Origin: Bacteroidales bacterium
Lineage (GTDB): Bacteria > Bacteroidota > Bacteroidia > Bacteroidales > UBA932
Length of the DNA: 55,390 nt
Assembly: GCA_017546585.1 (NCBI GenBank)
Contig: JAFYWC010000161.1
Span: forward strand, 1-55,390
Reading direction: 5' to 3'
Both the position numbers and the translations under genes were made by a program. This document shows positions 1 through 55,390 of the stretch, in pieces. The notes under the pieces are model-generated. The model worked only from the letters and a program-made list of their open reading frames with translations. It searched no databases and had not been told where the DNA came from. The stretch's first letter is position 1, and every line of letters begins with the position of its first letter.

Positions 1-333
1 TGAAGCGTAACGTGAACTTCCCTCGAGAGGATGACGCATCACGATCATATCCACGTAGTTGTCGACCATCTTGATTGTGTCCTTGAGTGTCTCGCCCTTG
101 CTCTGGCTGGTGTTGGTCGCATCCGAGAAGCCGATCACCTTTGCGCCGAGACGGTTGATGGCAGTCTCGAAGCTGAGTCTTGTTCTTGTCGAAGGCTCGA
201 AGAAAAGGCTCGCGATGACCTTGCCTTCAAGGAATTTCTGCTCTCTGTTCTGCTCGAACTCCTTAGCGGTTTCAAGCACGTGCAGGATCTCCTCCTTGGT
301 GAAATCCCTGATTGAAATCAAACTTTTCGCCAT
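1..333 (-). CDS. pyrB: Aspartate carbamoyltransferase catalytic chain, N-terminal part (runs off window)
   Basis: Catalyses carbamoyl phosphate + L-aspartate to N-carbamoyl-aspartate, the first committed step of pyrimidine synthesis, in the cytoplasm. Only the first 111 codons are present because the gene runs off the left edge. The translation starts [16 protein letters not shown] and carries the carbamoyl-phosphate loop [12 protein letters not shown] near residues 45-56, which is diagnostic of the family. ATG at 331-333 is the natural start; there is no Shine-Dalgarno sequence, as usual in Bacteroidota. It lies 11 bases downstream of yigZ on the same strand and is probably cotranscribed with it. 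Confidence 0.93.
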
Positions 334-344
334 ATGTATATAAT

Positions 345-959
345 TTAAATTTCTTCAACGTGGCATCCTTCGACGTCGCCTATGCGCTCGAGGAAGGTCT
401 CCACAAGGGACAGGCGCACGCTGGTGTCAAGGCTGCACTCCATATCGAACTGCTGGTTTCTCTGCTCGAGCCCCATATCCTTGAATACCTTCATCACGCT
501 GTTCATACCCATATATCCGAAATGTACACGGTACATCTTGGATGCGATCTTCTCGACGATCTCCGCATTCGCTATCGCGTCTGCCGTCGCCGTCTTGTAT
601 GCCCTGATCAGCCCCGGGATGCCGAGCTTGATGCCTCCGAAATAGCGGACCACCACCACGAGGATGTCGCTCAGCCCGTTGGAATCTATCTGTCCGAGCA
701 CCGGCCTTCCTGACGAGCCTGACGGCTCTCCGTCATCGTTCGCACGGAACTTGTCACCCAGGTATCCGAGCCTGTATGCATATACGTGATGCCTCGCGTC
801 GTAGTACTCTTTCTTGAGCGCTGCGACGATTTCCTTCACCTCTTCTTCTGTTTCAACGGGATATGCGTGGGCAATGAATCGGCTTCCATTGTCCTTGAAC
901 AGCCCCCTCGATTCGGCGGCTATGCTTTTGAATGAATCTTGGATCTGAGTGTTATCCAT
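345..959 (-). CDS. yigZ: YigZ / IMPACT family protein
   Basis: A 204-residue protein of the YigZ/IMPACT family, whose bacterial members have no firmly established biochemical role; the eukaryotic relative IMPACT is a translation regulator. The N-terminal family motif is visible as HHVYAYRLG followed by [15 protein letters not shown] and then [20 protein letters not shown]. The C-terminal half is the ferredoxin-like DUF1949 region. An alternative ATG at 969-971 would add four residues, but it overlaps a TAnnTTTG box at 969-976, so I use 959. It is the upstream gene of a likely yigZ-pyrB operon. Confidence 0.88.
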
Positions 960-968
960 ACCGAAAAT

Positions 969-976
969 CAAATGTA
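969..976 (-). promoter_or_regulatory. Candidate -7 box for yigZ-pyrB
   Basis: Reads TACATTTG on the minus strand, matching the Bacteroidota TAnnTTTG -7 consensus. I see no TTTG at the expected 19-21 base distance upstream. Its position would put the transcript start almost at the ATG at 959, giving a very short leader. Confidence 0.35.
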
Positions 977-1019
977 CGGAAAAATCTTGTATCTACAGCC
1001 ACAAATGAAGAAAATTTAT

Positions 1020-1027
1020 TATCTTTG
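1020..1027 (+). promoter_or_regulatory. Candidate -7 box for the 1085 gene-miaA pair
   Basis: TATCTTTG matches TAnnTTTG and lies about 57 bases before the ATG at 1085. No clear -33 TTTG is seen at the usual distance. Confidence 0.5.
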
Positions 1028-1084
1028 ACATCGCTTCTGGTAACCTGGAGGCTATTTTTATGTGTGTTACAATTCTAACTGTCT

Positions 1085-1621
1085 ATGATACTGAAATATA
1101 GAGTTTCCCTTCCCGGACTTAAGGGCTTTGCGCGTGTTTATGAGGTGAAAGGCAGCGCTTCGCTTTACAGCCTTCACAAACAGATGAGGGCCGATATGGA
1201 CTTCCCACAGGATCAGGTTGTACTTTTCAAGGCGTTCGACAGCAAGGGCAATGTCGCTGCGCGCTACAGCGTTTTCCAGGACTTCGGCTTCGGCACAATC
1301 GACCACGTTACTGCTGAGCAGTGCCACAAGAGGGGAGAGGATAAATTCATCTATTTCTATGACACAACCAACGTAAAGAGCGTAATCGTGACTTTCGAAG
1401 GCGTAGGCGAGGAACGCAAGAACGTGGTTTATCCGCTTCTTGTAGAGACAAAGGGTCCTAACCCTATCGAGTTCGAGAACGGATACGTTGCATTCGAGGA
1501 CCTTCCGGACGACAAGAAGAAGGATCCGGATGATGAGGACTTCGAGGACGATGACGACGATGTTGATGTAGAAGAGGACGACGAGACTGAAGAAATCTAC
1601 GGAGAGGACGATGACGAGTAG
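1085..1621 (+). CDS. pRiA4b ORF-3-like acidic protein, function unknown
   Basis: A 178-residue cytoplasmic protein with no signal peptide or membrane segment. The first ~130 residues resemble the plasmid pRiA4b ORF-3 / IS1096 passenger-like fold (PF07929) in layout: an N-terminal strand, SLYSLHKQMRADMDFPQDQ, then the later KFIYFYDTTN and VVYPLLVETKGPNP. The last ~45 residues are almost entirely Asp/Glu, with runs such as EDDDDDVDVEEDDE, probably disordered. It overlaps miaA by 11 bases, so the two are likely translationally coupled. The family call rests on overall pattern only; the function is unknown. Confidence 0.6.
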   Translation: MILKYRVSLPGLKGFARVYEVKGSASLYSLHKQMRADMDFPQDQVVLFKAFDSKGNVAARYSVFQDFGFGTIDHVTAEQCHKRGEDKFIYFYDTTNVKSVIVTFEGVGEERKNVVYPLLVETKGPNPIEFENGYVAFEDLPDDKKKDPDDEDFEDDDDDVDVEEDDETEEIYGEDDDE

Positions 1622-2477
1622 AAAACTGGTTATAATATTGGGGCCGACTGCTGTAGGCAAGACCGACTACAGCATCGAGACTGCGCTCCGATATGACTCG
1701 CCGATAATATCTTGCGACTCGCGTCAGATATATAAGGAAATGACAATCGGCACTGCTGTGCCTTCTGCTGAACAGCTCTCTGCTGTTCAGCATTATTTTA
1801 TCCATTCACATACGGTCAAAGATCTGTACACTGCCGGAAAGTACGAACTGGAGGCTCTGGAACTCATCAACCGTCTTTTTGATGAGGGACACGAGACCCT
1901 GGTGATGGCCGGCGGTTCGGGCTTCTATATCGATGCCCTTGTGAATGGTCTGGACGACTTCCCGTCTGCGGACCTTCAGCTCAGAGGAGAACTGATGGAT
2001 CGTCTGAAGAATGAAGGCGTGGAGTCACTCCGTATGGAACTCAAGGCTCTTGATCCGGAGAGCTACGCTACCATCGACATAGCGAACGGACAGAGAGTTG
2101 TGCGTGCGCTCGAGGTGTGCCTGATGACAGGCAAGCCGTTCTCCTCATTCAAGACATCATCAAAGAAGAAGCGCGACTTCGAAGTGGAGAAGATCGGACT
2201 CACACGTCCTCGTGACGTGCTCTACGACCGCATCGACAGACGTGTCATCCAGATGGTTGACGAAGGACTTGTGGAAGAGGTCAGAGGACTGCAGCAATAC
2301 AAAGACCTTGCAGCCCTCCAGACGGTGGGCTACAAGGAAATATTCGATTGGTTCGACGGTAATCTTGAAAGTCTTGACCGCGCTGTAGAACTCATTCAGC
2401 GCAACACCCGCAGATATGCAAAGCGCCAGTTGTCTTACTGGGGACGTGACAAGGAAATCAAGTGGATGGAACTTTAG
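1611..2477 (+). CDS. miaA: tRNA dimethylallyltransferase
   Basis: Transfers a dimethylallyl group from DMAPP to N6 of A37 in tRNAs reading UNN codons, the first step toward ms2i6A. The 288-residue length is close to family norm. The P-loop GPTAVGKT is at residues 11-18, and the substrate-binding CDSRQIY motif follows at 35-41. Later motifs include GGSGFYIDALVNG and the C-terminal QRNTRRYAKRQLSYW, which contacts tRNA. The start at 1611 lies inside the preceding gene. Its stop shares four bases (TTAG, 2474-2477) with the converging recQ stop. Confidence 0.96.
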   Translation: MTSRKLVIILGPTAVGKTDYSIETALRYDSPIISCDSRQIYKEMTIGTAVPSAEQLSAVQHYFIHSHTVKDLYTAGKYELEALELINRLFDEGHETLVMAGGSGFYIDALVNGLDDFPSADLQLRGELMDRLKNEGVESLRMELKALDPESYATIDIANGQRVVRALEVCLMTGKPFSSFKTSSKKKRDFEVEKIGLTRPRDVLYDRIDRRVIQMVDEGLVEEVRGLQQYKDLAALQTVGYKEIFDWFDGNLESLDRAVELIQRNTRRYAKRQLSYWGRDKEIKWMEL

Positions 2478-4675
2478 TTCGCCACTTCGCAAAGGAACTT
2501 GATGCGGACAAGACGTACTTCCATCTCGTCGTAGTCGTCACGCAGATCCTCCATCACGGTAGCAAGGTCGTCTGACTCGGCCTCATCGTGGAAGTAGTCA
2601 TAGATCTCGTCGATTACATCCTCGTCCAGAGTCTGCTCGAGATAATAATCCAGGTTCAGCTTGGTTCCCGAATATACGATGGCCTCGATCTCGTCCATCA
2701 GCTCTTCCATCTCCATCTTCTTCGCGTCGGCGATATCCTCGAGAGGAAGTCTCCTGTCGATACTCTGGATGATGAACACCTTGTTCACCGACTTGTTCAC
2801 GATGGACTTCATCACGAAGTCGTCAGGACGATCTATCTCATTCTCTTCCACATATTTGGCAATCAGTTCGAGGAATTCCTTTCCGAACTTCTTCGCCTTT
2901 CCTTCGCCGACTCCCTGACAGTTCTTCAGCTCGTCCACGGTGATAGGATACATAATGGACATATCTTCCAGCGACGGGTCTCCGAAGATCACCCACGGCT
3001 GCAGACCTTTCTTCTTCGCGACTTCCCTGCGCAGATCCTTCAGCATCGCAAGCAGCGTCGGGTCTCCTCCGCCACCGCGCGCAGCTGCCGCTGCTGCAGC
3101 GTTGTCGTCGTCGTCATCCTCGCCGTCCGCGAACTCCCTGTCTTCGGTAAGCATAAGCTCGTACGGCTTCTCATAGAATGCACGTCCGAGATCGGTCACC
3201 GAAATGAGACCGTATGCCTCGATGTCCTTGTGCAGGAAGTGAAGCACGAGTCCCTGATGGATGACTGCATTCCAGAATCTTACGGAGTGCTCCTTGCCGG
3301 CTCCGAACAGTTCCAGTCTGTCGTGGTGGTATGACTTTATTATAGAGTTCATCTCGCCTGCAAGAATGTTCGCGAGATGTTCCATCTTGAATCTTTCAGG
3401 CAGCGATTCCACGAGCTCGAGGATCATAGACATCTCCTCGCGTCCGTCGAACTGCTTCTTAGGGTGCAGGCAGTTGTCGCAGGCTCCGCAGTTCTCGACG
3501 TGGTAGTCCTCTCCGAAGTAGTTCAGCAGAAGCTTTCTGCGGCAGGAGTTGGATTCCGCATATGCGACAGTCTCCACGAGCAGCTGCTTTCCGATCTCCT
3601 GCTCGGCGATCGGCTTGCCCTGCATAAACTTCTCCAGCTTCTGGATGTCCTTGTAGCTGTAGAATGTGATGCAGTGGCCCTCGCGTCCGTCTCGTCCGGC
3701 GCGTCCGGTCTCCTGGTAATATCCTTCGATGCTCTTAGGAATGTCGTAGTGGATCACGAATCTCACATCCGGCTTGTCGATACCCATACCGAACGCGATT
3801 GTGGCCACGATCACGTCCACCTCTTCCATAAGGAACTTGTCCTGGTTGTCTGCGCGTGTCTTCGCGTCCAGACCTGCGTGATATGGTGCGGCCTTGATTC
3901 CGTTGATGTTGAGCAGCTCGGCCAGCTCTTCCACCTTCTTTCTGCTGAGGCAGTAGATGATGCCCGACTTGCCCGGATTCTGCTTGATGTATTTGATGAT
4001 GTCCCTCTTAGGGTCTGACTTGTCCCTGATTTCGTAGTGAAGGTTCGGGCGGTTGAACGAAGACTTGAAGACTGTTGCGTCGCTCATACCGAGGTTCTTG
4101 AGGATGTCGCTCTGCACTTTAGGTGTCGCGGTCGCTGTGAGGGCGATTATCGGAGCCACGCCTATCTCCTCCACGATGTTGCGGATACGGCGGTACTCCG
4201 GACGGAAGTCGTGTCCCCACTCTGAAATACAGTGTGCCTCGTCTACGGCATAGAAAGAGATCTTGATCTCTTTGAGCATTGCCACGTTCTCGGCCTTGGT
4301 CAGCGATTCCGGTGCGACATACAGGAGCTTTGTGGCTCCGGAAAGCAGGTCGTTGCGTACTTCTGTGATCTGTGCCTTGTTCAGGGATGAGTTCAGGAAA
4401 TGGGCTATGCCGTCGTTGCCGGCCACGAATCCTCTGATGGCATCGACCTGGTTCTTCATAAGGGCGATGAGAGGGGATATCACGATGGCTGTTCCTTCCA
4501 TAACAAGCGCAGGAAGCTGGTAGCACAGCGATTTGCCGCCACCTGTAGGCATAAGTACAAAGGCATTGTTCTTGTCGACGAGATGTCTTATGATACGTTC
4601 CTGATCGGCCTTGAAAGAATCGAAGCCAAAAAACTCCTTGAGTTTAGCGTGAAGCACAGAAGAATCGATAGCCAT
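2474..4675 (-). CDS. recQ: ATP-dependent DNA helicase RecQ
   Basis: A 733-residue 3'-5' superfamily 2 helicase for recombination and replication repair. Walker A MPTGGGKS is at residues 42-49 and DEAH at 145-148, followed by CISEWGHDFRPEYR. The helicase C domain has ATIAFGMGIDKPDVRFVIH and QETGRAGRDG. The zinc subdomain CRRKLLLNYFGE...CGACDNC sits near 380-405, and an HRDC domain near 545-615. A low-complexity acidic-Ala-Gly linker (GEDDDDDN, seven Ala, RGGGG) precedes the HRDC. About 110 extra residues after it match the C-terminal extension usual in Bacteroidota RecQ. Confidence 0.96.
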   Translation of the reverse strand: MAIDSSVLHAKLKEFFGFDSFKADQERIIRHLVDKNNAFVLMPTGGGKSLCYQLPALVMEGTAIVISPLIALMKNQVDAIRGFVAGNDGIAHFLNSSLNKAQITEVRNDLLSGATKLLYVAPESLTKAENVAMLKEIKISFYAVDEAHCISEWGHDFRPEYRRIRNIVEEIGVAPIIALTATATPKVQSDILKNLGMSDATVFKSSFNRPNLHYEIRDKSDPKRDIIKYIKQNPGKSGIIYCLSRKKVEELAELLNINGIKAAPYHAGLDAKTRADNQDKFLMEEVDVIVATIAFGMGIDKPDVRFVIHYDIPKSIEGYYQETGRAGRDGREGHCITFYSYKDIQKLEKFMQGKPIAEQEIGKQLLVETVAYAESNSCRRKLLLNYFGEDYHVENCGACDNCLHPKKQFDGREEMSMILELVESLPERFKMEHLANILAGEMNSIIKSYHHDRLELFGAGKEHSVRFWNAVIHQGLVLHFLHKDIEAYGLISVTDLGRAFYEKPYELMLTEDREFADGEDDDDDNAAAAAAARGGGGDPTLLAMLKDLRREVAKKKGLQPWVIFGDPSLEDMSIMYPITVDELKNCQGVGEGKAKKFGKEFLELIAKYVEENEIDRPDDFVMKSIVNKSVNKVFIIQSIDRRLPLEDIADAKKMEMEELMDEIEAIVYSGTKLNLDYYLEQTLDEDVIDEIYDYFHDEAESDDLATVMEDLRDDYDEMEVRLVRIKFLCEVAN

Positions 4676-4827
4676 AACCTGTAATTTGTTTACTAAGTTA
4701 ACTCAAAATTTCTGTAAATACCAAAAAAAACTGCCAAAAGCAGACTGCATTCAGGCGCGCTGAAGATTAATCTTTGAGATAGATTAAGTAATATGTGAAT
4801 ATAGGTAGCGCGAATTCAAAAAATCGT

Positions 4828-4848
4828 TATATTTGCGCGATATATTTG
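4828..4848 (+). promoter_or_regulatory. Two tandem TAnnTTTG boxes before the FKBP lipoprotein gene
   Basis: TATATTTG occurs at 4828-4835 and again at 4841-4848, 13 bases apart, 31-51 bases before the ATG at 4879. Either could be the -7 element. No good -33 TTTG is seen for either. Confidence 0.5.
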
Positions 4849-4878
4849 AAATTATCAACAAATAAATAGAACAAAACA

Positions 4879-5628
4879 ATGAAAACTATCAAGATTATTG
4901 CAGCAGCTCTCGCAGCTATGACAATGGTTATGTCTTGCCAGAGCCAGGGAAGCTCAGAACTTAAGAATATGCTTCCTAAGTCTTCTGAGATCGATTCAGT
5001 AAGCTACCTCGTAGGTATCCAGCTCGGTTCTTTCCTCAAGGGTCAGCTCGCAGTGAAGGACGCTTCTGAGCTCAACTTCGCAGAGGTTAAGAAGGGTATG
5101 AACGACATCATCAAGAACGAGGATCCTAAGGGTTACAACGACACTACTTTCGCTAAGCAGTTCAAGGTAAGCCCATACGAGATGCAGAAGGTTCTCGGCG
5201 CTTACATCCAGAAGAAGATGGACTACACTGCAGAGAAGAACCGTCTCGAGGGTGAGAAGTTCCTCGGCGAGAACGGCCTCAAGGCTAACGTAGGTACTAC
5301 AGAGAGCGGTCTCCAGTACACTATCATCGCAGAGGGTGCTGCTGAGAAGATCGGTCCAAGAGATACAGTATGGGTAAACTACAAGGGTACTCTCCTCGAC
5401 GGTAAGGTATTCGACGAGAACGACTCTACTCAGTTCGTAGCAAACAGAGTGATCAAGGGTTGGACAGAGGGTCTCGGTCTCCTCGGTGAGGGCGGAAAGG
5501 CTACTCTCTACATCCCTAGCGACCTCGCTTACGGTCAGAGAGGAACTCGTGGCATCGAGCCTAACTCAACTCTCATCTTCGACGTTGAGGTCCTCAAGGT
5601 AGGTAAGTTTATGCCTAAGGAAGACTAA
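4879..5628 (+). CDS. FKBP-type peptidyl-prolyl isomerase, lipoprotein
   Basis: A 249-residue exported prolyl isomerase thought to help fold periplasmic or outer-membrane proteins. The N-terminus is a lipoprotein signal peptide ending in VMSC, with Cys20 as the lipidated residue. Residues ~35-125 form the helical FKBP N-terminal dimerisation domain (SYLVGIQLG, QKKMDYTAEKNRLEG). The FKBP catalytic domain follows from ~140 (SGLQYTIIAEG, VNYKGTLLDGKVFD, LAYGQRGTRGIEPNSTLIF). Strongly biased codon use suggests high expression. The DUF3127 gene follows six bases after its stop. Confidence 0.93.
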   Translation: MKTIKIIAAALAAMTMVMSCQSQGSSELKNMLPKSSEIDSVSYLVGIQLGSFLKGQLAVKDASELNFAEVKKGMNDIIKNEDPKGYNDTTFAKQFKVSPYEMQKVLGAYIQKKMDYTAEKNRLEGEKFLGENGLKANVGTTESGLQYTIIAEGAAEKIGPRDTVWVNYKGTLLDGKVFDENDSTQFVANRVIKGWTEGLGLLGEGGKATLYIPSDLAYGQRGTRGIEPNSTLIFDVEVLKVGKFMPKED

Positions 5629-5634
5629 TTTATA

Positions 5635-6033
5635 ATGGCAATGGAACTCGAGGGCAGAATTGCCCGCAAACTCAGTGTCCAGTCAGGCACATCCGCAAGG
5701 GGAGCCTGGTCAAAGCAGGAGTTCATCTTCGAGTATCAGGAAGGAAACTTCCCGACTCAGGTATGTATGAACGTCTGGGGCGAGGACAAAGTCAAGGATC
5801 TGGAGAGATACCAGGTCGGCGACAAGGTGAAGGTCTCGTTCAATCTCAGCAGCCGTGAATTCAACGGCCGTTGGTACACAGATGTAAGAGCCTGGAGAAT
5901 CGAGCCTGCGAATGCAGCTCCGGCACCGGCTCGCGACTATGCTCAGCCAGCAGGCTTCGCTCCGTCGGCTGCGCCGATGCCGAGCATCGAAGATATGCCG
6001 GCAGAACTTTCGGACGACGATCTTCCGTTCTAG
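5635..6033 (+). CDS. DUF3127 domain protein (OB-fold-like)
   Basis: A 132-residue cytoplasmic protein. Residues ~3-88 match DUF3127, a Bacteroidota family predicted to have an OB fold: an initial ELEGRIARKL strand, SKQEFIFEY, CMNVWGEDKVKDL, and the signature FNLSSREFNGRWYTDVRAWR. The C-terminal ~40 residues are Pro/Ala-rich and end in an acidic tail, SDDDLPF. That tail looks like the acidic tip of single-stranded-DNA-binding proteins that recruits partners; this resemblance is my inference. ATG codons at 5635 and 5641 are both possible starts. A strong terminator follows. Confidence 0.85.
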   Translation: MAMELEGRIARKLSVQSGTSARGAWSKQEFIFEYQEGNFPTQVCMNVWGEDKVKDLERYQVGDKVKVSFNLSSREFNGRWYTDVRAWRIEPANAAPAPARDYAQPAGFAPSAAPMPSIEDMPAELSDDDLPF

Positions 6034-6056
6034 GAATTGCCATCAGGACAATATGC

Positions 6057-6085
6057 AAAGAGCCTCACTTTATGTGGGGCTCTTT
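6057..6085 (+). terminator. Intrinsic terminator after the FKBP-DUF3127 pair
   Basis: A 12-base stem (AAAGAGCCTCAC / GTGGGGCTCTTT, one T-G pair) with loop TTTAT, followed by a T-containing stretch. It starts 24 bases after the DUF3127 stop. Confidence 0.85.
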
Positions 6086-6106
6086 CGTATTATTATAAAA
6101 AAGTCT

Positions 6107-6114
6107 TAAATTTG
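6107..6114 (+). promoter_or_regulatory. Candidate -7 box for the DUF308 gene-dnaG
   Basis: TAAATTTG, 27 bases before the ATG at 6141 and just after the preceding terminator. The -33 position holds TTTC rather than TTTG. Confidence 0.5.
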
Positions 6115-6140
6115 CATCTCTTGATTTCAAACGGAACACT

Positions 6141-6740
6141 ATGTTTACTTTCGGATATAAAAGCAGATTTTCAGGACCCATCAGAGCCTTGCTGTTCATT
6201 GCTTTAGGCCTTCTGATGATCCTCAGCAAGACCAACGCTATGGAACTGATCGTAAAGATCATCGCGGCGTTCATTCTTGCTTCTGGAGTGGTATCCCTCA
6301 TCGTCGGACTCAGAAGACGTGGCGACGGTACGATGCCTCTCTTCGGATTCAATTCAGTGCTCAATATCATCCTCGCGGCCCTGCTTTTCATCTTTGCAGG
6401 ACCGGCATCAAGACTGATAAGCTATCTTTTAGGCTTCGGACTTTTTGGTTTCGGACTTTTCCAGACAATGGTTCTGGTGAGTGCAGTCAGACCGCTCAAG
6501 TCAGCTCTGGTGTCAATGATCGTACCTGTCATCGTGATGTTTTTGGGAGCATTCATCTTCTTCTATCCTGACGTGATCGGAGAGAGCCTCGGCCTTGTTG
6601 CCGGCATCGCGCTCCTGCTTTATGGAACGTCGGAACTTTTTGCTTCGTTCAAAATGCGCAAGTACGTTCAGGACGAGACAGTTGACAACACAGTGATCGA
6701 TGACCAGACAATCGATGATCAGACAATTGACGAACAGTAG
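6141..6740 (+). CDS. DUF308 / HdeD-like membrane protein
   Basis: A 199-residue inner-membrane protein with about six hydrophobic helices in pairs between residues 14 and 168 (for example ALLFIALGLLMIL, ILAALLFIFAG, LVAGIALLLYG). The helix-pair layout fits the DUF308/HdeD family, whose E. coli member is linked to acid resistance; the role here is unknown. The cytoplasmic tail ends in a short tandem repeat, VIDDQTIDDQTIDEQ. The stop is three bases before dnaG, implying cotranscription. Confidence 0.82.
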   Translation: MFTFGYKSRFSGPIRALLFIALGLLMILSKTNAMELIVKIIAAFILASGVVSLIVGLRRRGDGTMPLFGFNSVLNIILAALLFIFAGPASRLISYLLGFGLFGFGLFQTMVLVSAVRPLKSALVSMIVPVIVMFLGAFIFFYPDVIGESLGLVAGIALLLYGTSELFASFKMRKYVQDETVDNTVIDDQTIDDQTIDEQ

Positions 6741-6743
6741 AAT

Positions 6744-8795
6744 ATGATTCCACAGGAAACGGTAGATAGGATTCTCGATCTTGCGCAGATCGAGGATGTT
6801 GTAGGTGACTTTGTGACTCTCAAGAGGGCCGGAGCCACCTATAAGGCCTGTTGCCCGTTCCATAATGAGAAGACTCCGTCTTTCGTGGTGTCTCCGTCGA
6901 AGGGCATCTATAAATGCTTCGGCTGCGGCAAGTCGGGTACTGCCGTAGGCTTCGTGATGGAGCACGAAAGTATGACCTATGTCGAGGCGCTGAAATACCT
7001 GGCGAGGAAGTATCACGTCGAGGTCATCGAGGCTGAGGAAACAGCAGAGGAGATTGCGAAGCGTCAGCGCAGCGAGAGCCTCCTGCTGGTGTCTGAGTTT
7101 GCCGGCAAGTTCTTTCAGGACAGCCTGATGAAGACCCAGGAAGGCCAGACCATCGGCTACCAGTATTTCAGAAGCCGCGGACTGGAGGACGAGACCATAA
7201 GGAAATACGGACTCGGATGGGCCCCGGTGGACCGCAACACCTTCACTTCGGTTGCACGTGCGGCAGGCTACAAGGAGGAGTATCTCCTTGACACAGGCCT
7301 TTGCAAGCAGTTCGATGACGGAAGGGTAGTGGACACGTTCTACGACCGCGTGATGTTCCCTGTCCACTCTGTCAGCGGACGAATCATCGCCTTCGGAGGA
7401 CGTACCCTCAAGACAGACAAGACAATCCCTAAATACGTCAATTCCAAGGAGACTGAAATCTATGTGAAGAGCAAGTCTCTGTACGGAATTTACTTCGCAA
7501 AGAACGAGATCTCGCGCCAGGACAAATGTATCCTCGTGGAAGGCTATCTCGACGTTCTTTCGATGCACCAGCTCGGCATCACCAATGTCGTGGCTTCCAG
7601 CGGAACTTCCCTGACTGTAGAGCAGATCAGGCTCATCCGCAAGTTCTCGAACAATGTCACCATCATATATGACGGTGACGGAGCAGGCATCAAGGCCGCC
7701 CTCAGGGGTATCGACCTTGTGTTGAAGGAAGGCCTCAATGTCAAGGTCGTCCTTCTTCCGGACGGGCAGGATCCGGATGATTTCGCGCGTCGCCACACTC
7801 TCGAGGAAGTTCAGGACCACATAAGGAATCACGAACAGGATTTCATCAACTTCAAGACGGATCTGCTTCTCGGCGAGGCCGGAAACGATCCTCTGAAGCG
7901 TGCGAACCTGATCAATGACATAGCGGACACCATCGCTCTTATGCCGGATGCGGTAGTCAGGGCGGTATATATCCGCACAAGTGCCGACCGTTTCGAAATC
8001 GACGAGAGCATTCTTGCAGACAGGATTTCGAAAACACGTGCGGCTATGATCGAGGCCGAGCAGAAGCAGCGTCAGAGGGAGTGGCAGAAGGCTCAGAACC
8101 AGGCGCAGGCTCAGTATCCGGGCACTATGCATATGGGAGACGTACCGCCTCCTCTGCCTATGGACGACTACATCCCGGAGGAATATGAACCGATGCCTCC
8201 GATTCCGGTCATTGAGCCTGTGATGCAGACCGGCCCGGTAGTCATCAATGAGCCTTATCTGGAGCCTTGCGAGAAGGAACTTCTCGGCTTCGTGCTTGAG
8301 GAAGGATGTACCCCTCTTGAGTTCGACAGAGATTCAAGATACTATGTCGAAGGCTCAGTGTCCAATGTGGCCGACTTTATCGACGGCACCTTGGCTGATG
8401 ACGGAATCGATTTCCTGAACACGTCGTACGCAAAGACATACGAGGCGTTCTTCGAGCTTTATGGCGAAGGTCTGTCTCAACTCCAGATCCAGCAGCGTCT
8501 GCTGAACAGTATGGATGAGGAGATCGCAGCCGTGGCCAAGGAAATCCTCATCGAGAAATATCAGATCACTGTGAAGAACTACGAGCAGTCGATGACTTCC
8601 GTTTCTTCTCGCCTGGTGATGTTTGTTCCGAAGTCTCTGATGGCATATCAGTGCAAGAGAGTGGAACTTGACCTCAAGCATCTTATGAAGGAACTTGAGA
8701 CTGCCGATATGGAAAGCCAGATGGAGATCCTCGCAAAGATCACAGAACTGAACAAGATCCGCACGATGCTCAAGAACGAGCTCGGAAGAGTATAA
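6744..8795 (+). CDS. dnaG: DNA primase
   Basis: Makes RNA primers at the replication fork. The 683-residue protein has the CHC2 zinc finger at residues 37-61 (CPFH...CFGC), the RNA polymerase core, and a TOPRIM domain near 262-345 (ILVEGYLDVLSMHQ, IIYDGDGAG, LLPDGQDPDDF) with the metal-binding Glu and Asp residues. A Pro-rich linker (~460-495) leads to a C-terminal region that would bind the DnaB helicase. The start at 6744 follows the DUF308 gene by three bases. A bidirectional terminator follows. Confidence 0.96.
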   Translation: MIPQETVDRILDLAQIEDVVGDFVTLKRAGATYKACCPFHNEKTPSFVVSPSKGIYKCFGCGKSGTAVGFVMEHESMTYVEALKYLARKYHVEVIEAEETAEEIAKRQRSESLLLVSEFAGKFFQDSLMKTQEGQTIGYQYFRSRGLEDETIRKYGLGWAPVDRNTFTSVARAAGYKEEYLLDTGLCKQFDDGRVVDTFYDRVMFPVHSVSGRIIAFGGRTLKTDKTIPKYVNSKETEIYVKSKSLYGIYFAKNEISRQDKCILVEGYLDVLSMHQLGITNVVASSGTSLTVEQIRLIRKFSNNVTIIYDGDGAGIKAALRGIDLVLKEGLNVKVVLLPDGQDPDDFARRHTLEEVQDHIRNHEQDFINFKTDLLLGEAGNDPLKRANLINDIADTIALMPDAVVRAVYIRTSADRFEIDESILADRISKTRAAMIEAEQKQRQREWQKAQNQAQAQYPGTMHMGDVPPPLPMDDYIPEEYEPMPPIPVIEPVMQTGPVVINEPYLEPCEKELLGFVLEEGCTPLEFDRDSRYYVEGSVSNVADFIDGTLADDGIDFLNTSYAKTYEAFFELYGEGLSQLQIQQRLLNSMDEEIAAVAKEILIEKYQITVKNYEQSMTSVSSRLVMFVPKSLMAYQCKRVELDLKHLMKELETADMESQMEILAKITELNKIRTMLKNELGRV

Positions 8796-8800
8796 CAAAA

Positions 8801-8827
8801 AAGCCAGCTGAATCGCTCAGCTGGCTT
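8801..8827. terminator. Bidirectional terminator between dnaG and the lipoprotein gene
   Basis: Perfect 11-base stem AAGCCAGCTGA / TCAGCTGGCTT with loop ATCGC. It is flanked by an A run on the left and a T-rich stretch on the right, so it can serve both converging genes. Confidence 0.9.
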
Positions 8828-8846
8828 CTTTTTGTCTGTATGCGGA

Positions 8847-10940
8847 TTATTCGGCGTCGTCGCTGTAGAGCGGTGCCCACTCCTGTCCGTAGCAGTAGAT
8901 GTAAGGGCTGCTTGTCGAGAAGATCACTTCGTCAACGAATGTCAGCATCTTTCCGTCTTCCGAGATGTTGAGCACGATGTCCTTCTTTGTTGTGCCCCAG
9001 CCGCCGTTGCCCTGAAGCACGTTGGAGATTGTGACGGTACGGTTGGCCTCGTCGATGAAATATGGGCTTGATGCACCGATCATCTCCTTCTCCTTTCCTG
9101 TGTCCATATAGGTGATCTTGATAAGGGCATATCCCTCCTTGTAGTCCACTCCGTTGTATGCAGAGTCGAACTTCACGATCACCCTACCTGTCTCTGAGAC
9201 GTTGCCGTCAACTCCGATCCAAGCTGTAGATGTTGAATAGCTTGATGCGAGCTCGAGACCTGTCGACTCGTTGATTACTGTGAATGTCTTTGTCGCAGTG
9301 TTGATGTTGAGCTTGGTCTCTCCGTTGAATGTAACGATGTTCGCATCGATTGTATAAGTGCCCTCGGTTCCGTTATATACGGCGTTTCCGAATCCGTCGA
9401 GAGTGAGAGTCTCGCCATTGTCTGAAGTATATGAGCCTGCCTCTTTTCCGCAGTACTGGAAGACTGGCTGCGAGCCTGTCGAGTATGTGTACTTCACGTA
9501 TGGAGCGCCGTTGATAGAGAAGATTGCGACGCAGTCTCCCGAGATGGTGTTTCCTGAGAGGAACTCAGCCTCTGCAGGCTTGAGCGACTTGGTGTCGATC
9601 TCCATAAAGTAGTATGACTTGCTGCCGTTCTGGTCTGCCTCGACAAGGAATCTTGTCTGGTAGTCAGTGTCAGTAGCGCATACGAACGAGAAGTCGTTCT
9701 TGCTTACGAGATAGTATCTTCTTGTCTCCATCTGGACCTGGAGGAGGTTGTCGATGGTGATGAATGCGAAGTCGTCCTCAAGGAAGTTGCCGTAGAGTCC
9801 GAAGCTGCCCTTGAACTCCTCTTCTGAATACTGGATCTTGCCGTTGTTTACAGAGTAGATTCCGCTGAAGTCATATGCGTTGGCATCATCTGATGTCACG
9901 AAATAAGCCGAGTTGCCGCGAAGTTCGAGCTGCATTGAAGGAGTGGCTGAAGAAACGATTCTTCCCTCCGGTACTGTGATCCAGTAGCCCTGGTATTCTC
10001 CGATGAACGGCTCTGAATTGTATACGTCGCGCTCCTTGCTGACAGCCTTGATGAGGACGCCTTCCTCAGGCATAAGGAATGCCCAGCAGTCCTGTCCGAG
10101 GTGGTTGTCTTCGGCGAGTGACCAGAATACGTCTCCTGTATAGTCGGTACCTGTGTCAAGTCCTGTGACTGTGCAGGTTACATCATATCCTACAGAGCAC
10201 GCGTAACGGTAGTGTACGAGTCCGCCGGTAACCTGTGAGCAGAACTCGTTCTCCTCTCCGCCGTTGTTGATGCAGTCAAGCATAGAGATCACGCAGTTCT
10301 CGTCCCACTCGCGCTGGATGAGCTTGTATTCGTTGTCAAGCTGTCCTACGACTCTGGCAGGACCTTCCGGCATCTCGAATGAATATGTGTACTCGTTGAA
10401 GTCTGTAGCCACAAGTTTGCAGTTGATCTTGCCGTTCACTACTGCGGCAGAAAGAATGTCAGTGACATACTTCATATAGAAAGTGACTGTAACTGTCTCG
10501 CCTTCAGCTGCGATTTCCTTGTCTGCAACAGCAGTGAAGTACTGGCTCTCCTCGACTGTCACGGTGCCGCTTGTCTGGACACTGATCTTTGCTTCTCTCT
10601 TCGGCATCTCGAAGGTGAATTCCGTATCGGAAATCTTTTCGGCTCTCTTCGAGTTTATCTTCACAGCATCGATGAATACATTCTCGACTGGAGTCACTGT
10701 TATGCCTACGGTCTCGCCGGCCTTTGCCTTTTCAGGGAATGCAACCTGGTAGAATTCGCTCTCGGACTCAAGTGTGATCGCGTATTCTTCTACGGTTGCG
10801 CCTGGAGTATCAGGGGTATCCGGTGTGTCTGGAGTGTCTGGCTCTGGCTGTTTTCCGCAGGAAACGGTAAGACACAAAGCCAAAATGAGAGCAGGAACTG
10901 AAAGAAAGATGTTCCTGAGTGTTGAAGTTAGTGTTTTCAT
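8847..10940 (-). CDS. Large surface lipoprotein with repeated beta modules
   Basis: A 697-residue lipoprotein. The signal peptide starts MKTLTSTLRN and ends in the lipobox LTVSC (Cys28), which is why I start at 10940 and not at an upstream codon. After the Cys comes a Pro-Asp-Thr spacer, PDTPDTPDTPDTPG. Three similar modules follow, each closing in F-x-MP (FEMPKREAKI, FEMPEGPARVV, FLMPEEGVLI), like divergent InlB B-repeat or Ig-like modules. The remainder is beta-rich with recurrent Tyr/Gly-Thr-Tyr motifs. It is probably a surface adhesin or binding protein; no enzyme motif or SusC/D partner is nearby. Confidence 0.82.
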   Translation of the reverse strand: MKTLTSTLRNIFLSVPALILALCLTVSCGKQPEPDTPDTPDTPDTPGATVEEYAITLESESEFYQVAFPEKAKAGETVGITVTPVENVFIDAVKINSKRAEKISDTEFTFEMPKREAKISVQTSGTVTVEESQYFTAVADKEIAAEGETVTVTFYMKYVTDILSAAVVNGKINCKLVATDFNEYTYSFEMPEGPARVVGQLDNEYKLIQREWDENCVISMLDCINNGGEENEFCSQVTGGLVHYRYACSVGYDVTCTVTGLDTGTDYTGDVFWSLAEDNHLGQDCWAFLMPEEGVLIKAVSKERDVYNSEPFIGEYQGYWITVPEGRIVSSATPSMQLELRGNSAYFVTSDDANAYDFSGIYSVNNGKIQYSEEEFKGSFGLYGNFLEDDFAFITIDNLLQVQMETRRYYLVSKNDFSFVCATDTDYQTRFLVEADQNGSKSYYFMEIDTKSLKPAEAEFLSGNTISGDCVAIFSINGAPYVKYTYSTGSQPVFQYCGKEAGSYTSDNGETLTLDGFGNAVYNGTEGTYTIDANIVTFNGETKLNINTATKTFTVINESTGLELASSYSTSTAWIGVDGNVSETGRVIVKFDSAYNGVDYKEGYALIKITYMDTGKEKEMIGASSPYFIDEANRTVTISNVLQGNGGWGTTKKDIVLNISEDGKMLTFVDEVIFSTSSPYIYCYGQEWAPLYSDDAE

Positions 10941-10975
10941 ATGATTTATATCAGTTTGTGCGTGGTTGTCAAACA

Positions 10976-11003
10976 CAAAGTTATAAAAAAATGATTATCT
11001 TTG
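10976..11003. promoter_or_regulatory. Divergent -7 boxes between the lipoprotein gene and metG
   Basis: Minus strand TAACTTTG at 10976-10983 points to the lipoprotein. Plus strand TATCTTTG at 10996-11003 points to metG, 40 bases before its ATG. Neither has an obvious -33 TTTG. Confidence 0.5.
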
Positions 11004-11042
11004 AGGGTTATACTGAAATTGAATATCAAAATAGCAAAATAT

Positions 11043-13334
11043 ATGAGCAAGACATTCAACAGAACTCTTGTGACCTGCGCGCTTCCATACGCCAACGGTC
11101 CGGTTCACATCGGCCACCTGGCTGGTGTCTATGTGCCAGCGGATATCTATGTGAGATATCTCAGAATGAGAGGTGAGGACGTGCTTTACGTGTGCGGATC
11201 GGATGAGCACGGAGTTCCTATCACCATCAAGGCGCAGAAGGAGGGATGCACTCCTCAGGATATCGTGGACAGATATCACAAGATCATCAAGGATTCTTTC
11301 ACAGGCCTTGGTATCAACTTCGACATATATTCAAGAACATCTTCAAAGACTCATCACAAGAACGCTGCGGACTATTTCCGCAAGCTTTATGATGAGGGCA
11401 AGTTCATCGAGAAGGTGAGCGAGCAGTACTACGACGAGGAGACAAAGACTTTCCTCGCAGACCGCTACATCACCGGTACCTGCCCACGCTGCGGTGCAGA
11501 GGGCGCATACGGTGACCAGTGCGAGAAGTGCGGCGCTACTCTCAGCCCGGATGAACTCATCAACCCTAAGTCGGCTCTCAGCGGCGGCGAGCTCGTGAAG
11601 AAGGAGACCAAGCACTGGTACCTTCCGCTCGACCAGTATGAGAAGTGGCTCTCCGAGTGGATCCTCGACGGACACAAGGAGTGGAGAAGCAACGTATACG
11701 GCCAGTGCAAGAGCTGGATCGACGGCGGTCTCCAGCCACGTGCGGTGAGCCGCGACCTCAACTGGGGTGTTCCTGTACCTGTAGAGGGATCAGACGGAAA
11801 GGTTCTCTATGTGTGGTTCGATGCTCCTATCGGATATATCTCAAACACTCAGGAACTCCTCCCTCAGAGCTGGGAGAAGTGGTGGAAGAGCGAGGATACA
11901 AAGCTCGTCCACTTCATCGGAAAGGACAACATCGTGTTCCATTGCATCGTGTTCCCTTCTATGCTGAAGGCTGACGGAAGCTACATCCTTCCGGACAACG
12001 TTCCTGCAAACGAGTTCCTCAACCTCGAGGGCGACAAGATCTCGACATCACGCGGATGGGCTGTATGGCTCCACGAGTACCTCGAGCAGTTCCCTGGACA
12101 GGAGGACGTTCTCCGCTACGTTCTTACTGCGAACGCTCCTGAGACAAAGGATAATGATTTCTCTTGGAAGGACTTCCAGGCACGCAACAACAGCGAGCTC
12201 GTTGCCATCCTCGGCAACTTCGTGAACCGTGCCGTTGTTCTTACACACAAATATTTCGAGGGCAAGGTTCCTGCCGACCTCAAGCCGGAGGCAGTGGATG
12301 CTGAGACACTCGCTCAGATCCAGCCGCTCCGCGAGGCTATGGAGAAGTATCTCGAGGGATACAAGTTCCGTGAGGCTCTCAAGGAGGCAATGAACATCGC
12401 CCGTCTCGGAAACAAATATCTTACAGACACAGAGCCTTGGAAGGTTGCCAAGACAGATATGGACAGAACCGCTTCTATCCTGAACGTCTCTCTCCAGATC
12501 TGCGCTTCGCTCGCGATCGCATTTGAGCCGTTCCTTCCGTTCTCGGCAGAGAAGCTCCGCAACATCCTCAATGTGGGCATCGTAGCAGGTGCTGACCACC
12601 GTGCAGGTGAGGAATTTACTGTCATCCCGAGCGAAGTCGAGGGATCTGCATACGTTAATCGCTACACTGCAGCAGAGGGTGCTGCTCTCCATACATCTTC
12701 ACGTCATTGCGAGGAGCAGAGCGACGTGGCAATCTCACTTTCTTGGGAGGATCTCGGAAAGGCGGTTCTTCTTCCTGCAGGCCACCAGCTCAACCCTGCA
12801 ACACTCCTCTTCGGCAAGATCGAGGATGAGGTCGTAGATGCGCAGATCGCACGTCTCGAGGCAATCCGTGCAGAGCGTGAGGCTGCTGCAAAGGCCGAGG
12901 CCAAAGCCTCGACCTCGGAGTCTCAACCCCCTGCACCCCCTACAGGGGGATCTCCGGACTACCCGTCCGGGTCGCAAAGCGACTTGTTAACCCCCGCACC
13001 ACAGAAGGAGGAGTGTACTTTCGATGACTTCGGCAAGATGGACATCCGTACTGCAACAGTTCTTGAGGCAGAGCGTGTCCCTAAGACTGACAAGCTCCTC
13101 AAGCTGACTATCGACACTGGTATCGACAAGAGAGTCATCGTGTCAGGTATCGCTGAGCAGTATTCTCCGGAGGAGATGGTAGGAAAGCAGATCTGTATTC
13201 TTGCCAACCTTGCTCCACGCAAGATTCGTGGCATCGAGTCGAAGGGTATGATTCTTATGGCTCGTCAGAATGACGGAAAGATGAGATTCATCACTCCGCA
13301 GGAGACTCTCTGCAACGGTGCCGAAATCGGATAA
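11043..13334 (+). CDS. metG: Methionine-tRNA ligase with C-terminal tRNA-binding domain
   Basis: Charges tRNA-Met. The 763-residue protein has the HIGH motif at 22-25 ([10 protein letters not shown]), a two-knuckle zinc insertion (CPRC...CEKC, ~145-160), KISTSRG as the KMSKS equivalent (~335), an anticodon-binding helical domain, and a C-terminal tRNA-binding OB domain ([20 protein letters not shown]). The start is the ATG at 11043, giving [19 protein letters not shown]. Two linkers are odd: residues ~526-564 are translated REP-like repeats (VIPSEVEGS and [11 protein letters not shown]), and ~632-651 come from a hairpin-rich element ([16 protein letters not shown]). The frame stays open through both. 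Confidence 0.95.
12620..12647 (+). repeat. REP-like element in metG, copy 1
   Basis: Starts TGTCATCCCGAGCGAAGTCG and ends AGGGATCT. This is a dispersed repeat type known from many bacteria, usually intergenic. Here it is read in frame as VIPSEVEGS. The same consensus recurs at 49910-49937 and, more divergently, at 16444-16479. Confidence 0.8.
12702..12736 (+). repeat. REP-like element in metG, copy 2
   Basis: Starts CGTCATTGCGAGGAGCAGAG and ends GTGGCAATCTC, a second common dispersed-repeat flavour. Read in frame as [11 protein letters not shown]. It lies 54 bases after copy 1, and the ends can pair (GTCATTGC with GTGGCAATC, imperfect). Confidence 0.8.
12936..12995 (+). repeat. Multi-hairpin repeat element in metG linker
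   Basis: Three adjacent hairpins: CCCCC-TACA-GGGGG (12936-12949), CCGGAC-TACCC-GTCCGG (12954-12970) and GTCGC-AAA-GCGAC (12971-12983), then TTGTTAACCCCC. The density of perfect stems inside a coding linker suggests an inserted palindromic element, translated as [18 protein letters not shown]. Confidence 0.65.
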
Positions 13335-13343
13335 TCAAAAAAT

Positions 13344-14402
13344 ATGGTAAGAACTGAGTACTACAAGGATCTGACGAAGATGAACACCTTCGGAATGAAG
13401 GTGAAGGCACGCTGTTTCATTGAATATGATTCAGTGGCTGATCTTGTCGATGTCGAGTTCGAGGAACTGGCGCGCCCGGTGCTCCACATCGGCGGCGGCA
13501 GCAACCTTCTCTTCACCGACGACTTCAAGGGTACCATCTTACACTCCAAGATCAACTTCATAGAGGTTCTTGACGAGTGCAAAGACACATCGGCTAATGA
13601 AACTGTATTGGTTTCAGTAGGTGCGGGAGTCGTGTTCGACGAGTTCTGCGACTGGGCTGCTAAAGAGGGATTCTGGGGTGTCGAGAACTTGTCGTATATC
13701 CCTGGCGAGGTAGGTGCGTCTGCAGTGCAGAACATCGGAGCCTATGGCGTAGAGGTGAAGGACGTCATCCGCAAGGTATATTGCTATGATACGATCGATG
13801 AGGAGTTCGTCAACTTCGATGTCGAGGACCTGGAGTACGGCTATCGTGATTCAGCCTTCAAGGATCCTGAGGTGAAGGGACGCTACATCGTTACTCACGT
13901 AGTGTTTGCTCTTTCACGCGAGCCTCAGCCTAAGCTTGACTACGGCCATCTCAAGGAAGCTGTGGAAACAGCTGCGGCAGGAAAGGACATCACTCCGGGC
14001 ATCATCAGAAAGACCATCATCAAGATCCGCAAGGAGAAACTCCCCGAGCCGTCTGTGATGGGTAGCGCAGGAAGTTTCTTCAAGAATCCTGTCATCACGG
14101 CGGAGCATTTTGCCCGCATCGAAGCGGCGGCAAAGGCGGAGCACGGAGCGGATGTAAAGGTGCCGCATTACGATCTTCCTGACGGAACCGTGAAGGTGCC
14201 GGCTGCCTGGATGATCGAGCAGTGCGGATGGAAAGGCAAGCGCAGCGGTGGAGCAGCAGTCTATGACAAGCAGCCGCTCGTCATCGTGAACTACACAGGC
14301 GAAGCATATCCTGAAGAGATAATTGGCCTCGAGCGCCGCATCATCGCTTCAGTGAAGTCGAAGTTCGATGTCGTGCTTCACCCTGAAGTCGATCACATTT
14401 AG
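13344..14402 (+). CDS. murB: UDP-N-acetylenolpyruvoylglucosamine reductase
   Basis: The FAD- and NADPH-dependent second step of UDP-MurNAc synthesis. The 352 residues fit the E. coli-type (type I) enzyme. Seen are the FAD loop LHIGGGSNLLF (~48-58), IPGEVGASAVQNIGAYGVEV (~118-137), YGYRDSAFK with its characteristic Tyr-Arg, and the catalytic-serine region MGSAGSFFKNP (~236-246). The gene starts 9 bases after metG and is followed by murA 25 bases on, so both committed UDP-MurNAc enzymes sit together. Confidence 0.95.
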   Translation: MVRTEYYKDLTKMNTFGMKVKARCFIEYDSVADLVDVEFEELARPVLHIGGGSNLLFTDDFKGTILHSKINFIEVLDECKDTSANETVLVSVGAGVVFDEFCDWAAKEGFWGVENLSYIPGEVGASAVQNIGAYGVEVKDVIRKVYCYDTIDEEFVNFDVEDLEYGYRDSAFKDPEVKGRYIVTHVVFALSREPQPKLDYGHLKEAVETAAAGKDITPGIIRKTIIKIRKEKLPEPSVMGSAGSFFKNPVITAEHFARIEAAAKAEHGADVKVPHYDLPDGTVKVPAAWMIEQCGWKGKRSGGAAVYDKQPLVIVNYTGEAYPEEIIGLERRIIASVKSKFDVVLHPEVDHI

Positions 14403-14427
14403 TTGAATTAAAGAAAGAACAACATAT

Positions 14428-15741
14428 ATGAGTTCATTTATCGTAGAAGGAGGACATAAGCTCAGCGGAACAATCAGACCTCAGGGTGCAAAGAACGAGG
14501 CGCTGCAGGTAATCAGCGCAGTGCTTCTCAGCAAGGAAGAGGTGACGATTTCAAATGTTCCGGAAATCCTTGATGTGAGAAACCTCATTCTCCTGCTCGA
14601 GGGTATGGGAGTGAAGGTGACCCGCAGAGAGAAGGGCGTGTACACATTCAAGGCGGATGAGATTGACCGCGATTACATTATGAGCGCAGATTTCGTCGCG
14701 AAGTGTGCGAAGCTCCGTGGCTCTGTAATGGTTGTCGGACCGCTTCTCGCACGCTTCGGCAAGGCATATTTCCCTAAGCCGGGCGGAGACCAGATCGGTC
14801 GCCGCAGGGTGGATACTCACATCCTCGGATTTATGAATCTTGGTGCTGCTCAGGAATACGACCACGACAAGAAGGCGTTCTACCTCCACGTTCCGGAAGG
14901 GGAGTCACTCAAAGGAAAATATATGCTTCTTGATGAGGCATCTGTGACAGGTACTGCGAACATCATTATGGCGGCAGCCCTTGCGGACGGTGTCACTACC
15001 ATCTACAATGCAGCCTGTGAGCCTTATGTGCAGCAGCTTTGCCGTATGCTCGTGCGTATGGGTGCAAAGATCGAAGGCATCGGCTCAAACCTCTTGACTA
15101 TCACTGGAGTAGAGTCTCTCGGCGGCACAACGCATACCATCCTTCCCGATATGATCGAGATCGGATCGTTCATCGCTCTTGCTGCAATGAACAGAAGTGC
15201 GATCACCATCAAGGATGTGGCTTATGATGAATTGGGAATGATTCCTGAGGCGTTCCGCAAGCTCGGCATCAACCTCGAGCGCCGCGGCGACGATATCTAT
15301 GTGCCTGAGCAGGAAAGCTATGTGATCGATTCTTTCCTTGACGGTTCGATCCTGAACATCGCTGACGCTCCTTGGCCAGGTCTTTCTCCTGACCTTCTCA
15401 GCGTGATGCTTGTGACAGCGACCCAGTGCAAGGGTAGCGTGCTCATCCATCAGAAGATGTTCGAGAGCCGTCTGTTCTTTGTGGACAAGCTCATCGATAT
15501 GGGTGCGCAGATCATCCTTTGCGACCCGCACAGAGCGGTTGTCGTGGGACACGACCACAAGTACCAGCTCCGCGCCGGCCAGATGGCATCTCCTGACATC
15601 CGTGCAGGTATCGCACTGCTGATCGCCGCAATGTCAGCCAAAGGCACAAGCGTGATCAGCAACATCGATCAGATCGACAGAGGTTACGAGGATATAGATA
15701 TCCGTCTCAATGCTCTTGGAGCAAAGATTACAAGACAGTAG
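14428..15741 (+). CDS. murA: UDP-N-acetylglucosamine 1-carboxyvinyltransferase, Asp variant
   Basis: Transfers enolpyruvate from PEP to UDP-GlcNAc, the first committed peptidoglycan step. The 437 residues include KNEALQ (Lys22, Asn23) and the active-site loop KPGGDQIGRRRVDTH. The position normally held by the catalytic Cys (Cys115 in E. coli) is Asp121. Cys-to-Asp MurA enzymes, as in Mycobacterium and Chlamydia, stay active but resist fosfomycin. The gene follows murB and ends two bases before the converging methyltransferase gene, with no terminator between them. Confidence 0.95.
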   Translation: MSSFIVEGGHKLSGTIRPQGAKNEALQVISAVLLSKEEVTISNVPEILDVRNLILLLEGMGVKVTRREKGVYTFKADEIDRDYIMSADFVAKCAKLRGSVMVVGPLLARFGKAYFPKPGGDQIGRRRVDTHILGFMNLGAAQEYDHDKKAFYLHVPEGESLKGKYMLLDEASVTGTANIIMAAALADGVTTIYNAACEPYVQQLCRMLVRMGAKIEGIGSNLLTITGVESLGGTTHTILPDMIEIGSFIALAAMNRSAITIKDVAYDELGMIPEAFRKLGINLERRGDDIYVPEQESYVIDSFLDGSILNIADAPWPGLSPDLLSVMLVTATQCKGSVLIHQKMFESRLFFVDKLIDMGAQIILCDPHRAVVVGHDHKYQLRAGQMASPDIRAGIALLIAAMSAKGTSVISNIDQIDRGYEDIDIRLNALGAKITRQ

Positions 15742-15743
15742 GA

Positions 15744-16433
15744 CTATTTCTTACGGATAACATTAAGACCGTCGCGAAGAGGAAGGATAACGGACTCGAC
15801 GCGGCGGTCGTTCGTTACCATATCGTTGAACTTCACGATGCTGAGGGTCTGCTTGTCCTGCGGAAGCGGGTCCTGGCAGACCTTGCCGTCCCAGATGACG
15901 TTGTCGGCAAGGATGAGTCCGCCTGAACGGACCATATCGAATACGAGCTCGTAATACTCGCAGTATTCGCGCTTGTTGGCATCGATATAGACGATGTCAT
16001 AGAGCTTGGAGGTGTCTACTGTGTCTGCCGATGAGTCTGAGCCTACAGCGCCGAGGCCCATCTCCGAACGGAGGCGTACGAGAGTCTCCTTGCAGTCGCC
16101 GATATGCAACTGTACCTTGTCTTCCACTCCTCCCTTCTCGAAGCCTTCAAGGATGAGGTCCTCAAGTTCGTCGTTCAGTTCGAGCGTATCGAGATGACCG
16201 TCCTCGGGAAGTACTGATGCCATACAGGTTGCGGAATAGCCTGTGAATGTGCCGAGTTCCAGGATGCGGCGTGCACCGCTGATCTGCACGAGAATTCTCA
16301 TAAGCTCTCCCTGAAGGTGGCCTGAGAGCATTCTTGCGTGGTTTGTCCTGATGTGGGTCTGCTTCTCGATCCAGTCCAGCGCCTCGCCCTGTGGCGTAGC
16401 GTGATCCTCAATGTATTTGTAGATTTTCTCCAT
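15744..16433 (-). CDS. SAM-dependent O-methyltransferase (family 3 type)
   Basis: A 229-residue class I methyltransferase of the caffeoyl-CoA/catechol O-methyltransferase-like group (Methyltransf_3). The SAM site ILELGTFTGYSATCMA is near residues 57-72, with the acidic strand DTLELNDEL after it. The metal-binding YIDANKREYCEYYE and ILADNVIWDGKV complete the family pattern. A Ser/Asp-rich insertion (GSDSSADTVDTSK) lies before the YIDANK strand. The substrate is unknown. It is downstream of the M16 peptidase gene, separated by a repeat-containing 48-base gap. Confidence 0.88.
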   Translation of the reverse strand: MEKIYKYIEDHATPQGEALDWIEKQTHIRTNHARMLSGHLQGELMRILVQISGARRILELGTFTGYSATCMASVLPEDGHLDTLELNDELEDLILEGFEKGGVEDKVQLHIGDCKETLVRLRSEMGLGAVGSDSSADTVDTSKLYDIVYIDANKREYCEYYELVFDMVRSGGLILADNVIWDGKVCQDPLPQDKQTLSIVKFNDMVTNDRRVESVILPLRDGLNVIRKK

Positions 16434-16443
16434 AGTAGTTATA

Positions 16444-16479
16444 GATATCTCGACTCCTTTCGGTCGCTCGATATGACAG
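16444..16479 (-). repeat. REP-like element between the M16 peptidase and methyltransferase genes
   Basis: On the minus strand it begins TGTCATATCGAGCGACCGAA and ends GTCGAGATATC. It shares the TGTCAT-CGAGCGA-GTCGAG-ATC framework with the copies in metG and tsaB. It fills nearly the whole 48-base intergenic gap. Confidence 0.75.
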
Positions 16480-16481
16480 GG

Positions 16482-17714
16482 TTACACATATATGAGTTTG
16501 GAGAGATTGGCAGGGTCGAAGATCTTCTGCGCCATCTCGCGGATGTCCTCCGCTGTGACTCCTTCCACAAGGTTTCTGTTCTCTTTGCCGGAACTTACCT
16601 TGCCATATGCAATGAGACCCTTTCCCATTGAAAGGCACTGTGTCTCTCCGTTGTCTCCGCTGATCGCCAGCTGGCCCAGCAACTGCTTTTTCGCCGCCTT
16701 GAGCTTGCGCTCCGACAGCGTCTCTGTGCGCAGTTTCTCCAACTCCTTTTCGATAGCCTTGATGCATTTTTCAAGGTTGGTCTTGTCGCATCCGAGGCTT
16801 ATCGCAACGATGCCGGTGTCGGCATACTGAGTGTATCCGCACTCCACTCCATACACCCAGCCGTGCTTCTCGCGGAGCACCGAGTTGAGGATGGAGTTGT
16901 TTGCAGGACCTCCGAGAATGTTGCACAGGAGGACTGTGGCGAGCCTTTCGCGCTCCTGATAGAGCGAAGGAGCGAGTCCGCCGATGATGCAGTTTGCCTG
17001 GTGGTTCCTCTTGCTGACAGTAGTGTCGAACTGTGGATTGTTCGGGAGAGGTGTTGACGCCTCAGTGACTGCTGCAGCGTCGTCTGCGGCTGTAAAGAAC
17101 TTGTCGGCTAGCTTGAGGATATCCTTCTCCATCTTCTTCTCATCGATGTCAGCTACGATGGTCAGTGCCATCTTTGACGGCCTGAACTTCTCGCTGATGA
17201 ACCTGATGAGTTCGTCTCTGGTGATCTTCTTTACGGAAGCCTTGGTTCCGAGAATGTTGCCGCTGAGAGGATGCCCCTTGAAAAGCATCTCTTCGAATCT
17301 GTCATAGATATCCTCGGACGGAGTGTCCTTGTATGAGTGGATCTCGTCTATGACGACGCTCTTCTCAGTGTTTATTTCGTGTTCGGGAAAGGTCGGCGAT
17401 GTGGCCAGCTCGAGCAGCAGGGAAGTCGCCTTCGGGAGGTCTTCCTTGAGCACGGTAGCGTGGAATACGATCTCCTCCTTTGTGGTGAACGCATTGAGTT
17501 CACCGCCAAGACGGTCAAGATAACCGTTGATGACGGAGGCGCTTCTCTTCGATGTGCCTTTGAATATCGTGTGCTCGATGAAATGTGCTATTCCGGAATG
17601 GAACCCCGCCTCATCTCTTGTGCCGCATCTTATGCTCAACGCGCAGTAGCCCACTGATGAGCCACTGCGCTTGACTGCATACTGCATTCCGCAATTTGCC
17701 TTTCCACTTATCAT
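16482..17714 (-). CDS. M16 family zinc metallopeptidase
   Basis: A 410-residue pitrilysin-type protease of the processing-peptidase class. The inverted zinc motif HFIEH (within GIAHFIEHTIFKGT, ~42-55) supplies two His ligands and the catalytic Glu; the third ligand is in VVIDEIHSYKDTPSED (~118-133). The second, inactive half has GLAPSLYQERE and WVYGVECGYTQYADTG. No signal peptide is evident, so it is probably cytoplasmic. Its start is eight bases after the stop of the secreted protein gene upstream, suggesting one operon with it and the methyltransferase. Confidence 0.9.
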   Translation of the reverse strand: MISGKANCGMQYAVKRSGSSVGYCALSIRCGTRDEAGFHSGIAHFIEHTIFKGTSKRSASVINGYLDRLGGELNAFTTKEEIVFHATVLKEDLPKATSLLLELATSPTFPEHEINTEKSVVIDEIHSYKDTPSEDIYDRFEEMLFKGHPLSGNILGTKASVKKITRDELIRFISEKFRPSKMALTIVADIDEKKMEKDILKLADKFFTAADDAAAVTEASTPLPNNPQFDTTVSKRNHQANCIIGGLAPSLYQERERLATVLLCNILGGPANNSILNSVLREKHGWVYGVECGYTQYADTGIVAISLGCDKTNLEKCIKAIEKELEKLRTETLSERKLKAAKKQLLGQLAISGDNGETQCLSMGKGLIAYGKVSSGKENRNLVEGVTAEDIREMAQKIFDPANLSKLIYV

Positions 17715-17722
17715 AGTGTCTG

Positions 17723-18574
17723 TTATCTTCCTCTGTATGAGTTGATTCTCTTGATGTCCTCGGTAAGGAAACCTGCGCCGAACTTCTTGCTGATCTTGTG
17801 TCTGCGATAGTAGTAGAGCTCGTTTGTCTGCGGACAGATGAGCATCTTGTAGCTGTATGAACCCGGCTGCGGGTCGGTAGGAGACACTGTATAGCTCACC
17901 AATGTGTTTGGCTTCGCCTCGAGCATATAGTCGTCTGCGTCGTCCTCGTCTGTCACGATGGTGTCAGAGTCGAGGTTGATGTCAAGGAATGCGTGTGTAA
18001 CCTCTGTGCTGATGTCGCCCTCCGAGTAGATGAGCTGCATTCCGGAAGCGTGAGGGAGGTTGAGGGTGTAGTTGCTCAGACCTACATAGCCGCTTACATC
18101 GGTGTTCATAGACTCCAGTGTGTAGTTCTGGATGATGTTGAGGAATGCCGGGAAGAACACGAACTCGCGTCCTGACGGATCCTCGCTCGGAGCGATAGGA
18201 ATGGTGACTACCTCAAGAAGGCCGTTGATGCCGCCTGAAGCGCCGTTTCCGCCCTTGATGAGAGTGAGGAAGTCGATGCCTGGGCTGTTTTCCTTCTTGA
18301 ACTGTCCGCTGACAGTTATGAGGAAGTAATAGTCGTCGTAATACTTGAGTTTTTCAAACTCCTCAAGGGTGCAGAACTCGTACGGAGAGACTCTCCAGTT
18401 TGCTGCAATCTCGTTCTTGAGTGCGGCATCGTAGAATCCTCTTCCTGTGAGAACTACCTTGGTCACTTTCTCGGTGAAATCACCGATCTTCATTTTCTTT
18501 GTGTTGATCTGCGCCTGTGCACCTGCGATGAGAGGCATAATAAGCGCAGCGATGATAATCAGGAGTTTTTTCAT
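17723..18574 (-). CDS. Secreted protein of unknown function
   Basis: A 283-residue exported protein. The signal peptide MKKLLIIIAALIMPLIAGAQAQ fixes the start at 18574; an upstream codon would bury it. The mature part is beta-rich with no motif I recognise. It contains a hydrophobic patch (GRGFYDAALKNEIAANW), a Gly-rich LIKGGNGASGG, an acidic DSDTIVTDEDDADDY, and ends in a basic RRHKISKKFGAGF region. It heads a likely three-gene minus-strand operon with the M16 peptidase and the methyltransferase. Confidence 0.75.
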   Translation of the reverse strand: MKKLLIIIAALIMPLIAGAQAQINTKKMKIGDFTEKVTKVVLTGRGFYDAALKNEIAANWRVSPYEFCTLEEFEKLKYYDDYYFLITVSGQFKKENSPGIDFLTLIKGGNGASGGINGLLEVVTIPIAPSEDPSGREFVFFPAFLNIIQNYTLESMNTDVSGYVGLSNYTLNLPHASGMQLIYSEGDISTEVTHAFLDINLDSDTIVTDEDDADDYMLEAKPNTLVSYTVSPTDPQPGSYSYKMLICPQTNELYYYRRHKISKKFGAGFLTEDIKRINSYRGR

Positions 18575-18605
18575 ATCAAAATAAATGTATAGCTGCATTC
18601 GGAGG

Positions 18606-18633
18606 CAAAGTTACAAAAATAGTGCTATATTTG
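18606..18633. promoter_or_regulatory. Divergent -7 boxes between the secreted protein gene and dnaX
   Basis: Minus strand TAACTTTG at 18606-18613 and plus strand TATATTTG at 18626-18633, placed 32 and 22 bases from the respective starts. No TTTG at proper spacing is seen for either. Confidence 0.5.
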
Positions 18634-18654
18634 TAAGTTGACCAAAGAACAATT

Positions 18655-20292
18655 ATGTCTCAGTATATAGTTTCTGCAAGAAAATACAGACCTGACTCCT
18701 TCGGGACACTCATCGGTCAGGACAATATCGCCCAGACTCTCAAGAACTCGATTCTCAGAGGACAGCTGGCACACGCATACCTCTTCTGCGGACCGCGTGG
18801 AGTCGGCAAGACCACAACAGCGCGTATCTTCGCAAAGATGATCAACTGTTCCAATCCTTCTGCGGATATGGAACCTTGCGGCGTCTGCGAGTCCTGCCAG
18901 TCGTTCGCTGAAGGACGTTCGTACTGTATCCACGAGCTTGACGCGGCATCCAACAACGGTGTCGAGGATATCAAGACCCTGATGGACCAGGTCCGCATAC
19001 CTCCTCAGGTGGGCAAGTACAGCGTGTATATCATCGACGAGGTGCATATGCTCTCACAGGCTGCATTCAACGCCTTCCTCAAGACTCTCGAGGAACCGCC
19101 TGCGCACGCCATCTTCATTCTTGCAACGACTGAGAAACACAAGATCCTTCCTACCATCCTGTCGCGTTGCCAGACCTACGATTTCAACAGAATCACAGTG
19201 GAGAACATCGTGAGGAATCTTCGTATGGTGGCTGCTTCGGAGGGCGTGACCATCGACGACGAGTCGCTCCACGTTGTGGCCCACAAGGCCGACGGCGCGA
19301 TGCGTGATGCGCTTACCATCTTCGACCAGACCGTGGCGTTCTGCGGCACAGATGTGAAGTATCAGGATGTGCTCCGCAATCTCAATGTGTTGGATTACGA
19401 GTACAGTTTTGCTTTGGTGGATGCCTTCCTCAAGGGAGACTATCCGACAGCATTGCTGATTTTTGACGAGATATTGACAAAGGGATTCAATGCGCTTCAC
19501 TTTGTGGCGGCGTTGTCGTCACATCTGCGTGACCTCATCGTCAGCAAGAGCGGCGGTCTCGATGCTCTTCTCGAGCTTCCTGAGTCCCTGAAGATCAAAT
19601 ATAAAGACCAGGCGGACAGATGCCATCTCCAGTTCCTGTACGACGCTCTCGGCATCACTACACAGTGTGAGTCGGGCTACAGGGCAAGTGTGAATCCGCG
19701 TCTGCACATCGAGTTCGCGCTTATGCGCCTGAGCTTCCTGATGGTGAAGCCTGCGGGTGCAGCGCCTTCGGCTCCGGCAGAGCCAGCCGCTCCAGCTCCT
19801 GAGGCGGCTCCTCAGCCGGCTCGCGAGCGTCGCGCCCGCGCCGCTTCCGCTGCTTCCGTTTCGCTCAAGTCTATGATGAACGCTGACGCGAAACCGGTGG
19901 AGCAGACAGTGAAGGACGTCGCTCCTTCAGAGGAGGCTCTCAAGGATAAATGGCCGGAGCTTGCGAAAGTCTACGAGAGCAAGCCGCGCCTTGCAAGTAT
20001 GCTCGGCTCTACTACCATTACAGTATCCGGTGACGATGAGTCGAAGATTGTCACATTTATGGTGGTGAACGAGGCCCAGAAGGATTGGGTGGAGTCGAAG
20101 CTTCTCCACGATCTCGAGGGAAGTTTCCGCACTATCGTGGGCTCGTCGAAAGTATATCTCCGAGTGGATGTGACACCTGATGACGCACCGCAGCCTAAGG
20201 TGTATATGCCAAGCGACAAGGCAAAGGAACTGATGTCCGAGAATGATGAGGTGAAGAACCTGGTCAAGGATTTCGGACTTGACATCAAGTAA
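18655..20292 (+). CDS. dnaX: DNA polymerase III subunit gamma/tau
   Basis: Clamp-loader ATPase of the replisome. The 545 residues contain Walker A GPRGVGKT at 46-53, the zinc module C65...C75-x2-C78-x2-C81, Walker B YIIDEVHML near 125-133 and sensor 1 ILATTEKHKILPTILSRCQ. Domain III follows to about residue 360. An Ala/Pro/Arg-rich linker (~365-400) precedes the tau-like C-terminal domain ending VKNLVKDFGLDIK. I see no A-rich slippery site that would clearly give a separate gamma form. Confidence 0.95.
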   Translation: MSQYIVSARKYRPDSFGTLIGQDNIAQTLKNSILRGQLAHAYLFCGPRGVGKTTTARIFAKMINCSNPSADMEPCGVCESCQSFAEGRSYCIHELDAASNNGVEDIKTLMDQVRIPPQVGKYSVYIIDEVHMLSQAAFNAFLKTLEEPPAHAIFILATTEKHKILPTILSRCQTYDFNRITVENIVRNLRMVAASEGVTIDDESLHVVAHKADGAMRDALTIFDQTVAFCGTDVKYQDVLRNLNVLDYEYSFALVDAFLKGDYPTALLIFDEILTKGFNALHFVAALSSHLRDLIVSKSGGLDALLELPESLKIKYKDQADRCHLQFLYDALGITTQCESGYRASVNPRLHIEFALMRLSFLMVKPAGAAPSAPAEPAAPAPEAAPQPARERRARAASAASVSLKSMMNADAKPVEQTVKDVAPSEEALKDKWPELAKVYESKPRLASMLGSTTITVSGDDESKIVTFMVVNEAQKDWVESKLLHDLEGSFRTIVGSSKVYLRVDVTPDDAPQPKVYMPSDKAKELMSENDEVKNLVKDFGLDIK

Positions 20293-20307
20293 TTAAAAAT
20301 ACAGACA

Positions 20308-21246
20308 ATGAAACTTCGTTGCGAAAATCTGGTCAAGAAATATGGCCCAAGAACGGTTGTGAAGGGTGTCTCGATGGAAGTCGAGCAGGGAGAGATTGTG
20401 GGCTTTCTCGGTCCGAACGGTGCCGGCAAGACGACCAGCTTCTATATGATTACAGGACTTATCGTCCCTAACGACGGTAAGATTTTCCTCGATGATGAGG
20501 ACATCACAAAGCTCCCTATGTTCAAGCGCGCACAGAAGGGTGTGGGCTACCTTGCACAGGAGGCTTCAGTATTCCGACATATGACAGTTGAGGACAATAT
20601 TATGTCTGTGATGGAGATGTCCAAGCAGTTCACCAAGGAGGAGAGAAAGCAGCGTCTCGAGGATCTTCTGGATGAGTTTAATCTCCACAAGGTGCGCAAG
20701 AGTAAGGGTATCCAGCTTTCCGGTGGTGAGCGTCGCCGTTGCGAGATCGCACGTGCCCTCGCCATCGACCCTAAGTTCATCCTTCTCGATGAACCGTTCG
20801 CCGGTGTGGACCCTATCGCCGTTGAGGATATCCAGTACATCATCGCAAAGCTGAAGTACAAGAATATCGGAGTGATCATCACCGACCACAATGTGGGTGA
20901 GACTCTTGCGATCATTGACCGCGCATACCTGCTTTACGAGGGTTCGATCCTTCAGAGCGGCACTCCGGAAGCCCTCGCGGGTGACGACGAAGTCCGTACC
21001 AAGTACCTTGGTTCAAACTTCGTCCTCAAGCGCTCCGACGCCTTCCTTCGCGCCGAGGCCGGCGGTCCGCAGCGTCTCAATACCCAGGCCGAGCACGATG
21101 CCGCCGCTGCCGCTGCAGCTTCCGCTACCGAAACTCCCGTAGAGGAACCTGTCGATTCCGCCCCTGCCACTCCGACAGAAGCTCCAGTTCAAGATCTCGA
21201 GCCGGAAACTCCCGTGGAAACACCGGCAGAGCCAGAAGAACAGTAA
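20308..21246 (+). CDS. lptB: Lipopolysaccharide export ATPase LptB with C-terminal tail
   Basis: ABC ATPase that powers LPS extraction from the inner membrane with LptFG. Walker A GPNGAGKT is at 35-42, the signature LSGGERRR at 137-144 and Walker B FILLDEP at 157-163; the H-loop is in IITDHNV. The core ends near residue 240 (TKYLGSNF). A further ~70 residues are low-complexity: an Ala run, then repeats of Pro/Glu/Thr (TETPVEEP, ETPVETPAEPEEQ). Such a tail is not needed for ATPase function. No lptFG genes are in the window. It follows dnaX by 15 bases. Confidence 0.93.
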   Translation: MKLRCENLVKKYGPRTVVKGVSMEVEQGEIVGFLGPNGAGKTTSFYMITGLIVPNDGKIFLDDEDITKLPMFKRAQKGVGYLAQEASVFRHMTVEDNIMSVMEMSKQFTKEERKQRLEDLLDEFNLHKVRKSKGIQLSGGERRRCEIARALAIDPKFILLDEPFAGVDPIAVEDIQYIIAKLKYKNIGVIITDHNVGETLAIIDRAYLLYEGSILQSGTPEALAGDDEVRTKYLGSNFVLKRSDAFLRAEAGGPQRLNTQAEHDAAAAAAASATETPVEEPVDSAPATPTEAPVQDLEPETPVETPAEPEEQ

Positions 21247-21593
21247 ATTTATGTTATATCGTACTTGACCCGGATAGATCCCGCAATCTGTCCGGGTCAA
21301 CTGCTAAAAACACGGCATTTCGCCTGTTTTCCGGCAAATTAAGCATCTGACACGTACAAAACAGCGCAGTCATCCGGGACAACTATTGTATAGCTCACCC
21401 ATAGGCAAATCGCGGTGCAGCGACGTTCAATGCACAGTCACCCCTTCTGGGTCACAGTAAAATAAATTTATCATAGTTAAAAAATATTTTTAACTGTTCC
21501 GTTCGTCACCGAATACAGATATTCGTCACATTTTTCTTTTTCTTTAACAGAGTCCCGCGGTTTCTTCCGATTTTGCCCTTCAAAAAAAAGATT
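21247..21593. other. Gene-free region upstream of the RAYT-like gene, rich in small hairpins
   Basis: 347 bases with no credible gene. It holds the long hairpin at 21265-21300; an A/T palindrome at 21476-21494 (GTTAAAAA-ATA-TTTTTAAC); a direct repeat TTCGTCAC at 21502-21509 and 21522-21529; and a small hairpin at 21510-21525 (CGAATA-CAGA-TATTCG). No TAnnTTTG box stands out before the RAYT-like gene. Hairpin-dense flanks are expected around REP-type transposases. Confidence 0.6.
21265..21300 (+). terminator. Strong hairpin after lptB (terminator or RAYT-associated palindrome)
   Basis: Stem TTGACCCGGA / TCCGGGTCAA extended by AGAT / ATCT around the loop CCCGCA, about 15 pairs with one mismatch. 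It begins 18 bases after the lptB stop but lacks a following T run, so termination is uncertain. Confidence 0.55.
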
Positions 21594-22520
21594 ATGCCAA
21601 CGTATCACATTTGCTTATCTGCGGGAGACAGCGGTCTCCTATGTAGAGATGAAGAAGATTACATCCGCCTGGTCAATTGTCTCGGAATAGCCGCATATCA
21701 TTTAAGATGTAAGACTCTCGCGTACTCAGTGATGTCCAACCATTTGCACCTGTGCGCTCGCACAGACCGGGCAATTGAACTCGTCAAGAAGGTGCGGTAT
21801 ATGTACACAAGATACTTCAATCGGAAGTACAATCGCAAAGGACGTTTAGGTGAAGATCCGTATATCGTGGAACTTAAAGGATTGCATCACATCTTGACGG
21901 CGATAGCATACATTTTAAGAAATCCTCTGCATCACGGTGTTGCCGCAACTCCGTTCGGCTATAAGTTCTCATCTGTCAATGCTGTCTTTCAAAAGGAATT
22001 AGGTAGACAGACGGTGCCGACTCTCCCTCAAAAATTGATGTATCGCCATCTGGCGGATGGAGTTCCACCACCTCCAGGATATCTGATGGATGAGTCAGGA
22101 ATGTTTCTTCCGGAGTGCCTTGTGGATGTCGAAGATGTTGAACATATGTTTGCGACTGCCCGTTCATATCTGTATTATATGAATCGTCTGTCCGGCAGGA
22201 AGTGGGAAGAAGAGCAGTGCCAAGACAACACCGGGCAGCCTCCTGTTACTGTCGAGACATTGGAAACCGGCGTAAAAATGAACGACCTTCAGACAATGCT
22301 GACAAACGAATTCGGCAGGTCAAATTACAACTCTATGACTGACGTGGCATTATGCAAAGAGATCGACAGCATCTGCAAGTCGGACTACGGAACCGGATCG
22401 GTGTATGGATTGGATTGCCAAACCCGCAAGAGAATGGCGGAGACGTTGATGCGGCGCCATTACATATCAAAGGCCCAGGCTTTCAGATGCCTGGCACTTG
22501 ACGATGTGCCAGGTACTTGA
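21594..22520 (+). mobile_element. REP-associated tyrosine transposase (RAYT)-like protein
   Basis: A 308-residue Y1-transposase-superfamily protein. It begins MPTYHICLSAGDSGLL; the HUH motif is HLH at residues 50-52 (VMSNHLHLCARTD), and the catalytic Tyr is probably Tyr107 in AYILRNPLHHG, the position of the YIxxNP motif in RAYTs. RYFNRKYNRKGRLG (~73-86) is the usual basic helix. The C-terminal ~150 residues are less familiar and may include a helical DNA-binding part. RAYTs are single-copy, normally immobile genes that process or spread REP palindromes. No IS ends are evident. It is flanked by hairpins and sits in a window with REP-like elements. Confidence 0.82.
22490..22513 (+). repeat. 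Inverted repeat at the end of the RAYT-like gene
   Basis: CCTGGCAC (22490-22497) and GTGCCAGG (22506-22513) form a perfect 8-base stem with an 8-base loop, overlapping the last codons of the gene. Confidence 0.6.
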
Positions 22521-22582
22521 TGAATGATCAATTAGAACAGCATCCTGTCAGCATCAGGCGGAAGCTTCCGAGACGCAACGAT

Positions 22583-22642
22583 ACAGTGAAGGCTGTAATT
22601 CCAGGCGACATTGAGGATCGCCGGAATTACAGCCTTCGCTGT
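22583..22642. terminator. Long palindromic hairpin between the RAYT-like gene and efp
   Basis: A 20-pair stem with one T-G pair (ACAGTGAAGGCTGTAATTCC and its partner at 22623-22642), with an inner GGCGA / TCGCC stem in the loop. It lies between converging genes, so it can terminate either; it could also be a RAYT-related palindrome. Confidence 0.7.
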
Positions 22643-22658
22643 GCTTATGTGCTCGCGA

Positions 22659-23225
22659 TTACTTTACACGCTCACCGTATGAACGGTCAGTTGTGTTGAC
22701 GCGGATTCTCTCACCGATGTTGATGAAGAGAGGTGCCATAATGATAGCGCCAGTCTCGAGAGTGATCTCCTTCTGAGCGTTAGTAGAAGCAGTGTCACCC
22801 TTTACAGCAGGCTCAGTGTAAGTTACCTCAAGCTCAACATATGTAGGAAGCTCGCAAGTGAGGCAACGCTCCTCGTCAGCGAGGAACATCATCTCAACGT
22901 GCTGTCCCTCCTTCATAAGGTCAGCGTTGTCTACGAGAGCTGCGTCGAGGTGGATCTGCTCGTAAGTCTCCTCGTGCATAAAGTTGAATCCGTCCTCATC
23001 CTTGTAAAGGAACTGGTATGGTCTTCTCTCAACGTTGATAGTGTCGATCTTTGCACCTGCAGTGAAAGTGTTCTCGAGGATACGACCGTTCTCGAGGTTT
23101 CTGAGTTTACTCTTTACGAAAGCTGGACCCTTACCAGGCTTAACGTGCTGGAACCATACGATCTGGCACGGCTTGCCGTTGAAGCTAAGATAAAGTCCGT
23201 TCTTGAAATCAGCTGTTGTTGCCAT
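22659..23225 (-). CDS. efp: Elongation factor P
   Basis: Relieves ribosome stalling at polyproline stretches. The 188 residues match family length, with the KOW-like N domain holding the tip lysine at Lys32 (PGKGPAF). Two OB domains follow (TCELPTYVELEVTYTEPAVKGDT, TLETGAIIMAPLFINIGERIRVNT, the EF-P signature). The usual lysine-modifying genes (epmA/B) are not nearby. It is the last gene of a cmk-ispH-efp minus-strand operon, 17 bases after ispH. Confidence 0.96.
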   Translation of the reverse strand: MATTADFKNGLYLSFNGKPCQIVWFQHVKPGKGPAFVKSKLRNLENGRILENTFTAGAKIDTINVERRPYQFLYKDEDGFNFMHEETYEQIHLDAALVDNADLMKEGQHVEMMFLADEERCLTCELPTYVELEVTYTEPAVKGDTASTNAQKEITLETGAIIMAPLFINIGERIRVNTTDRSYGERVK

Positions 23226-23242
23226 AAAAAATATAAATTTGT

Positions 23243-24226
23243 TTAGTTAATGAATTTCTCTTCCCAAGCCGGTACATACTTGTTGAGCTCGAGTATGTAC
23301 TCCGCCACTTCTTCAAGCAGCCACTTCGGCGTCGATGTCGCTCCGCAGACTCCCACCTTGTCGTCAGCCCTGAACCACTCTCTCTTGATCTCTGATACGG
23401 AATCAATGTGATATGTTCTGATATTGAGCGACTTGCAAAGGTCGCAAAGGACCTTGCCGTTTGAACTTGCCTTTCCGGAAACGAACACTATGATGTCGTG
23501 CTCAAGAGCGAAGCGCGAAAGTCTTTCGTGACGTGTCGCAACCTGCGAGCAGATGGTGTCGTGTACGGAAAGAAGGTATCTTCCCTTGAACCTTTCAACA
23601 GAAAGTTCGTTGTATGCCGCCATCATCTCCTCGAGTCTTGTGCAGAGTCTTGAGTACTCAGCAGGGCTCTTTGTTGTCTGGCTGAACACCTCGGTCGGCT
23701 CGTCAAGCTTAATCTCGCCGTTGTTGACCGCCTCTTCAAGCATAGCGATGTTCTCCACCACCTTGGCTGTGCCGTCTGTCTGACCGATGAGGCCGAGCAC
23801 TTCCGCGTGGCCGATCTTTCCGAATATGATGATCTGTCCCTTTCCTTCCTCCTGCTGCCTGATGTATGTCTCCTTGATTCTCTTCTGGAGTTTCAGTACA
23901 ACCGGACAGGTGCAGTCGATTATCTTGAATCCCAAGGCCTCTGCTGTCTCGTATGTCTGCGGCGGCTCTCCGTGTGCTCTGATGAGGAGCACTTCGCCGG
24001 TCGCATCCACCATCTCCTCAAGGTCTTCCTTGTCGATGGTCACCAGACCCTGGTTGACGAGACGTGTAAGCTCTGCGTCATTATGCACAATGGCGCCAAG
24101 CGAGTATAGTCTCTGGTCCTCAGATCCTTCTGCCTTCTTTTCCTGAAGAAACTTTTCTGCGTTGCCTATCGCCCTGATGACGCCGGCGCAGAAGCCTGAG
24201 TTGCTGTCAATGTCTACTGTTAGCAT
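23243..24226 (-). CDS. ispH: 4-hydroxy-3-methylbut-2-enyl diphosphate reductase
   Basis: Last step of the MEP isoprenoid pathway, an iron-sulfur enzyme making IPP and DMAPP. The three cluster cysteines are visible: Cys13 in SGFCAGV, one in IIDCTCPVV (~104-112) and one in VCGATSTPKWL (~293). Substrate contacts include RAHGEPP, GHAEVLG, QTTKS and the acid region DTICSQVATRH. The 327-residue length is normal for this lineage. It starts 13 bases after cmk and precedes efp. Its product DMAPP is also the MiaA substrate. Confidence 0.95.
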   Translation of the reverse strand: MLTVDIDSNSGFCAGVIRAIGNAEKFLQEKKAEGSEDQRLYSLGAIVHNDAELTRLVNQGLVTIDKEDLEEMVDATGEVLLIRAHGEPPQTYETAEALGFKIIDCTCPVVLKLQKRIKETYIRQQEEGKGQIIIFGKIGHAEVLGLIGQTDGTAKVVENIAMLEEAVNNGEIKLDEPTEVFSQTTKSPAEYSRLCTRLEEMMAAYNELSVERFKGRYLLSVHDTICSQVATRHERLSRFALEHDIIVFVSGKASSNGKVLCDLCKSLNIRTYHIDSVSEIKREWFRADDKVGVCGATSTPKWLLEEVAEYILELNKYVPAWEEKFIN

Positions 24227-24239
24227 ATCATTTCAACCG

Positions 24240-24920
24240 TTAACAACCGAAACGCTCCGAGATGATCTTCTTCAGCCACTCGAGCTGTTCTGCCATAGTC
24301 ATATATGAGTTGTCAAGCACTATGGCGTCGTCTGCCTTGCTGAGAGGGGAAGCTTCTCTGTGTGAATCGATGTAGTCTCTTTCCTGAAGGTTCTTCAGCA
24401 CATCCTCTATGTTGACATCCTGACCCTTTGCAATCATTTCTGCAGCTCTGCGCTCTGCTCTGACCATATCGTCGGCAGTCATAAAGATCTTCAGTTCTGC
24501 ATCAGGGAACACTGTTGTGCCGATGTCACGACCATCCATAACCAGTCTTCTCGCCTTGCCGAACTCCCTGAGCTTTCTGTCTACGAACGCTCTCACTTCA
24601 GGAACTGTTGCGATAGGGCTGACCTTGCCTGCGACGCCGAGCGAGCGGATCTCCTGCTCGATGCATCTGTCGCCGATATATGTGCCTTCTGCTCCGAAGC
24701 GAATGTCAAGATTTTCCATCGCTACCTCAAGACCTGGCACATCGATAACGCACTCATCGTCAATGTATCCGTTCTCGATAGCGAACAGAGTAACAGCTCT
24801 ATAGAGGGCTCCCGAATCAAGATACAGGAGTCCGAACTCGTTTGCTATGATTTTTGCAAAGGAGCTTTTTCCGGTAGATGAATAGCCGTCGATGGCAATG
24901 ATTATATCAGGTACTTGCAT
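24240..24920 (-). CDS. cmk: Cytidylate kinase
   Basis: Phosphorylates CMP and dCMP to the diphosphates. The 226 residues begin with the P-loop DGYSSTGKSSFAK (~11-23), then LDSGALYRAVTLF, the NMP-binding insert region, and MDGRDIGTTVFPDAELKIFMTA (~138-160), a family hallmark. It heads the cmk-ispH-efp operon and has a well-formed promoter at 24941-24972. Confidence 0.96.
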   Translation of the reverse strand: MQVPDIIIAIDGYSSTGKSSFAKIIANEFGLLYLDSGALYRAVTLFAIENGYIDDECVIDVPGLEVAMENLDIRFGAEGTYIGDRCIEQEIRSLGVAGKVSPIATVPEVRAFVDRKLREFGKARRLVMDGRDIGTTVFPDAELKIFMTADDMVRAERRAAEMIAKGQDVNIEDVLKNLQERDYIDSHREASPLSKADDAIVLDNSYMTMAEQLEWLKKIISERFGC

Positions 24921-24940
24921 AGATTTTGCTTAAAATCGAG

Positions 24941-24972
24941 CAAAATTATAAAATATTGTGTAAACTCCCAAA
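24941..24972 (-). promoter_or_regulatory. Promoter of the cmk-ispH-efp operon
   Basis: Minus strand: TTTG at 24969-24972, 20 bases, then TAATTTTG at 24941-24948. This fits the TTTG-N19-21-TAnnTTTG sigma-ABfr pattern, 20 bases before the cmk ATG. It overlaps the divergent promoter at 24956-24986. Confidence 0.72.
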
Positions 24973-24986
24973 AATGTCGATATTTG
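24956..24986 (+). promoter_or_regulatory. Candidate promoter of the NtrX-like response regulator gene
   Basis: TTG at 24956-24958, 20 bases, then GATATTTG at 24979-24986 (one mismatch from TAnnTTTG), 19 bases before the ATG at 25006. It interleaves with the cmk promoter, so the two may compete for polymerase. Confidence 0.55.
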
Positions 24987-25005
24987 TAAACCTAATAATT
25001 CTGAT

Positions 25006-26154
25006 ATGAAGATACTTATTATTGATGACGAACGCTCCATCAGGAACTCCCTGAAGGAGATCCTGGCTGATGAAGGTTATGATGTGGATGTGGCTGAAAA
25101 CGGTGTCCAGGGCTGCTCTATGGTCGAAAAGGAAAAATATGACATCATATTCTGCGACATCAAGATGCCGGAAATGGATGGAATGGAAGTCCTTGACAAG
25201 TTCAGCGAAATGGGCATTGATTCGGCAGTGGTGATGATCTCCGGACACGGCGACATCGACACCGCTGTAGAGTGCATCAAGAAGGGAGCATTCGACTTCA
25301 TTCAGAAGCCTCTTGACCTCAACCGCATTCTCATCACAATCAAGAATGCGAAAGACAAGGTTCACCTTGTGAAGGAGACGAAGATCCTCAAGAAGAAAGT
25401 CTACGGACAGCCTATGGTCGGCGAGTCCGAGCCTATGATTCATATCAGGGAAATGATCGACAAGGTCGCTGCAACAGATGCGCGCGTGCTCATCATCGGT
25501 TCTAACGGAACAGGAAAGGAACTCGTCGCACGAAACCTTCACCAGAAGAGCCGCCGTTCGGCGATGCCGTATGTGGAGGTGAACTGTGCGGCCATCCCGT
25601 CGGAACTCATTGAAAGCGAACTTTTCGGCCACGAGAAGGGCTCGTTCACATCAGCGATCAAGCAGCACAAGGGCAAGTTCGAGCAGGCGGACGGAGGCAC
25701 ACTCTTCCTCGACGAGATCGGAGATATGTCACTCGCTGCTCAGGCCAAGGTTCTCAGAGTGCTTCAGGAGAAGAAACTCTCGCGCGTGGGAAGCGACAAG
25801 GACATCGTTGTGGATGTGCGTGTTGTGGCTGCCACCAACAAGAACCTCAAGGAGGAGATCGCAAAGGGCACCTTCCGTGAGGACCTCTATCACCGTCTCA
25901 GCGTGATCGTCATCAATGTTCCGACTCTTGACGAACGCAAGGATGACATTCCGCTTCTGGTCGACTTCTTCGTGGATCAGATCTGTTCGGAGACAGGAAT
26001 GGTTCCACGCAAGATCGAACCGGATGCGATGAAACTTCTCGTCAACAAGTCCTGGACAGGAAACATCCGTGAGCTCCGCAATGTGGTGGAACGTCTCCTC
26101 ATCCTTTCCGGTGACAAGATCACATCGGCCGACGTAAAGGCGTACGTATACTAA
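25006..26154 (+). CDS. NtrX/AtoC-like response regulator without a C-terminal HTH
   Basis: A 382-residue receiver plus AAA+ protein. The receiver has the acidic pair DDE, phospho-acceptor Asp51 (IIFCDIKMPEMDG) and Lys101 (QKPLD). The AAA+ domain has Walker A GSNGTGKE (165-172), Walker B GTLFLDEIGD (231-240) and R-finger region NIRELRNVVERL. The sigma-54-contacting loop, GAFTGA in enhancer-binding proteins, reads GSFTSA (212-217). The protein stops right after the AAA+ lid (DVKAYVY), with no Fis-type DNA-binding domain. The likely partner kinase converges on it with a three-base gap. Confidence 0.9.
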   Translation: MKILIIDDERSIRNSLKEILADEGYDVDVAENGVQGCSMVEKEKYDIIFCDIKMPEMDGMEVLDKFSEMGIDSAVVMISGHGDIDTAVECIKKGAFDFIQKPLDLNRILITIKNAKDKVHLVKETKILKKKVYGQPMVGESEPMIHIREMIDKVAATDARVLIIGSNGTGKELVARNLHQKSRRSAMPYVEVNCAAIPSELIESELFGHEKGSFTSAIKQHKGKFEQADGGTLFLDEIGDMSLAAQAKVLRVLQEKKLSRVGSDKDIVVDVRVVAATNKNLKEEIAKGTFREDLYHRLSVIVINVPTLDERKDDIPLLVDFFVDQICSETGMVPRKIEPDAMKLLVNKSWTGNIRELRNVVERLLILSGDKITSADVKAYVY

Positions 26155-26157
26155 CAG

Positions 26158-29100
26158 CTAGGACTGGTGTTTCGGGATGGTGACGGTGAAGCTGGCACCG
26201 TTCAGAGTGAAGGACTTCTGGTAGGTGATTTCGCCGTTGCACTTCTGTATGATGTTGCGACAGATGGCCAGGCCGAGACCTGTGCCGCCGGTCTTTGTCG
26301 TGAAGTTCGGAGTGAACAGCTTGTCCAGGTTCTCACCCTTCACGCCCGGTCCGTTGTCATCGAACACGATGTCGTAGCAACCCTCTTTGATGCTGTTTCT
26401 CAGGTAGATCTGGATCTTGCCCTCGCATACGGCTTCGCCGCGTTCCTCAGCCTCCTTCTGCATAATCTCCACTGCTTGGATGGCGTTGGTGATCAGGTTC
26501 ACGAACACGCGGATGAGCTGTGGCTTAGGAGCCATCACGTATGCCTCTTCCATACCGATATATGTGAATCGGATGTTTTCCCTGTTGTCGAAGATTACGA
26601 GCTGATCCTTGAGTGTCTTGTCAAGATCCACAAGCACAGGGTCCTCCGTGTACAGTTTTGCGAAGGTCGAGAACTCGTTCGCTGTTTCTGACAGGATCTG
26701 GATGTGCTCCAGTACCACTGCTGCCACGGTGTCGAACTTCTCCTCCCACTTAGGATTGTTGTTGTGTTTCAGACGGATCAGTCTCTGGATCTCCAGCTTG
26801 ATAGGAGTGAGCGGATTCTTGATCTCGTGCGCAACCTGGCGCGCCATCTGGCTCCACGCTTTATCGCGTTCCGCCTGTGCCAGCTGCCTTGTCGAGTCGG
26901 ACAGATCCTTCACCATTCGGTTATATGCGTCCACGAGAGACGAGATTTCGTCATCCCTCTTGTACAGGATGTACTCAAGATTATTGATGTCCGCACTGTT
27001 CATCTTCTTGCCCATCTCCACAAGAGGAGAGAACATAGAGTTCACCTCACGCGTGCTGATGAGCAGCGAGATGATGAGCAGGAGAAGGAACAGGTTCATA
27101 ATGATGGCCGCGTGGAAGAACGCCTCCCTACGGAAGTCATAGTTGCGGTCTGTGTATGGAATACTCATAATGGCGATTATGTCTCCCTGCTCGTTGAAGA
27201 TAGGGGCATAAAGCGACCAGTACTGGTATCCCGCGATCTTTTCCTTATGTATATAGAACCTCTGGTTTCGGTTTCGGATGTTGTAGAATGCGTCCTGGTT
27301 GATTCGGCTTCCGAGGATCAGTTTCTCGAACACTTCCGGCGATGTCGACCTGAACACCTTTCCTCCCGGAGTGAACAGGGTGATGTCCGACTTTGTAGTG
27401 TTGCTTATGTCCTCGAGCGCATTGGCAAAGGCAGGAGTGTTGAGGTCTGACCAGCTGCTCGCATACCTCGTGCGGCTCTCCAGGAGACCCTGCACGGTGC
27501 TGACCTTCGACGACATTATGTTGAACATATTGGCCTCGTTCCTCTGGTATACGAAGAATATGCTCACCGCCGCCATACTTGCGAGAATAAGGAACGACGA
27601 TGTGAAGAGGATGAGGTTGATCCTCGTGCGGAAGTAATTGTTCTTGAAGGACTTGTTGTCCCTGTTCTTCTTGCCGGATATAGCAATCATCAACAACGCC
27701 AGGAAGATGAACAGATAAGAGAACGAAATGAAATACAGCATCGCGTTGCGTCTGTTTCGCGTCACGACGATGATCTCGTCTTCGCTTATCCTGCTGATGA
27801 AATGTATGTTGCCCTTCGTGCGGCTTATCGCCAGCTCTTCAGTGCCGTCCCCAGCTTTTTCATAGATGTTGGATACGGTTGGATAAGGATAATTCCCCTT
27901 ATATGAACTGAGATGCCCGTTCTTGTACTTCGCATATGAATATAAGGAAGGTATGTTCACGTCAGTCGGCTGACGGAATCGGCTGAGGATATTGTGGTAG
28001 CCCCTGTCCTCCTTGTTGCTCTTCTGCTCGATCTGCAGAATCATCCTGGTAAGCCCCACCTCCGGCTGATAGTAGATGAAGATGCCGGCGTAGCCGCCTC
28101 TTCCGTTCTTGTCGGAGAAGAAAAGGAAACGCGAGCCGTCCGCTATCGGCTCTCCGTTCTGGAGGATGCTTGTGATGATGTTCTGCCCCGGTACATCGCC
28201 CTCTCTATAGATGAGCACTCCGATATTGTAGTCCTGCCTTGTCCTGTTCAGATAGTATTCGGTGACCCTGTTGAGGACCATACCGGAACTGTTCTCCATC
28301 CTTGTCAAGGTGGAGATCAGCATATCTCCGGCAATGGCCTCCTCTACGCTGCGGAGCTGGATCTCAAGTCCGAGATCCCTTTCCACCGCGAGTCTGTTCG
28401 CCCATACCATCACTCTGTCCTGCTCCTTCCTGAAACCCAGTGAGCTGGCTGTGGCACTGAAATATAAAGCGGCAACGAACGCGAAGAATATCAGATGTTT
28501 GCGCTCGAAGATATTGTAATGCTTTCCGGTGAACTCCCAGATGACAGGTCTGAGCATCTGCAGGTATATAAGCAGACAGGCGAGAAGTCCGGTGTAAGAG
28601 AGATATACAAGGATGGCGTAGCCTATTCTCGAGTTGACCTTATACAGTTCGAGAGGTACGCTGGAGTTCATTATGAAACTTCGGAGAGTGATGTGCGAGT
28701 AGACCAGCAGAAGTCCGCTGAGAGCGACCAGTACAGTACCGAAGATTGCCAGCCTCATCTTTGCCTTGCTCTTGTCCTGGGTCAGGAACTTGGTGATCCT
28801 GCCCTTGATGAAGAACACGCATATGCTCATAATGAGGATGTATCCGTTGAGCAGGATCAGCGCACCCAGGGAAGGGAACACATCATCCGCATATATGGTA
28901 GGCGAGAAGATCTCGTAGATTCCGTTCAGCTTCAGTCCCCAGACATAGGCGACGGCATTGAGCACGGTGATCATCGGCACTACGGCAAGGAATGCCTTGA
29001 CTGTCCTGTGCCCTGCAAGGAACAGAACCATAGCCAGAGTGAACAGTATGAGCGCCAGCCACTTGAGAATGGAACTGTAGAAGAATGGAGACTCTGCGCC

Positions 29101-29730
29101 GGATTCATATACCACCTTGAACAGCGGCTGGCCGTCTACGTACACTGCACTGCCGCCGCTGTAGCCGAGGGGCTCCACGGTGTACTTTACAGGCAGTTTG
29201 AGCGCAGGGTTTATGCCGTTGTCGCTGTTGCTGATGTCGTGGATGAGGGAGTTCTTGATCTCGATTCCCGCAATGATTCTGTCGTTCCTTTCGCCGTCAA
29301 CGGCTTTCGCCAGATACCATTTGCTTCCGAGATTCAGATATGTAAGGTCTGAGGTAATCTCCGAGAGGGGAGACACCAGCCTGCTGTTGAGCGGGGTCAG
29401 CCTCTGGAAGACCATTATCGACGTGATGTCGTCGTTGGTTACGGGGAACTGGTTGTACCAGTAGAGGAGAGAGTCATTTACATAGTGATAGATCACCATA
29501 TCCTCCGGGATGCTCAAAGAGAATGATTCTCCCTGCTCCCTTTCGAAGGCGGCATCGATGTGCCTGTCCAGCAGTTCAAGGCGGGCGTCCACTCTGCCGG
29601 AGGCATCAGACGCCATATTGTCAGTGTCGCCGACTTCGTTGACTCCTGTCATCGAAACGACCAGGAGACACAGCGCCAGGACGAGACCTGTCAGCGGAAG
29701 TTTCTTGTGTATGAACTCTCGTGTAATCAT
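26158..29730 (-). CDS. NtrY-like sensor histidine kinase, very large
   Basis: An 1190-residue inner-membrane kinase. Helix 1 (~14-32) is followed by a ~190-residue extracytoplasmic domain, six helices between ~222 and 430, a second extracytoplasmic domain (~432-655), two helices (~660-725), a third sensor domain (~726-875) and a last helix (~875-895). A HAMP linker (~897-950) leads to the HisKA box QVAHEIKNPLTPIKL with phospho-acceptor His968. The HATPase has DDNGPGV and TKTGGTGLGLAICRNI. The layout resembles NtrY-type kinases. It lies five bases after rlmH on the same strand. Confidence 0.9.
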   Translation of the reverse strand: MITREFIHKKLPLTGLVLALCLLVVSMTGVNEVGDTDNMASDASGRVDARLELLDRHIDAAFEREQGESFSLSIPEDMVIYHYVNDSLLYWYNQFPVTNDDITSIMVFQRLTPLNSRLVSPLSEITSDLTYLNLGSKWYLAKAVDGERNDRIIAGIEIKNSLIHDISNSDNGINPALKLPVKYTVEPLGYSGGSAVYVDGQPLFKVVYESGAESPFFYSSILKWLALILFTLAMVLFLAGHRTVKAFLAVVPMITVLNAVAYVWGLKLNGIYEIFSPTIYADDVFPSLGALILLNGYILIMSICVFFIKGRITKFLTQDKSKAKMRLAIFGTVLVALSGLLLVYSHITLRSFIMNSSVPLELYKVNSRIGYAILVYLSYTGLLACLLIYLQMLRPVIWEFTGKHYNIFERKHLIFFAFVAALYFSATASSLGFRKEQDRVMVWANRLAVERDLGLEIQLRSVEEAIAGDMLISTLTRMENSSGMVLNRVTEYYLNRTRQDYNIGVLIYREGDVPGQNIITSILQNGEPIADGSRFLFFSDKNGRGGYAGIFIYYQPEVGLTRMILQIEQKSNKEDRGYHNILSRFRQPTDVNIPSLYSYAKYKNGHLSSYKGNYPYPTVSNIYEKAGDGTEELAISRTKGNIHFISRISEDEIIVVTRNRRNAMLYFISFSYLFIFLALLMIAISGKKNRDNKSFKNNYFRTRINLILFTSSFLILASMAAVSIFFVYQRNEANMFNIMSSKVSTVQGLLESRTRYASSWSDLNTPAFANALEDISNTTKSDITLFTPGGKVFRSTSPEVFEKLILGSRINQDAFYNIRNRNQRFYIHKEKIAGYQYWSLYAPIFNEQGDIIAIMSIPYTDRNYDFRREAFFHAAIIMNLFLLLLIISLLISTREVNSMFSPLVEMGKKMNSADINNLEYILYKRDDEISSLVDAYNRMVKDLSDSTRQLAQAERDKAWSQMARQVAHEIKNPLTPIKLEIQRLIRLKHNNNPKWEEKFDTVAAVVLEHIQILSETANEFSTFAKLYTEDPVLVDLDKTLKDQLVIFDNRENIRFTYIGMEEAYVMAPKPQLIRVFVNLITNAIQAVEIMQKEAEERGEAVCEGKIQIYLRNSIKEGCYDIVFDDNGPGVKGENLDKLFTPNFTTKTGGTGLGLAICRNIIQKCNGEITYQKSFTLNGASFTVTIPKHQS

Positions 29731-29735
29731 CTGTG

Positions 29736-30209
29736 CTATTCGTGGTGGTAAGGTTCACCTCTGATGATGGTGAATGCGCGGTAGATCTGCTCTGCAAAAA
29801 TCGCGCGAACCATCTGGTGGGAGAATGTCATCTTCGACAGAGATATCTTTGAATCGGATCTTTTATAAACTTCTTCAGAAAATCCGTATGCACCTCCGAT
29901 GACGAAGACGATGTCCTTTCCTATGTATGAGATCTTGTCCTGGAGTACCTTCGCCAGTTCGACGGATGTGTACTGCTTTCCTCTCTCGTCAAGCAGTATG
30001 AGGTCGTCCGTCGGGCGCACATTCTTCAGAATGAGCTCGCCCTCCTTCGACTTTATCTGCTCCTTTGAAAGCGCAGAGACGTTCTTCAGTTCCGGTATCT
30101 CGGTGATTGTGAACGGAATATAATGTTTCAGCCTGGACACGTATATGTCAAGTCCCTGCTTTACCCAGTCTCTGTCGGTCTTTCCGACTGTAAGTAGAGT
30201 TATCTTCAT
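29736..30209 (-). CDS. rlmH: 23S rRNA (pseudouridine1915-N3)-methyltransferase
   Basis: SPOUT-class enzyme that methylates pseudouridine 1915 in helix 69 of 23S rRNA. The ATG at 30207-30209 gives MKITLLTVGKTD and 157 residues, the usual length; an upstream codon would add five residues. The trefoil-knot SAM site is FVIGGAYGFSEEV, and the C-terminus LSKMTFSHQMVRAIFAEQIYRA ends in the conserved YHHE. It is upstream of the large kinase gene. Confidence 0.95.
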   Translation of the reverse strand: MKITLLTVGKTDRDWVKQGLDIYVSRLKHYIPFTITEIPELKNVSALSKEQIKSKEGELILKNVRPTDDLILLDERGKQYTSVELAKVLQDKISYIGKDIVFVIGGAYGFSEEVYKRSDSKISLSKMTFSHQMVRAIFAEQIYRAFTIIRGEPYHHE

Positions 30210-30231
30210 CTGTAAGTATGTCAATGAAGTA

Positions 30232-30259
30232 CAAATATACGAAAATTTGCATATCTTTG
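30232..30259. promoter_or_regulatory. Divergent -7 boxes between rlmH and the DUF4783 gene
   Basis: Minus strand TATATTTG at 30232-30239 is 22 bases before rlmH. Plus strand TATCTTTG at 30252-30259 is 23 bases before the DUF4783 ATG. No -33 TTTG is clear for either. Confidence 0.52.
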
Positions 30260-30282
30260 CCTTGTTAAATCAACGGCAGCAT

Positions 30283-30693
30283 ATGAATATCAGGGTCGCA
30301 GGAGTGCTGGCGGCAGTGATGCTCCTGTTCGCGTGTCCGGCAAAATCACAGACACACGGCAGAGGTTACGAAGTCTTTACTCCTATATCTAAATATTTGG
30401 GACAGGGAGATGTGGACAAGTTGTCCGCCTGGTTCTCCGACAATCTGGAGATCACCATCTTCTCGGCCACCAACGACTACAGCCGCAGCCAGGCCTGCCA
30501 GGTGCTCAAGTCGTTCTTTAAGTCCTACACGCCGCGCTCTTTCGAGATCGCCCATCAGGCAGGACGAACCAATATGAAGTATGCCCTGGGAACCCTCACT
30601 GCGGGAGGCGAACACTTTATGGTGACGATCTTTGTCGGATACAAGGATTCTTCCTACAAGATACAGCACTTGAAGATTGAAAGAATGGAATAA
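30283..30693 (+). CDS. DUF4783 secreted protein
   Basis: A 136-residue exported protein. The start at 30283 gives a signal peptide, MNIRVAGVLAAVMLLFACP, whose LFAC could even be a lipobox (Cys18), with AKSQ after it as an alternative cleavage site. The mature part resembles DUF4783 of Bacteroidota, an NTF2-like small fold: GDVDKLSAWFSDNLEITIF, YSRSQACQVLKSFFKS, and GTLTAGGEHFMVTIFV. Function unknown. It is a single-gene transcript between a -7 box and a strong terminator. Confidence 0.82.
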   Translation: MNIRVAGVLAAVMLLFACPAKSQTHGRGYEVFTPISKYLGQGDVDKLSAWFSDNLEITIFSATNDYSRSQACQVLKSFFKSYTPRSFEIAHQAGRTNMKYALGTLTAGGEHFMVTIFVGYKDSSYKIQHLKIERME

Positions 30694-30694
30694 A

Positions 30695-30722
30695 AAAAGG
30701 ATGACCGATCGGTCATCCTTTT
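30695..30722. terminator. Bidirectional terminator between the DUF4783 gene and der
   Basis: Perfect 28-base palindrome: AAAAGGATGACC, loop GATC, GGTCATCCTTTT. It serves the two converging genes, three bases from either stop. Confidence 0.92.
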
Positions 30723-30725
30723 CTG

Positions 30726-32033
30726 TTATTTCTGTCTGAGATAGATGTGTACCGGACATCCGAGGAAGTCGAACTTCGATCTCAGCTTGTTCTCGAGGAA
30801 TCTTCTGTAAGGCTCGCGGATATACTGCGGGAGGTTGCAGAAGAAAGCGAATGATGGAGAACGTGTAGGGAGCTGAGTGATGTACTTGATCTTGATGTAC
30901 TTGCCCTTCCAAGCCGGTGGAGGGTAGTTCTCGATCTCCGGAAGCATCTCCTCGTTGATCTTCGATGTCGAGATCTTGCGTGAGTAGTTCTCGTATACGT
31001 GTGCCGCTGCGTCGAGCACATCCATAATTCTCTGCTTGTTGATCACCGATGTGAAGATGATAGGAAGGTCATTGAACGGTGCAAGGCGCTCCTTGATCGC
31101 AATTGTGTATTCCTTCATAGTGTTGCTGTCCTTCTCGACGGTGTCCCACTTGTTCACTACGATCACACATCCCTTCTTGTTGCGCTGGATGAGGTTGAAG
31201 ATGGCCATATCCTGTGCCTCGATACCGCTCTGAGCGTCGATCATAAGGATGCAGACGTCTGAGTGCTCGATAGCGCGGATGGATCTCATTACCGAGTAGA
31301 ACTCAAGGTCTTCGTGTACCTTGGTCTTCTTGCGCATACCTGCTGTGTCCACGAGCATAAACTCGTGTCCGAACTTGTTGTAAAGGGTGGCGATGGAGTC
31401 ACGTGTGGTACCTGCGATAGGAGTCACGATGTTTCTCTCCTTGCCGAGGAGTGCATTGGTGAGTGAGGATTTGCCGACGTTAGGCTTTCCTACGATTGTG
31501 AAGTGAGGAAGGTCAGGACGGTCATCCTTGTCTGGGTCTTCAGCAGGCAGCTCCTTCACTATGGCGTCCAGGAGGTCTCCTGTACCGCCGCCGTTAGCAG
31601 CTGAAATGCTGTATACCTCTCCAAGTCCCAATGAATAGAACTGGAATGCGTCGTACATCTTCTCGCCTGAGTCGATCTTGTTGACTGCAAGAACGACAGG
31701 CTTTCCGCTGCGTCTGAGGATATCTGCGATCTCCTCGTCATAGTCGGTGATGCCTGTGCCGGCCTCTACCATAAAGAGGACAACGTGTGCCTCCTCGATG
31801 GCGAGAACCACCTGCTTGCGGATCTCCTCCTCAAAGATGTCGTCTGAGTTGGATGTGTATCCACCTGTGTCGACTACAGAAAACTCTGTGCCGCACCACT
31901 CACATCTGCCGTAGTGTCTGTCTCTTGTGACACCGGCTGTCTCGTCTACGATTGCCTGGCGCATTCCCACCAAGCGGTTGAAAAGTGTGGACTTTCCTAC
32001 GTTAGGACGTCCTACAATAGCTAATAAGCTCAT
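30726..32033 (-). CDS. der: Ribosome biogenesis GTPase Der (EngA)
   Basis: Tandem-GTPase assembly factor for the 50S subunit. The 435 residues carry two G domains: [14 protein letters not shown] and NKID in the first, then [18 protein letters not shown] and NKWDT in the second. The KH-like C-terminal domain begins near 350 and ends in the conserved [15 protein letters not shown] region. It is the last gene of an engB-prs-small protein-der run, so two ribosome-assembly GTPases share one strand and probably one transcript. Confidence 0.97.
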
Positions 32034-32100
32034 AATGAATTGTTTAAATTAATATTACCCGCCTCACGGCGAGATTGCTAATCCCTATCCGGGAACGTAA

Positions 32101-32346
32101 TTATCGGCAGTCTGATCCGCAAGAGGCACATCCCCCGTCCGAGCACTGTGGAGTGCCGTCCGGGTTCTTCTTGCCCCATAGCTTTATCTCATCCTCCTTG
32201 GCGCACTTGATGCCTCTCTTTCTCATCTCCTTGTTGTTCTCGATCTCTGTCTCAGGAAACTTTCCGTCTTTCCTGAAGATGATGTTGAAGCAAAGGCCGA
32301 AGACGCAAAGAGCTACAAGTACAACCGATGCAAGCAGAATCTCCAT
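32101..32346 (-). CDS. Small single-pass membrane protein with Cys-rich C-terminus
   Basis: An 81-residue protein: one N-terminal helix (LLASVVLVALCVFGLCFNIIF), a charged middle (ETEIENNKEMRKRG), then WGKKNPDGTPQCSDGGCASCGSDC. Counting CAKEDE upstream, five cysteines lie in the soluble part, and the CxxC-like spacing could bind a metal or cluster. I do not recognise a named family. It sits six bases after prs and upstream of der; the tight spacing argues it is real. Confidence 0.72.
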   Translation of the reverse strand: MEILLASVVLVALCVFGLCFNIIFRKDGKFPETEIENNKEMRKRGIKCAKEDEIKLWGKKNPDGTPQCSDGGCASCGSDCR

Positions 32347-32352
32347 CAGATG

Positions 32353-33303
32353 TTAGTTGATGAAGCTTGAGCTGATCTCTTCGTAGTTGTACACCTTGTC
32401 GATGATGTCTGCGAAGATGTTTGCCATACTGAGGACAGTGATCTTGCTCTTGTCCTTTGCAGGGTCGTCGCTCAATGGAATAGTGTCGGCTACGATCACC
32501 TCCTCGAGTGCAGACTCTGCGATTCTGTCGTATGCAGGACCTGAAAGCACTGCGTGGGTAGCACAAGCGCGTACGCTGAGGGCTCCCATCTCCTTGAGGA
32601 CGTTGGCAGCCTTTGCCAATGTACCTGCTGTGTCGATCATATCGTCAACGATGATGACGTTCTTGCCTTCAACCTCTCCGATGGCTGTGATCGATCCTAC
32701 GACGTTAGCCTTCTCACGAGACTTGTGGCAGATGATGACAGGGCACTGGAGGTATCTTGCATATGCGTTTGCTCTCTTGGCACCACCCATATCCGGAGCT
32801 GCGATAGCGAGGTTCTCGATGTTCATAGCCTTGAGGTATGGGAGGAACACTGCGCTTGCGTAGATGTGGTCAACAGGGAAGTCGAAGAAGCCCTGAATCT
32901 GGTCTGCGTGGAGGTCGCAGGTCATTACGCGGTCGCATCCTGCCGCCTGAAGCATATTTGCCACGAGCTTTGCTCCGATTGAAACTCTCGGTCTGTCCTT
33001 GCGGTCCTGTCTTGCCCAACCGAAGTATGGCATTACAGCGATTACCTTGTGAGCAGATGCTCTCTTTGCAGCGTCGATCATAAGAAGGAGCTCAAAGAGG
33101 TTTTCTGTAGGAGGGAATGTCGACTGGATGATGAAGACAGTAGCGCCTCGTACGCTTTCATTGTAGCAAGGCTGGAATTCTCCGTCGCTGAATGTCAATA
33201 CATCTGATGCTCCTAACTTGAGACCGAGTTTGGTCGCAACTTTCTCTGCAAACGCTCTTGACGCCTTGCAGGTAAAGATTTTGATTTTGTGTTCGTCGTG
33301 CAT
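32353..33303 (-). CDS. prs: Ribose-phosphate pyrophosphokinase
   Basis: Makes PRPP from ribose 5-phosphate and ATP for nucleotide, His and Trp synthesis. The 316 residues show the ATP-binding YFGWARQDRK flag region, the metal-binding DLHADQIQGFF signature (~132-142), catalytic Lys in HKSREKANVV, and the PRPP loop VIIVDDMIDTAGT (~220-232). It lies between engB (15 bases upstream) and the small Cys-rich protein. Confidence 0.96.
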   Translation of the reverse strand: MHDEHKIKIFTCKASRAFAEKVATKLGLKLGASDVLTFSDGEFQPCYNESVRGATVFIIQSTFPPTENLFELLLMIDAAKRASAHKVIAVMPYFGWARQDRKDRPRVSIGAKLVANMLQAAGCDRVMTCDLHADQIQGFFDFPVDHIYASAVFLPYLKAMNIENLAIAAPDMGGAKRANAYARYLQCPVIICHKSREKANVVGSITAIGEVEGKNVIIVDDMIDTAGTLAKAANVLKEMGALSVRACATHAVLSGPAYDRIAESALEEVIVADTIPLSDDPAKDKSKITVLSMANIFADIIDKVYNYEEISSSFIN

Positions 33304-33318
33304 TGTATGAGGGTTTTG

Positions 33319-33930
33319 TTACATTTCCTTTTCCTTGATGCTCTGGAGGACTGACTCGATGTAGTCGAGGATTTCGTCTCTTCCGAGTCCTGTTTCAGAA
33401 GAACTGATGAATGTCGGCGGCAGTTCCTCCCAGAGTTCGAGGATCTGCTGCTTGTTCTTTTCGACCTGTGCGGCAAGCGCATTCGGGCCGTTCTTGTCGC
33501 CCTTTGTGAAAATGATTGCGAACGGGATCTGTCCCTGGCCGAGCTCGATGAGGAAGTCCATATCCACTTTTCCGATTTCGTGGCGTGAGTCGATCAGGAC
33601 GAAGAGCATTACCATCTCTTCGGAGAAATTCAGATAGTTTCGGATAACCTGCTCGAGCTTCTGCTTGCCTGTAGCTGATATTTTTGCATAACCGTAGCCC
33701 GGAAGGTCAACAAGATACCACTCCCTGTTGATCAGAAAGTGGTTTACGAGCCTGGTCTTTCCAGGCTTGCTGGAAGTCATCGCGAGCTTCTTGTTCTTGC
33801 AGAGCATATTGATGAGGGAAGACTTTCCCACATTCGACCTTCCGATGAAGGCGAATTCCGGAAATTTCTGCTTCGGTTTCTCGGAGATTCTGGTGCTGCT
33901 GCCTGAAAATAATGCTTCGGTAATCTTCAT
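33319..33930 (-). CDS. engB: Ribosome biogenesis GTPase EngB (YsxC/YihA)
   Basis: A 203-residue circular-order TRAFAC GTPase for late 50S assembly. G1 GRSNVGKSS (~30-38), G2 within SSKPGKTR, G3 DLPGYGYAK, G4 FTKGDK and G5 SSSETGLG are all present. It is the first gene of the engB-prs-small protein-der run and has a -7 box at 33959-33966. Confidence 0.95.
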   Translation of the reverse strand: MKITEALFSGSSTRISEKPKQKFPEFAFIGRSNVGKSSLINMLCKNKKLAMTSSKPGKTRLVNHFLINREWYLVDLPGYGYAKISATGKQKLEQVIRNYLNFSEEMVMLFVLIDSRHEIGKVDMDFLIELGQGQIPFAIIFTKGDKNGPNALAAQVEKNKQQILELWEELPPTFISSSETGLGRDEILDYIESVLQSIKEKEM

Positions 33931-33958
33931 AGATTCAGTCCTTTCTTTTAAACGTGCG

Positions 33959-33966
33959 CAAAGATA
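33959..33966 (-). promoter_or_regulatory. Candidate -7 box for the engB-prs-der run
   Basis: TATCTTTG on the minus strand, 28 bases before the engB ATG. No -33 TTTG at the usual spacing. Confidence 0.52.
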
Positions 33967-34019
33967 TGAAAATTTCTTTTATTTATTTTGAAATAGTGAT
34001 GACGTAATGGAAATTTTGC

Positions 34020-34027
34020 TAAATTTG
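34020..34027 (+). promoter_or_regulatory. Candidate -7 box for xseA-xseB (and perhaps the glycogen genes)
   Basis: TAAATTTG, 22 bases before the ATG at 34050. No clear -33. Since xseB and glgB are only 13 bases apart, this may be the promoter of the whole run to 42 kb. Confidence 0.5.
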
Positions 34028-34049
34028 TTGCAATGCAAATGTAAACCCT

Positions 34050-35168
34050 ATGGAAAAAGAATTTATTGACCTTTTTGAGTTCCAGTCGAAGCTGAAGGAG
34101 GGGATAGAATCGCTTTTTCCTAAACGTCTGTGGGTCAGGGCCGAAGTTAGTGCTGTAAAAGCACGTAACGGAGGCCATTGTTATCTGGAGCTGTCTCAAA
34201 GTGATGCGACAGGGCTGGTGGCCAAGGTGAATGCTATCATCTGGTCGTCCAGATACAGGTTCATCGCGCCATATTTCGAGTCTGTTACAGGCTCTCCGAT
34301 CAGCGAAGGAATGCTGATTCTTGTCGAGGTGCAGGTGACTTATAGTCAGCTGTATGGCTTCTCATTGATAATCAATGATATAGATCCGGAGTATTCGGTA
34401 GGAGTCAAGGAGCTGGAGAGGCAGCGTACGATAGAGCGTCTGGCTTCGGAAGGTCTTATGGACCTGCAGAAGCTGCTCGAGCTTCCTGAGCTGCCGTACA
34501 GGCTTGCGGTGGTTTCCGCTCCCGATGCTGCAGGTTATCGTGATTTCAGGAAGCACATCGACGAAAACGCATACGGATTCAAGTTTGACATCACCCTTTA
34601 TCCGGCTCTTATGCAGGGGGCTGAATGCCCTAAGTCCATAATCTCGGCCCTTGACGTCATCGTTGAGGAAGGGGAGGAGTATGACGCCGTCCTTGTGCTC
34701 CGAGGCGGCGGATCCAAGCTTGACCTGGCCTGCTATGACGACTATGATCTGGCGGCCGTCATCGCCCAGTATCCGTTGCCGGTGCTCACTGCCATCGGCC
34801 ACGACCAGGATTTCCACGTGTGCGATATGGTGGCGTATGAATATGTGAAGACCCCTACAGCCCTTGCGGACTATCTCATAGGCATATATGAAGATGAGGA
34901 CGCGAGACTGTCTTCGTATCAGACCCGCGTGAAGCTGGCCTTCACGAACCGCATCGCGCTGATGGAATCGGCCCTGAAGGTACTTCAGGCAAGGATTCAG
35001 GGTGCGGATCCGAGGAGGATTCTCGAGAGGGGATATGCGCTTGCGGTGGATGCTGAAGGAGTGGTGCTGAAGGGCGCTTCGGGAAGACGTTCCGGCGACA
35101 AGGTCGCAGTGCTGTTCGCAGACGGAACGCTTGAGTGTACAGTTGATAACATCAGAAGAAATGGCTGA
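34050..35168 (+). CDS. xseA: Exodeoxyribonuclease VII large subunit
   Basis: Degrades single-stranded DNA with XseB. The 372 residues are shorter than E. coli XseA (456), mainly because the coiled-coil region is reduced. The N-terminal OB domain is seen in LWVRAEVSAVKARNGGHCYLEL and VEVQVTYSQLYGFSLIINDIDP. The catalytic part has LAVVSAPDAAGYRDF, LRGGGSKLDLACYDDYDLA and TAIGHDQDFHVCDMVA, and the C-terminus ILERGYALAVDAEG is conserved. It overlaps xseB by eight bases. Confidence 0.93.
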   Translation: MEKEFIDLFEFQSKLKEGIESLFPKRLWVRAEVSAVKARNGGHCYLELSQSDATGLVAKVNAIIWSSRYRFIAPYFESVTGSPISEGMLILVEVQVTYSQLYGFSLIINDIDPEYSVGVKELERQRTIERLASEGLMDLQKLLELPELPYRLAVVSAPDAAGYRDFRKHIDENAYGFKFDITLYPALMQGAECPKSIISALDVIVEEGEEYDAVLVLRGGGSKLDLACYDDYDLAAVIAQYPLPVLTAIGHDQDFHVCDMVAYEYVKTPTALADYLIGIYEDEDARLSSYQTRVKLAFTNRIALMESALKVLQARIQGADPRRILERGYALAVDAEGVVLKGASGRRSGDKVAVLFADGTLECTVDNIRRNG

Positions 35169-35343
35169 AAAATTTGACTATGCTGCGGCTGTCGCGGAAC
35201 TTGAGGCGATAGCGGCCAAGGTAGAGGATCCTGAAACAGGCCTCGGTGATATAGATAAGTACATCAGGAGATCAGAGGAACTGATCGCCGGATGTCGTGC
35301 ATACCTCAGAGGTGTGCGTGAGAAACTGGAAGTTATGCAATAA
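35161..35343 (+). CDS. xseB: Exodeoxyribonuclease VII small subunit
   Basis: A 60-residue helical protein, MAEKFDYAAAVAELEAIAAK, with the family pattern of an N-terminal helix, a DPETGLGDIDKYIRRSEELI segment and a second helix ending REKLEVM. I choose the ATG at 35161, which overlaps the xseA stop (ATGGCTGA), over an upstream codon. Overlap implies coupled translation to keep stoichiometry. Confidence 0.88.
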   Translation: MAEKFDYAAAVAELEAIAAKVEDPETGLGDIDKYIRRSEELIAGCRAYLRGVREKLEVMQ

Positions 35344-35356
35344 AGAATACATAAAT

Positions 35357-37369
35357 ATGTGTGCAAAGAAAAAGACGATGATCTATGATTCCGACGAATG
35401 GCTGTTGCCATACAAGGAAGCGATCGACAAGAGAAACGAGATGATCCTTGACCTCAAGGAGAAACTGTCTGTGGACGGGTCTTTGAGCAAGGGAATGAAC
35501 AACCATATCTATTATGGTCTGCATCGTGACCAGAAGGGAAACTGGGTTTTCCGCGAGTGGGCTCCTAATGCGACCAAGATATACATCATCGGTGAGTTCA
35601 ATAACTGGAAGAGGACCGAGGCCTATGCGCTCAAGCCTATCGGCGGCGGCAACTGGGAGATCGTCCTTCCTCCGATGTTCCTTGACCACGGCACTCTCTA
35701 CAAGCTCTACATAGAGTGGAAAGGCGGTGGTGCAGAGAGACTTCCAGCATACCTTACAAGAGCGGTCCAGGACCCTATGACCAAGCAGTTCTGCGCTCAG
35801 GTCTGGGATCCGCAGCCTTACGAGTGGCGCAACGGAAAGCCTGGCAAGCGCAGCAATCCTCTCATCTATGAGTGCCACATCGGTATGGCGGCCGAGGAGG
35901 AGAAGGTGGGCACATTCGAGGAGTTCCGTCTCAACGTGCTTCCTAAGATCGCAGACCTCGGATATGACACCATCCAGATAATGGCTCTCCAGGAGCATCC
36001 TTACTACGGATCCTTCGGCTATCAGGTGTCGAATTTCTTCGCTGTCAGCTCGCGTTTCGGTACTCCGGAGGAGTTCAAGGCCCTCGTGGACGACGCGCAC
36101 GGCTACGGCATCGCTGTCGTGATGGATATCGTTCATTCTCATTCAGTTGACAATGAGGCAGAAGGCCTCGGACTGTTCGACGGAACTGAGACTATGTACT
36201 TCTACGACGGCTGGCAGGGCCATCATCCGGCTTGGGGATCGCGCTGCTTCGACTACGGCAAGAACGAGACAAAATACTTCCTCCTTTCAAACTGCAAATA
36301 CTGGATGGAGGAATATCATATCGACGGTTTCCGCTTCGACGGCGTTACCAGTATGCTTTACTGGGACCACGGTCTGGAGAAGGCTTTCGTCGGTTATGAC
36401 AACTACTTCAACCAGGGCGTGGATGAGAATGCCGTCGCATATCTCGCCCTCGCCAATATCCTTATCCACGAGATGAATCCGGATGCGTTCACAATCGCTG
36501 AGGATGTGAGCGGTATGGCCGGCCTCGCTGCCCCTATCGCCGAGGGTGGAGTCGGCTTCGATTTCCGTATGAGTATGGGAGTCGCAGACAACTGGATCAA
36601 ATGGATCAAGGAACTCTCAGACGACCACTGGAGTATGGGAGAGATGTGGTGGCAGCTCACCAATAAGCGTGAGGATGAGAAGACTATCAGCTACGCAGAG
36701 TGCCACGACCAGGCAATGGTGGGCGACAAGACCATCGCTTTCCGCCTGATGGATGCGGATATGTACACATCAATGAACAAGGAGTCGCAGTCTCCTGTCG
36801 TAGACAGAGGTATGGCTCTCCACAAGATGATACGCCTTGTGACTATGGCGACCTGCGGAAACGGTTACCTGACATTTATGGGTAACGAGTTCGGTCATCC
36901 GGAATGGATCGACTTCCCTCGTGAAGGAAACGGATGGTCGTACAAGCACGCCAGAAGACAGTGGTCCCTTGCCGAGCCTGACTATCTCAGATACAGATAT
37001 CTCAGGAATTTCGACAAGGCAATGATCGAATTGGCGCGTCAGGAATCCATCCTTGACGAGGCTCCTGAACTTTTTGTGCAGGATGAGGAGAAAAAGATAC
37101 TCATATTCAAAAGAAAAAATTGTATCTTTGCACTCAACTTCAACCCCACTGCCTCATTTACGGATTACGGCTTCGCCGTACCTGCCGGAAAGTACGAGGC
37201 TGTTTTGAATACAGACGAAAACGAATTTGACGGCTTCTCCAGAGTCAAGACTGGAGAGGTGCATTTTAGTGTACCTACCAAGAGCGAGAACGGCAACGGC
37301 AAATATGACGCTTCGCTGTCACTTTATCTGCCGACCAGATGCGCGATTGTATTGAAGAAGATTGACTAA
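35357..37369 (+). CDS. glgB: 1,4-alpha-glucan branching enzyme (GH13, eukaryote-like type)
   Basis: Introduces alpha-1,6 branches into glycogen. The 670-residue protein starts at the ATG at 35357 (MCAKKKTMIYDSDEW). An N-terminal CBM48 domain (FREWAPNATKIYIIGEFNNW) precedes the GH13 barrel: VVMDIVHSHS, DGFRFDGVTSM with nucleophile Asp328, AEDVSGM with acid Glu382, and YAECHDQAMVGDKT. The compact form and motifs resemble GH13 subfamily 8, the eukaryotic and Bacteroidota type, more than E. coli GlgB. It is first in the glycogen cluster, 13 bases after xseB. Confidence 0.94.
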   Translation: MCAKKKTMIYDSDEWLLPYKEAIDKRNEMILDLKEKLSVDGSLSKGMNNHIYYGLHRDQKGNWVFREWAPNATKIYIIGEFNNWKRTEAYALKPIGGGNWEIVLPPMFLDHGTLYKLYIEWKGGGAERLPAYLTRAVQDPMTKQFCAQVWDPQPYEWRNGKPGKRSNPLIYECHIGMAAEEEKVGTFEEFRLNVLPKIADLGYDTIQIMALQEHPYYGSFGYQVSNFFAVSSRFGTPEEFKALVDDAHGYGIAVVMDIVHSHSVDNEAEGLGLFDGTETMYFYDGWQGHHPAWGSRCFDYGKNETKYFLLSNCKYWMEEYHIDGFRFDGVTSMLYWDHGLEKAFVGYDNYFNQGVDENAVAYLALANILIHEMNPDAFTIAEDVSGMAGLAAPIAEGGVGFDFRMSMGVADNWIKWIKELSDDHWSMGEMWWQLTNKREDEKTISYAECHDQAMVGDKTIAFRLMDADMYTSMNKESQSPVVDRGMALHKMIRLVTMATCGNGYLTFMGNEFGHPEWIDFPREGNGWSYKHARRQWSLAEPDYLRYRYLRNFDKAMIELARQESILDEAPELFVQDEEKKILIFKRKNCIFALNFNPTASFTDYGFAVPAGKYEAVLNTDENEFDGFSRVKTGEVHFSVPTKSENGNGKYDASLSLYLPTRCAIVLKKID

Positions 37370-37392
37370 AAAGTTAACTAAATACGTATTTT

Positions 37393-39333
37393 ATGGCTTT
37401 TCTTAAATTCAACAAGTCCGAGCTTGTGAATCTGGAGTATTCGCTCAAGCGTGAGATCATCGCTGCGAATAAGACAGGTGCCTATTGCAACACGTCCATC
37501 GTGACCTGCAATACCAGGCGTTATCACGGACTTCTCGCCGTTCCTGTTGATGAACTGGGTGGCGGAAAGTATATGCTGCTTTCTGCACTGGATGAAAGTC
37601 TTGTCCTCAGAGGCAAACAGTTCAACCTCGGAATCCACTGCTATGGCGACACTTATGATCCTAAGGGACATAAGTACATCGTGGACTTCGACGCTGACCC
37701 TGTGCCTGTAGTGACCTACAAGGTCGGAGGTATCCTGTTCACCAAGACTATTATGATGATTCCTGACACTGACCAGGTACTCATCAGATACGACTTGCTC
37801 GAGGCTCCTTCAAAGCTTACGCTTATGCTGAAGCCTTTCCTCGCTTTCAGAAGCATTCACAGCCTTACTGCCCAGAATCCGGAGGCATATACCGGTTATG
37901 ACGAGGTTGACGGCGGTGTCGCATTCCGTCTCTACAACGGCTTCCCTTATCTGAATATGCAGATGACAGGCCAGCCGTCGTTCAAGTATCAGCCATACTG
38001 GTACAGCGGAGTGACATACTCAGACGAGTATCGTCGCGGCTTCGACTGCAGAGAGGACCTCTTCGTTCCGGGTACATTCTCGCTTGAGATGAAGCCTGGC
38101 GATTCAGTGGTGTTCTCGGCATCTGTGAACGAGGTAAACACAAAGGGACTCAAGAGAAAGTTCACCGATACTCTCAAGAAAATGGATCCGGTAGAGACAT
38201 ACAAGGACCTCCTTGTACACAACGCAAACCTCTTCAAGATCCACGAAGGCAGCAAGGCCCGCATCAATGCAGGTTACTCTTGGCTTGAGACAGGTCTCCT
38301 CAGAGAGACTGTGGCTACTCTCCCAGGCCTCACATTGTATGCAAACGGCGACTGCGAGGAATTTGAGAAGATCCTCGATACTCTCATCGCAGAGGAGAAA
38401 GATAGACTCTACCATCGTACAACTCAGTGCGAGGCTCCTCTCAGACTGACAGAGACAATCCAGCAGTATATCCGCTTCAGCGGAAAGGAGAAGCAGATCT
38501 GGAAGAAGTATGCCGATGTGCTCAAGGGCATCATCGAGAGCTACGGCCCAGGCTGCAGAAAGGAGATCACTATGCATCCTAACGGACTCCTCTGGGCTCA
38601 GATGGACGGCGTTGCGCTCTCTTGGATGAACGCATACGTTTACGGCCGCCCTGTGACTGAAAGAGCAGGTTATCAGGTGGAGACGAATGCATACTGGTAC
38701 AACGCACTCTGCTTCGCTATCGATATGGAGAACAAGTACGGACCTAAGAAGAGCGCATTCGTAGAGCGCTGGTCGCCAGTCCGTGACCTCGTGAAGGAGA
38801 ACTACCAGCCTACATTCTGGAAGCCTGAGTGGGGTTATCTCGTAGACTACGTAGGAAACGGTCCTCTTGACCAGGGCGTAAGACCTAATATGCTCGTTCC
38901 TGCATACCTCGAGTACTGTCCGCTTGATGACGAAGTTATCTCAGAGGTTGTTATGACAATCAATGACGAGCTCCTCACAAAGAGAGGCCTCAGATCGCTT
39001 TCTCCAAGAAACGAGGCTTACAGAGGCGTATACGAGGGTTCGCAGATCGACCGTGACCTCGCTTACCACCAGGGATGTGCATTCCCTGACCTCCTCGCTC
39101 CGTACATTGATCTCTGCTTCAGAATGATGGGCGAGACATTCTACGGAAGAGCGAAGTATCTCGTTGAGGGATTCTTCGAGGACATCAGCAAGCACGGTGT
39201 AGGTGCATTCTCTGAGCTTTACGACGGAGACCCTCCACACGAGCCGCACGGTGCGATCGCTTCGGCGATGAGTACAGCAGCATTGCTGCACATAGCATAT
39301 GTAATGAAACAGTATAAGAAGGAGGATAAGTAA
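37393..39333 (+). CDS. Glycogen debranching enzyme (GH133-type amylo-alpha-1,6-glucosidase)
   Basis: Removes branch points during glycogen breakdown. In 646 residues, the N-terminal beta domain (GDE N-terminal type) has the signature GAYCNTSIVTCNTRRYHGLL (~28-47), and the (alpha/alpha)6 barrel has ANGDCEEFEKILDTLI, HPNGLLWAQMDGVALSWMNAYV, TNAYWYNALCFAIDM and RSLSPRNEAYRGVYEGSQ. The C-terminal LYDGDPPHEPHGAIASAMS is typical of the Bacteroidota enzyme. Its stop overlaps the next start by one base (TAATG). Confidence 0.92.
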   Translation: MAFLKFNKSELVNLEYSLKREIIAANKTGAYCNTSIVTCNTRRYHGLLAVPVDELGGGKYMLLSALDESLVLRGKQFNLGIHCYGDTYDPKGHKYIVDFDADPVPVVTYKVGGILFTKTIMMIPDTDQVLIRYDLLEAPSKLTLMLKPFLAFRSIHSLTAQNPEAYTGYDEVDGGVAFRLYNGFPYLNMQMTGQPSFKYQPYWYSGVTYSDEYRRGFDCREDLFVPGTFSLEMKPGDSVVFSASVNEVNTKGLKRKFTDTLKKMDPVETYKDLLVHNANLFKIHEGSKARINAGYSWLETGLLRETVATLPGLTLYANGDCEEFEKILDTLIAEEKDRLYHRTTQCEAPLRLTETIQQYIRFSGKEKQIWKKYADVLKGIIESYGPGCRKEITMHPNGLLWAQMDGVALSWMNAYVYGRPVTERAGYQVETNAYWYNALCFAIDMENKYGPKKSAFVERWSPVRDLVKENYQPTFWKPEWGYLVDYVGNGPLDQGVRPNMLVPAYLEYCPLDDEVISEVVMTINDELLTKRGLRSLSPRNEAYRGVYEGSQIDRDLAYHQGCAFPDLLAPYIDLCFRMMGETFYGRAKYLVEGFFEDISKHGVGAFSELYDGDPPHEPHGAIASAMSTAALLHIAYVMKQYKKEDK

Positions 39334-40631
39334 TGAGAGTTCTGATGTTCGGATGGGAGTTCCCTCCTCATATTGCGGGAGGTCTCGGAACAGCTTGCTA
39401 CGGTATGACCAAAGGTCTTGCCTACAATGACGTTGACGTTCTTTTCGTTATGCCTTCAGCTTCGGGTGACGAGGATGAGAGCGCGGTAAAGATCATCAAT
39501 GCCAGTGATGTGGCAGTGGATACCGTTACTGCAACAGTTGACGAGTTCCTCGGAAAAGTACAGTTCGTACACATCGGAACCAATATGGTTCCATACGTAG
39601 ATCCTCAGGACTTCACAAAGATGGTCGAGGAAGAGCGCAAGAGACAGGTTAAGAGTTTCCGCGTTCAGTACGGCCAGAAGTACAAGTTCTCTGGAAAATA
39701 CGGCGCTAACCTTATGGAAGAGGTTGCACGCTACGCAATGGTAGGTGCTACAATCGCTCTCCAGTATAAGGATCAGTTCGATGTCATTCACGCTCACGAC
39801 TGGCTCACATACCTTGCAGGTATCGCTGCGAAGCAGCTTACAGGCAAGCCGCTCGTAGTGCATATGCACGCGACATCATACGACCGCGCAAGCGACGATC
39901 AGGTCGATACACGCGTAGTTGACCTTGAGACAAAGGGTATGATGGCTGCGGACAAGGTAATGGCCGTGAGTGAACTTACAAGAAACATCTGTATCAACAG
40001 ATATGGTATTGACCCTGACAAGGTGGTTGCGGTACACAATGCCGTAGACTTCACCGGTCGCGAGAAGCTTGAGGTCGAGAGAAACGTGAAGGAGAAGGTG
40101 GTTACCTTCCTCGGTCGCGTGACTTACCAGAAGGGACCTGAGTACTTCATCGAGGCTGCTGCCAAGGTTCTCAAGAGATGCAAGGATGTCCGTTTCGTGA
40201 TGGCAGGTAGCGGTGATATGCTCAACAGGTGTATCCGCCACGTCGCACGCCTCGGCATCTCAGATAGATTCCACTTCACCGGCTTCCTCCGCGGAAAGGA
40301 GGTACATAAGATGTTCGCTTTGTCGGATGTTTATGTAATGCCATCAATCTCAGAGCCTTTCGGTATTTCACCGCTCGAGGCTATGCAGACTAACGTGCCT
40401 TCTATCATCTCTAAGCAGTCAGGTTGTGCCGAGATCCTCAAGTACGCTCTCAAGGTGGACTTCTGGGATGTGGACGCTATGGCTGACCAGATTTACGGTC
40501 TTCTCCAGTATCCTGCAATCGCTCAGCTCGCTGCACGTTGCGGATATGACGAGGTAAACAGCATCAAGTGGAACGATGTTGCTGCAAAGATCAAGGGTAT
40601 TTATCAGGAAGTAATTGACAAGAATAAATAA
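39333..40631 (+). CDS. GT4 glycosyltransferase, probable glycogen/alpha-glucan synthase
   Basis: A 432-residue GT-B enzyme. The N-terminal donor-independent motif FGWEFPPHIAGGLGTACYG carries the Gly-rich loop of glucan synthases, and FDVIHAHDWLTYLAG follows. The GT4 C-terminal domain has FLGRVTYQKGPEYFIEAAAK, VMAGSGDM and the E-x7-E motif SEPFGISPLEAMQTNVPSI. Position in the cluster suggests glucan elongation or primer synthesis; donor specificity (UDP- or ADP-glucose) cannot be read from the sequence. Start overlaps the debranching stop. Confidence 0.88.
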   Translation: MRVLMFGWEFPPHIAGGLGTACYGMTKGLAYNDVDVLFVMPSASGDEDESAVKIINASDVAVDTVTATVDEFLGKVQFVHIGTNMVPYVDPQDFTKMVEEERKRQVKSFRVQYGQKYKFSGKYGANLMEEVARYAMVGATIALQYKDQFDVIHAHDWLTYLAGIAAKQLTGKPLVVHMHATSYDRASDDQVDTRVVDLETKGMMAADKVMAVSELTRNICINRYGIDPDKVVAVHNAVDFTGREKLEVERNVKEKVVTFLGRVTYQKGPEYFIEAAAKVLKRCKDVRFVMAGSGDMLNRCIRHVARLGISDRFHFTGFLRGKEVHKMFALSDVYVMPSISEPFGISPLEAMQTNVPSIISKQSGCAEILKYALKVDFWDVDAMADQIYGLLQYPAIAQLAARCGYDEVNSIKWNDVAAKIKGIYQEVIDKNK

Positions 40632-40645
40632 AAAAACACTATATT

Positions 40646-42001
40646 ATGAAAAAGAGTTTATGTCTGTATTTTCAGGTACACCAGCCAGCAAGGTTGAGAC
40701 TATACAGATTCTTTGACATCGGAAAGGATTCTCATTACTATGACGATTTCGCTAACAGAACAATCCTCCGCCGCGTAGCTCAGAAGTGCTATCTCCCTAT
40801 GAATGCCCTTCTCCTTGAGCTCATCGAGGCTAACAAGGGTGCTTTCAAGGTAGCGTTCTCAATCTCAGGTACAGTTCTCGAGCAGTTCGACAGATATGCT
40901 CCAGAGGTTATCGAGAGCTTCCGCAAGCTCGCTCAGACAGGTTGCGTAGAGTTCCTTTCAGAGACTTATTACCACTCGCTTGTAGCTCTCTCTTCAGAGG
41001 CTGAGTTCAAGCATCAGGTAGAGAAGCACAAAGCAGCCATCGAGCACTACTTCGGTGTGACTCCTAAGGCTTTCAGAAATACTGAGCTCATCTATTCGGA
41101 CGCTATCGGTGAGATGGTTTACGATATGGGCTTCAAGACAATGCTTACTGAGGGTGCTAAGCACGTTCTCGGTTGGAAGAGCCCTAACTTCGTTTACACA
41201 GGCGCAACAGCTCCTAACCTCAAGCTCCTCCTCAAGAACGCAGGCCTCAGTGACGATATCGCATTCCGTTTCTCAGACAGAGGATGGTCAGACTGGCCGC
41301 TCACTGGCGAGAAGTATCTCGGATGGCTCAAGGCAGCTGCTCAGAACGAAGACATCATCAACCTCTTTATGGATTATGAGACATTCGGTGAGCACCAGAA
41401 GGCTTCAAGCGGCATCTTCGAGTTTATGAGAGCCCTCCCAGGCATCGTTCTCGCTGACGGTGAGTTCGAGTTCGTGACTCCATCACAGGCTACAAAGAAG
41501 CATCGTCCGGTAGGCGACCTCGACGTTATGGACCCTATCTCTTGGGCAGACGAGGAGCGCGACGTGACAGCTTGGCTCGGCAACGAGCTCCAGAACGACG
41601 CTTTCAACAAGCTCTACGAGCAGGTTGAGAAGCTCGGTCTCCTCGATGACGAGGCACTTTGGTCTGACTTCGGTCACCTCCAGGAGAGCGATCACTTCTA
41701 TTATATGTGTACAAAGTTCTTCTCAGACGGAGCTGTTCACAAATATTTCAACCCGTATGATACTCCATATGAGGCGTTTATCAACTATATGAACGTTTTA
41801 AGTGATTTTATTTTGCGAGTTGATGATGCAATTTCCGTTTCAGATGTTAACTTTGCACCCGCAAAACCAAAGAAGGCTCCGGCAAAGAAGACAGTAAAGG
41901 AGACTTCTGCAAAGAAGCCAGCAGCAAAGAAGGCTTCAGCGAAGACTACTTCTGAGACAAAGGCAAAGAAGCCAGCGGCAAAGAAGACTACTAAGAAATA
42001 G
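40646..42001 (+). CDS. GH57 alpha-amylase-type enzyme with histone-H1-like C-terminal tail
   Basis: A 451-residue family-57 glycoside hydrolase acting on alpha-glucans, cytoplasmic. Motifs include YFQVHQPARL, the nucleophile Glu147 in FRNTELIYSD and the acid Asp243 in FMDYETFGEHQ. After the catalytic part, from ~404, comes a ~45-residue Lys/Ala/Pro tail (PKKAPAKKTVKE, KKPAAKKASAK, AKKPAAKKTTKK) like those of bacterial histone-H1-type proteins. The tail could bind nucleic acid or a polyanion; this is inference. GH57 members also include branching enzymes, so amylase is the default call. Confidence 0.88.
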   Translation: MKKSLCLYFQVHQPARLRLYRFFDIGKDSHYYDDFANRTILRRVAQKCYLPMNALLLELIEANKGAFKVAFSISGTVLEQFDRYAPEVIESFRKLAQTGCVEFLSETYYHSLVALSSEAEFKHQVEKHKAAIEHYFGVTPKAFRNTELIYSDAIGEMVYDMGFKTMLTEGAKHVLGWKSPNFVYTGATAPNLKLLLKNAGLSDDIAFRFSDRGWSDWPLTGEKYLGWLKAAAQNEDIINLFMDYETFGEHQKASSGIFEFMRALPGIVLADGEFEFVTPSQATKKHRPVGDLDVMDPISWADEERDVTAWLGNELQNDAFNKLYEQVEKLGLLDDEALWSDFGHLQESDHFYYMCTKFFSDGAVHKYFNPYDTPYEAFINYMNVLSDFILRVDDAISVSDVNFAPAKPKKAPAKKTVKETSAKKPAAKKASAKTTSETKAKKPAAKKTTKK

Positions 42002-42032
42002 TTATATAATACATATAACGGTGTAATATTAT

Positions 42033-42071
42033 CCCCGGGCGGATTCCGATAATCAAGGAGTCTGGCCGGGG
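42033..42071 (+). promoter_or_regulatory. Small hairpin in the leader of the synthase-phosphorylase gene
   Basis: CCCCGG (42033-42038) and CCGGGG (42066-42071) can pair around a 27-base loop that has its own GATT / AATC pairing. It lies in a 93-base gap, the largest inside the glycogen cluster, and could be a processing or attenuation site. No TAnnTTTG box is seen here. Confidence 0.3.
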
Positions 42072-42094
42072 TAACTAAATAATTATTTTAACAA

Positions 42095-45000
42095 ATGAAA
42101 ACAGACATTATCAAACCGGATTATCTGTTTGAAGTTAGTTGGGAAGTGTGTAACAAGGTGGGCGGCATCTATACGGTGATCGCTACAAAGTCCCTTTATC
42201 TCAAGAGCGAGTTCAGCAGGCGCCACATTATGGTGGGACCTGATGTGTGGATGGACACCGAGAGCAACCCTGATTTCATCGAGGATCCTACTCTGTACAG
42301 AGCTTGGAAGGAGCAGGCCGCTTCTGAAGGACTTAGAGTCCGTATCGGAAGATGGAACGTTCCAGGCAAGCCTACAGCGATTCTCGTGGATTTCAAGCAG
42401 TTCCTTACCCGTCAGGATGAGATCCTTACCGAATTCTGGAAGAGATTCGGAGTGGATTCATTGACAGGCAACTGGGACTACAGGGAGTCTGCCCTCTTCG
42501 GCTACGCAGCCGGAAGAGTCATCGAGAGCTTCTACAAGTTCAACCTTGACTCATCAGACAAGATTGTTGCTCAGTTCCACGAGTGGATGACCGGAACCGG
42601 TCTCCTCTATCTCAAGTCGTTAAACGTGCCGATCGCGACTGTGTTCACGACACACGCTACTGTGATCGGAAGATGTATAGCAGGTAACTACCTGCCACTT
42701 TATGACGGTCTCCTCAATTACAATGCGGATGAGAAGGCAAGACACTTCAATGTGGTTGCCAGACATTCACTTGAGAAGAAGGCCGCTCAGAACAGTGACA
42801 TCTTCACTACAGTGAGTGACATCACAGCACAGGAGTGCCGCCAGTTCCTCGGAAGAGCGGTAGACGTGGTCACACCTAACGGATTTGAGCCGAGCTTCAC
42901 TCCAGCAACTGACCTCGAATATGAAGAACTTCGCGGAAAGGCAAGACAGAAACTTATGGCTGTCGCTTCTGCTATGTGCGGTGAGGAGGTACCTGAGAAC
43001 GCTGTTCTCGTGGGTATCGGCGGCCGTTACGAGTGGAAGAACAAGGGTATCGACGTATTCATCGATGCTCTCGACAAGCTTAACCGTACAGATTTCAAGG
43101 GCAAGTGCGTGCACGCGTTCATTATGATCCCTTCAGGTCACAACGGACCTGACAAGCAGCTTGTTGCAAAGCTCGCAGGCAACGGATCGGACTATGTGAC
43201 AAAGACATCGCACTATCTGATCAACGCTGAGTATGACAACGTCACAAGACGTCTCAGCGAGGTTCAGCTCGGAAACGCTGTAGGTGATAAGGTAAAGGTA
43301 TACTTCATCCCTTCATACCTCAACGGTAACGACGGCATCTTCAATATGTCGTACTATGACCTCCTTTCTGGTCTCGACCTTACCCTTTTCCCTTCTTACT
43401 ACGAGCCTTGGGGTTATACTCCGCTCGAGAGTCTCGCGTTCAGGGTTCCTACCCTCACTACAACTCTCGCAGGTTTCGGCCTCTGGGTACGTACACACTA
43501 TGGCAAGAAGCATCCAGGCATCACAGTGCTTGACAGAAGCGACTCCAACTACCACGAGGTGGTTGAGGGCGTTGCCCAGCGCGTGATGGAGATCGCTGCT
43601 CTCCGCAAGGACAGCAGAAGAAAGTATATGCAGAATGCCAAGGAGGTATCTGATATTGCTCTCTGGGAGAACAATATCGTATACTACAAGGAAGCATATT
43701 CAAAAGCTTTAGAAAAATTAATATCAGTTGGCGGAGTGTATCCGTCGACAAGGAACGAACGAAATATGGAATACAGAAAATTTGAAGTAAATCAGCCGAC
43801 CTGGAACAGCGTGATCGTAACACGTCACCTTCCAGAGTCACTTAAAGATCTCGAGATACTTTCCAAGAACCTTTGGTGGTGCTGGAACGAGTCTGCAAAG
43901 AACCTCTTTGCATCAGTAGATCCTCAGGCTTGGGAGATGTCAGGCCAGAACCCTATCGCTATGCTCGATAAGGTTAGCCGCAAGAGATATCAGCAGCTTG
44001 AGAAGGACACCAAGTTCCTCTCTGACCTCAAGGTCGTGATGGACGAGTTCAACACTTATATGGCTCTCAAGGCAGAGCGCACAACTCCTTCAGTAGCATA
44101 CTTCTGTATGGAGTACGGTCTTGACACATCACTCAAGATCTACTCAGGTGGTCTCGGTATCCTCGCCGGTGACTACATCAAGGAGACATCTGATATGAAC
44201 ACTAACCTCGTAGCTGTAGGTCTTCTCTACCGTTTCGGTTACTTCAACCAGAAGCTTACCGCTCACGGTGAGCAGGTTGCTGAGGACGTTGCTCAGGACT
44301 TCAACAAGATCCCTGCAACTCCAGTACGTGACGAGAACGGTAACTGGGTATCTATCAGCGTTGCATTCCCTGGTCGTACACTCAACGCACGTCTTTGGAG
44401 AGTTGACGTAGGCCGTACAGAGCTCTACCTCCTCGATACTGACATTCCAGAGAACCTTCCAGAGGACAGATCAATCACTTACAACCTCTACGGTGGTGAT
44501 TGGGAGAACCGTCTCAAGCAGGAGCTCCTCCTCGGTGTCGGCGGTATCCGCGCTCTCCGCAAGCTCGGCTTCGATCCACAGGTTTACCACTGCAACGAGG
44601 GTCACGCTGCGTTCATCGGTCTCGAGAGACTCCGTGAGCTCATCGCTGAGCAGAACCTCGAATTCCAGGAGGCACTCGAGGTAGTAAGAGCTTCTTCACT
44701 CTTCACAACTCACACTCCTGTTCCTGCAGGTCACGACGCATTCGACGAGGGTATGCTCCGCAAGTACATCGGTCACTATCCACAGCGTCTCAAGATCGAC
44801 TGGGAGACTATGATGGGTCTCGGTAAGAACAACGGTGCTGACGTGAACGAGAAGTTCTCAATGTCTATCCTCGCTGCAAACATTTCACAGGAGGTTAACG
44901 GCGTGTCTTGGCTTCACGGTGAGGTCAGCAAGGACATCCTCGGACATATGTGGCCAGGCTACCTCCCAGAGGAGCTTCACGTAAGCTACGTGACAAACGG

Positions 45001-46333
45001 TGTTCATTATCCGACTTGGACAGCTCCAGAGTGGAAGGCAGTTCACGCTAAGGTATTCGGCGAGGAGTTCAAGACTCACCACTATGACAAGTCTTGCTTC
45101 GACGGTATCTACAAGGTTTCTGACGAGGAGGTATGGAACATCCGCACTTCACTCCGCAAGAAGCTCATCGATGAGGTTAAGAGAAGACTCTCTGACCCAG
45201 CTGCAGCAAGCCACTATTCACCTAAGCAGGTGGTTACAATCAAGGAGACTCTCCGTGATGACGTTCTTACAATCGGTTTCGCACGTCGTTTCGCTACTTA
45301 CAAGAGAGCACACCTCCTTTTCCGTGACCTCGACAGACTCGCTGAGATCGTGAACGATCCTAAGCAGCCAGTACAGTTCCTCTTCGCAGGTAAGGCTCAC
45401 CCGGCTGACAAGGCAGGTCAGGACCTCATCAAGATGATCGTCGAGATCTCTAAGCAGCCACGCTTCATCGGTAAGATCGTATTCGTACCTAACTACGATA
45501 TCACTGTTGCCAAGTACCTCGTTCAGGGTGTCGACATCTGGATGAACAACCCTACTCGTCCACTCGAGGCTTCAGGTACTTCAGGAGAGAAGGCGGCTAT
45601 GAACGGTGTAATGCACTTCTCAGTACTCGACGGATGGTGGGTTGAGGGCTACAAGCCAGGTGCTGGTTGGGCTCTTCCAATGGAGAGAACTTACGATGAC
45701 CAGAACTACCAGGATGAGCTTGATGCAGCTACTATCTACAACATCATCGAGAACGAGATCGCTCCAACATTCTACAACAAGTCACTTTCTACAGGACGTT
45801 CTGCAGACTGGATCGAGATTATCAAGAACTGTGTTGCTCAGGTAGCTTGCAACTTCACAACCAACCGTATGCTCACAGACTACATCAACCAGTACTATGT
45901 ACCACAGTCTAAGAGATTCGACGGCATCGTAGCTGAGGACTTCGCTGAGGCACGCGAGATCGCTGCTTGGAAGAAGAGACTCCGCCGTGAGTGGAAGAAC
46001 GTAGAGGTTGTGTCTGTTTCAATGCCAGACAGCAACAGCGAAGACTTCGCTATCGGAAAGGCAATCGATGCTGAGATCAGCCTCAACATCGGCGATCTCA
46101 ATCCTGCAGAGATCGGAGTAGAGGTACTCTTCGCTACATACGACAAGAAGGGCAGACTTCACATCCAGGAGAAGTATGACTTCGAGCCGGTAGAGTCAGT
46201 AGACGGCGTTGCAAAGTATACTGCATCAATCAACCCTGACAGATCAGGTCTCTACCAGGTAGCTGGACGTATCTATGCAAAGAACACAAAACTCCCACAC
46301 AGACAGGATTTTGAGCTTGTAAGATGGTTGTAG
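42095..46333 (+). CDS. Fused GT3-like glycogen synthase and GT35 alpha-glucan phosphorylase
   Basis: A 1412-residue two-enzyme protein. Residues ~1-545 match the eukaryote-like GT3 synthase fold: FEVSWEVCNKVGGIYTVIATK, VFTTHATVIGRCIAG, VVTPNGFEP, FPSYYEPWGYTPLES. Residues ~565-1290 match the short-type GT35 phosphorylase: KNLWWCWNESA, SVAYFCMEYGL, YSGGLGILAGDYIK, HCNEGHAAF, FTTHTPVPAGHD, and the PLP site EASGTSGEKAAMNG with Lys1166 at the cofactor position. A C-terminal beta domain follows (~1315-1412). The junction at 43690-43770 is A/T-rich with an in-frame ATG at 43766. The frame is open throughout. It would both build and phosphorolyse glucan. Confidence 0.93.
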   Translation: MKTDIIKPDYLFEVSWEVCNKVGGIYTVIATKSLYLKSEFSRRHIMVGPDVWMDTESNPDFIEDPTLYRAWKEQAASEGLRVRIGRWNVPGKPTAILVDFKQFLTRQDEILTEFWKRFGVDSLTGNWDYRESALFGYAAGRVIESFYKFNLDSSDKIVAQFHEWMTGTGLLYLKSLNVPIATVFTTHATVIGRCIAGNYLPLYDGLLNYNADEKARHFNVVARHSLEKKAAQNSDIFTTVSDITAQECRQFLGRAVDVVTPNGFEPSFTPATDLEYEELRGKARQKLMAVASAMCGEEVPENAVLVGIGGRYEWKNKGIDVFIDALDKLNRTDFKGKCVHAFIMIPSGHNGPDKQLVAKLAGNGSDYVTKTSHYLINAEYDNVTRRLSEVQLGNAVGDKVKVYFIPSYLNGNDGIFNMSYYDLLSGLDLTLFPSYYEPWGYTPLESLAFRVPTLTTTLAGFGLWVRTHYGKKHPGITVLDRSDSNYHEVVEGVAQRVMEIAALRKDSRRKYMQNAKEVSDIALWENNIVYYKEAYSKALEKLISVGGVYPSTRNERNMEYRKFEVNQPTWNSVIVTRHLPESLKDLEILSKNLWWCWNESAKNLFASVDPQAWEMSGQNPIAMLDKVSRKRYQQLEKDTKFLSDLKVVMDEFNTYMALKAERTTPSVAYFCMEYGLDTSLKIYSGGLGILAGDYIKETSDMNTNLVAVGLLYRFGYFNQKLTAHGEQVAEDVAQDFNKIPATPVRDENGNWVSISVAFPGRTLNARLWRVDVGRTELYLLDTDIPENLPEDRSITYNLYGGDWENRLKQELLLGVGGIRALRKLGFDPQVYHCNEGHAAFIGLERLRELIAEQNLEFQEALEVVRASSLFTTHTPVPAGHDAFDEGMLRKYIGHYPQRLKIDWETMMGLGKNNGADVNEKFSMSILAANISQEVNGVSWLHGEVSKDILGHMWPGYLPEELHVSYVTNGVHYPTWTAPEWKAVHAKVFGEEFKTHHYDKSCFDGIYKVSDEEVWNIRTSLRKKLIDEVKRRLSDPAAASHYSPKQVVTIKETLRDDVLTIGFARRFATYKRAHLLFRDLDRLAEIVNDPKQPVQFLFAGKAHPADKAGQDLIKMIVEISKQPRFIGKIVFVPNYDITVAKYLVQGVDIWMNNPTRPLEASGTSGEKAAMNGVMHFSVLDGWWVEGYKPGAGWALPMERTYDDQNYQDELDAATIYNIIENEIAPTFYNKSLSTGRSADWIEIIKNCVAQVACNFTTNRMLTDYINQYYVPQSKRFDGIVAEDFAEAREIAAWKKRLRREWKNVEVVSVSMPDSNSEDFAIGKAIDAEISLNIGDLNPAEIGVEVLFATYDKKGRLHIQEKYDFEPVESVDGVAKYTASINPDRSGLYQVAGRIYAKNTKLPHRQDFELVRWL

Positions 46334-47202
46334 CAACCGGATTTTTCGACGGTGTCCACGTCGGACACCGTCTTGTAATACAGCAGCTCACGGAGGCTGC
46401 AGCAGTACGCGGGGATGAGAGTATGGTCGTGACTTTCTGGCCACATCCCCGTAATGTGCTGCAAAAAGAAGCCCGTTCGCTCAGGCTTCTCACGACGCTT
46501 GCGGAAAAGAAGGAGATCCTTCTTGGCCTGGGTGTCGACAAAGTGGAGATTCTTCAGTTTACGAAGGATTTCAGCACATTGACTACGGAAGACTATCTCC
46601 GTATGCTGATGGAAAGATATGGCACCAAGGCTATCCTGCTCGGATACGACAATAGGATGGGCTGTGATGCAAAAGGTGTGGATGAGGTGGCCAGAACTGC
46701 CGAAAGACTCGGACTCGAAGTCATAAGGACAGATATGGTTCCGTCTGAAAAGGGCTATGCCGTGAGCTCTACCAAGATCCGCGAACGGTTGGAGGAGGGA
46801 GATGTAGAAGCTGCCGCACGGATGTTGGGATACAGATATTCTCTGCACGGTGTGGTGGTTGCCGGAAACAGGCTTGGACGTACGATAGGATTTCCTACTG
46901 CAAATATGCAGCTGTACGAACCCCTGAAGCTGATTCCGGGAAATGGCGTCTATTTTGTACGCGTTCAGGCTCTCGACAGAGAACTGTACGGAATGTGCAA
47001 TATCGGATGCAGACCAACGGTAGGTGCAGGCAATGCGCGTACCATTGAAACGAATATCTTTGATTTTGACGAGGACATATACGGACTTGACCTTAAGGTC
47101 ACCTTCATCGCAAAGATAAGGGAGGAGGTCAGATTCGATTCACTTGAAGAATTGAAGAAACAGCTTGAGAACGACAGGAATTCCTGCCTTTCGATGCTGT
47201 AA
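46324..47202 (+). CDS. ribF: Bifunctional riboflavin kinase / FAD synthetase
   Basis: Converts riboflavin to FMN and then FAD. The 292 residues contain the nucleotidylyltransferase HxGH-type motif GFFDGVHVGHR (~7-17), TFWPHPRNVL, AVSSTKIRERLEEGD (ISSTxIR motif), then the kinase domain with VVVAGNRLGRTIGFPTANM and YFVRVQALDRELYGMCNIG, where PTAN is the family motif. The ATG at 46324 overlaps the end of the preceding fusion gene by 10 bases, so the two are translationally coupled although functionally unrelated. Confidence 0.95.
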   Translation: MVVATGFFDGVHVGHRLVIQQLTEAAAVRGDESMVVTFWPHPRNVLQKEARSLRLLTTLAEKKEILLGLGVDKVEILQFTKDFSTLTTEDYLRMLMERYGTKAILLGYDNRMGCDAKGVDEVARTAERLGLEVIRTDMVPSEKGYAVSSTKIRERLEEGDVEAAARMLGYRYSLHGVVVAGNRLGRTIGFPTANMQLYEPLKLIPGNGVYFVRVQALDRELYGMCNIGCRPTVGAGNARTIETNIFDFDEDIYGLDLKVTFIAKIREEVRFDSLEELKKQLENDRNSCLSML

Positions 47203-47242
47203 TGTAATTCCGAGCTGATCGAGGAATCTAAACATAAATATT

Positions 47243-47545
47243 ATGGAAACGTTAATAGGTCTGCTTTTCATTCTCCTGCCTGTCATCTTTAAGCTGATAG
47301 GCAAAAAACTTGAAAACTCAGGTAACACCGAGGCTGCAAAGACGCTGGAGTACGAAATCGTACGCCCGGTGAAAGAGGAGCCGACAAAAGTGGAAGTCGC
47401 CAAGCCGAAAGCGGCGAAGGCACAGCCTGCCAAGGCTGTGGCGAAGACCGTTGAGGCGCCGGAGACTGCTAAAGAAAAAGAAAAGATCGATCTGAAGAAA
47501 CTTATTGTCTATTCAGAGATAATGAAACCTAAATACGAGGAATAA
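47243..47545 (+). CDS. Small membrane-anchored protein with Lys/Ala linker
   Basis: A 100-residue protein: an N-terminal hydrophobic helix (LIGLLFILLPVIFKLIG, ~4-20), a charged region, then an Ala/Lys/Pro linker (KPKAAKAQPAKAVAKTVEAP), ending IDLKKLIVYSEIMKPKYEE. The last segment looks conserved and helical. No known family is recognised. It is between ribF (40 bases) and greA (21 bases) on the same strand. Confidence 0.72.
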   Translation: METLIGLLFILLPVIFKLIGKKLENSGNTEAAKTLEYEIVRPVKEEPTKVEVAKPKAAKAQPAKAVAKTVEAPETAKEKEKIDLKKLIVYSEIMKPKYEE

Positions 47546-47566
47546 ATAACTTAAAATCAAATAATT

Positions 47567-48034
47567 ATGGCACTTCAGTATATGACCCAGGAGGGTCTTG
47601 ACAAGCTTAAGAGAGAGCTTGCTGAGGCGATCGCCCAGCGTCCGGTTATCTCTGCGGCAATTGCAGAGGCGAGAGACAAGGGTGACCTTTCAGAGAATGC
47701 GGAGTATGAGGCGGCGAGAGAGGCACAGGGTCTTCTTGAGCTCAACATCGCGAAACTTCAGAACCTTGTGGCTAACGCTCGCGTAATCGACGAGTCACAG
47801 ATCGGAACAGATAAGGTTCAGATGCTCAATAAGGTGAAGGTTAAGAACCTCAATACCAATCAGATTATGAACTTCACTCTCGTGAGCGAGAATGAGGCTG
47901 ACTTTATGGCGGGCAAGCTTGCTGTGAAGACTCCGATCGGACAGGCTCTTATGGGTCACGGTGTAGGTGATGTGGTAGAGGCTAAGGTTCCTGCAGGCAT
48001 CATCAAGTTTGAAATTCTTGAAATCACATTGTAA
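47567..48034 (+). CDS. greA: Transcription elongation factor GreA
   Basis: Rescues backtracked RNA polymerase by stimulating transcript cleavage. The 155 residues form the usual N-terminal coiled coil (LDKLKRELAEAIAQRPVISA) with the acidic tip EARDKGDLSENAEYEAAREAQ, and a C-terminal FKBP-like domain (TPIGQALMGHGVGDVVEAKVPAG). The stop overlaps the HIT gene start by one base (TAATG). Confidence 0.95.
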   Translation: MALQYMTQEGLDKLKRELAEAIAQRPVISAAIAEARDKGDLSENAEYEAAREAQGLLELNIAKLQNLVANARVIDESQIGTDKVQMLNKVKVKNLNTNQIMNFTLVSENEADFMAGKLAVKTPIGQALMGHGVGDVVEAKVPAGIIKFEILEITL

Positions 48035-48441
48035 TGCCTACAATTTTCACAAGAATCGCCAAGGGAGAGATTCCTTCTTATAAGGTTGCTGAGAACGATG
48101 AGTTCTACGCATTCCTTGATATTGCTCCTATGGCTAAGGGTCACACTCTCGTGATCCCTAAGAATGTGGAGGATGACTACATCTTCAATCTTGACGAGAA
48201 GACTTACCTCGGACTTTGCGCATTCGCAAAGAAGGTTGCAGAGGCCCTGAAGGCTGCCGTTCCTTGCAAGAGGGTAGGCGTTGCCGTTCTCGGTATGGAG
48301 GTTCCTCACACCCACATTCACCTTGTACCTCTCAACGTAGAGGCCGATATGGATTTCAGAAAACCAAAACTGGAGCTTTCGCAGGATGAGTTCTCTGCAA
48401 TAGCTTCTGCAATTTATGAGGAATATGTCAAGATTCAGTAA
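48034..48441 (+). CDS. HIT family nucleotide hydrolase
   Basis: A 135-residue histidine-triad protein, most like HinT-type purine nucleoside phosphoramidases. FTRIAKGEIPSYKVAENDEF opens the fold and the catalytic triad motif HTHIHLVP is near residues 93-100. The substrate in vivo is unknown. The start overlaps the greA stop; its end overlaps the next gene by 17 bases. Confidence 0.93.
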   Translation: MPTIFTRIAKGEIPSYKVAENDEFYAFLDIAPMAKGHTLVIPKNVEDDYIFNLDEKTYLGLCAFAKKVAEALKAAVPCKRVGVAVLGMEVPHTHIHLVPLNVEADMDFRKPKLELSQDEFSAIASAIYEEYVKIQ

Positions 48442-49564
48442 ATTCGTTATGCTTGCTGCCGTGGCGTTCGCGTCGGCAGCCTGCGGTCAGAAGGCGGTGG
48501 TCGAGGGAAGCCTCGAGTCTGCTCCTTCATCGGAAGTAATCGTTAAGCTTTTGGATGCCAACAAGTTCACTGTGCTCGATACAGTATCGGTGAGCGCTGC
48601 AGGAAAGTTCACCTACAAGATGGATATGCAGAAGGGTCATCCGGAGTTTGTATATGTGTTCTACAAGGACACCAAGATCGCTTTGCTTCTTCTTGAGGCC
48701 GGCGACAAGGTAAACGTCGTTGCAGATACACTCGGAACTTATACAATAGAGGGCTCTGAGGAGTCTGCCAAGCTTGCTCAGGTAGAGAAGGAGTACGCTG
48801 CGGCTCTCGGCCGTTTCGCAGTGCTCGCGTCGCGCCTTGAGGCTGCGCCGGAGTCTGCTCAGGCAGAGATCGCGCGCGAGATGACCAACGACTATGTAAA
48901 GTACTATAGAGAGCGTGTGAAGTATGTTCTCGAGAACGCGAAGTCAATGAGCGTTGTGCCTGTGCTTTACCAGTCTTTCGGTGACAACCTTCCGTTGTTT
49001 GCACAGAACACTGACGCGATCATCTTCTCGACTGTCGCTGACAGCCTCGAGACTGTATATCCTGAATCAAAGTATGTGAAGGCTATCAGAACTGAAGCGG
49101 AGAAGCGTTTCGGATATCTTGATCTTCAGAACCGTCTCAACCAGGCTGTGGAGATCGGATATTTCGATGTGGAACTTCCTGATGTGAATGCCAAGAATGT
49201 TAAACTCAGCGACGTTGAGTCAAAGGTTGTTATGCTTTACTTCTGGAGCGCAGAGTCTGCAGAGCAGAACCACTTCAACACATCTGTCCTCAAGCCTATC
49301 TATGCGGATTACCACAAGAAGGGTCTTGAGATCTATCAGGTGTCGCTTGATACAGACAAGGCTCTCTGGGCTACAACAATCAAGTCTCAGGATCTTCCTT
49401 GGATCAATGTGTGCGATGCACGCGGCGTGGCTTCGCCATACGTTTCGCTTTACAACATTGCAGGCGTTCCTGCGATCTTCGTGATAAGCAACGGCGAACT
49501 CGTCGACGGCAAGGCAATCGACGAGGCTTCATTCAGAAAAATGCTGGATGGACTTTTAAAATAG
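48425..49564 (+). CDS. Lipoprotein with DUF4369-like and thioredoxin-like domains, no CxxC
   Basis: A 379-residue exported protein. The signal peptide MSRFSKFVMLAAVAFASAAC places the lipidated Cys at residue 20; ATG at 48416 is an alternative start. The N-terminal part (VVEGSLESAPSSEVIVKLLD) resembles DUF4369, and a helical middle region runs ~100-235. The C-terminal TlpA-like thioredoxin fold has VVMLYFWSAESAEQNHF where redox relatives have WCxxC, then IAGVPAIFVISNGELV with the cis-Pro. With no Cys at the active site it cannot be a classical disulfide enzyme. Its stop overlaps tsaB's stop by nine bases, tail to tail. Confidence 0.88.
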   Translation: MSRFSKFVMLAAVAFASAACGQKAVVEGSLESAPSSEVIVKLLDANKFTVLDTVSVSAAGKFTYKMDMQKGHPEFVYVFYKDTKIALLLLEAGDKVNVVADTLGTYTIEGSEESAKLAQVEKEYAAALGRFAVLASRLEAAPESAQAEIAREMTNDYVKYYRERVKYVLENAKSMSVVPVLYQSFGDNLPLFAQNTDAIIFSTVADSLETVYPESKYVKAIRTEAEKRFGYLDLQNRLNQAVEIGYFDVELPDVNAKNVKLSDVESKVVMLYFWSAESAEQNHFNTSVLKPIYADYHKKGLEIYQVSLDTDKALWATTIKSQDLPWINVCDARGVASPYVSLYNIAGVPAIFVISNGELVDGKAIDEASFRKMLDGLLK

Positions 49565-50254
49565 TTTCTTCTTGCTGACAGTAGCAACGAATTCTTTAAG
49601 ATAGAACGGTTCGAAGTACGCAACGTCTTCGAATCGTTTTTCTTTATATGCCTGCTGGGCAGGGGAGAGCATAGCTGATGCCTTTGGCCAGCACTGGCAG
49701 AAGCGCGCATTAGGATGCTTGATGACATCGGCGCATTTGCCTGCTCCGTCTCCGATGAAAAGGCATACTCCCTGCTCGAGATACTCTGCGAAGCTGTTCT
49801 CGTCGATGATTGCAGGCGCAGTCTCGGTGAGCTGCTGTCCGTTCTCGAACACTGCAGTGTACACTTCCATACGGCGCGCGTCGATCATCGGGATGATGAA
49901 GCGGAATGGAGCTCTCTCGGCTTCGCTCGGGGTGACAGAGGCAGCCTGGGCCACGAGAGTGTCGAGTGTGCCCACAGCGAGGAGCGGCTTCTGGGAACCG
50001 AAGCAGAGACCCTTGGCTGTAGATACGCCTACGCGAAGTCCGGTATATGAACCCGGGCCTTTGCTGACGCATACGGCGTCGCAGTCTGCGAGAGTGACGC
50101 CTCGCTCGGCGAGCATATCCTGGATGAAGACCGCTGTGAGCGATGCGTGTGCCTTAGGGGCAGAACTTTCCTTGTATGCAGTGATGACTCCGTCCTCTGC
50201 AAGTGCTGCAGAACAGAGTGCAGTCGATGTCTCTATGAGTATGATTCTTTCCAT
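49556..50254 (-). CDS. tsaB: tRNA t6A-synthesis protein TsaB
   Basis: Partner of TsaD in making N6-threonylcarbamoyl-A37 in ANN-decoding tRNAs. The 232 residues have the ASKHA fold: ILIETSTALCSAALAEDG, GPGSYTGLRVGVSTAKGL (~67-84) and IPMIDARRMEVYTAVF (~121-136). Residues 106-117 (SVTPSEAERAPF) are encoded by a REP-like element and fall in the loop before the PMIDARRMEV strand. The frame is intact, so the protein is probably functional. It follows cvpA by one base on the same strand. Confidence 0.93.
   Translation of the reverse strand: MERIILIETSTALCSAALAEDGVITAYKESSAPKAHASLTAVFIQDMLAERGVTLADCDAVCVSKGPGSYTGLRVGVSTAKGLCFGSQKPLLAVGTLDTLVAQAASVTPSEAERAPFRFIIPMIDARRMEVYTAVFENGQQLTETAPAIIDENSFAEYLEQGVCLFIGDGAGKCADVIKHPNARFCQCWPKASAMLSPAQQAYKEKRFEDVAYFEPFYLKEFVATVSKKKLF
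49910..49937 (-). repeat. REP-like element inside tsaB
   Basis: On the minus strand it begins TGTCACCCCGAGCGAAGCCG and ends AGAGAGCT. It differs from the metG copy 1 at only a few positions. In frame it encodes SVTPSEAERA. Confidence 0.8.
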
Positions 50255-50255
50255 A

Positions 50256-50750
50256 TTAGTTCCAGAAGAATATTTCCTTTAAGTATGGGAATGTTGTGTA
50301 TGCTATCTTTTTGAGCGGCGGATAAAGTACTGAATCAGCCAGCGCGCTTTCCTCCACGAAGTGGAATGACTCGTTGAGCGAGTTGAAGAGGATGATCATC
50401 AGGCCCACGATGAGAGCCGTCTTGAGAAATGCGAACAATACTCCGAGAAGTTTGTTCAGCCAGTTCAGCATCACCAGTTTCAGGATTCCCTCAAGAAGTT
50501 TTCCGATCAGTCCCAAAGCTGCAAATACACCGATGAGGATGAGGGCGAAGGCGGTGATCCTGAGTATTTCGCCTGATGCCTCGATGTGCTGCGCGAGCCA
50601 TTCGCTTGCAATGTTTGCAAATTCGAACGACGCCCAGACTCCGACTACAATCGATATGATTGCAATCACTTGGCTTATAAAGCCTTTCTTGAGTCCCTGC
50701 ACGAGAGCCGGTATGAAGCATATTAAAAGAATGATATCCAGTATGCTCAT
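50256..50750 (-). CDS. CvpA family membrane protein
   Basis: A 164-residue protein with four hydrophobic helices (LDIILLICFIPALVQGLK, VIAIISIVVGVWASF, FALILIGVFAALGLIGKLL, LFAFLKTALIVGLMIILF), the layout of the CvpA/colicin V production family. E. coli CvpA is named for colicin V secretion, but the general role is unclear. The GLKKGF after helix 1 is a family feature. It heads the cvpA-tsaB pair. Confidence 0.88.
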   Translation of the reverse strand: MSILDIILLICFIPALVQGLKKGFISQVIAIISIVVGVWASFEFANIASEWLAQHIEASGEILRITAFALILIGVFAALGLIGKLLEGILKLVMLNWLNKLLGVLFAFLKTALIVGLMIILFNSLNESFHFVEESALADSVLYPPLKKIAYTTFPYLKEIFFWN

Positions 50751-50768
50751 TATCTCATTAAAAATTAG

Positions 50769-50776
50769 TATATTTG
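50769..50776 (+). promoter_or_regulatory. Candidate -7 box for ileS
   Basis: TATATTTG, 59 bases before the ileS ATG at 50836. On the opposite strand TATTTTTG at 50810-50817 could serve cvpA. Neither has a -33 TTTG at the proper spacing. Confidence 0.5.
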
Positions 50777-50835
50777 CCGATTAAATTTTGGGTCGTACAA
50801 ACGACTATGCAAAAATAGACATTTTTAGATAAATT

Positions 50836-53800
50836 ATGGCATTTAAGGAATACAAAGGTCTCGATCTCGTGGCAGCAGGCAACGAGATACTCGACAGATG
50901 GAAGAAGAATCACGCATTCGAAAAGTCTCTTGAACTTAGGGAAGGTGCTCCGGAATTCATTTTCTTTGAGGGTCCGCCTTCAGCTAACGGTATGCCGGGC
51001 ATCCACCACGTGATGGCCCGTTCTATCAAGGATGCCATCTGCCGCTACAAGACCCAGAGCGGTTTCAAGGTCAACCGTCGTGCAGGTTGGGATACTCACG
51101 GTCTCCCTGTGGAGCTCGGCGTTGAGAAGATGCTTGGCATCACCAAGGAGGACATCGGTACAAAGATCACTGTGGAGGAGTACAACGACGCTTGCCGCAA
51201 GGAAGTGATGAAGTACACTGCAGAGTGGGTGAATATGACCGAGCGCGTAGGTTACTGGGTGGATATGAACGATCCGTACATCACTTACGACAACCGTTAC
51301 ATCGAGACTCTCTGGTATCTCCTTAAGAAGATCTACGACAAGGGTCTGCTCTACAAGGGCAAGTCTATCCAGCCATACTCTCCGGCTGCAGGTACAGGTT
51401 TGAGTACACACGAGCTCAACCAGCCTGGCTGCTACCGTGATGTGAAGGACACGACTGCCGTGGCTCAGTTCAAGGTGGTTCGTGACGAGAAGTCGGAGTT
51501 CCTTTACGAGCAGGGCGTTCAGCCATACTTCCTGGCTTGGACAACAACTCCTTGGACTCTCCCTTCAAACACAGCTCTCTGTGTGGGTCCTAACATCGAC
51601 TACGTAAGAGTACTTTCTACAAACCCATACACTGGCGAGGCTGGCCTCTACATCGTGGCTCAGGCGCTCGTCGGTGCACACTTCAATCCTAAGAAGCAGG
51701 AGTTCACTGTTCTCGAGGGCACACTCAAGGGCAGCGAGCTCACAGGCATCAGCTACGAGCAGCTCATTCCTTGGTTCAACCCTGGCGAGGGCGCATTCAA
51801 GGTGATCCCTGGTGACTATGTCACAACTGAGGACGGTACAGGTATCGTACACATCGCGCCTACATTCGGTGCTGATGACGCCAAGGTGGCTCGCGCTGCC
51901 GGCGTTCCTGGCCTCCAGGTGGTTGACCGCAACGGCGACCTCCAGGCTCAGGTGGACCTCAGAGGACGCTTCTTCTGCATCGAGGACCTCGATCCTGAGT
52001 ATGCTGCAGCGAATATGTCTCCGGACTACGCAGAGTGGGCTGGCCGCTATGTAAAGAATGCATACGACGCTACTCTCGACGCTGACGCTCCTACTCTTGA
52101 CGTTGACATCTGCGTTATGCTCAAGCAGCAGAACAAGGCGTTCAAGATCGAGAAGCATACACACAACTATCCACACTGCTGGCGTACCGACAAGCCGGTT
52201 CTCTACTATCCGCTCAACTCTTGGTTCATCAAGACTACCGCAGTACGCGAGAGAATGATGGCTCTCAACGAGGAGATTATGTGGAAGCCTGAGTCTACAG
52301 GTACAGGTCGTTTCGGCAAGTGGCTCGAGAATATCCAGGACTGGAACCTCTCACGTAGTCGCTACTGGGGTACTCCGCTCCCTATCTGGCAGACTGAGGA
52401 CGGAAAGGAAGCAAAGTGCATCGGTTCTATCGCAGAGCTCTATAATGAGATCGAGAAGGCTGTTGCTGCTGGCTTTATGACTGAGAACCCATTCGCTGCA
52501 AAGGGCTTCGATCCTGCAGATATGTCTAAGGAGAACTACGACAAGATCGATATCCACCGTCCATATGTGGACAACATCTTCCTCGTTTCAGACAGCGGCA
52601 AGAAGATGGTCCGCGAACTCGACCTCATCGACGTATGGTTCGACTCAGGTGCGATGCCATATGCACAGGAGGGTCTCCGCGGCATCGACTCTGAGAAGTT
52701 CGGCTGCACAGCAGACTTCATCGCAGAGGGTGTCGACCAGACACGCGGATGGTTCTACACACTCCACGCAATCAACACAATGGTCAGCGACAAGTGCGCG
52801 TTCAAGAGAGTCATCTCGAACGGTCTCGTGCTTGACAAGGACGGCAACAAGATGAGTAAGCGCCTCGGCAACGCCGTGGATCCGTTCTGGGCTCTCGATA
52901 CATACGGTGCAGATGCTCTCAGATGGTATATGCTTACAAACGCACAGCCTTGGGACAACCTCCGTTTCGACGTGACAGGTGTTGACGAGGTACGTCGTAA
53001 ATTCTTCGGAACACTTTACAATACATATTCATTCTTTGCTCTCTACGCAAACATTGACGGATTCGATCCTAAGGCAGAGGCAGTGCCTATGTCGGAGCGT
53101 CCTGAGATCGACAGATGGGTAATCTCTCTCCTCAACACACTCGTGAAGGATGTGGTTGCAGCTTATGAGGATTACGATATCACTACTGCAGGCCGTCTCA
53201 TCCAGGATTTCGTATGCGACAATGTAAGTAACTGGTACGTGCGTCTCGGCAGAAAGAGATTCTGGGGAGGCTCGATGGATACTGACAAGCTTTCTGCATA
53301 CCAGACACTCTATCAGGTGCTCGTGGCTGTAGCCAAGCTTGCTGCTCCTATCGCTCCATTCTTTATGGACCGTCTCTTCCTTGACCTCGTGGAGGGTGAG
53401 GAGTCAGTTCACTATGTTGCAATGCCGGCGTACGACGAGACTGTCGTAGACAAGGATCTCGAGGAGCGTATGGCACTCGCGCAGAGAGCGACTTCAATGG
53501 TTCTCGCTCTCAGACGTAAGGCTGAAATCAATGTCCGCAAGCCTCTCTCAAAGCTCATCATCCCTGTGATCGACGCAAAGGTGAAGGAACAGCTCGAGAA
53601 GGTGAAGGATCTCATCCTTACAGAGGTGAACGTAAAGGAGGCTGAGTTCATTTCAGATACTACAGGTCTGATCACCAAGAAGATCAAGCCTAACTTCAAG
53701 ACCCTCGGAAAGATCTACGGAAAGCAGATGAAGGAGATCGCCGCTGCGTTCGGAACACTTTCGCAGGAGGTAATCTCGGAAATCCAGGCTGCTGAGGTTT

Positions 53801-54225
53801 CTGGCACAGGATATGTCCTTGCTCTCGCTTCGGGAGATGTAACTCTCAACAAGGGAGATTACGAGATCTCGTCAGAGGATATGCCAGGCTGGCTCGTGGC
53901 TACTGAGGGTGCGATGACCATCGCTCTTGATGTTACCATCACTGAGGAACTCAAGCAGGAGGGTGTTGCACGTGAGCTCATCAACCGTATCCAGAACCTC
54001 CGCAAGACCAGCGGCTTCGACGTTACAGACAAGGTGGCTGTATGCATCTATGCTGACGGCGAGGATCTCGCAGAGATCGCTGCGTCACTTGCAAACTTCG
54101 CTGACTATGTGGCAGCCCAGACTCTTGCAGTGGCGGTTGAAAGCGCATCTCTCCAGGAGGCAGGCGATGCTCCTGAGGTAGAGTGGAACGAAGGCACAAT
54201 CAGAATTAAAGTAACTAAAAAATAA
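50836..54225 (+). CDS. ileS: Isoleucine-tRNA ligase, eukaryote-like (type 2) form
   Basis: Charges tRNA-Ile and edits valine. The 1129-residue protein has the class I site as PPSANGMPGIHHVMARSIKD (~50-70) and KMSKRLGN near 671; the editing domain includes AWTTTPWTLPSNTAL and GTGIVHIAPTFGADD. The pattern NLSRSRYWGTPLPIW and the GIHHV form of HIGH are those of type 2 (eukaryote-like) enzymes, which are generally insensitive to mupirocin. The C-terminal ~250 residues are the anticodon-binding and extra domains. The DksA-like gene follows seven bases on. Confidence 0.95.
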   Translation: MAFKEYKGLDLVAAGNEILDRWKKNHAFEKSLELREGAPEFIFFEGPPSANGMPGIHHVMARSIKDAICRYKTQSGFKVNRRAGWDTHGLPVELGVEKMLGITKEDIGTKITVEEYNDACRKEVMKYTAEWVNMTERVGYWVDMNDPYITYDNRYIETLWYLLKKIYDKGLLYKGKSIQPYSPAAGTGLSTHELNQPGCYRDVKDTTAVAQFKVVRDEKSEFLYEQGVQPYFLAWTTTPWTLPSNTALCVGPNIDYVRVLSTNPYTGEAGLYIVAQALVGAHFNPKKQEFTVLEGTLKGSELTGISYEQLIPWFNPGEGAFKVIPGDYVTTEDGTGIVHIAPTFGADDAKVARAAGVPGLQVVDRNGDLQAQVDLRGRFFCIEDLDPEYAAANMSPDYAEWAGRYVKNAYDATLDADAPTLDVDICVMLKQQNKAFKIEKHTHNYPHCWRTDKPVLYYPLNSWFIKTTAVRERMMALNEEIMWKPESTGTGRFGKWLENIQDWNLSRSRYWGTPLPIWQTEDGKEAKCIGSIAELYNEIEKAVAAGFMTENPFAAKGFDPADMSKENYDKIDIHRPYVDNIFLVSDSGKKMVRELDLIDVWFDSGAMPYAQEGLRGIDSEKFGCTADFIAEGVDQTRGWFYTLHAINTMVSDKCAFKRVISNGLVLDKDGNKMSKRLGNAVDPFWALDTYGADALRWYMLTNAQPWDNLRFDVTGVDEVRRKFFGTLYNTYSFFALYANIDGFDPKAEAVPMSERPEIDRWVISLLNTLVKDVVAAYEDYDITTAGRLIQDFVCDNVSNWYVRLGRKRFWGGSMDTDKLSAYQTLYQVLVAVAKLAAPIAPFFMDRLFLDLVEGEESVHYVAMPAYDETVVDKDLEERMALAQRATSMVLALRRKAEINVRKPLSKLIIPVIDAKVKEQLEKVKDLILTEVNVKEAEFISDTTGLITKKIKPNFKTLGKIYGKQMKEIAAAFGTLSQEVISEIQAAEVSGTGYVLALASGDVTLNKGDYEISSEDMPGWLVATEGAMTIALDVTITEELKQEGVARELINRIQNLRKTSGFDVTDKVAVCIYADGEDLAEIAASLANFADYVAAQTLAVAVESASLQEAGDAPEVEWNEGTIRIKVTKK

Positions 54226-54232
54226 TAACACT

Positions 54233-54643
54233 ATGGCAGAAGAAATGAAGAACGCACCTGAATTCAAGGTACGATACAGTGACGAGGAGCTCCAGGAGTT
54301 CAAGGCCATCATTATCGAAATGCTTGAGAAGGCAAAGAGTGAATACAAGCACCTTCGCGATATCATTACACACGATTCAAGCAACGATATCGAGGATACA
54401 TCACCTACATTCAAGATTATGGAGGAAGGCGCTACAGCTCTCTCTAAGGAGGAGGCAGGTGCACTCGCACAGCGTCAGTACAAGTTCATCCAGAACCTTG
54501 AGGCAGCTCTTATCAGAATCGAGAACAAGACATACGGAGTATGCCGTATGACAGGAAAGCTCATCCCTAAGGAGAGACTCCGTCTTGTACCTCACGCAAC
54601 CCTTACCGTTGAGGCTAAGGAGATGATGAACAAGAACAAGTAA
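54233..54643 (+). CDS. TraR/DksA family protein with degenerate zinc finger
   Basis: A 136-residue protein with the DksA layout: two helices forming a coiled coil (ELQEFKAIIIEMLEKAKSEY and KFIQNLEAALIRIENKTYG) with an acidic tip region, then the finger YGVCRMTGKLIPKERLRLVP. DksA fingers use four Cys; here only the first is present, which is the pattern I expect in Bacteroidota members of the family. It probably binds RNA polymerase through the secondary channel; ppGpp dependence is unknown. It lies between ileS and lspA. Confidence 0.9.
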   Translation: MAEEMKNAPEFKVRYSDEELQEFKAIIIEMLEKAKSEYKHLRDIITHDSSNDIEDTSPTFKIMEEGATALSKEEAGALAQRQYKFIQNLEAALIRIENKTYGVCRMTGKLIPKERLRLVPHATLTVEAKEMMNKNK

Positions 54644-54649
54644 GCCTTT

Positions 54650-55243
54650 ATGAGACTTTCAAAAGGTAAGTGGCTTGTAATATTAGGAGCGTTGCTCGTT
54701 GTGCTTGACCAGGTGATCAAATACCTGGTCAAGACAAATATGGACCTTGGCGAGACCATCGATGTGATCGGTGAGTGGTTCAAGCTCCATTTTGTACTCA
54801 ACAAGGGAATGGCATTCGGAATGGCATTCGGTGGACTCGTAGGAAAGGTGGCCCTTTCGCTTTTCAGGATCGTCCTCTTTGGCTTCCTGTTCTGGTGGAT
54901 CGGCAAGCTTGCGCGTCGCAAGGATGTTCCAACCGGAGTGCTTGTCGGTCTTACAATGATCACCGCAGGAGCATTCGGAAACATCATCGACTGCTTCTTC
55001 TACGGACTGATCTGGCCGGAGACCATCACGCCGGGAGCGCCGTTCGCGTTTATGTTCGGACAGGTTGTGGATATGTTCTACTTCCCGCTCTTCGACTATA
55101 AACTCCCTTGGATGGAGTATCCGCGCACCTTCTTCGGAGCAGTATTCAACTTCGCAGACAGCTGTGTAACCTGCGGTGCGATCTACCTGTTACTGTTCCA
55201 ATACAAGTTTTTTGCAAAAGAAGAAGAAAAAGTTGCAAAATAA
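54650..55243 (+). CDS. lspA: Lipoprotein signal peptidase
   Basis: Cleaves signal peptides from prolipoproteins, so it would process the lipoproteins encoded here. The 197 residues have four membrane helices; catalytic Asp114 is in GNIIDCFFYG and Asp170 in FNFADSCVTCG, with NKGMAFG as the conserved NxGxAFG. A 12-base direct repeat (GGAATGGCATTC, twice from about 54808) gives the GMAFGMAF doublet. It is adjacent to ileS, as lspA often is, with the DksA-like gene in between. Confidence 0.95.
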   Translation: MRLSKGKWLVILGALLVVLDQVIKYLVKTNMDLGETIDVIGEWFKLHFVLNKGMAFGMAFGGLVGKVALSLFRIVLFGFLFWWIGKLARRKDVPTGVLVGLTMITAGAFGNIIDCFFYGLIWPETITPGAPFAFMFGQVVDMFYFPLFDYKLPWMEYPRTFFGAVFNFADSCVTCGAIYLLLFQYKFFAKEEEKVAK

Positions 55244-55274
55244 TTTGCAGGTTTAAAAAATATTCGTACCTTTG
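55244..55274 (+). promoter_or_regulatory. Promoter of tRNA-Ser
   Basis: TTTG at 55244-55247, 19 bases, then TACCTTTG at 55267-55274. This is a full match to the TTTG-N19-TAnnTTTG Bacteroidota consensus, 27 bases before the tRNA. A small CCCTT / AAGGG hairpin sits in the leader at 55279-55292. Confidence 0.82.
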
Positions 55275-55301
55275 CAATCCCTTACAAAAGGGAACAATAT
55301 T

Positions 55302-55386
55302 GGAGAGATGGCAGAGTGGTCGAATGCGGCGGTCTTGAAAACCGTTGACCTTCACGGGTCCGGGGGTTCGAATCCCTCTCTCTCCG
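55302..55386 (+). tRNA. tRNA-Ser(UGA)
   Basis: 85 bases to the discriminator. Acceptor stem GGAGAGA pairs with TCTCTCC, discriminator G at 55386. The anticodon loop reads CTTGAAA, giving anticodon UGA. A long variable arm, as required for Ser, follows (TTGACCTTCACGGGTC), and the T arm is GGGGGTTCGAATCCC. The 3' CCA is not encoded. Confidence 0.96.
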
Positions 55387-55390
55387 CAAA

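Follow-up and report, generated by a model that had tools for sequence, protein, structure and literature searches.

No CATG occurs on either strand of the window analysed here, a 55,390-base stretch of DNA (positions 1..55390) that makes up the whole of contig C117 of a gut MAG from the Candidatus Cryptobacteroides group (95.6% complete). We consider it probable that a Type II restriction system that cuts CATG, most likely one of the NlaIII/IceA kind, exerted the selection that cleared this chromosome of the word. As neither an ICEA gene nor a D12 methyltransferase was found in this genome or in several CATG-poor sister genomes, the agent here either disappeared not long ago, resides on DNA outside the bin or is of an unrecognised kind.

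CATG in the window and in the rest of the genome

The count of zero compares with 249.6 copies (sd 15.2) expected from 100 dinucleotide shuffles of the window and with 235 from a Markov estimate based on three-base counts, and it confirms the absence that an earlier note had read from the letters. The same note had argued that this is not general palindrome avoidance and that CTAG is rare but present. This also held: the other 15 four-base palindromes all occur in the window (CTAG, the second-rarest, 4 times versus 62 expected), which together with the counts in stretches of the genome rules out a general avoidance. CTAG is scarce throughout the genus, with a median of 0.07 of expectation in 80 loci.

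The avoidance shapes the choice of codons, as the note had further proposed. Directly before Met, Phe is encoded by TTT in 16 of 16 cases in the window (elsewhere TTT 89, TTC 634), Asn by AAT (16/16), Asp by GAT (32/32), Tyr by TAT (17/17) and His by CAT (7/7), and ahead of a codon that starts with G, His is always CAC (92/92). An assembly or library-preparation artefact might be considered because MAGs are among the genomes compared, that of the window included, but it is scarcely credible: all nine window proteins that were scanned could be assigned to known families, CATG is replaced by synonyms, and the same loss is found in MAGs whose accessions belong to separate studies.

The note's proposal to check CATG genome-wide gave a divided answer. 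In 818 kb of sampled own sequence, the 632 kb outside CATG clusters carry 30 CATG where the rate of the window predicts ∼2,685 (a ratio of about 0.01), so the scarcity extends well beyond the window; the clusters, however, account for about 186 kb, and the genome is thus not uniform. In 26 of the 63 readable own stretches (375 kb), which were chosen for having zero CATG, 1,797 copies would be expected. Islands and some whole contigs have a CATG density nearer normal, and CATG-rich islands abut CATG-free DNA inside contigs C45, C23, C73, C20 and C152. These mosaic contigs suggest that DNA exchange happens. The presence of such islands in the chromosome implies that CATG is now either methylated or no longer cut here.

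Route and age of the loss

We compared the window with its outgroups by reading frame, in replacement cells gathered across ten outgroups; these cells are not independent of one another. Where an outgroup has CATG in the CAT|G frame, the window reads CACG in 99 of the 124 cells. In the xCA|TGx frame CATG is replaced by CTTG (36/99) or CCTG (33/99), and in the xxC|ATG frame by TATG (145/274), GATG (42/274) or AATG (25/274). The replacements are synonymous in 351 of 497 cells. Because they differ by frame and take the silent way out, they indicate selection and not one mutation type: CATG was removed by selection via synonymous changes in all three frames, not by C-to-T decay. Mutational decay, in which the methylated C of CATG deaminates to T (giving TATG or CATA) without selection, was rejected as very improbable. 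TATG and CATA together do make up 166 of 541 window replacements, as against 200 of 1,723 changes among the outgroups, but a C-to-T change in the xxC|ATG frame is always silent, so that selection, too, would yield TATG in this frame. Moreover, deamination can give neither the T-to-C change that prevails in the CAT|G frame nor the A-to-T and A-to-C transversions of the xCA|TGx frame (69/99).

The methionyl-tRNA synthetase gene metG (positions 11046..13334, + strand; NCBIfam methionine--tRNA ligase) served as the marker for aligning relatives and for building a tree of CATG loss. In ten relatives with aligned DNA identities of 77-82% the CATG counts are normal, and therefore the loss is recent; the 'long-lived' selection suggested by the earlier note does not apply to this lineage. 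The nearest sister, G176 (93% identity), has 0 CATG versus ∼90 expected. Between it and the window's genome ∼23 new CATG would be expected and none was seen; avoidance acted until lately in this lineage.

Within the genus the loss is patchy, with at least six changes on the metG tree (built after removal of 11 rows with identical metG and from only the best aligned segment per gene). The cut-offs for CATG-poor, 0.35, 0.3 and 0.25, were our own choice; 6 of 80 unselected loci and, in another set, 12 of 73 genomes were CATG-poor. Other species of the genus have lost AGCT or GATC. In the 80 loci, palindromes were low in 13 of 1,157 tests (CTAG excluded) and non-palindromes in 1 of 9,564, and the effect is thus nearly restricted to palindromes across the genus. 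This focus bears on selection acting on RNA, for example through cleavage of transcripts at CAUG by an endoribonuclease, which we regard as most improbable. Strand bias is uninformative for a palindrome and leaves this explanation untouched, but the other lost words are palindromic save in that single test, as for double-stranded DNA targets, and the 5,065 bases of the window outside 39 chosen ORFs are also CATG-free (0 versus 17.7 expected), even if transcripts might cover part of this sequence.

One AGCT-poor genome holds a candidate C5 methyltransferase locus (L210). Its role as an AGCT system is weakened, as it had no match in the AGCT-poor genomes G014, G204 and G205 and a partial one of 36% in G203.

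ICEA-type enzymes and the search for an agent

ICEA (PF05315) was found in 4 of 400 genomes of the genus. CATG observed/expected was 3/91, 4/60 and 3/60 in G153, 2/72 and 0/50 in G235, and 1/53 and 1/42 in G392, while in G432 CATG is still common despite ICEA (37/60 and 26/30). Three of the four carriers are thus CATG-poor, compared to the unselected loci (Fisher p 0.003) or to the 73 genomes (p 0.02), an association that rests on four carriers and on statistics that ignore kinship among them. In G153, G235 and G432, PF05315 was matched over the full profile (E down to 6e-120). A D12 adenine methyltransferase gene (PF02086) adjoins the ICEA gene in G235 and G432; in G153 the ICEA gene and its PF02086 neighbour are split over contigs C58 and C77, and G392 has an ICEA gene truncated at a contig end, with the PF02086 neighbour present. 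The Cryptobacteroides ICEA cassettes also hold a second methyltransferase gene, of PF01555 type. Judged by its family, the enzyme of the sister genomes would cut CATG. ICEA relatives were found neither in the phages and viral contigs searched nor among solved structures; one 32% match lies on a Priestia plasmid.

The window's own genome gave no match to ICEA, to the D12 methyltransferase or to HNH (PF01844), so that in these families the search for a CATG methyltransferase or HNH nuclease proposed by the earlier note came back empty, and tblastn of the 818 kb revealed no cassette remnant. ICEA was likewise not found in any of the ten CATG-poor genomes searched (this one and nine others, including G022 and G030, 95-97% complete). 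Of 19 CATG-poor genomes, 16 gave no match to the D12 methyltransferase. The single PF00145 match of the own genome adjoins a SacI-type enzyme on contig C73. This pair was rejected as the cause: the island around it contains CATG, and GAGCTC shows no scarcity (166 versus 148 expected). The single PF02384 match lies on contig C37 and the single PF01555 match on the phage-type contig described below; a phage-type methyltransferase was observed on contig C158. In the genomes tested, the presence of PF01844 (HNH), PF01555 (N6_N4), PF00145 (C5) or PF02384 (N6) did not track CATG loss.

PADLOC matched 47 and 55 families in two scans of, together, 296 proteins from CATG-free stretches; 25 were listed per scan, and none of those listed is a Type II restriction enzyme. 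For the 136 proteins scanned from CATG-bearing stretches, 25 of 89 matched families were listed, and with 25 families listed each time these scans may hide weak Type II enzymes. Both sets came from the 683 ORFs found in own stretches; the scans covered ORFs of 130 or 150 to 600 residues. Omitted were 56 proteins from the CATG-free part and, of the 155 from islands, 19; a separate scan took in some of these. PADLOC was blind to the ICEA enzyme of G153 and thus could not have detected an ICEA gene.

We propose that this lineage may once have carried the same cassette as its sisters. Incompletely methylated CATG sites would have been cut now and then, synonymous changes that remove a site would have been favoured, and newly arisen sites would have been removed in turn. 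The cassette would then have been lost lately or would lie on unbinned DNA, and DNA acquired later would keep its CATG and appear as islands. The earlier note had named CATG-cutting, NlaIII-like restriction as the likeliest cause. It is the best-supported one, by the synonymous losses, the bias to palindromes and the ICEA genes of the sisters, although the agent itself was not found here.

Could a CATG-specific nuclease of an unrecognised kind, perhaps without a methyltransferase, act in this genome and in the CATG-poor sisters that lack ICEA, the cells surviving because they are site-free? We consider this unlikely. It would agree with the ten CATG-poor genomes without ICEA, with the lack of any match to the four methyltransferase families searched in G030 (97% complete) and G043 or to the three searched in G130 (99% complete), and with the lack of a C5 methylase match in AGCT-poor G014 (70% complete). 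However, the CATG-rich islands of the five mosaic contigs would be cut unless something shielded them, and no Type II enzyme was among the families listed for the proteins of CATG-free stretches. The broader proposal, that four-base palindromes of the genus are erased fast, nearly completely and repeatedly by nucleases without a recognisable methyltransferase, the host being protected by its siteless genome and not by methylation, is similarly doubtful.

Less likely still is a barrier effect, in which incoming CATG-containing DNA is restricted by the population and frequent homologous recombination therefore spreads CATG-free alleles with little self-cutting. The exchange suggested by the mosaic contigs would fit it, as would the scarcity of CATG in phages allied to one contig of the genome. 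This contig, phage-type and part of the same bin, contains 3 CATG versus 48 expected; its close relatives (14 loci) have 0.04-0.29 of expectation and more distant ones (30 loci) 0.31-1.34. As only 14 of these 30 reach 0.75 of expectation, phages of this kind commonly show a mild avoidance of CATG. On the other hand, the absence of new sites since the split from G176 fits self-cutting better, and DNA donated by cells that carry this same system would arrive methylated and escape restriction.

Relation to known systems

Restriction-site avoidance is a known phenomenon, of which this is an unusually complete and recurrent form. Among the traits of host avoidance we found a scarce word, a focus on palindromes, selective loss and a system in relatives; profile searches of the own genome gave no matching system. 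Passages of Rusinov et al. 2015 (PMC4687349) report avoidance in 47.9% of orthodox Type II site-genome pairs and take avoidance without a system as the trace of a lost one. As there, a palindromic four-base site is scarce in a host whose own genome may lack the system, and a matching system occurs in sister genomes, where CATG cutting would follow from the family. The cut-off ratio given there is 0.78, compared to 0 over 55 kb and about 0.01 outside islands here. Unlike in the set those passages describe, the loss came after the splits at 77-82% identity and recurs in the genus with different words.

CATG is the specificity of NlaIII and IceA1-HpyI of Neisseria and Helicobacter according to work cited in PMC2749054 and PMC3261200, the former giving 52% identity between IceA1 and NlaIII. 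Like these systems, G153, G235 and G432 pair a full-length ICEA member with a D12 adenine methyltransferase; unlike their hosts, the window's genome is without such genes. As excerpted, PMC10273834 describes a scarcity of GTAC in Helicobacter and Campylobacter and relates it to restriction glycosylases of the PabI family, likewise a case of one four-base palindrome that is rare in a host lineage and explained by a toxic restriction enzyme. In contrast to that case, the word and enzyme family differ, and the loss of CATG is recent and unevenly spread over closely related species. Literature on absent words, palindrome avoidance and Cryptobacteroides restriction-modification yielded no report of CATG loss or direct precedent among the matches listed.

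The harm that a restriction system does to its own host, and the speed at which it reshapes a genome, are hard to measure. Here, closely related species that have or have not undergone the loss, and that do or do not carry the enzyme, form a natural time series together with G432, a carrier in which CATG remains common. CATG in a CATG-free chromosome marks arrivals after the loss and could be a simple clock of gene transfer.

CATG loss and its imprint on codon use

The window contains no CATG at all, compared to 249.6 (sd 15.2) copies expected from shuffles and 235 from a second estimate, which bears out the complete absence claimed in the earlier note. All 15 other four-base palindromes were present, CTAG with 4 copies versus 62 expected, so that note was also right that CTAG is rare but present and that palindromes are not avoided in general. 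CTAG is low genus-wide (median 0.07 of expectation in 80 loci), and its scarcity is probably an older trait, separate from the loss of CATG. Before Met, the codons for Phe, Asn, Asp, Tyr and His ended exclusively in T, a preference that the note had described and that proved exceptionless across the window; the C-ending codons of Ile, Ser(AGY) and Cys were never used there, and His before G was CAC in 92 of 92 cases.

We then compared the window, site by site, with ten outgroups, whose pooled comparisons are non-independent. Where an outgroup had CATG in frame CAT/G (slash, codon boundary), the window had CACG in 99 of 124 comparisons; in frame xCA/TGx it had CTTG in 36 and CCTG in 33 of 99, and in frame xxC/ATG TATG in 145, GATG in 42 and AATG in 25 of 274. 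Deamination of C as the cause would predict TATG or CATA in all frames. The replacements differed by frame instead, each main one being a change at a third codon position, which shows that CATG was lost by selection and not by mutation. In 351 of 497 comparisons the change was synonymous over both codons.

The earlier note had called this selection long-lived, but the relatives date it as recent. In up to 20 kb of sequence surrounding metG (11046..13334, plus strand), the nearest sister, G176, had 0 of ~90 expected CATG (93% identity over aligned bases), whereas ten more distant relatives (77–82% identity) each kept 59 to 121; therefore the loss dates between these splits. Moreover, the 1,312 coding substitutions separating the window's genome from G176 created no CATG, whereas the same number scattered randomly over sites of matching kind would have yielded ~23, indicating that the action against CATG was still ongoing between the two.

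Distribution of CATG in the genome and the genus

The window is a contig of a 2.49 Mb genome (163 contigs, 95.6% complete), and its nine scanned proteins include recQ, dnaG, metG, murA, dnaX and xseA. The nearest public loci are Bacteroidales MAGs, many named from ruminant or horse samples. From sequence comparison, the genome likely, though not certainly, belongs to Candidatus Cryptobacteroides, since just 5 of the 80 nearest loci bear that name, mostly at 75–77% in metG.

Of 80 stretches sampled from this genome, 63 (818 kb) were readable, the other 17, from contigs shorter than 3 kb, reading as N. CATG was clustered in ~186 kb, at 0.29 to 1.65 of expectation; the remaining 632 kb held 30 copies versus ~2,685 at the window's rate. 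Had selection ended, these 30 would correspond to ~0.3% divergence, provided that all came from point mutation. CATG-free and CATG-bearing DNA lay side by side in contigs C45, C23, C73, C20 and C152. Ten proteins were taken from six contigs that bear CATG; eight matched Pfam, including an IS1595 transposase and a conjugative-transposon TraM. The simplest reading is that the CATG-bearing DNA arrived recently. On C152 (12.7–16.2 kb), a CATG-rich end with the core genes phosphofructokinase, Dus and LpxK is joined to CATG-free DNA, by import from a relative or, alternatively, by chimeric assembly. A SacI-type restriction pair lies inside a CATG-bearing island on C73 (1.3–3.5 kb); because GAGCTC is not scarce in the genome, this pair looks recently acquired.

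Contig C158, assigned to the genome through binning alone, encodes a methyltransferase along with phage-type replication proteins, and has CATG at 3 of 48 expected. In its gene for phage-type DNA polymerase III alpha, a methyltransferase gene and a NUMOD4/HNH homing-type gene stand between the parts. Close relatives in viral contigs (14 loci, 12 contigs, 86–99% protein identity) had CATG at 0.04 to 0.29 of expectation, whereas none of 30 more distant loci fell below 0.31 (16 lay between that and 0.75, 14 at ≥0.75). Strong avoidance thus stops at the close phage group, but the wider group often shows a mild form. ACGT is also avoided in most of the close group.

Across the genus, the pattern CATGN12CAT was below 0.35 of control (a threshold chosen by eye) in 12 of 73 genomes, including the window's, versus 0 of 47 from other families. 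Tests on 80 metG loci from genome_contigs put palindromes (CTAG omitted) under 0.3 of the median for the genus 13 times in 1,157 (CATG 6, AGCT 3, GATC 2, CGCG 1, TTAA 1), and non-palindromes once in 9,564. A tree built from metG by a quick method had 110 rows, 14 of them CATG-poor at a 0.25 cut, and several long branches; the CATG-poor label needed 10 changes on it, of which well-supported branches force at least 6. Intermediate loci exist, such as L227, near the window's genome in metG (CATG 28 of 69 expected, thinner in its second half). AGCT was scarce in L078 of genome G185 (0 of 44 expected), L182 of G014 (6 of 37), L229 (4 of 73), L244 (3 of 67) and L301 (13 of 47). In an AGCT-free locus of G185 a C5 methyltransferase adjoins an unassigned 302-residue protein; the genomes of G014, L229 and L244 gave no match to this methyltransferase. 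In L088 of genome G043, which like L078 was sampled by place, CATG (1 of 72) and GATC (1 of 63) are both nearly absent.

A candidate enzyme in sister genomes

Finally, we asked which enzyme could act on CATG. A search of 45 genus genomes, ten of them CATG-poor, for the NlaIII/IceA endonuclease family (ICEA, PF05315) gave no match, nor did any control genome match. Among 400 genus genomes, four carried ICEA. CATG-poor G153 has a full gene (E 2.9e-114) flanked by PF01555-type and D12 (PF02086) methyltransferase genes, G235 and G432 have the same three-gene set, and G392, whose ICEA gene is cut by a contig end, has the D12 gene and the end of the enzyme. Further stretches held 4 of 60 and 3 of 60 expected CATG in G153, 2 of 72 and 0 of 50 in G235, 1 of 53 and 1 of 42 in G392, and 37 of 60 and 26 of 30 in G432. 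Being CATG-poor is thus commoner among carriers (3 of 4) than among unselected loci (6 of 80; Fisher p 0.003) or among the 73 genomes tested for CATGN12CAT (12; p 0.02); recent acquisition of the cassette fits G432, where CATG is still common. The G153, G235 and G432 cassettes, just 61–69% identical and two of them in CATG-poor genomes, each retain one CATG, at the same His-Gly codon pair of their first methyltransferase gene. This shared CATG may serve self-regulation or be there by chance.

In a profile search the window's genome matched neither ICEA nor D12. D12 occurred in 3 of 19 CATG-poor genomes (G031, G153 and G200, the last copy adjoining a DpnII enzyme), N6_N4 (PF01555) in 8 of 15 tested (one below cut-off), and C5 (PF00145) and N6 (PF02384) in 3 and 5 of 16. 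G030 (97% complete) and G043 (89%) matched none of these four families, and G130 (99%) none of the three searched in it. A restriction system since lost would explain the missing agent, as would carriage on unbinned plasmids or a nuclease of unknown kind. The CATG-bearing islands of the window's genome point to protection of CATG or to a system now gone. The avoidance of sites, like the traces that lost systems leave, is an established phenomenon (PMC4687349). NlaIII and IceA1 share 52% identity, as a passage of PMC2749054 states, and the title of a reference cited in PMC3261200 gives CATG as the IceA1 site; the text of PMC3261200 that calls the NlaIII gene product CTAG-specific is taken here as a slip. 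PMC6191088 describes UpaP162, a CATG enzyme that has no homology to known ones; a CATG system can therefore be unlike NlaIII.

Thus, the restriction system proposed in the earlier note is supported by the evidence for selection, by the focus on palindromes and by ICEA in the sisters, but the window's genome itself gave no match to ICEA or D12. A likely enzyme for the loss was identified in sister species, though not in the window's genome. The window represents real, extreme and recent restriction-site avoidance that recurs within one genus.
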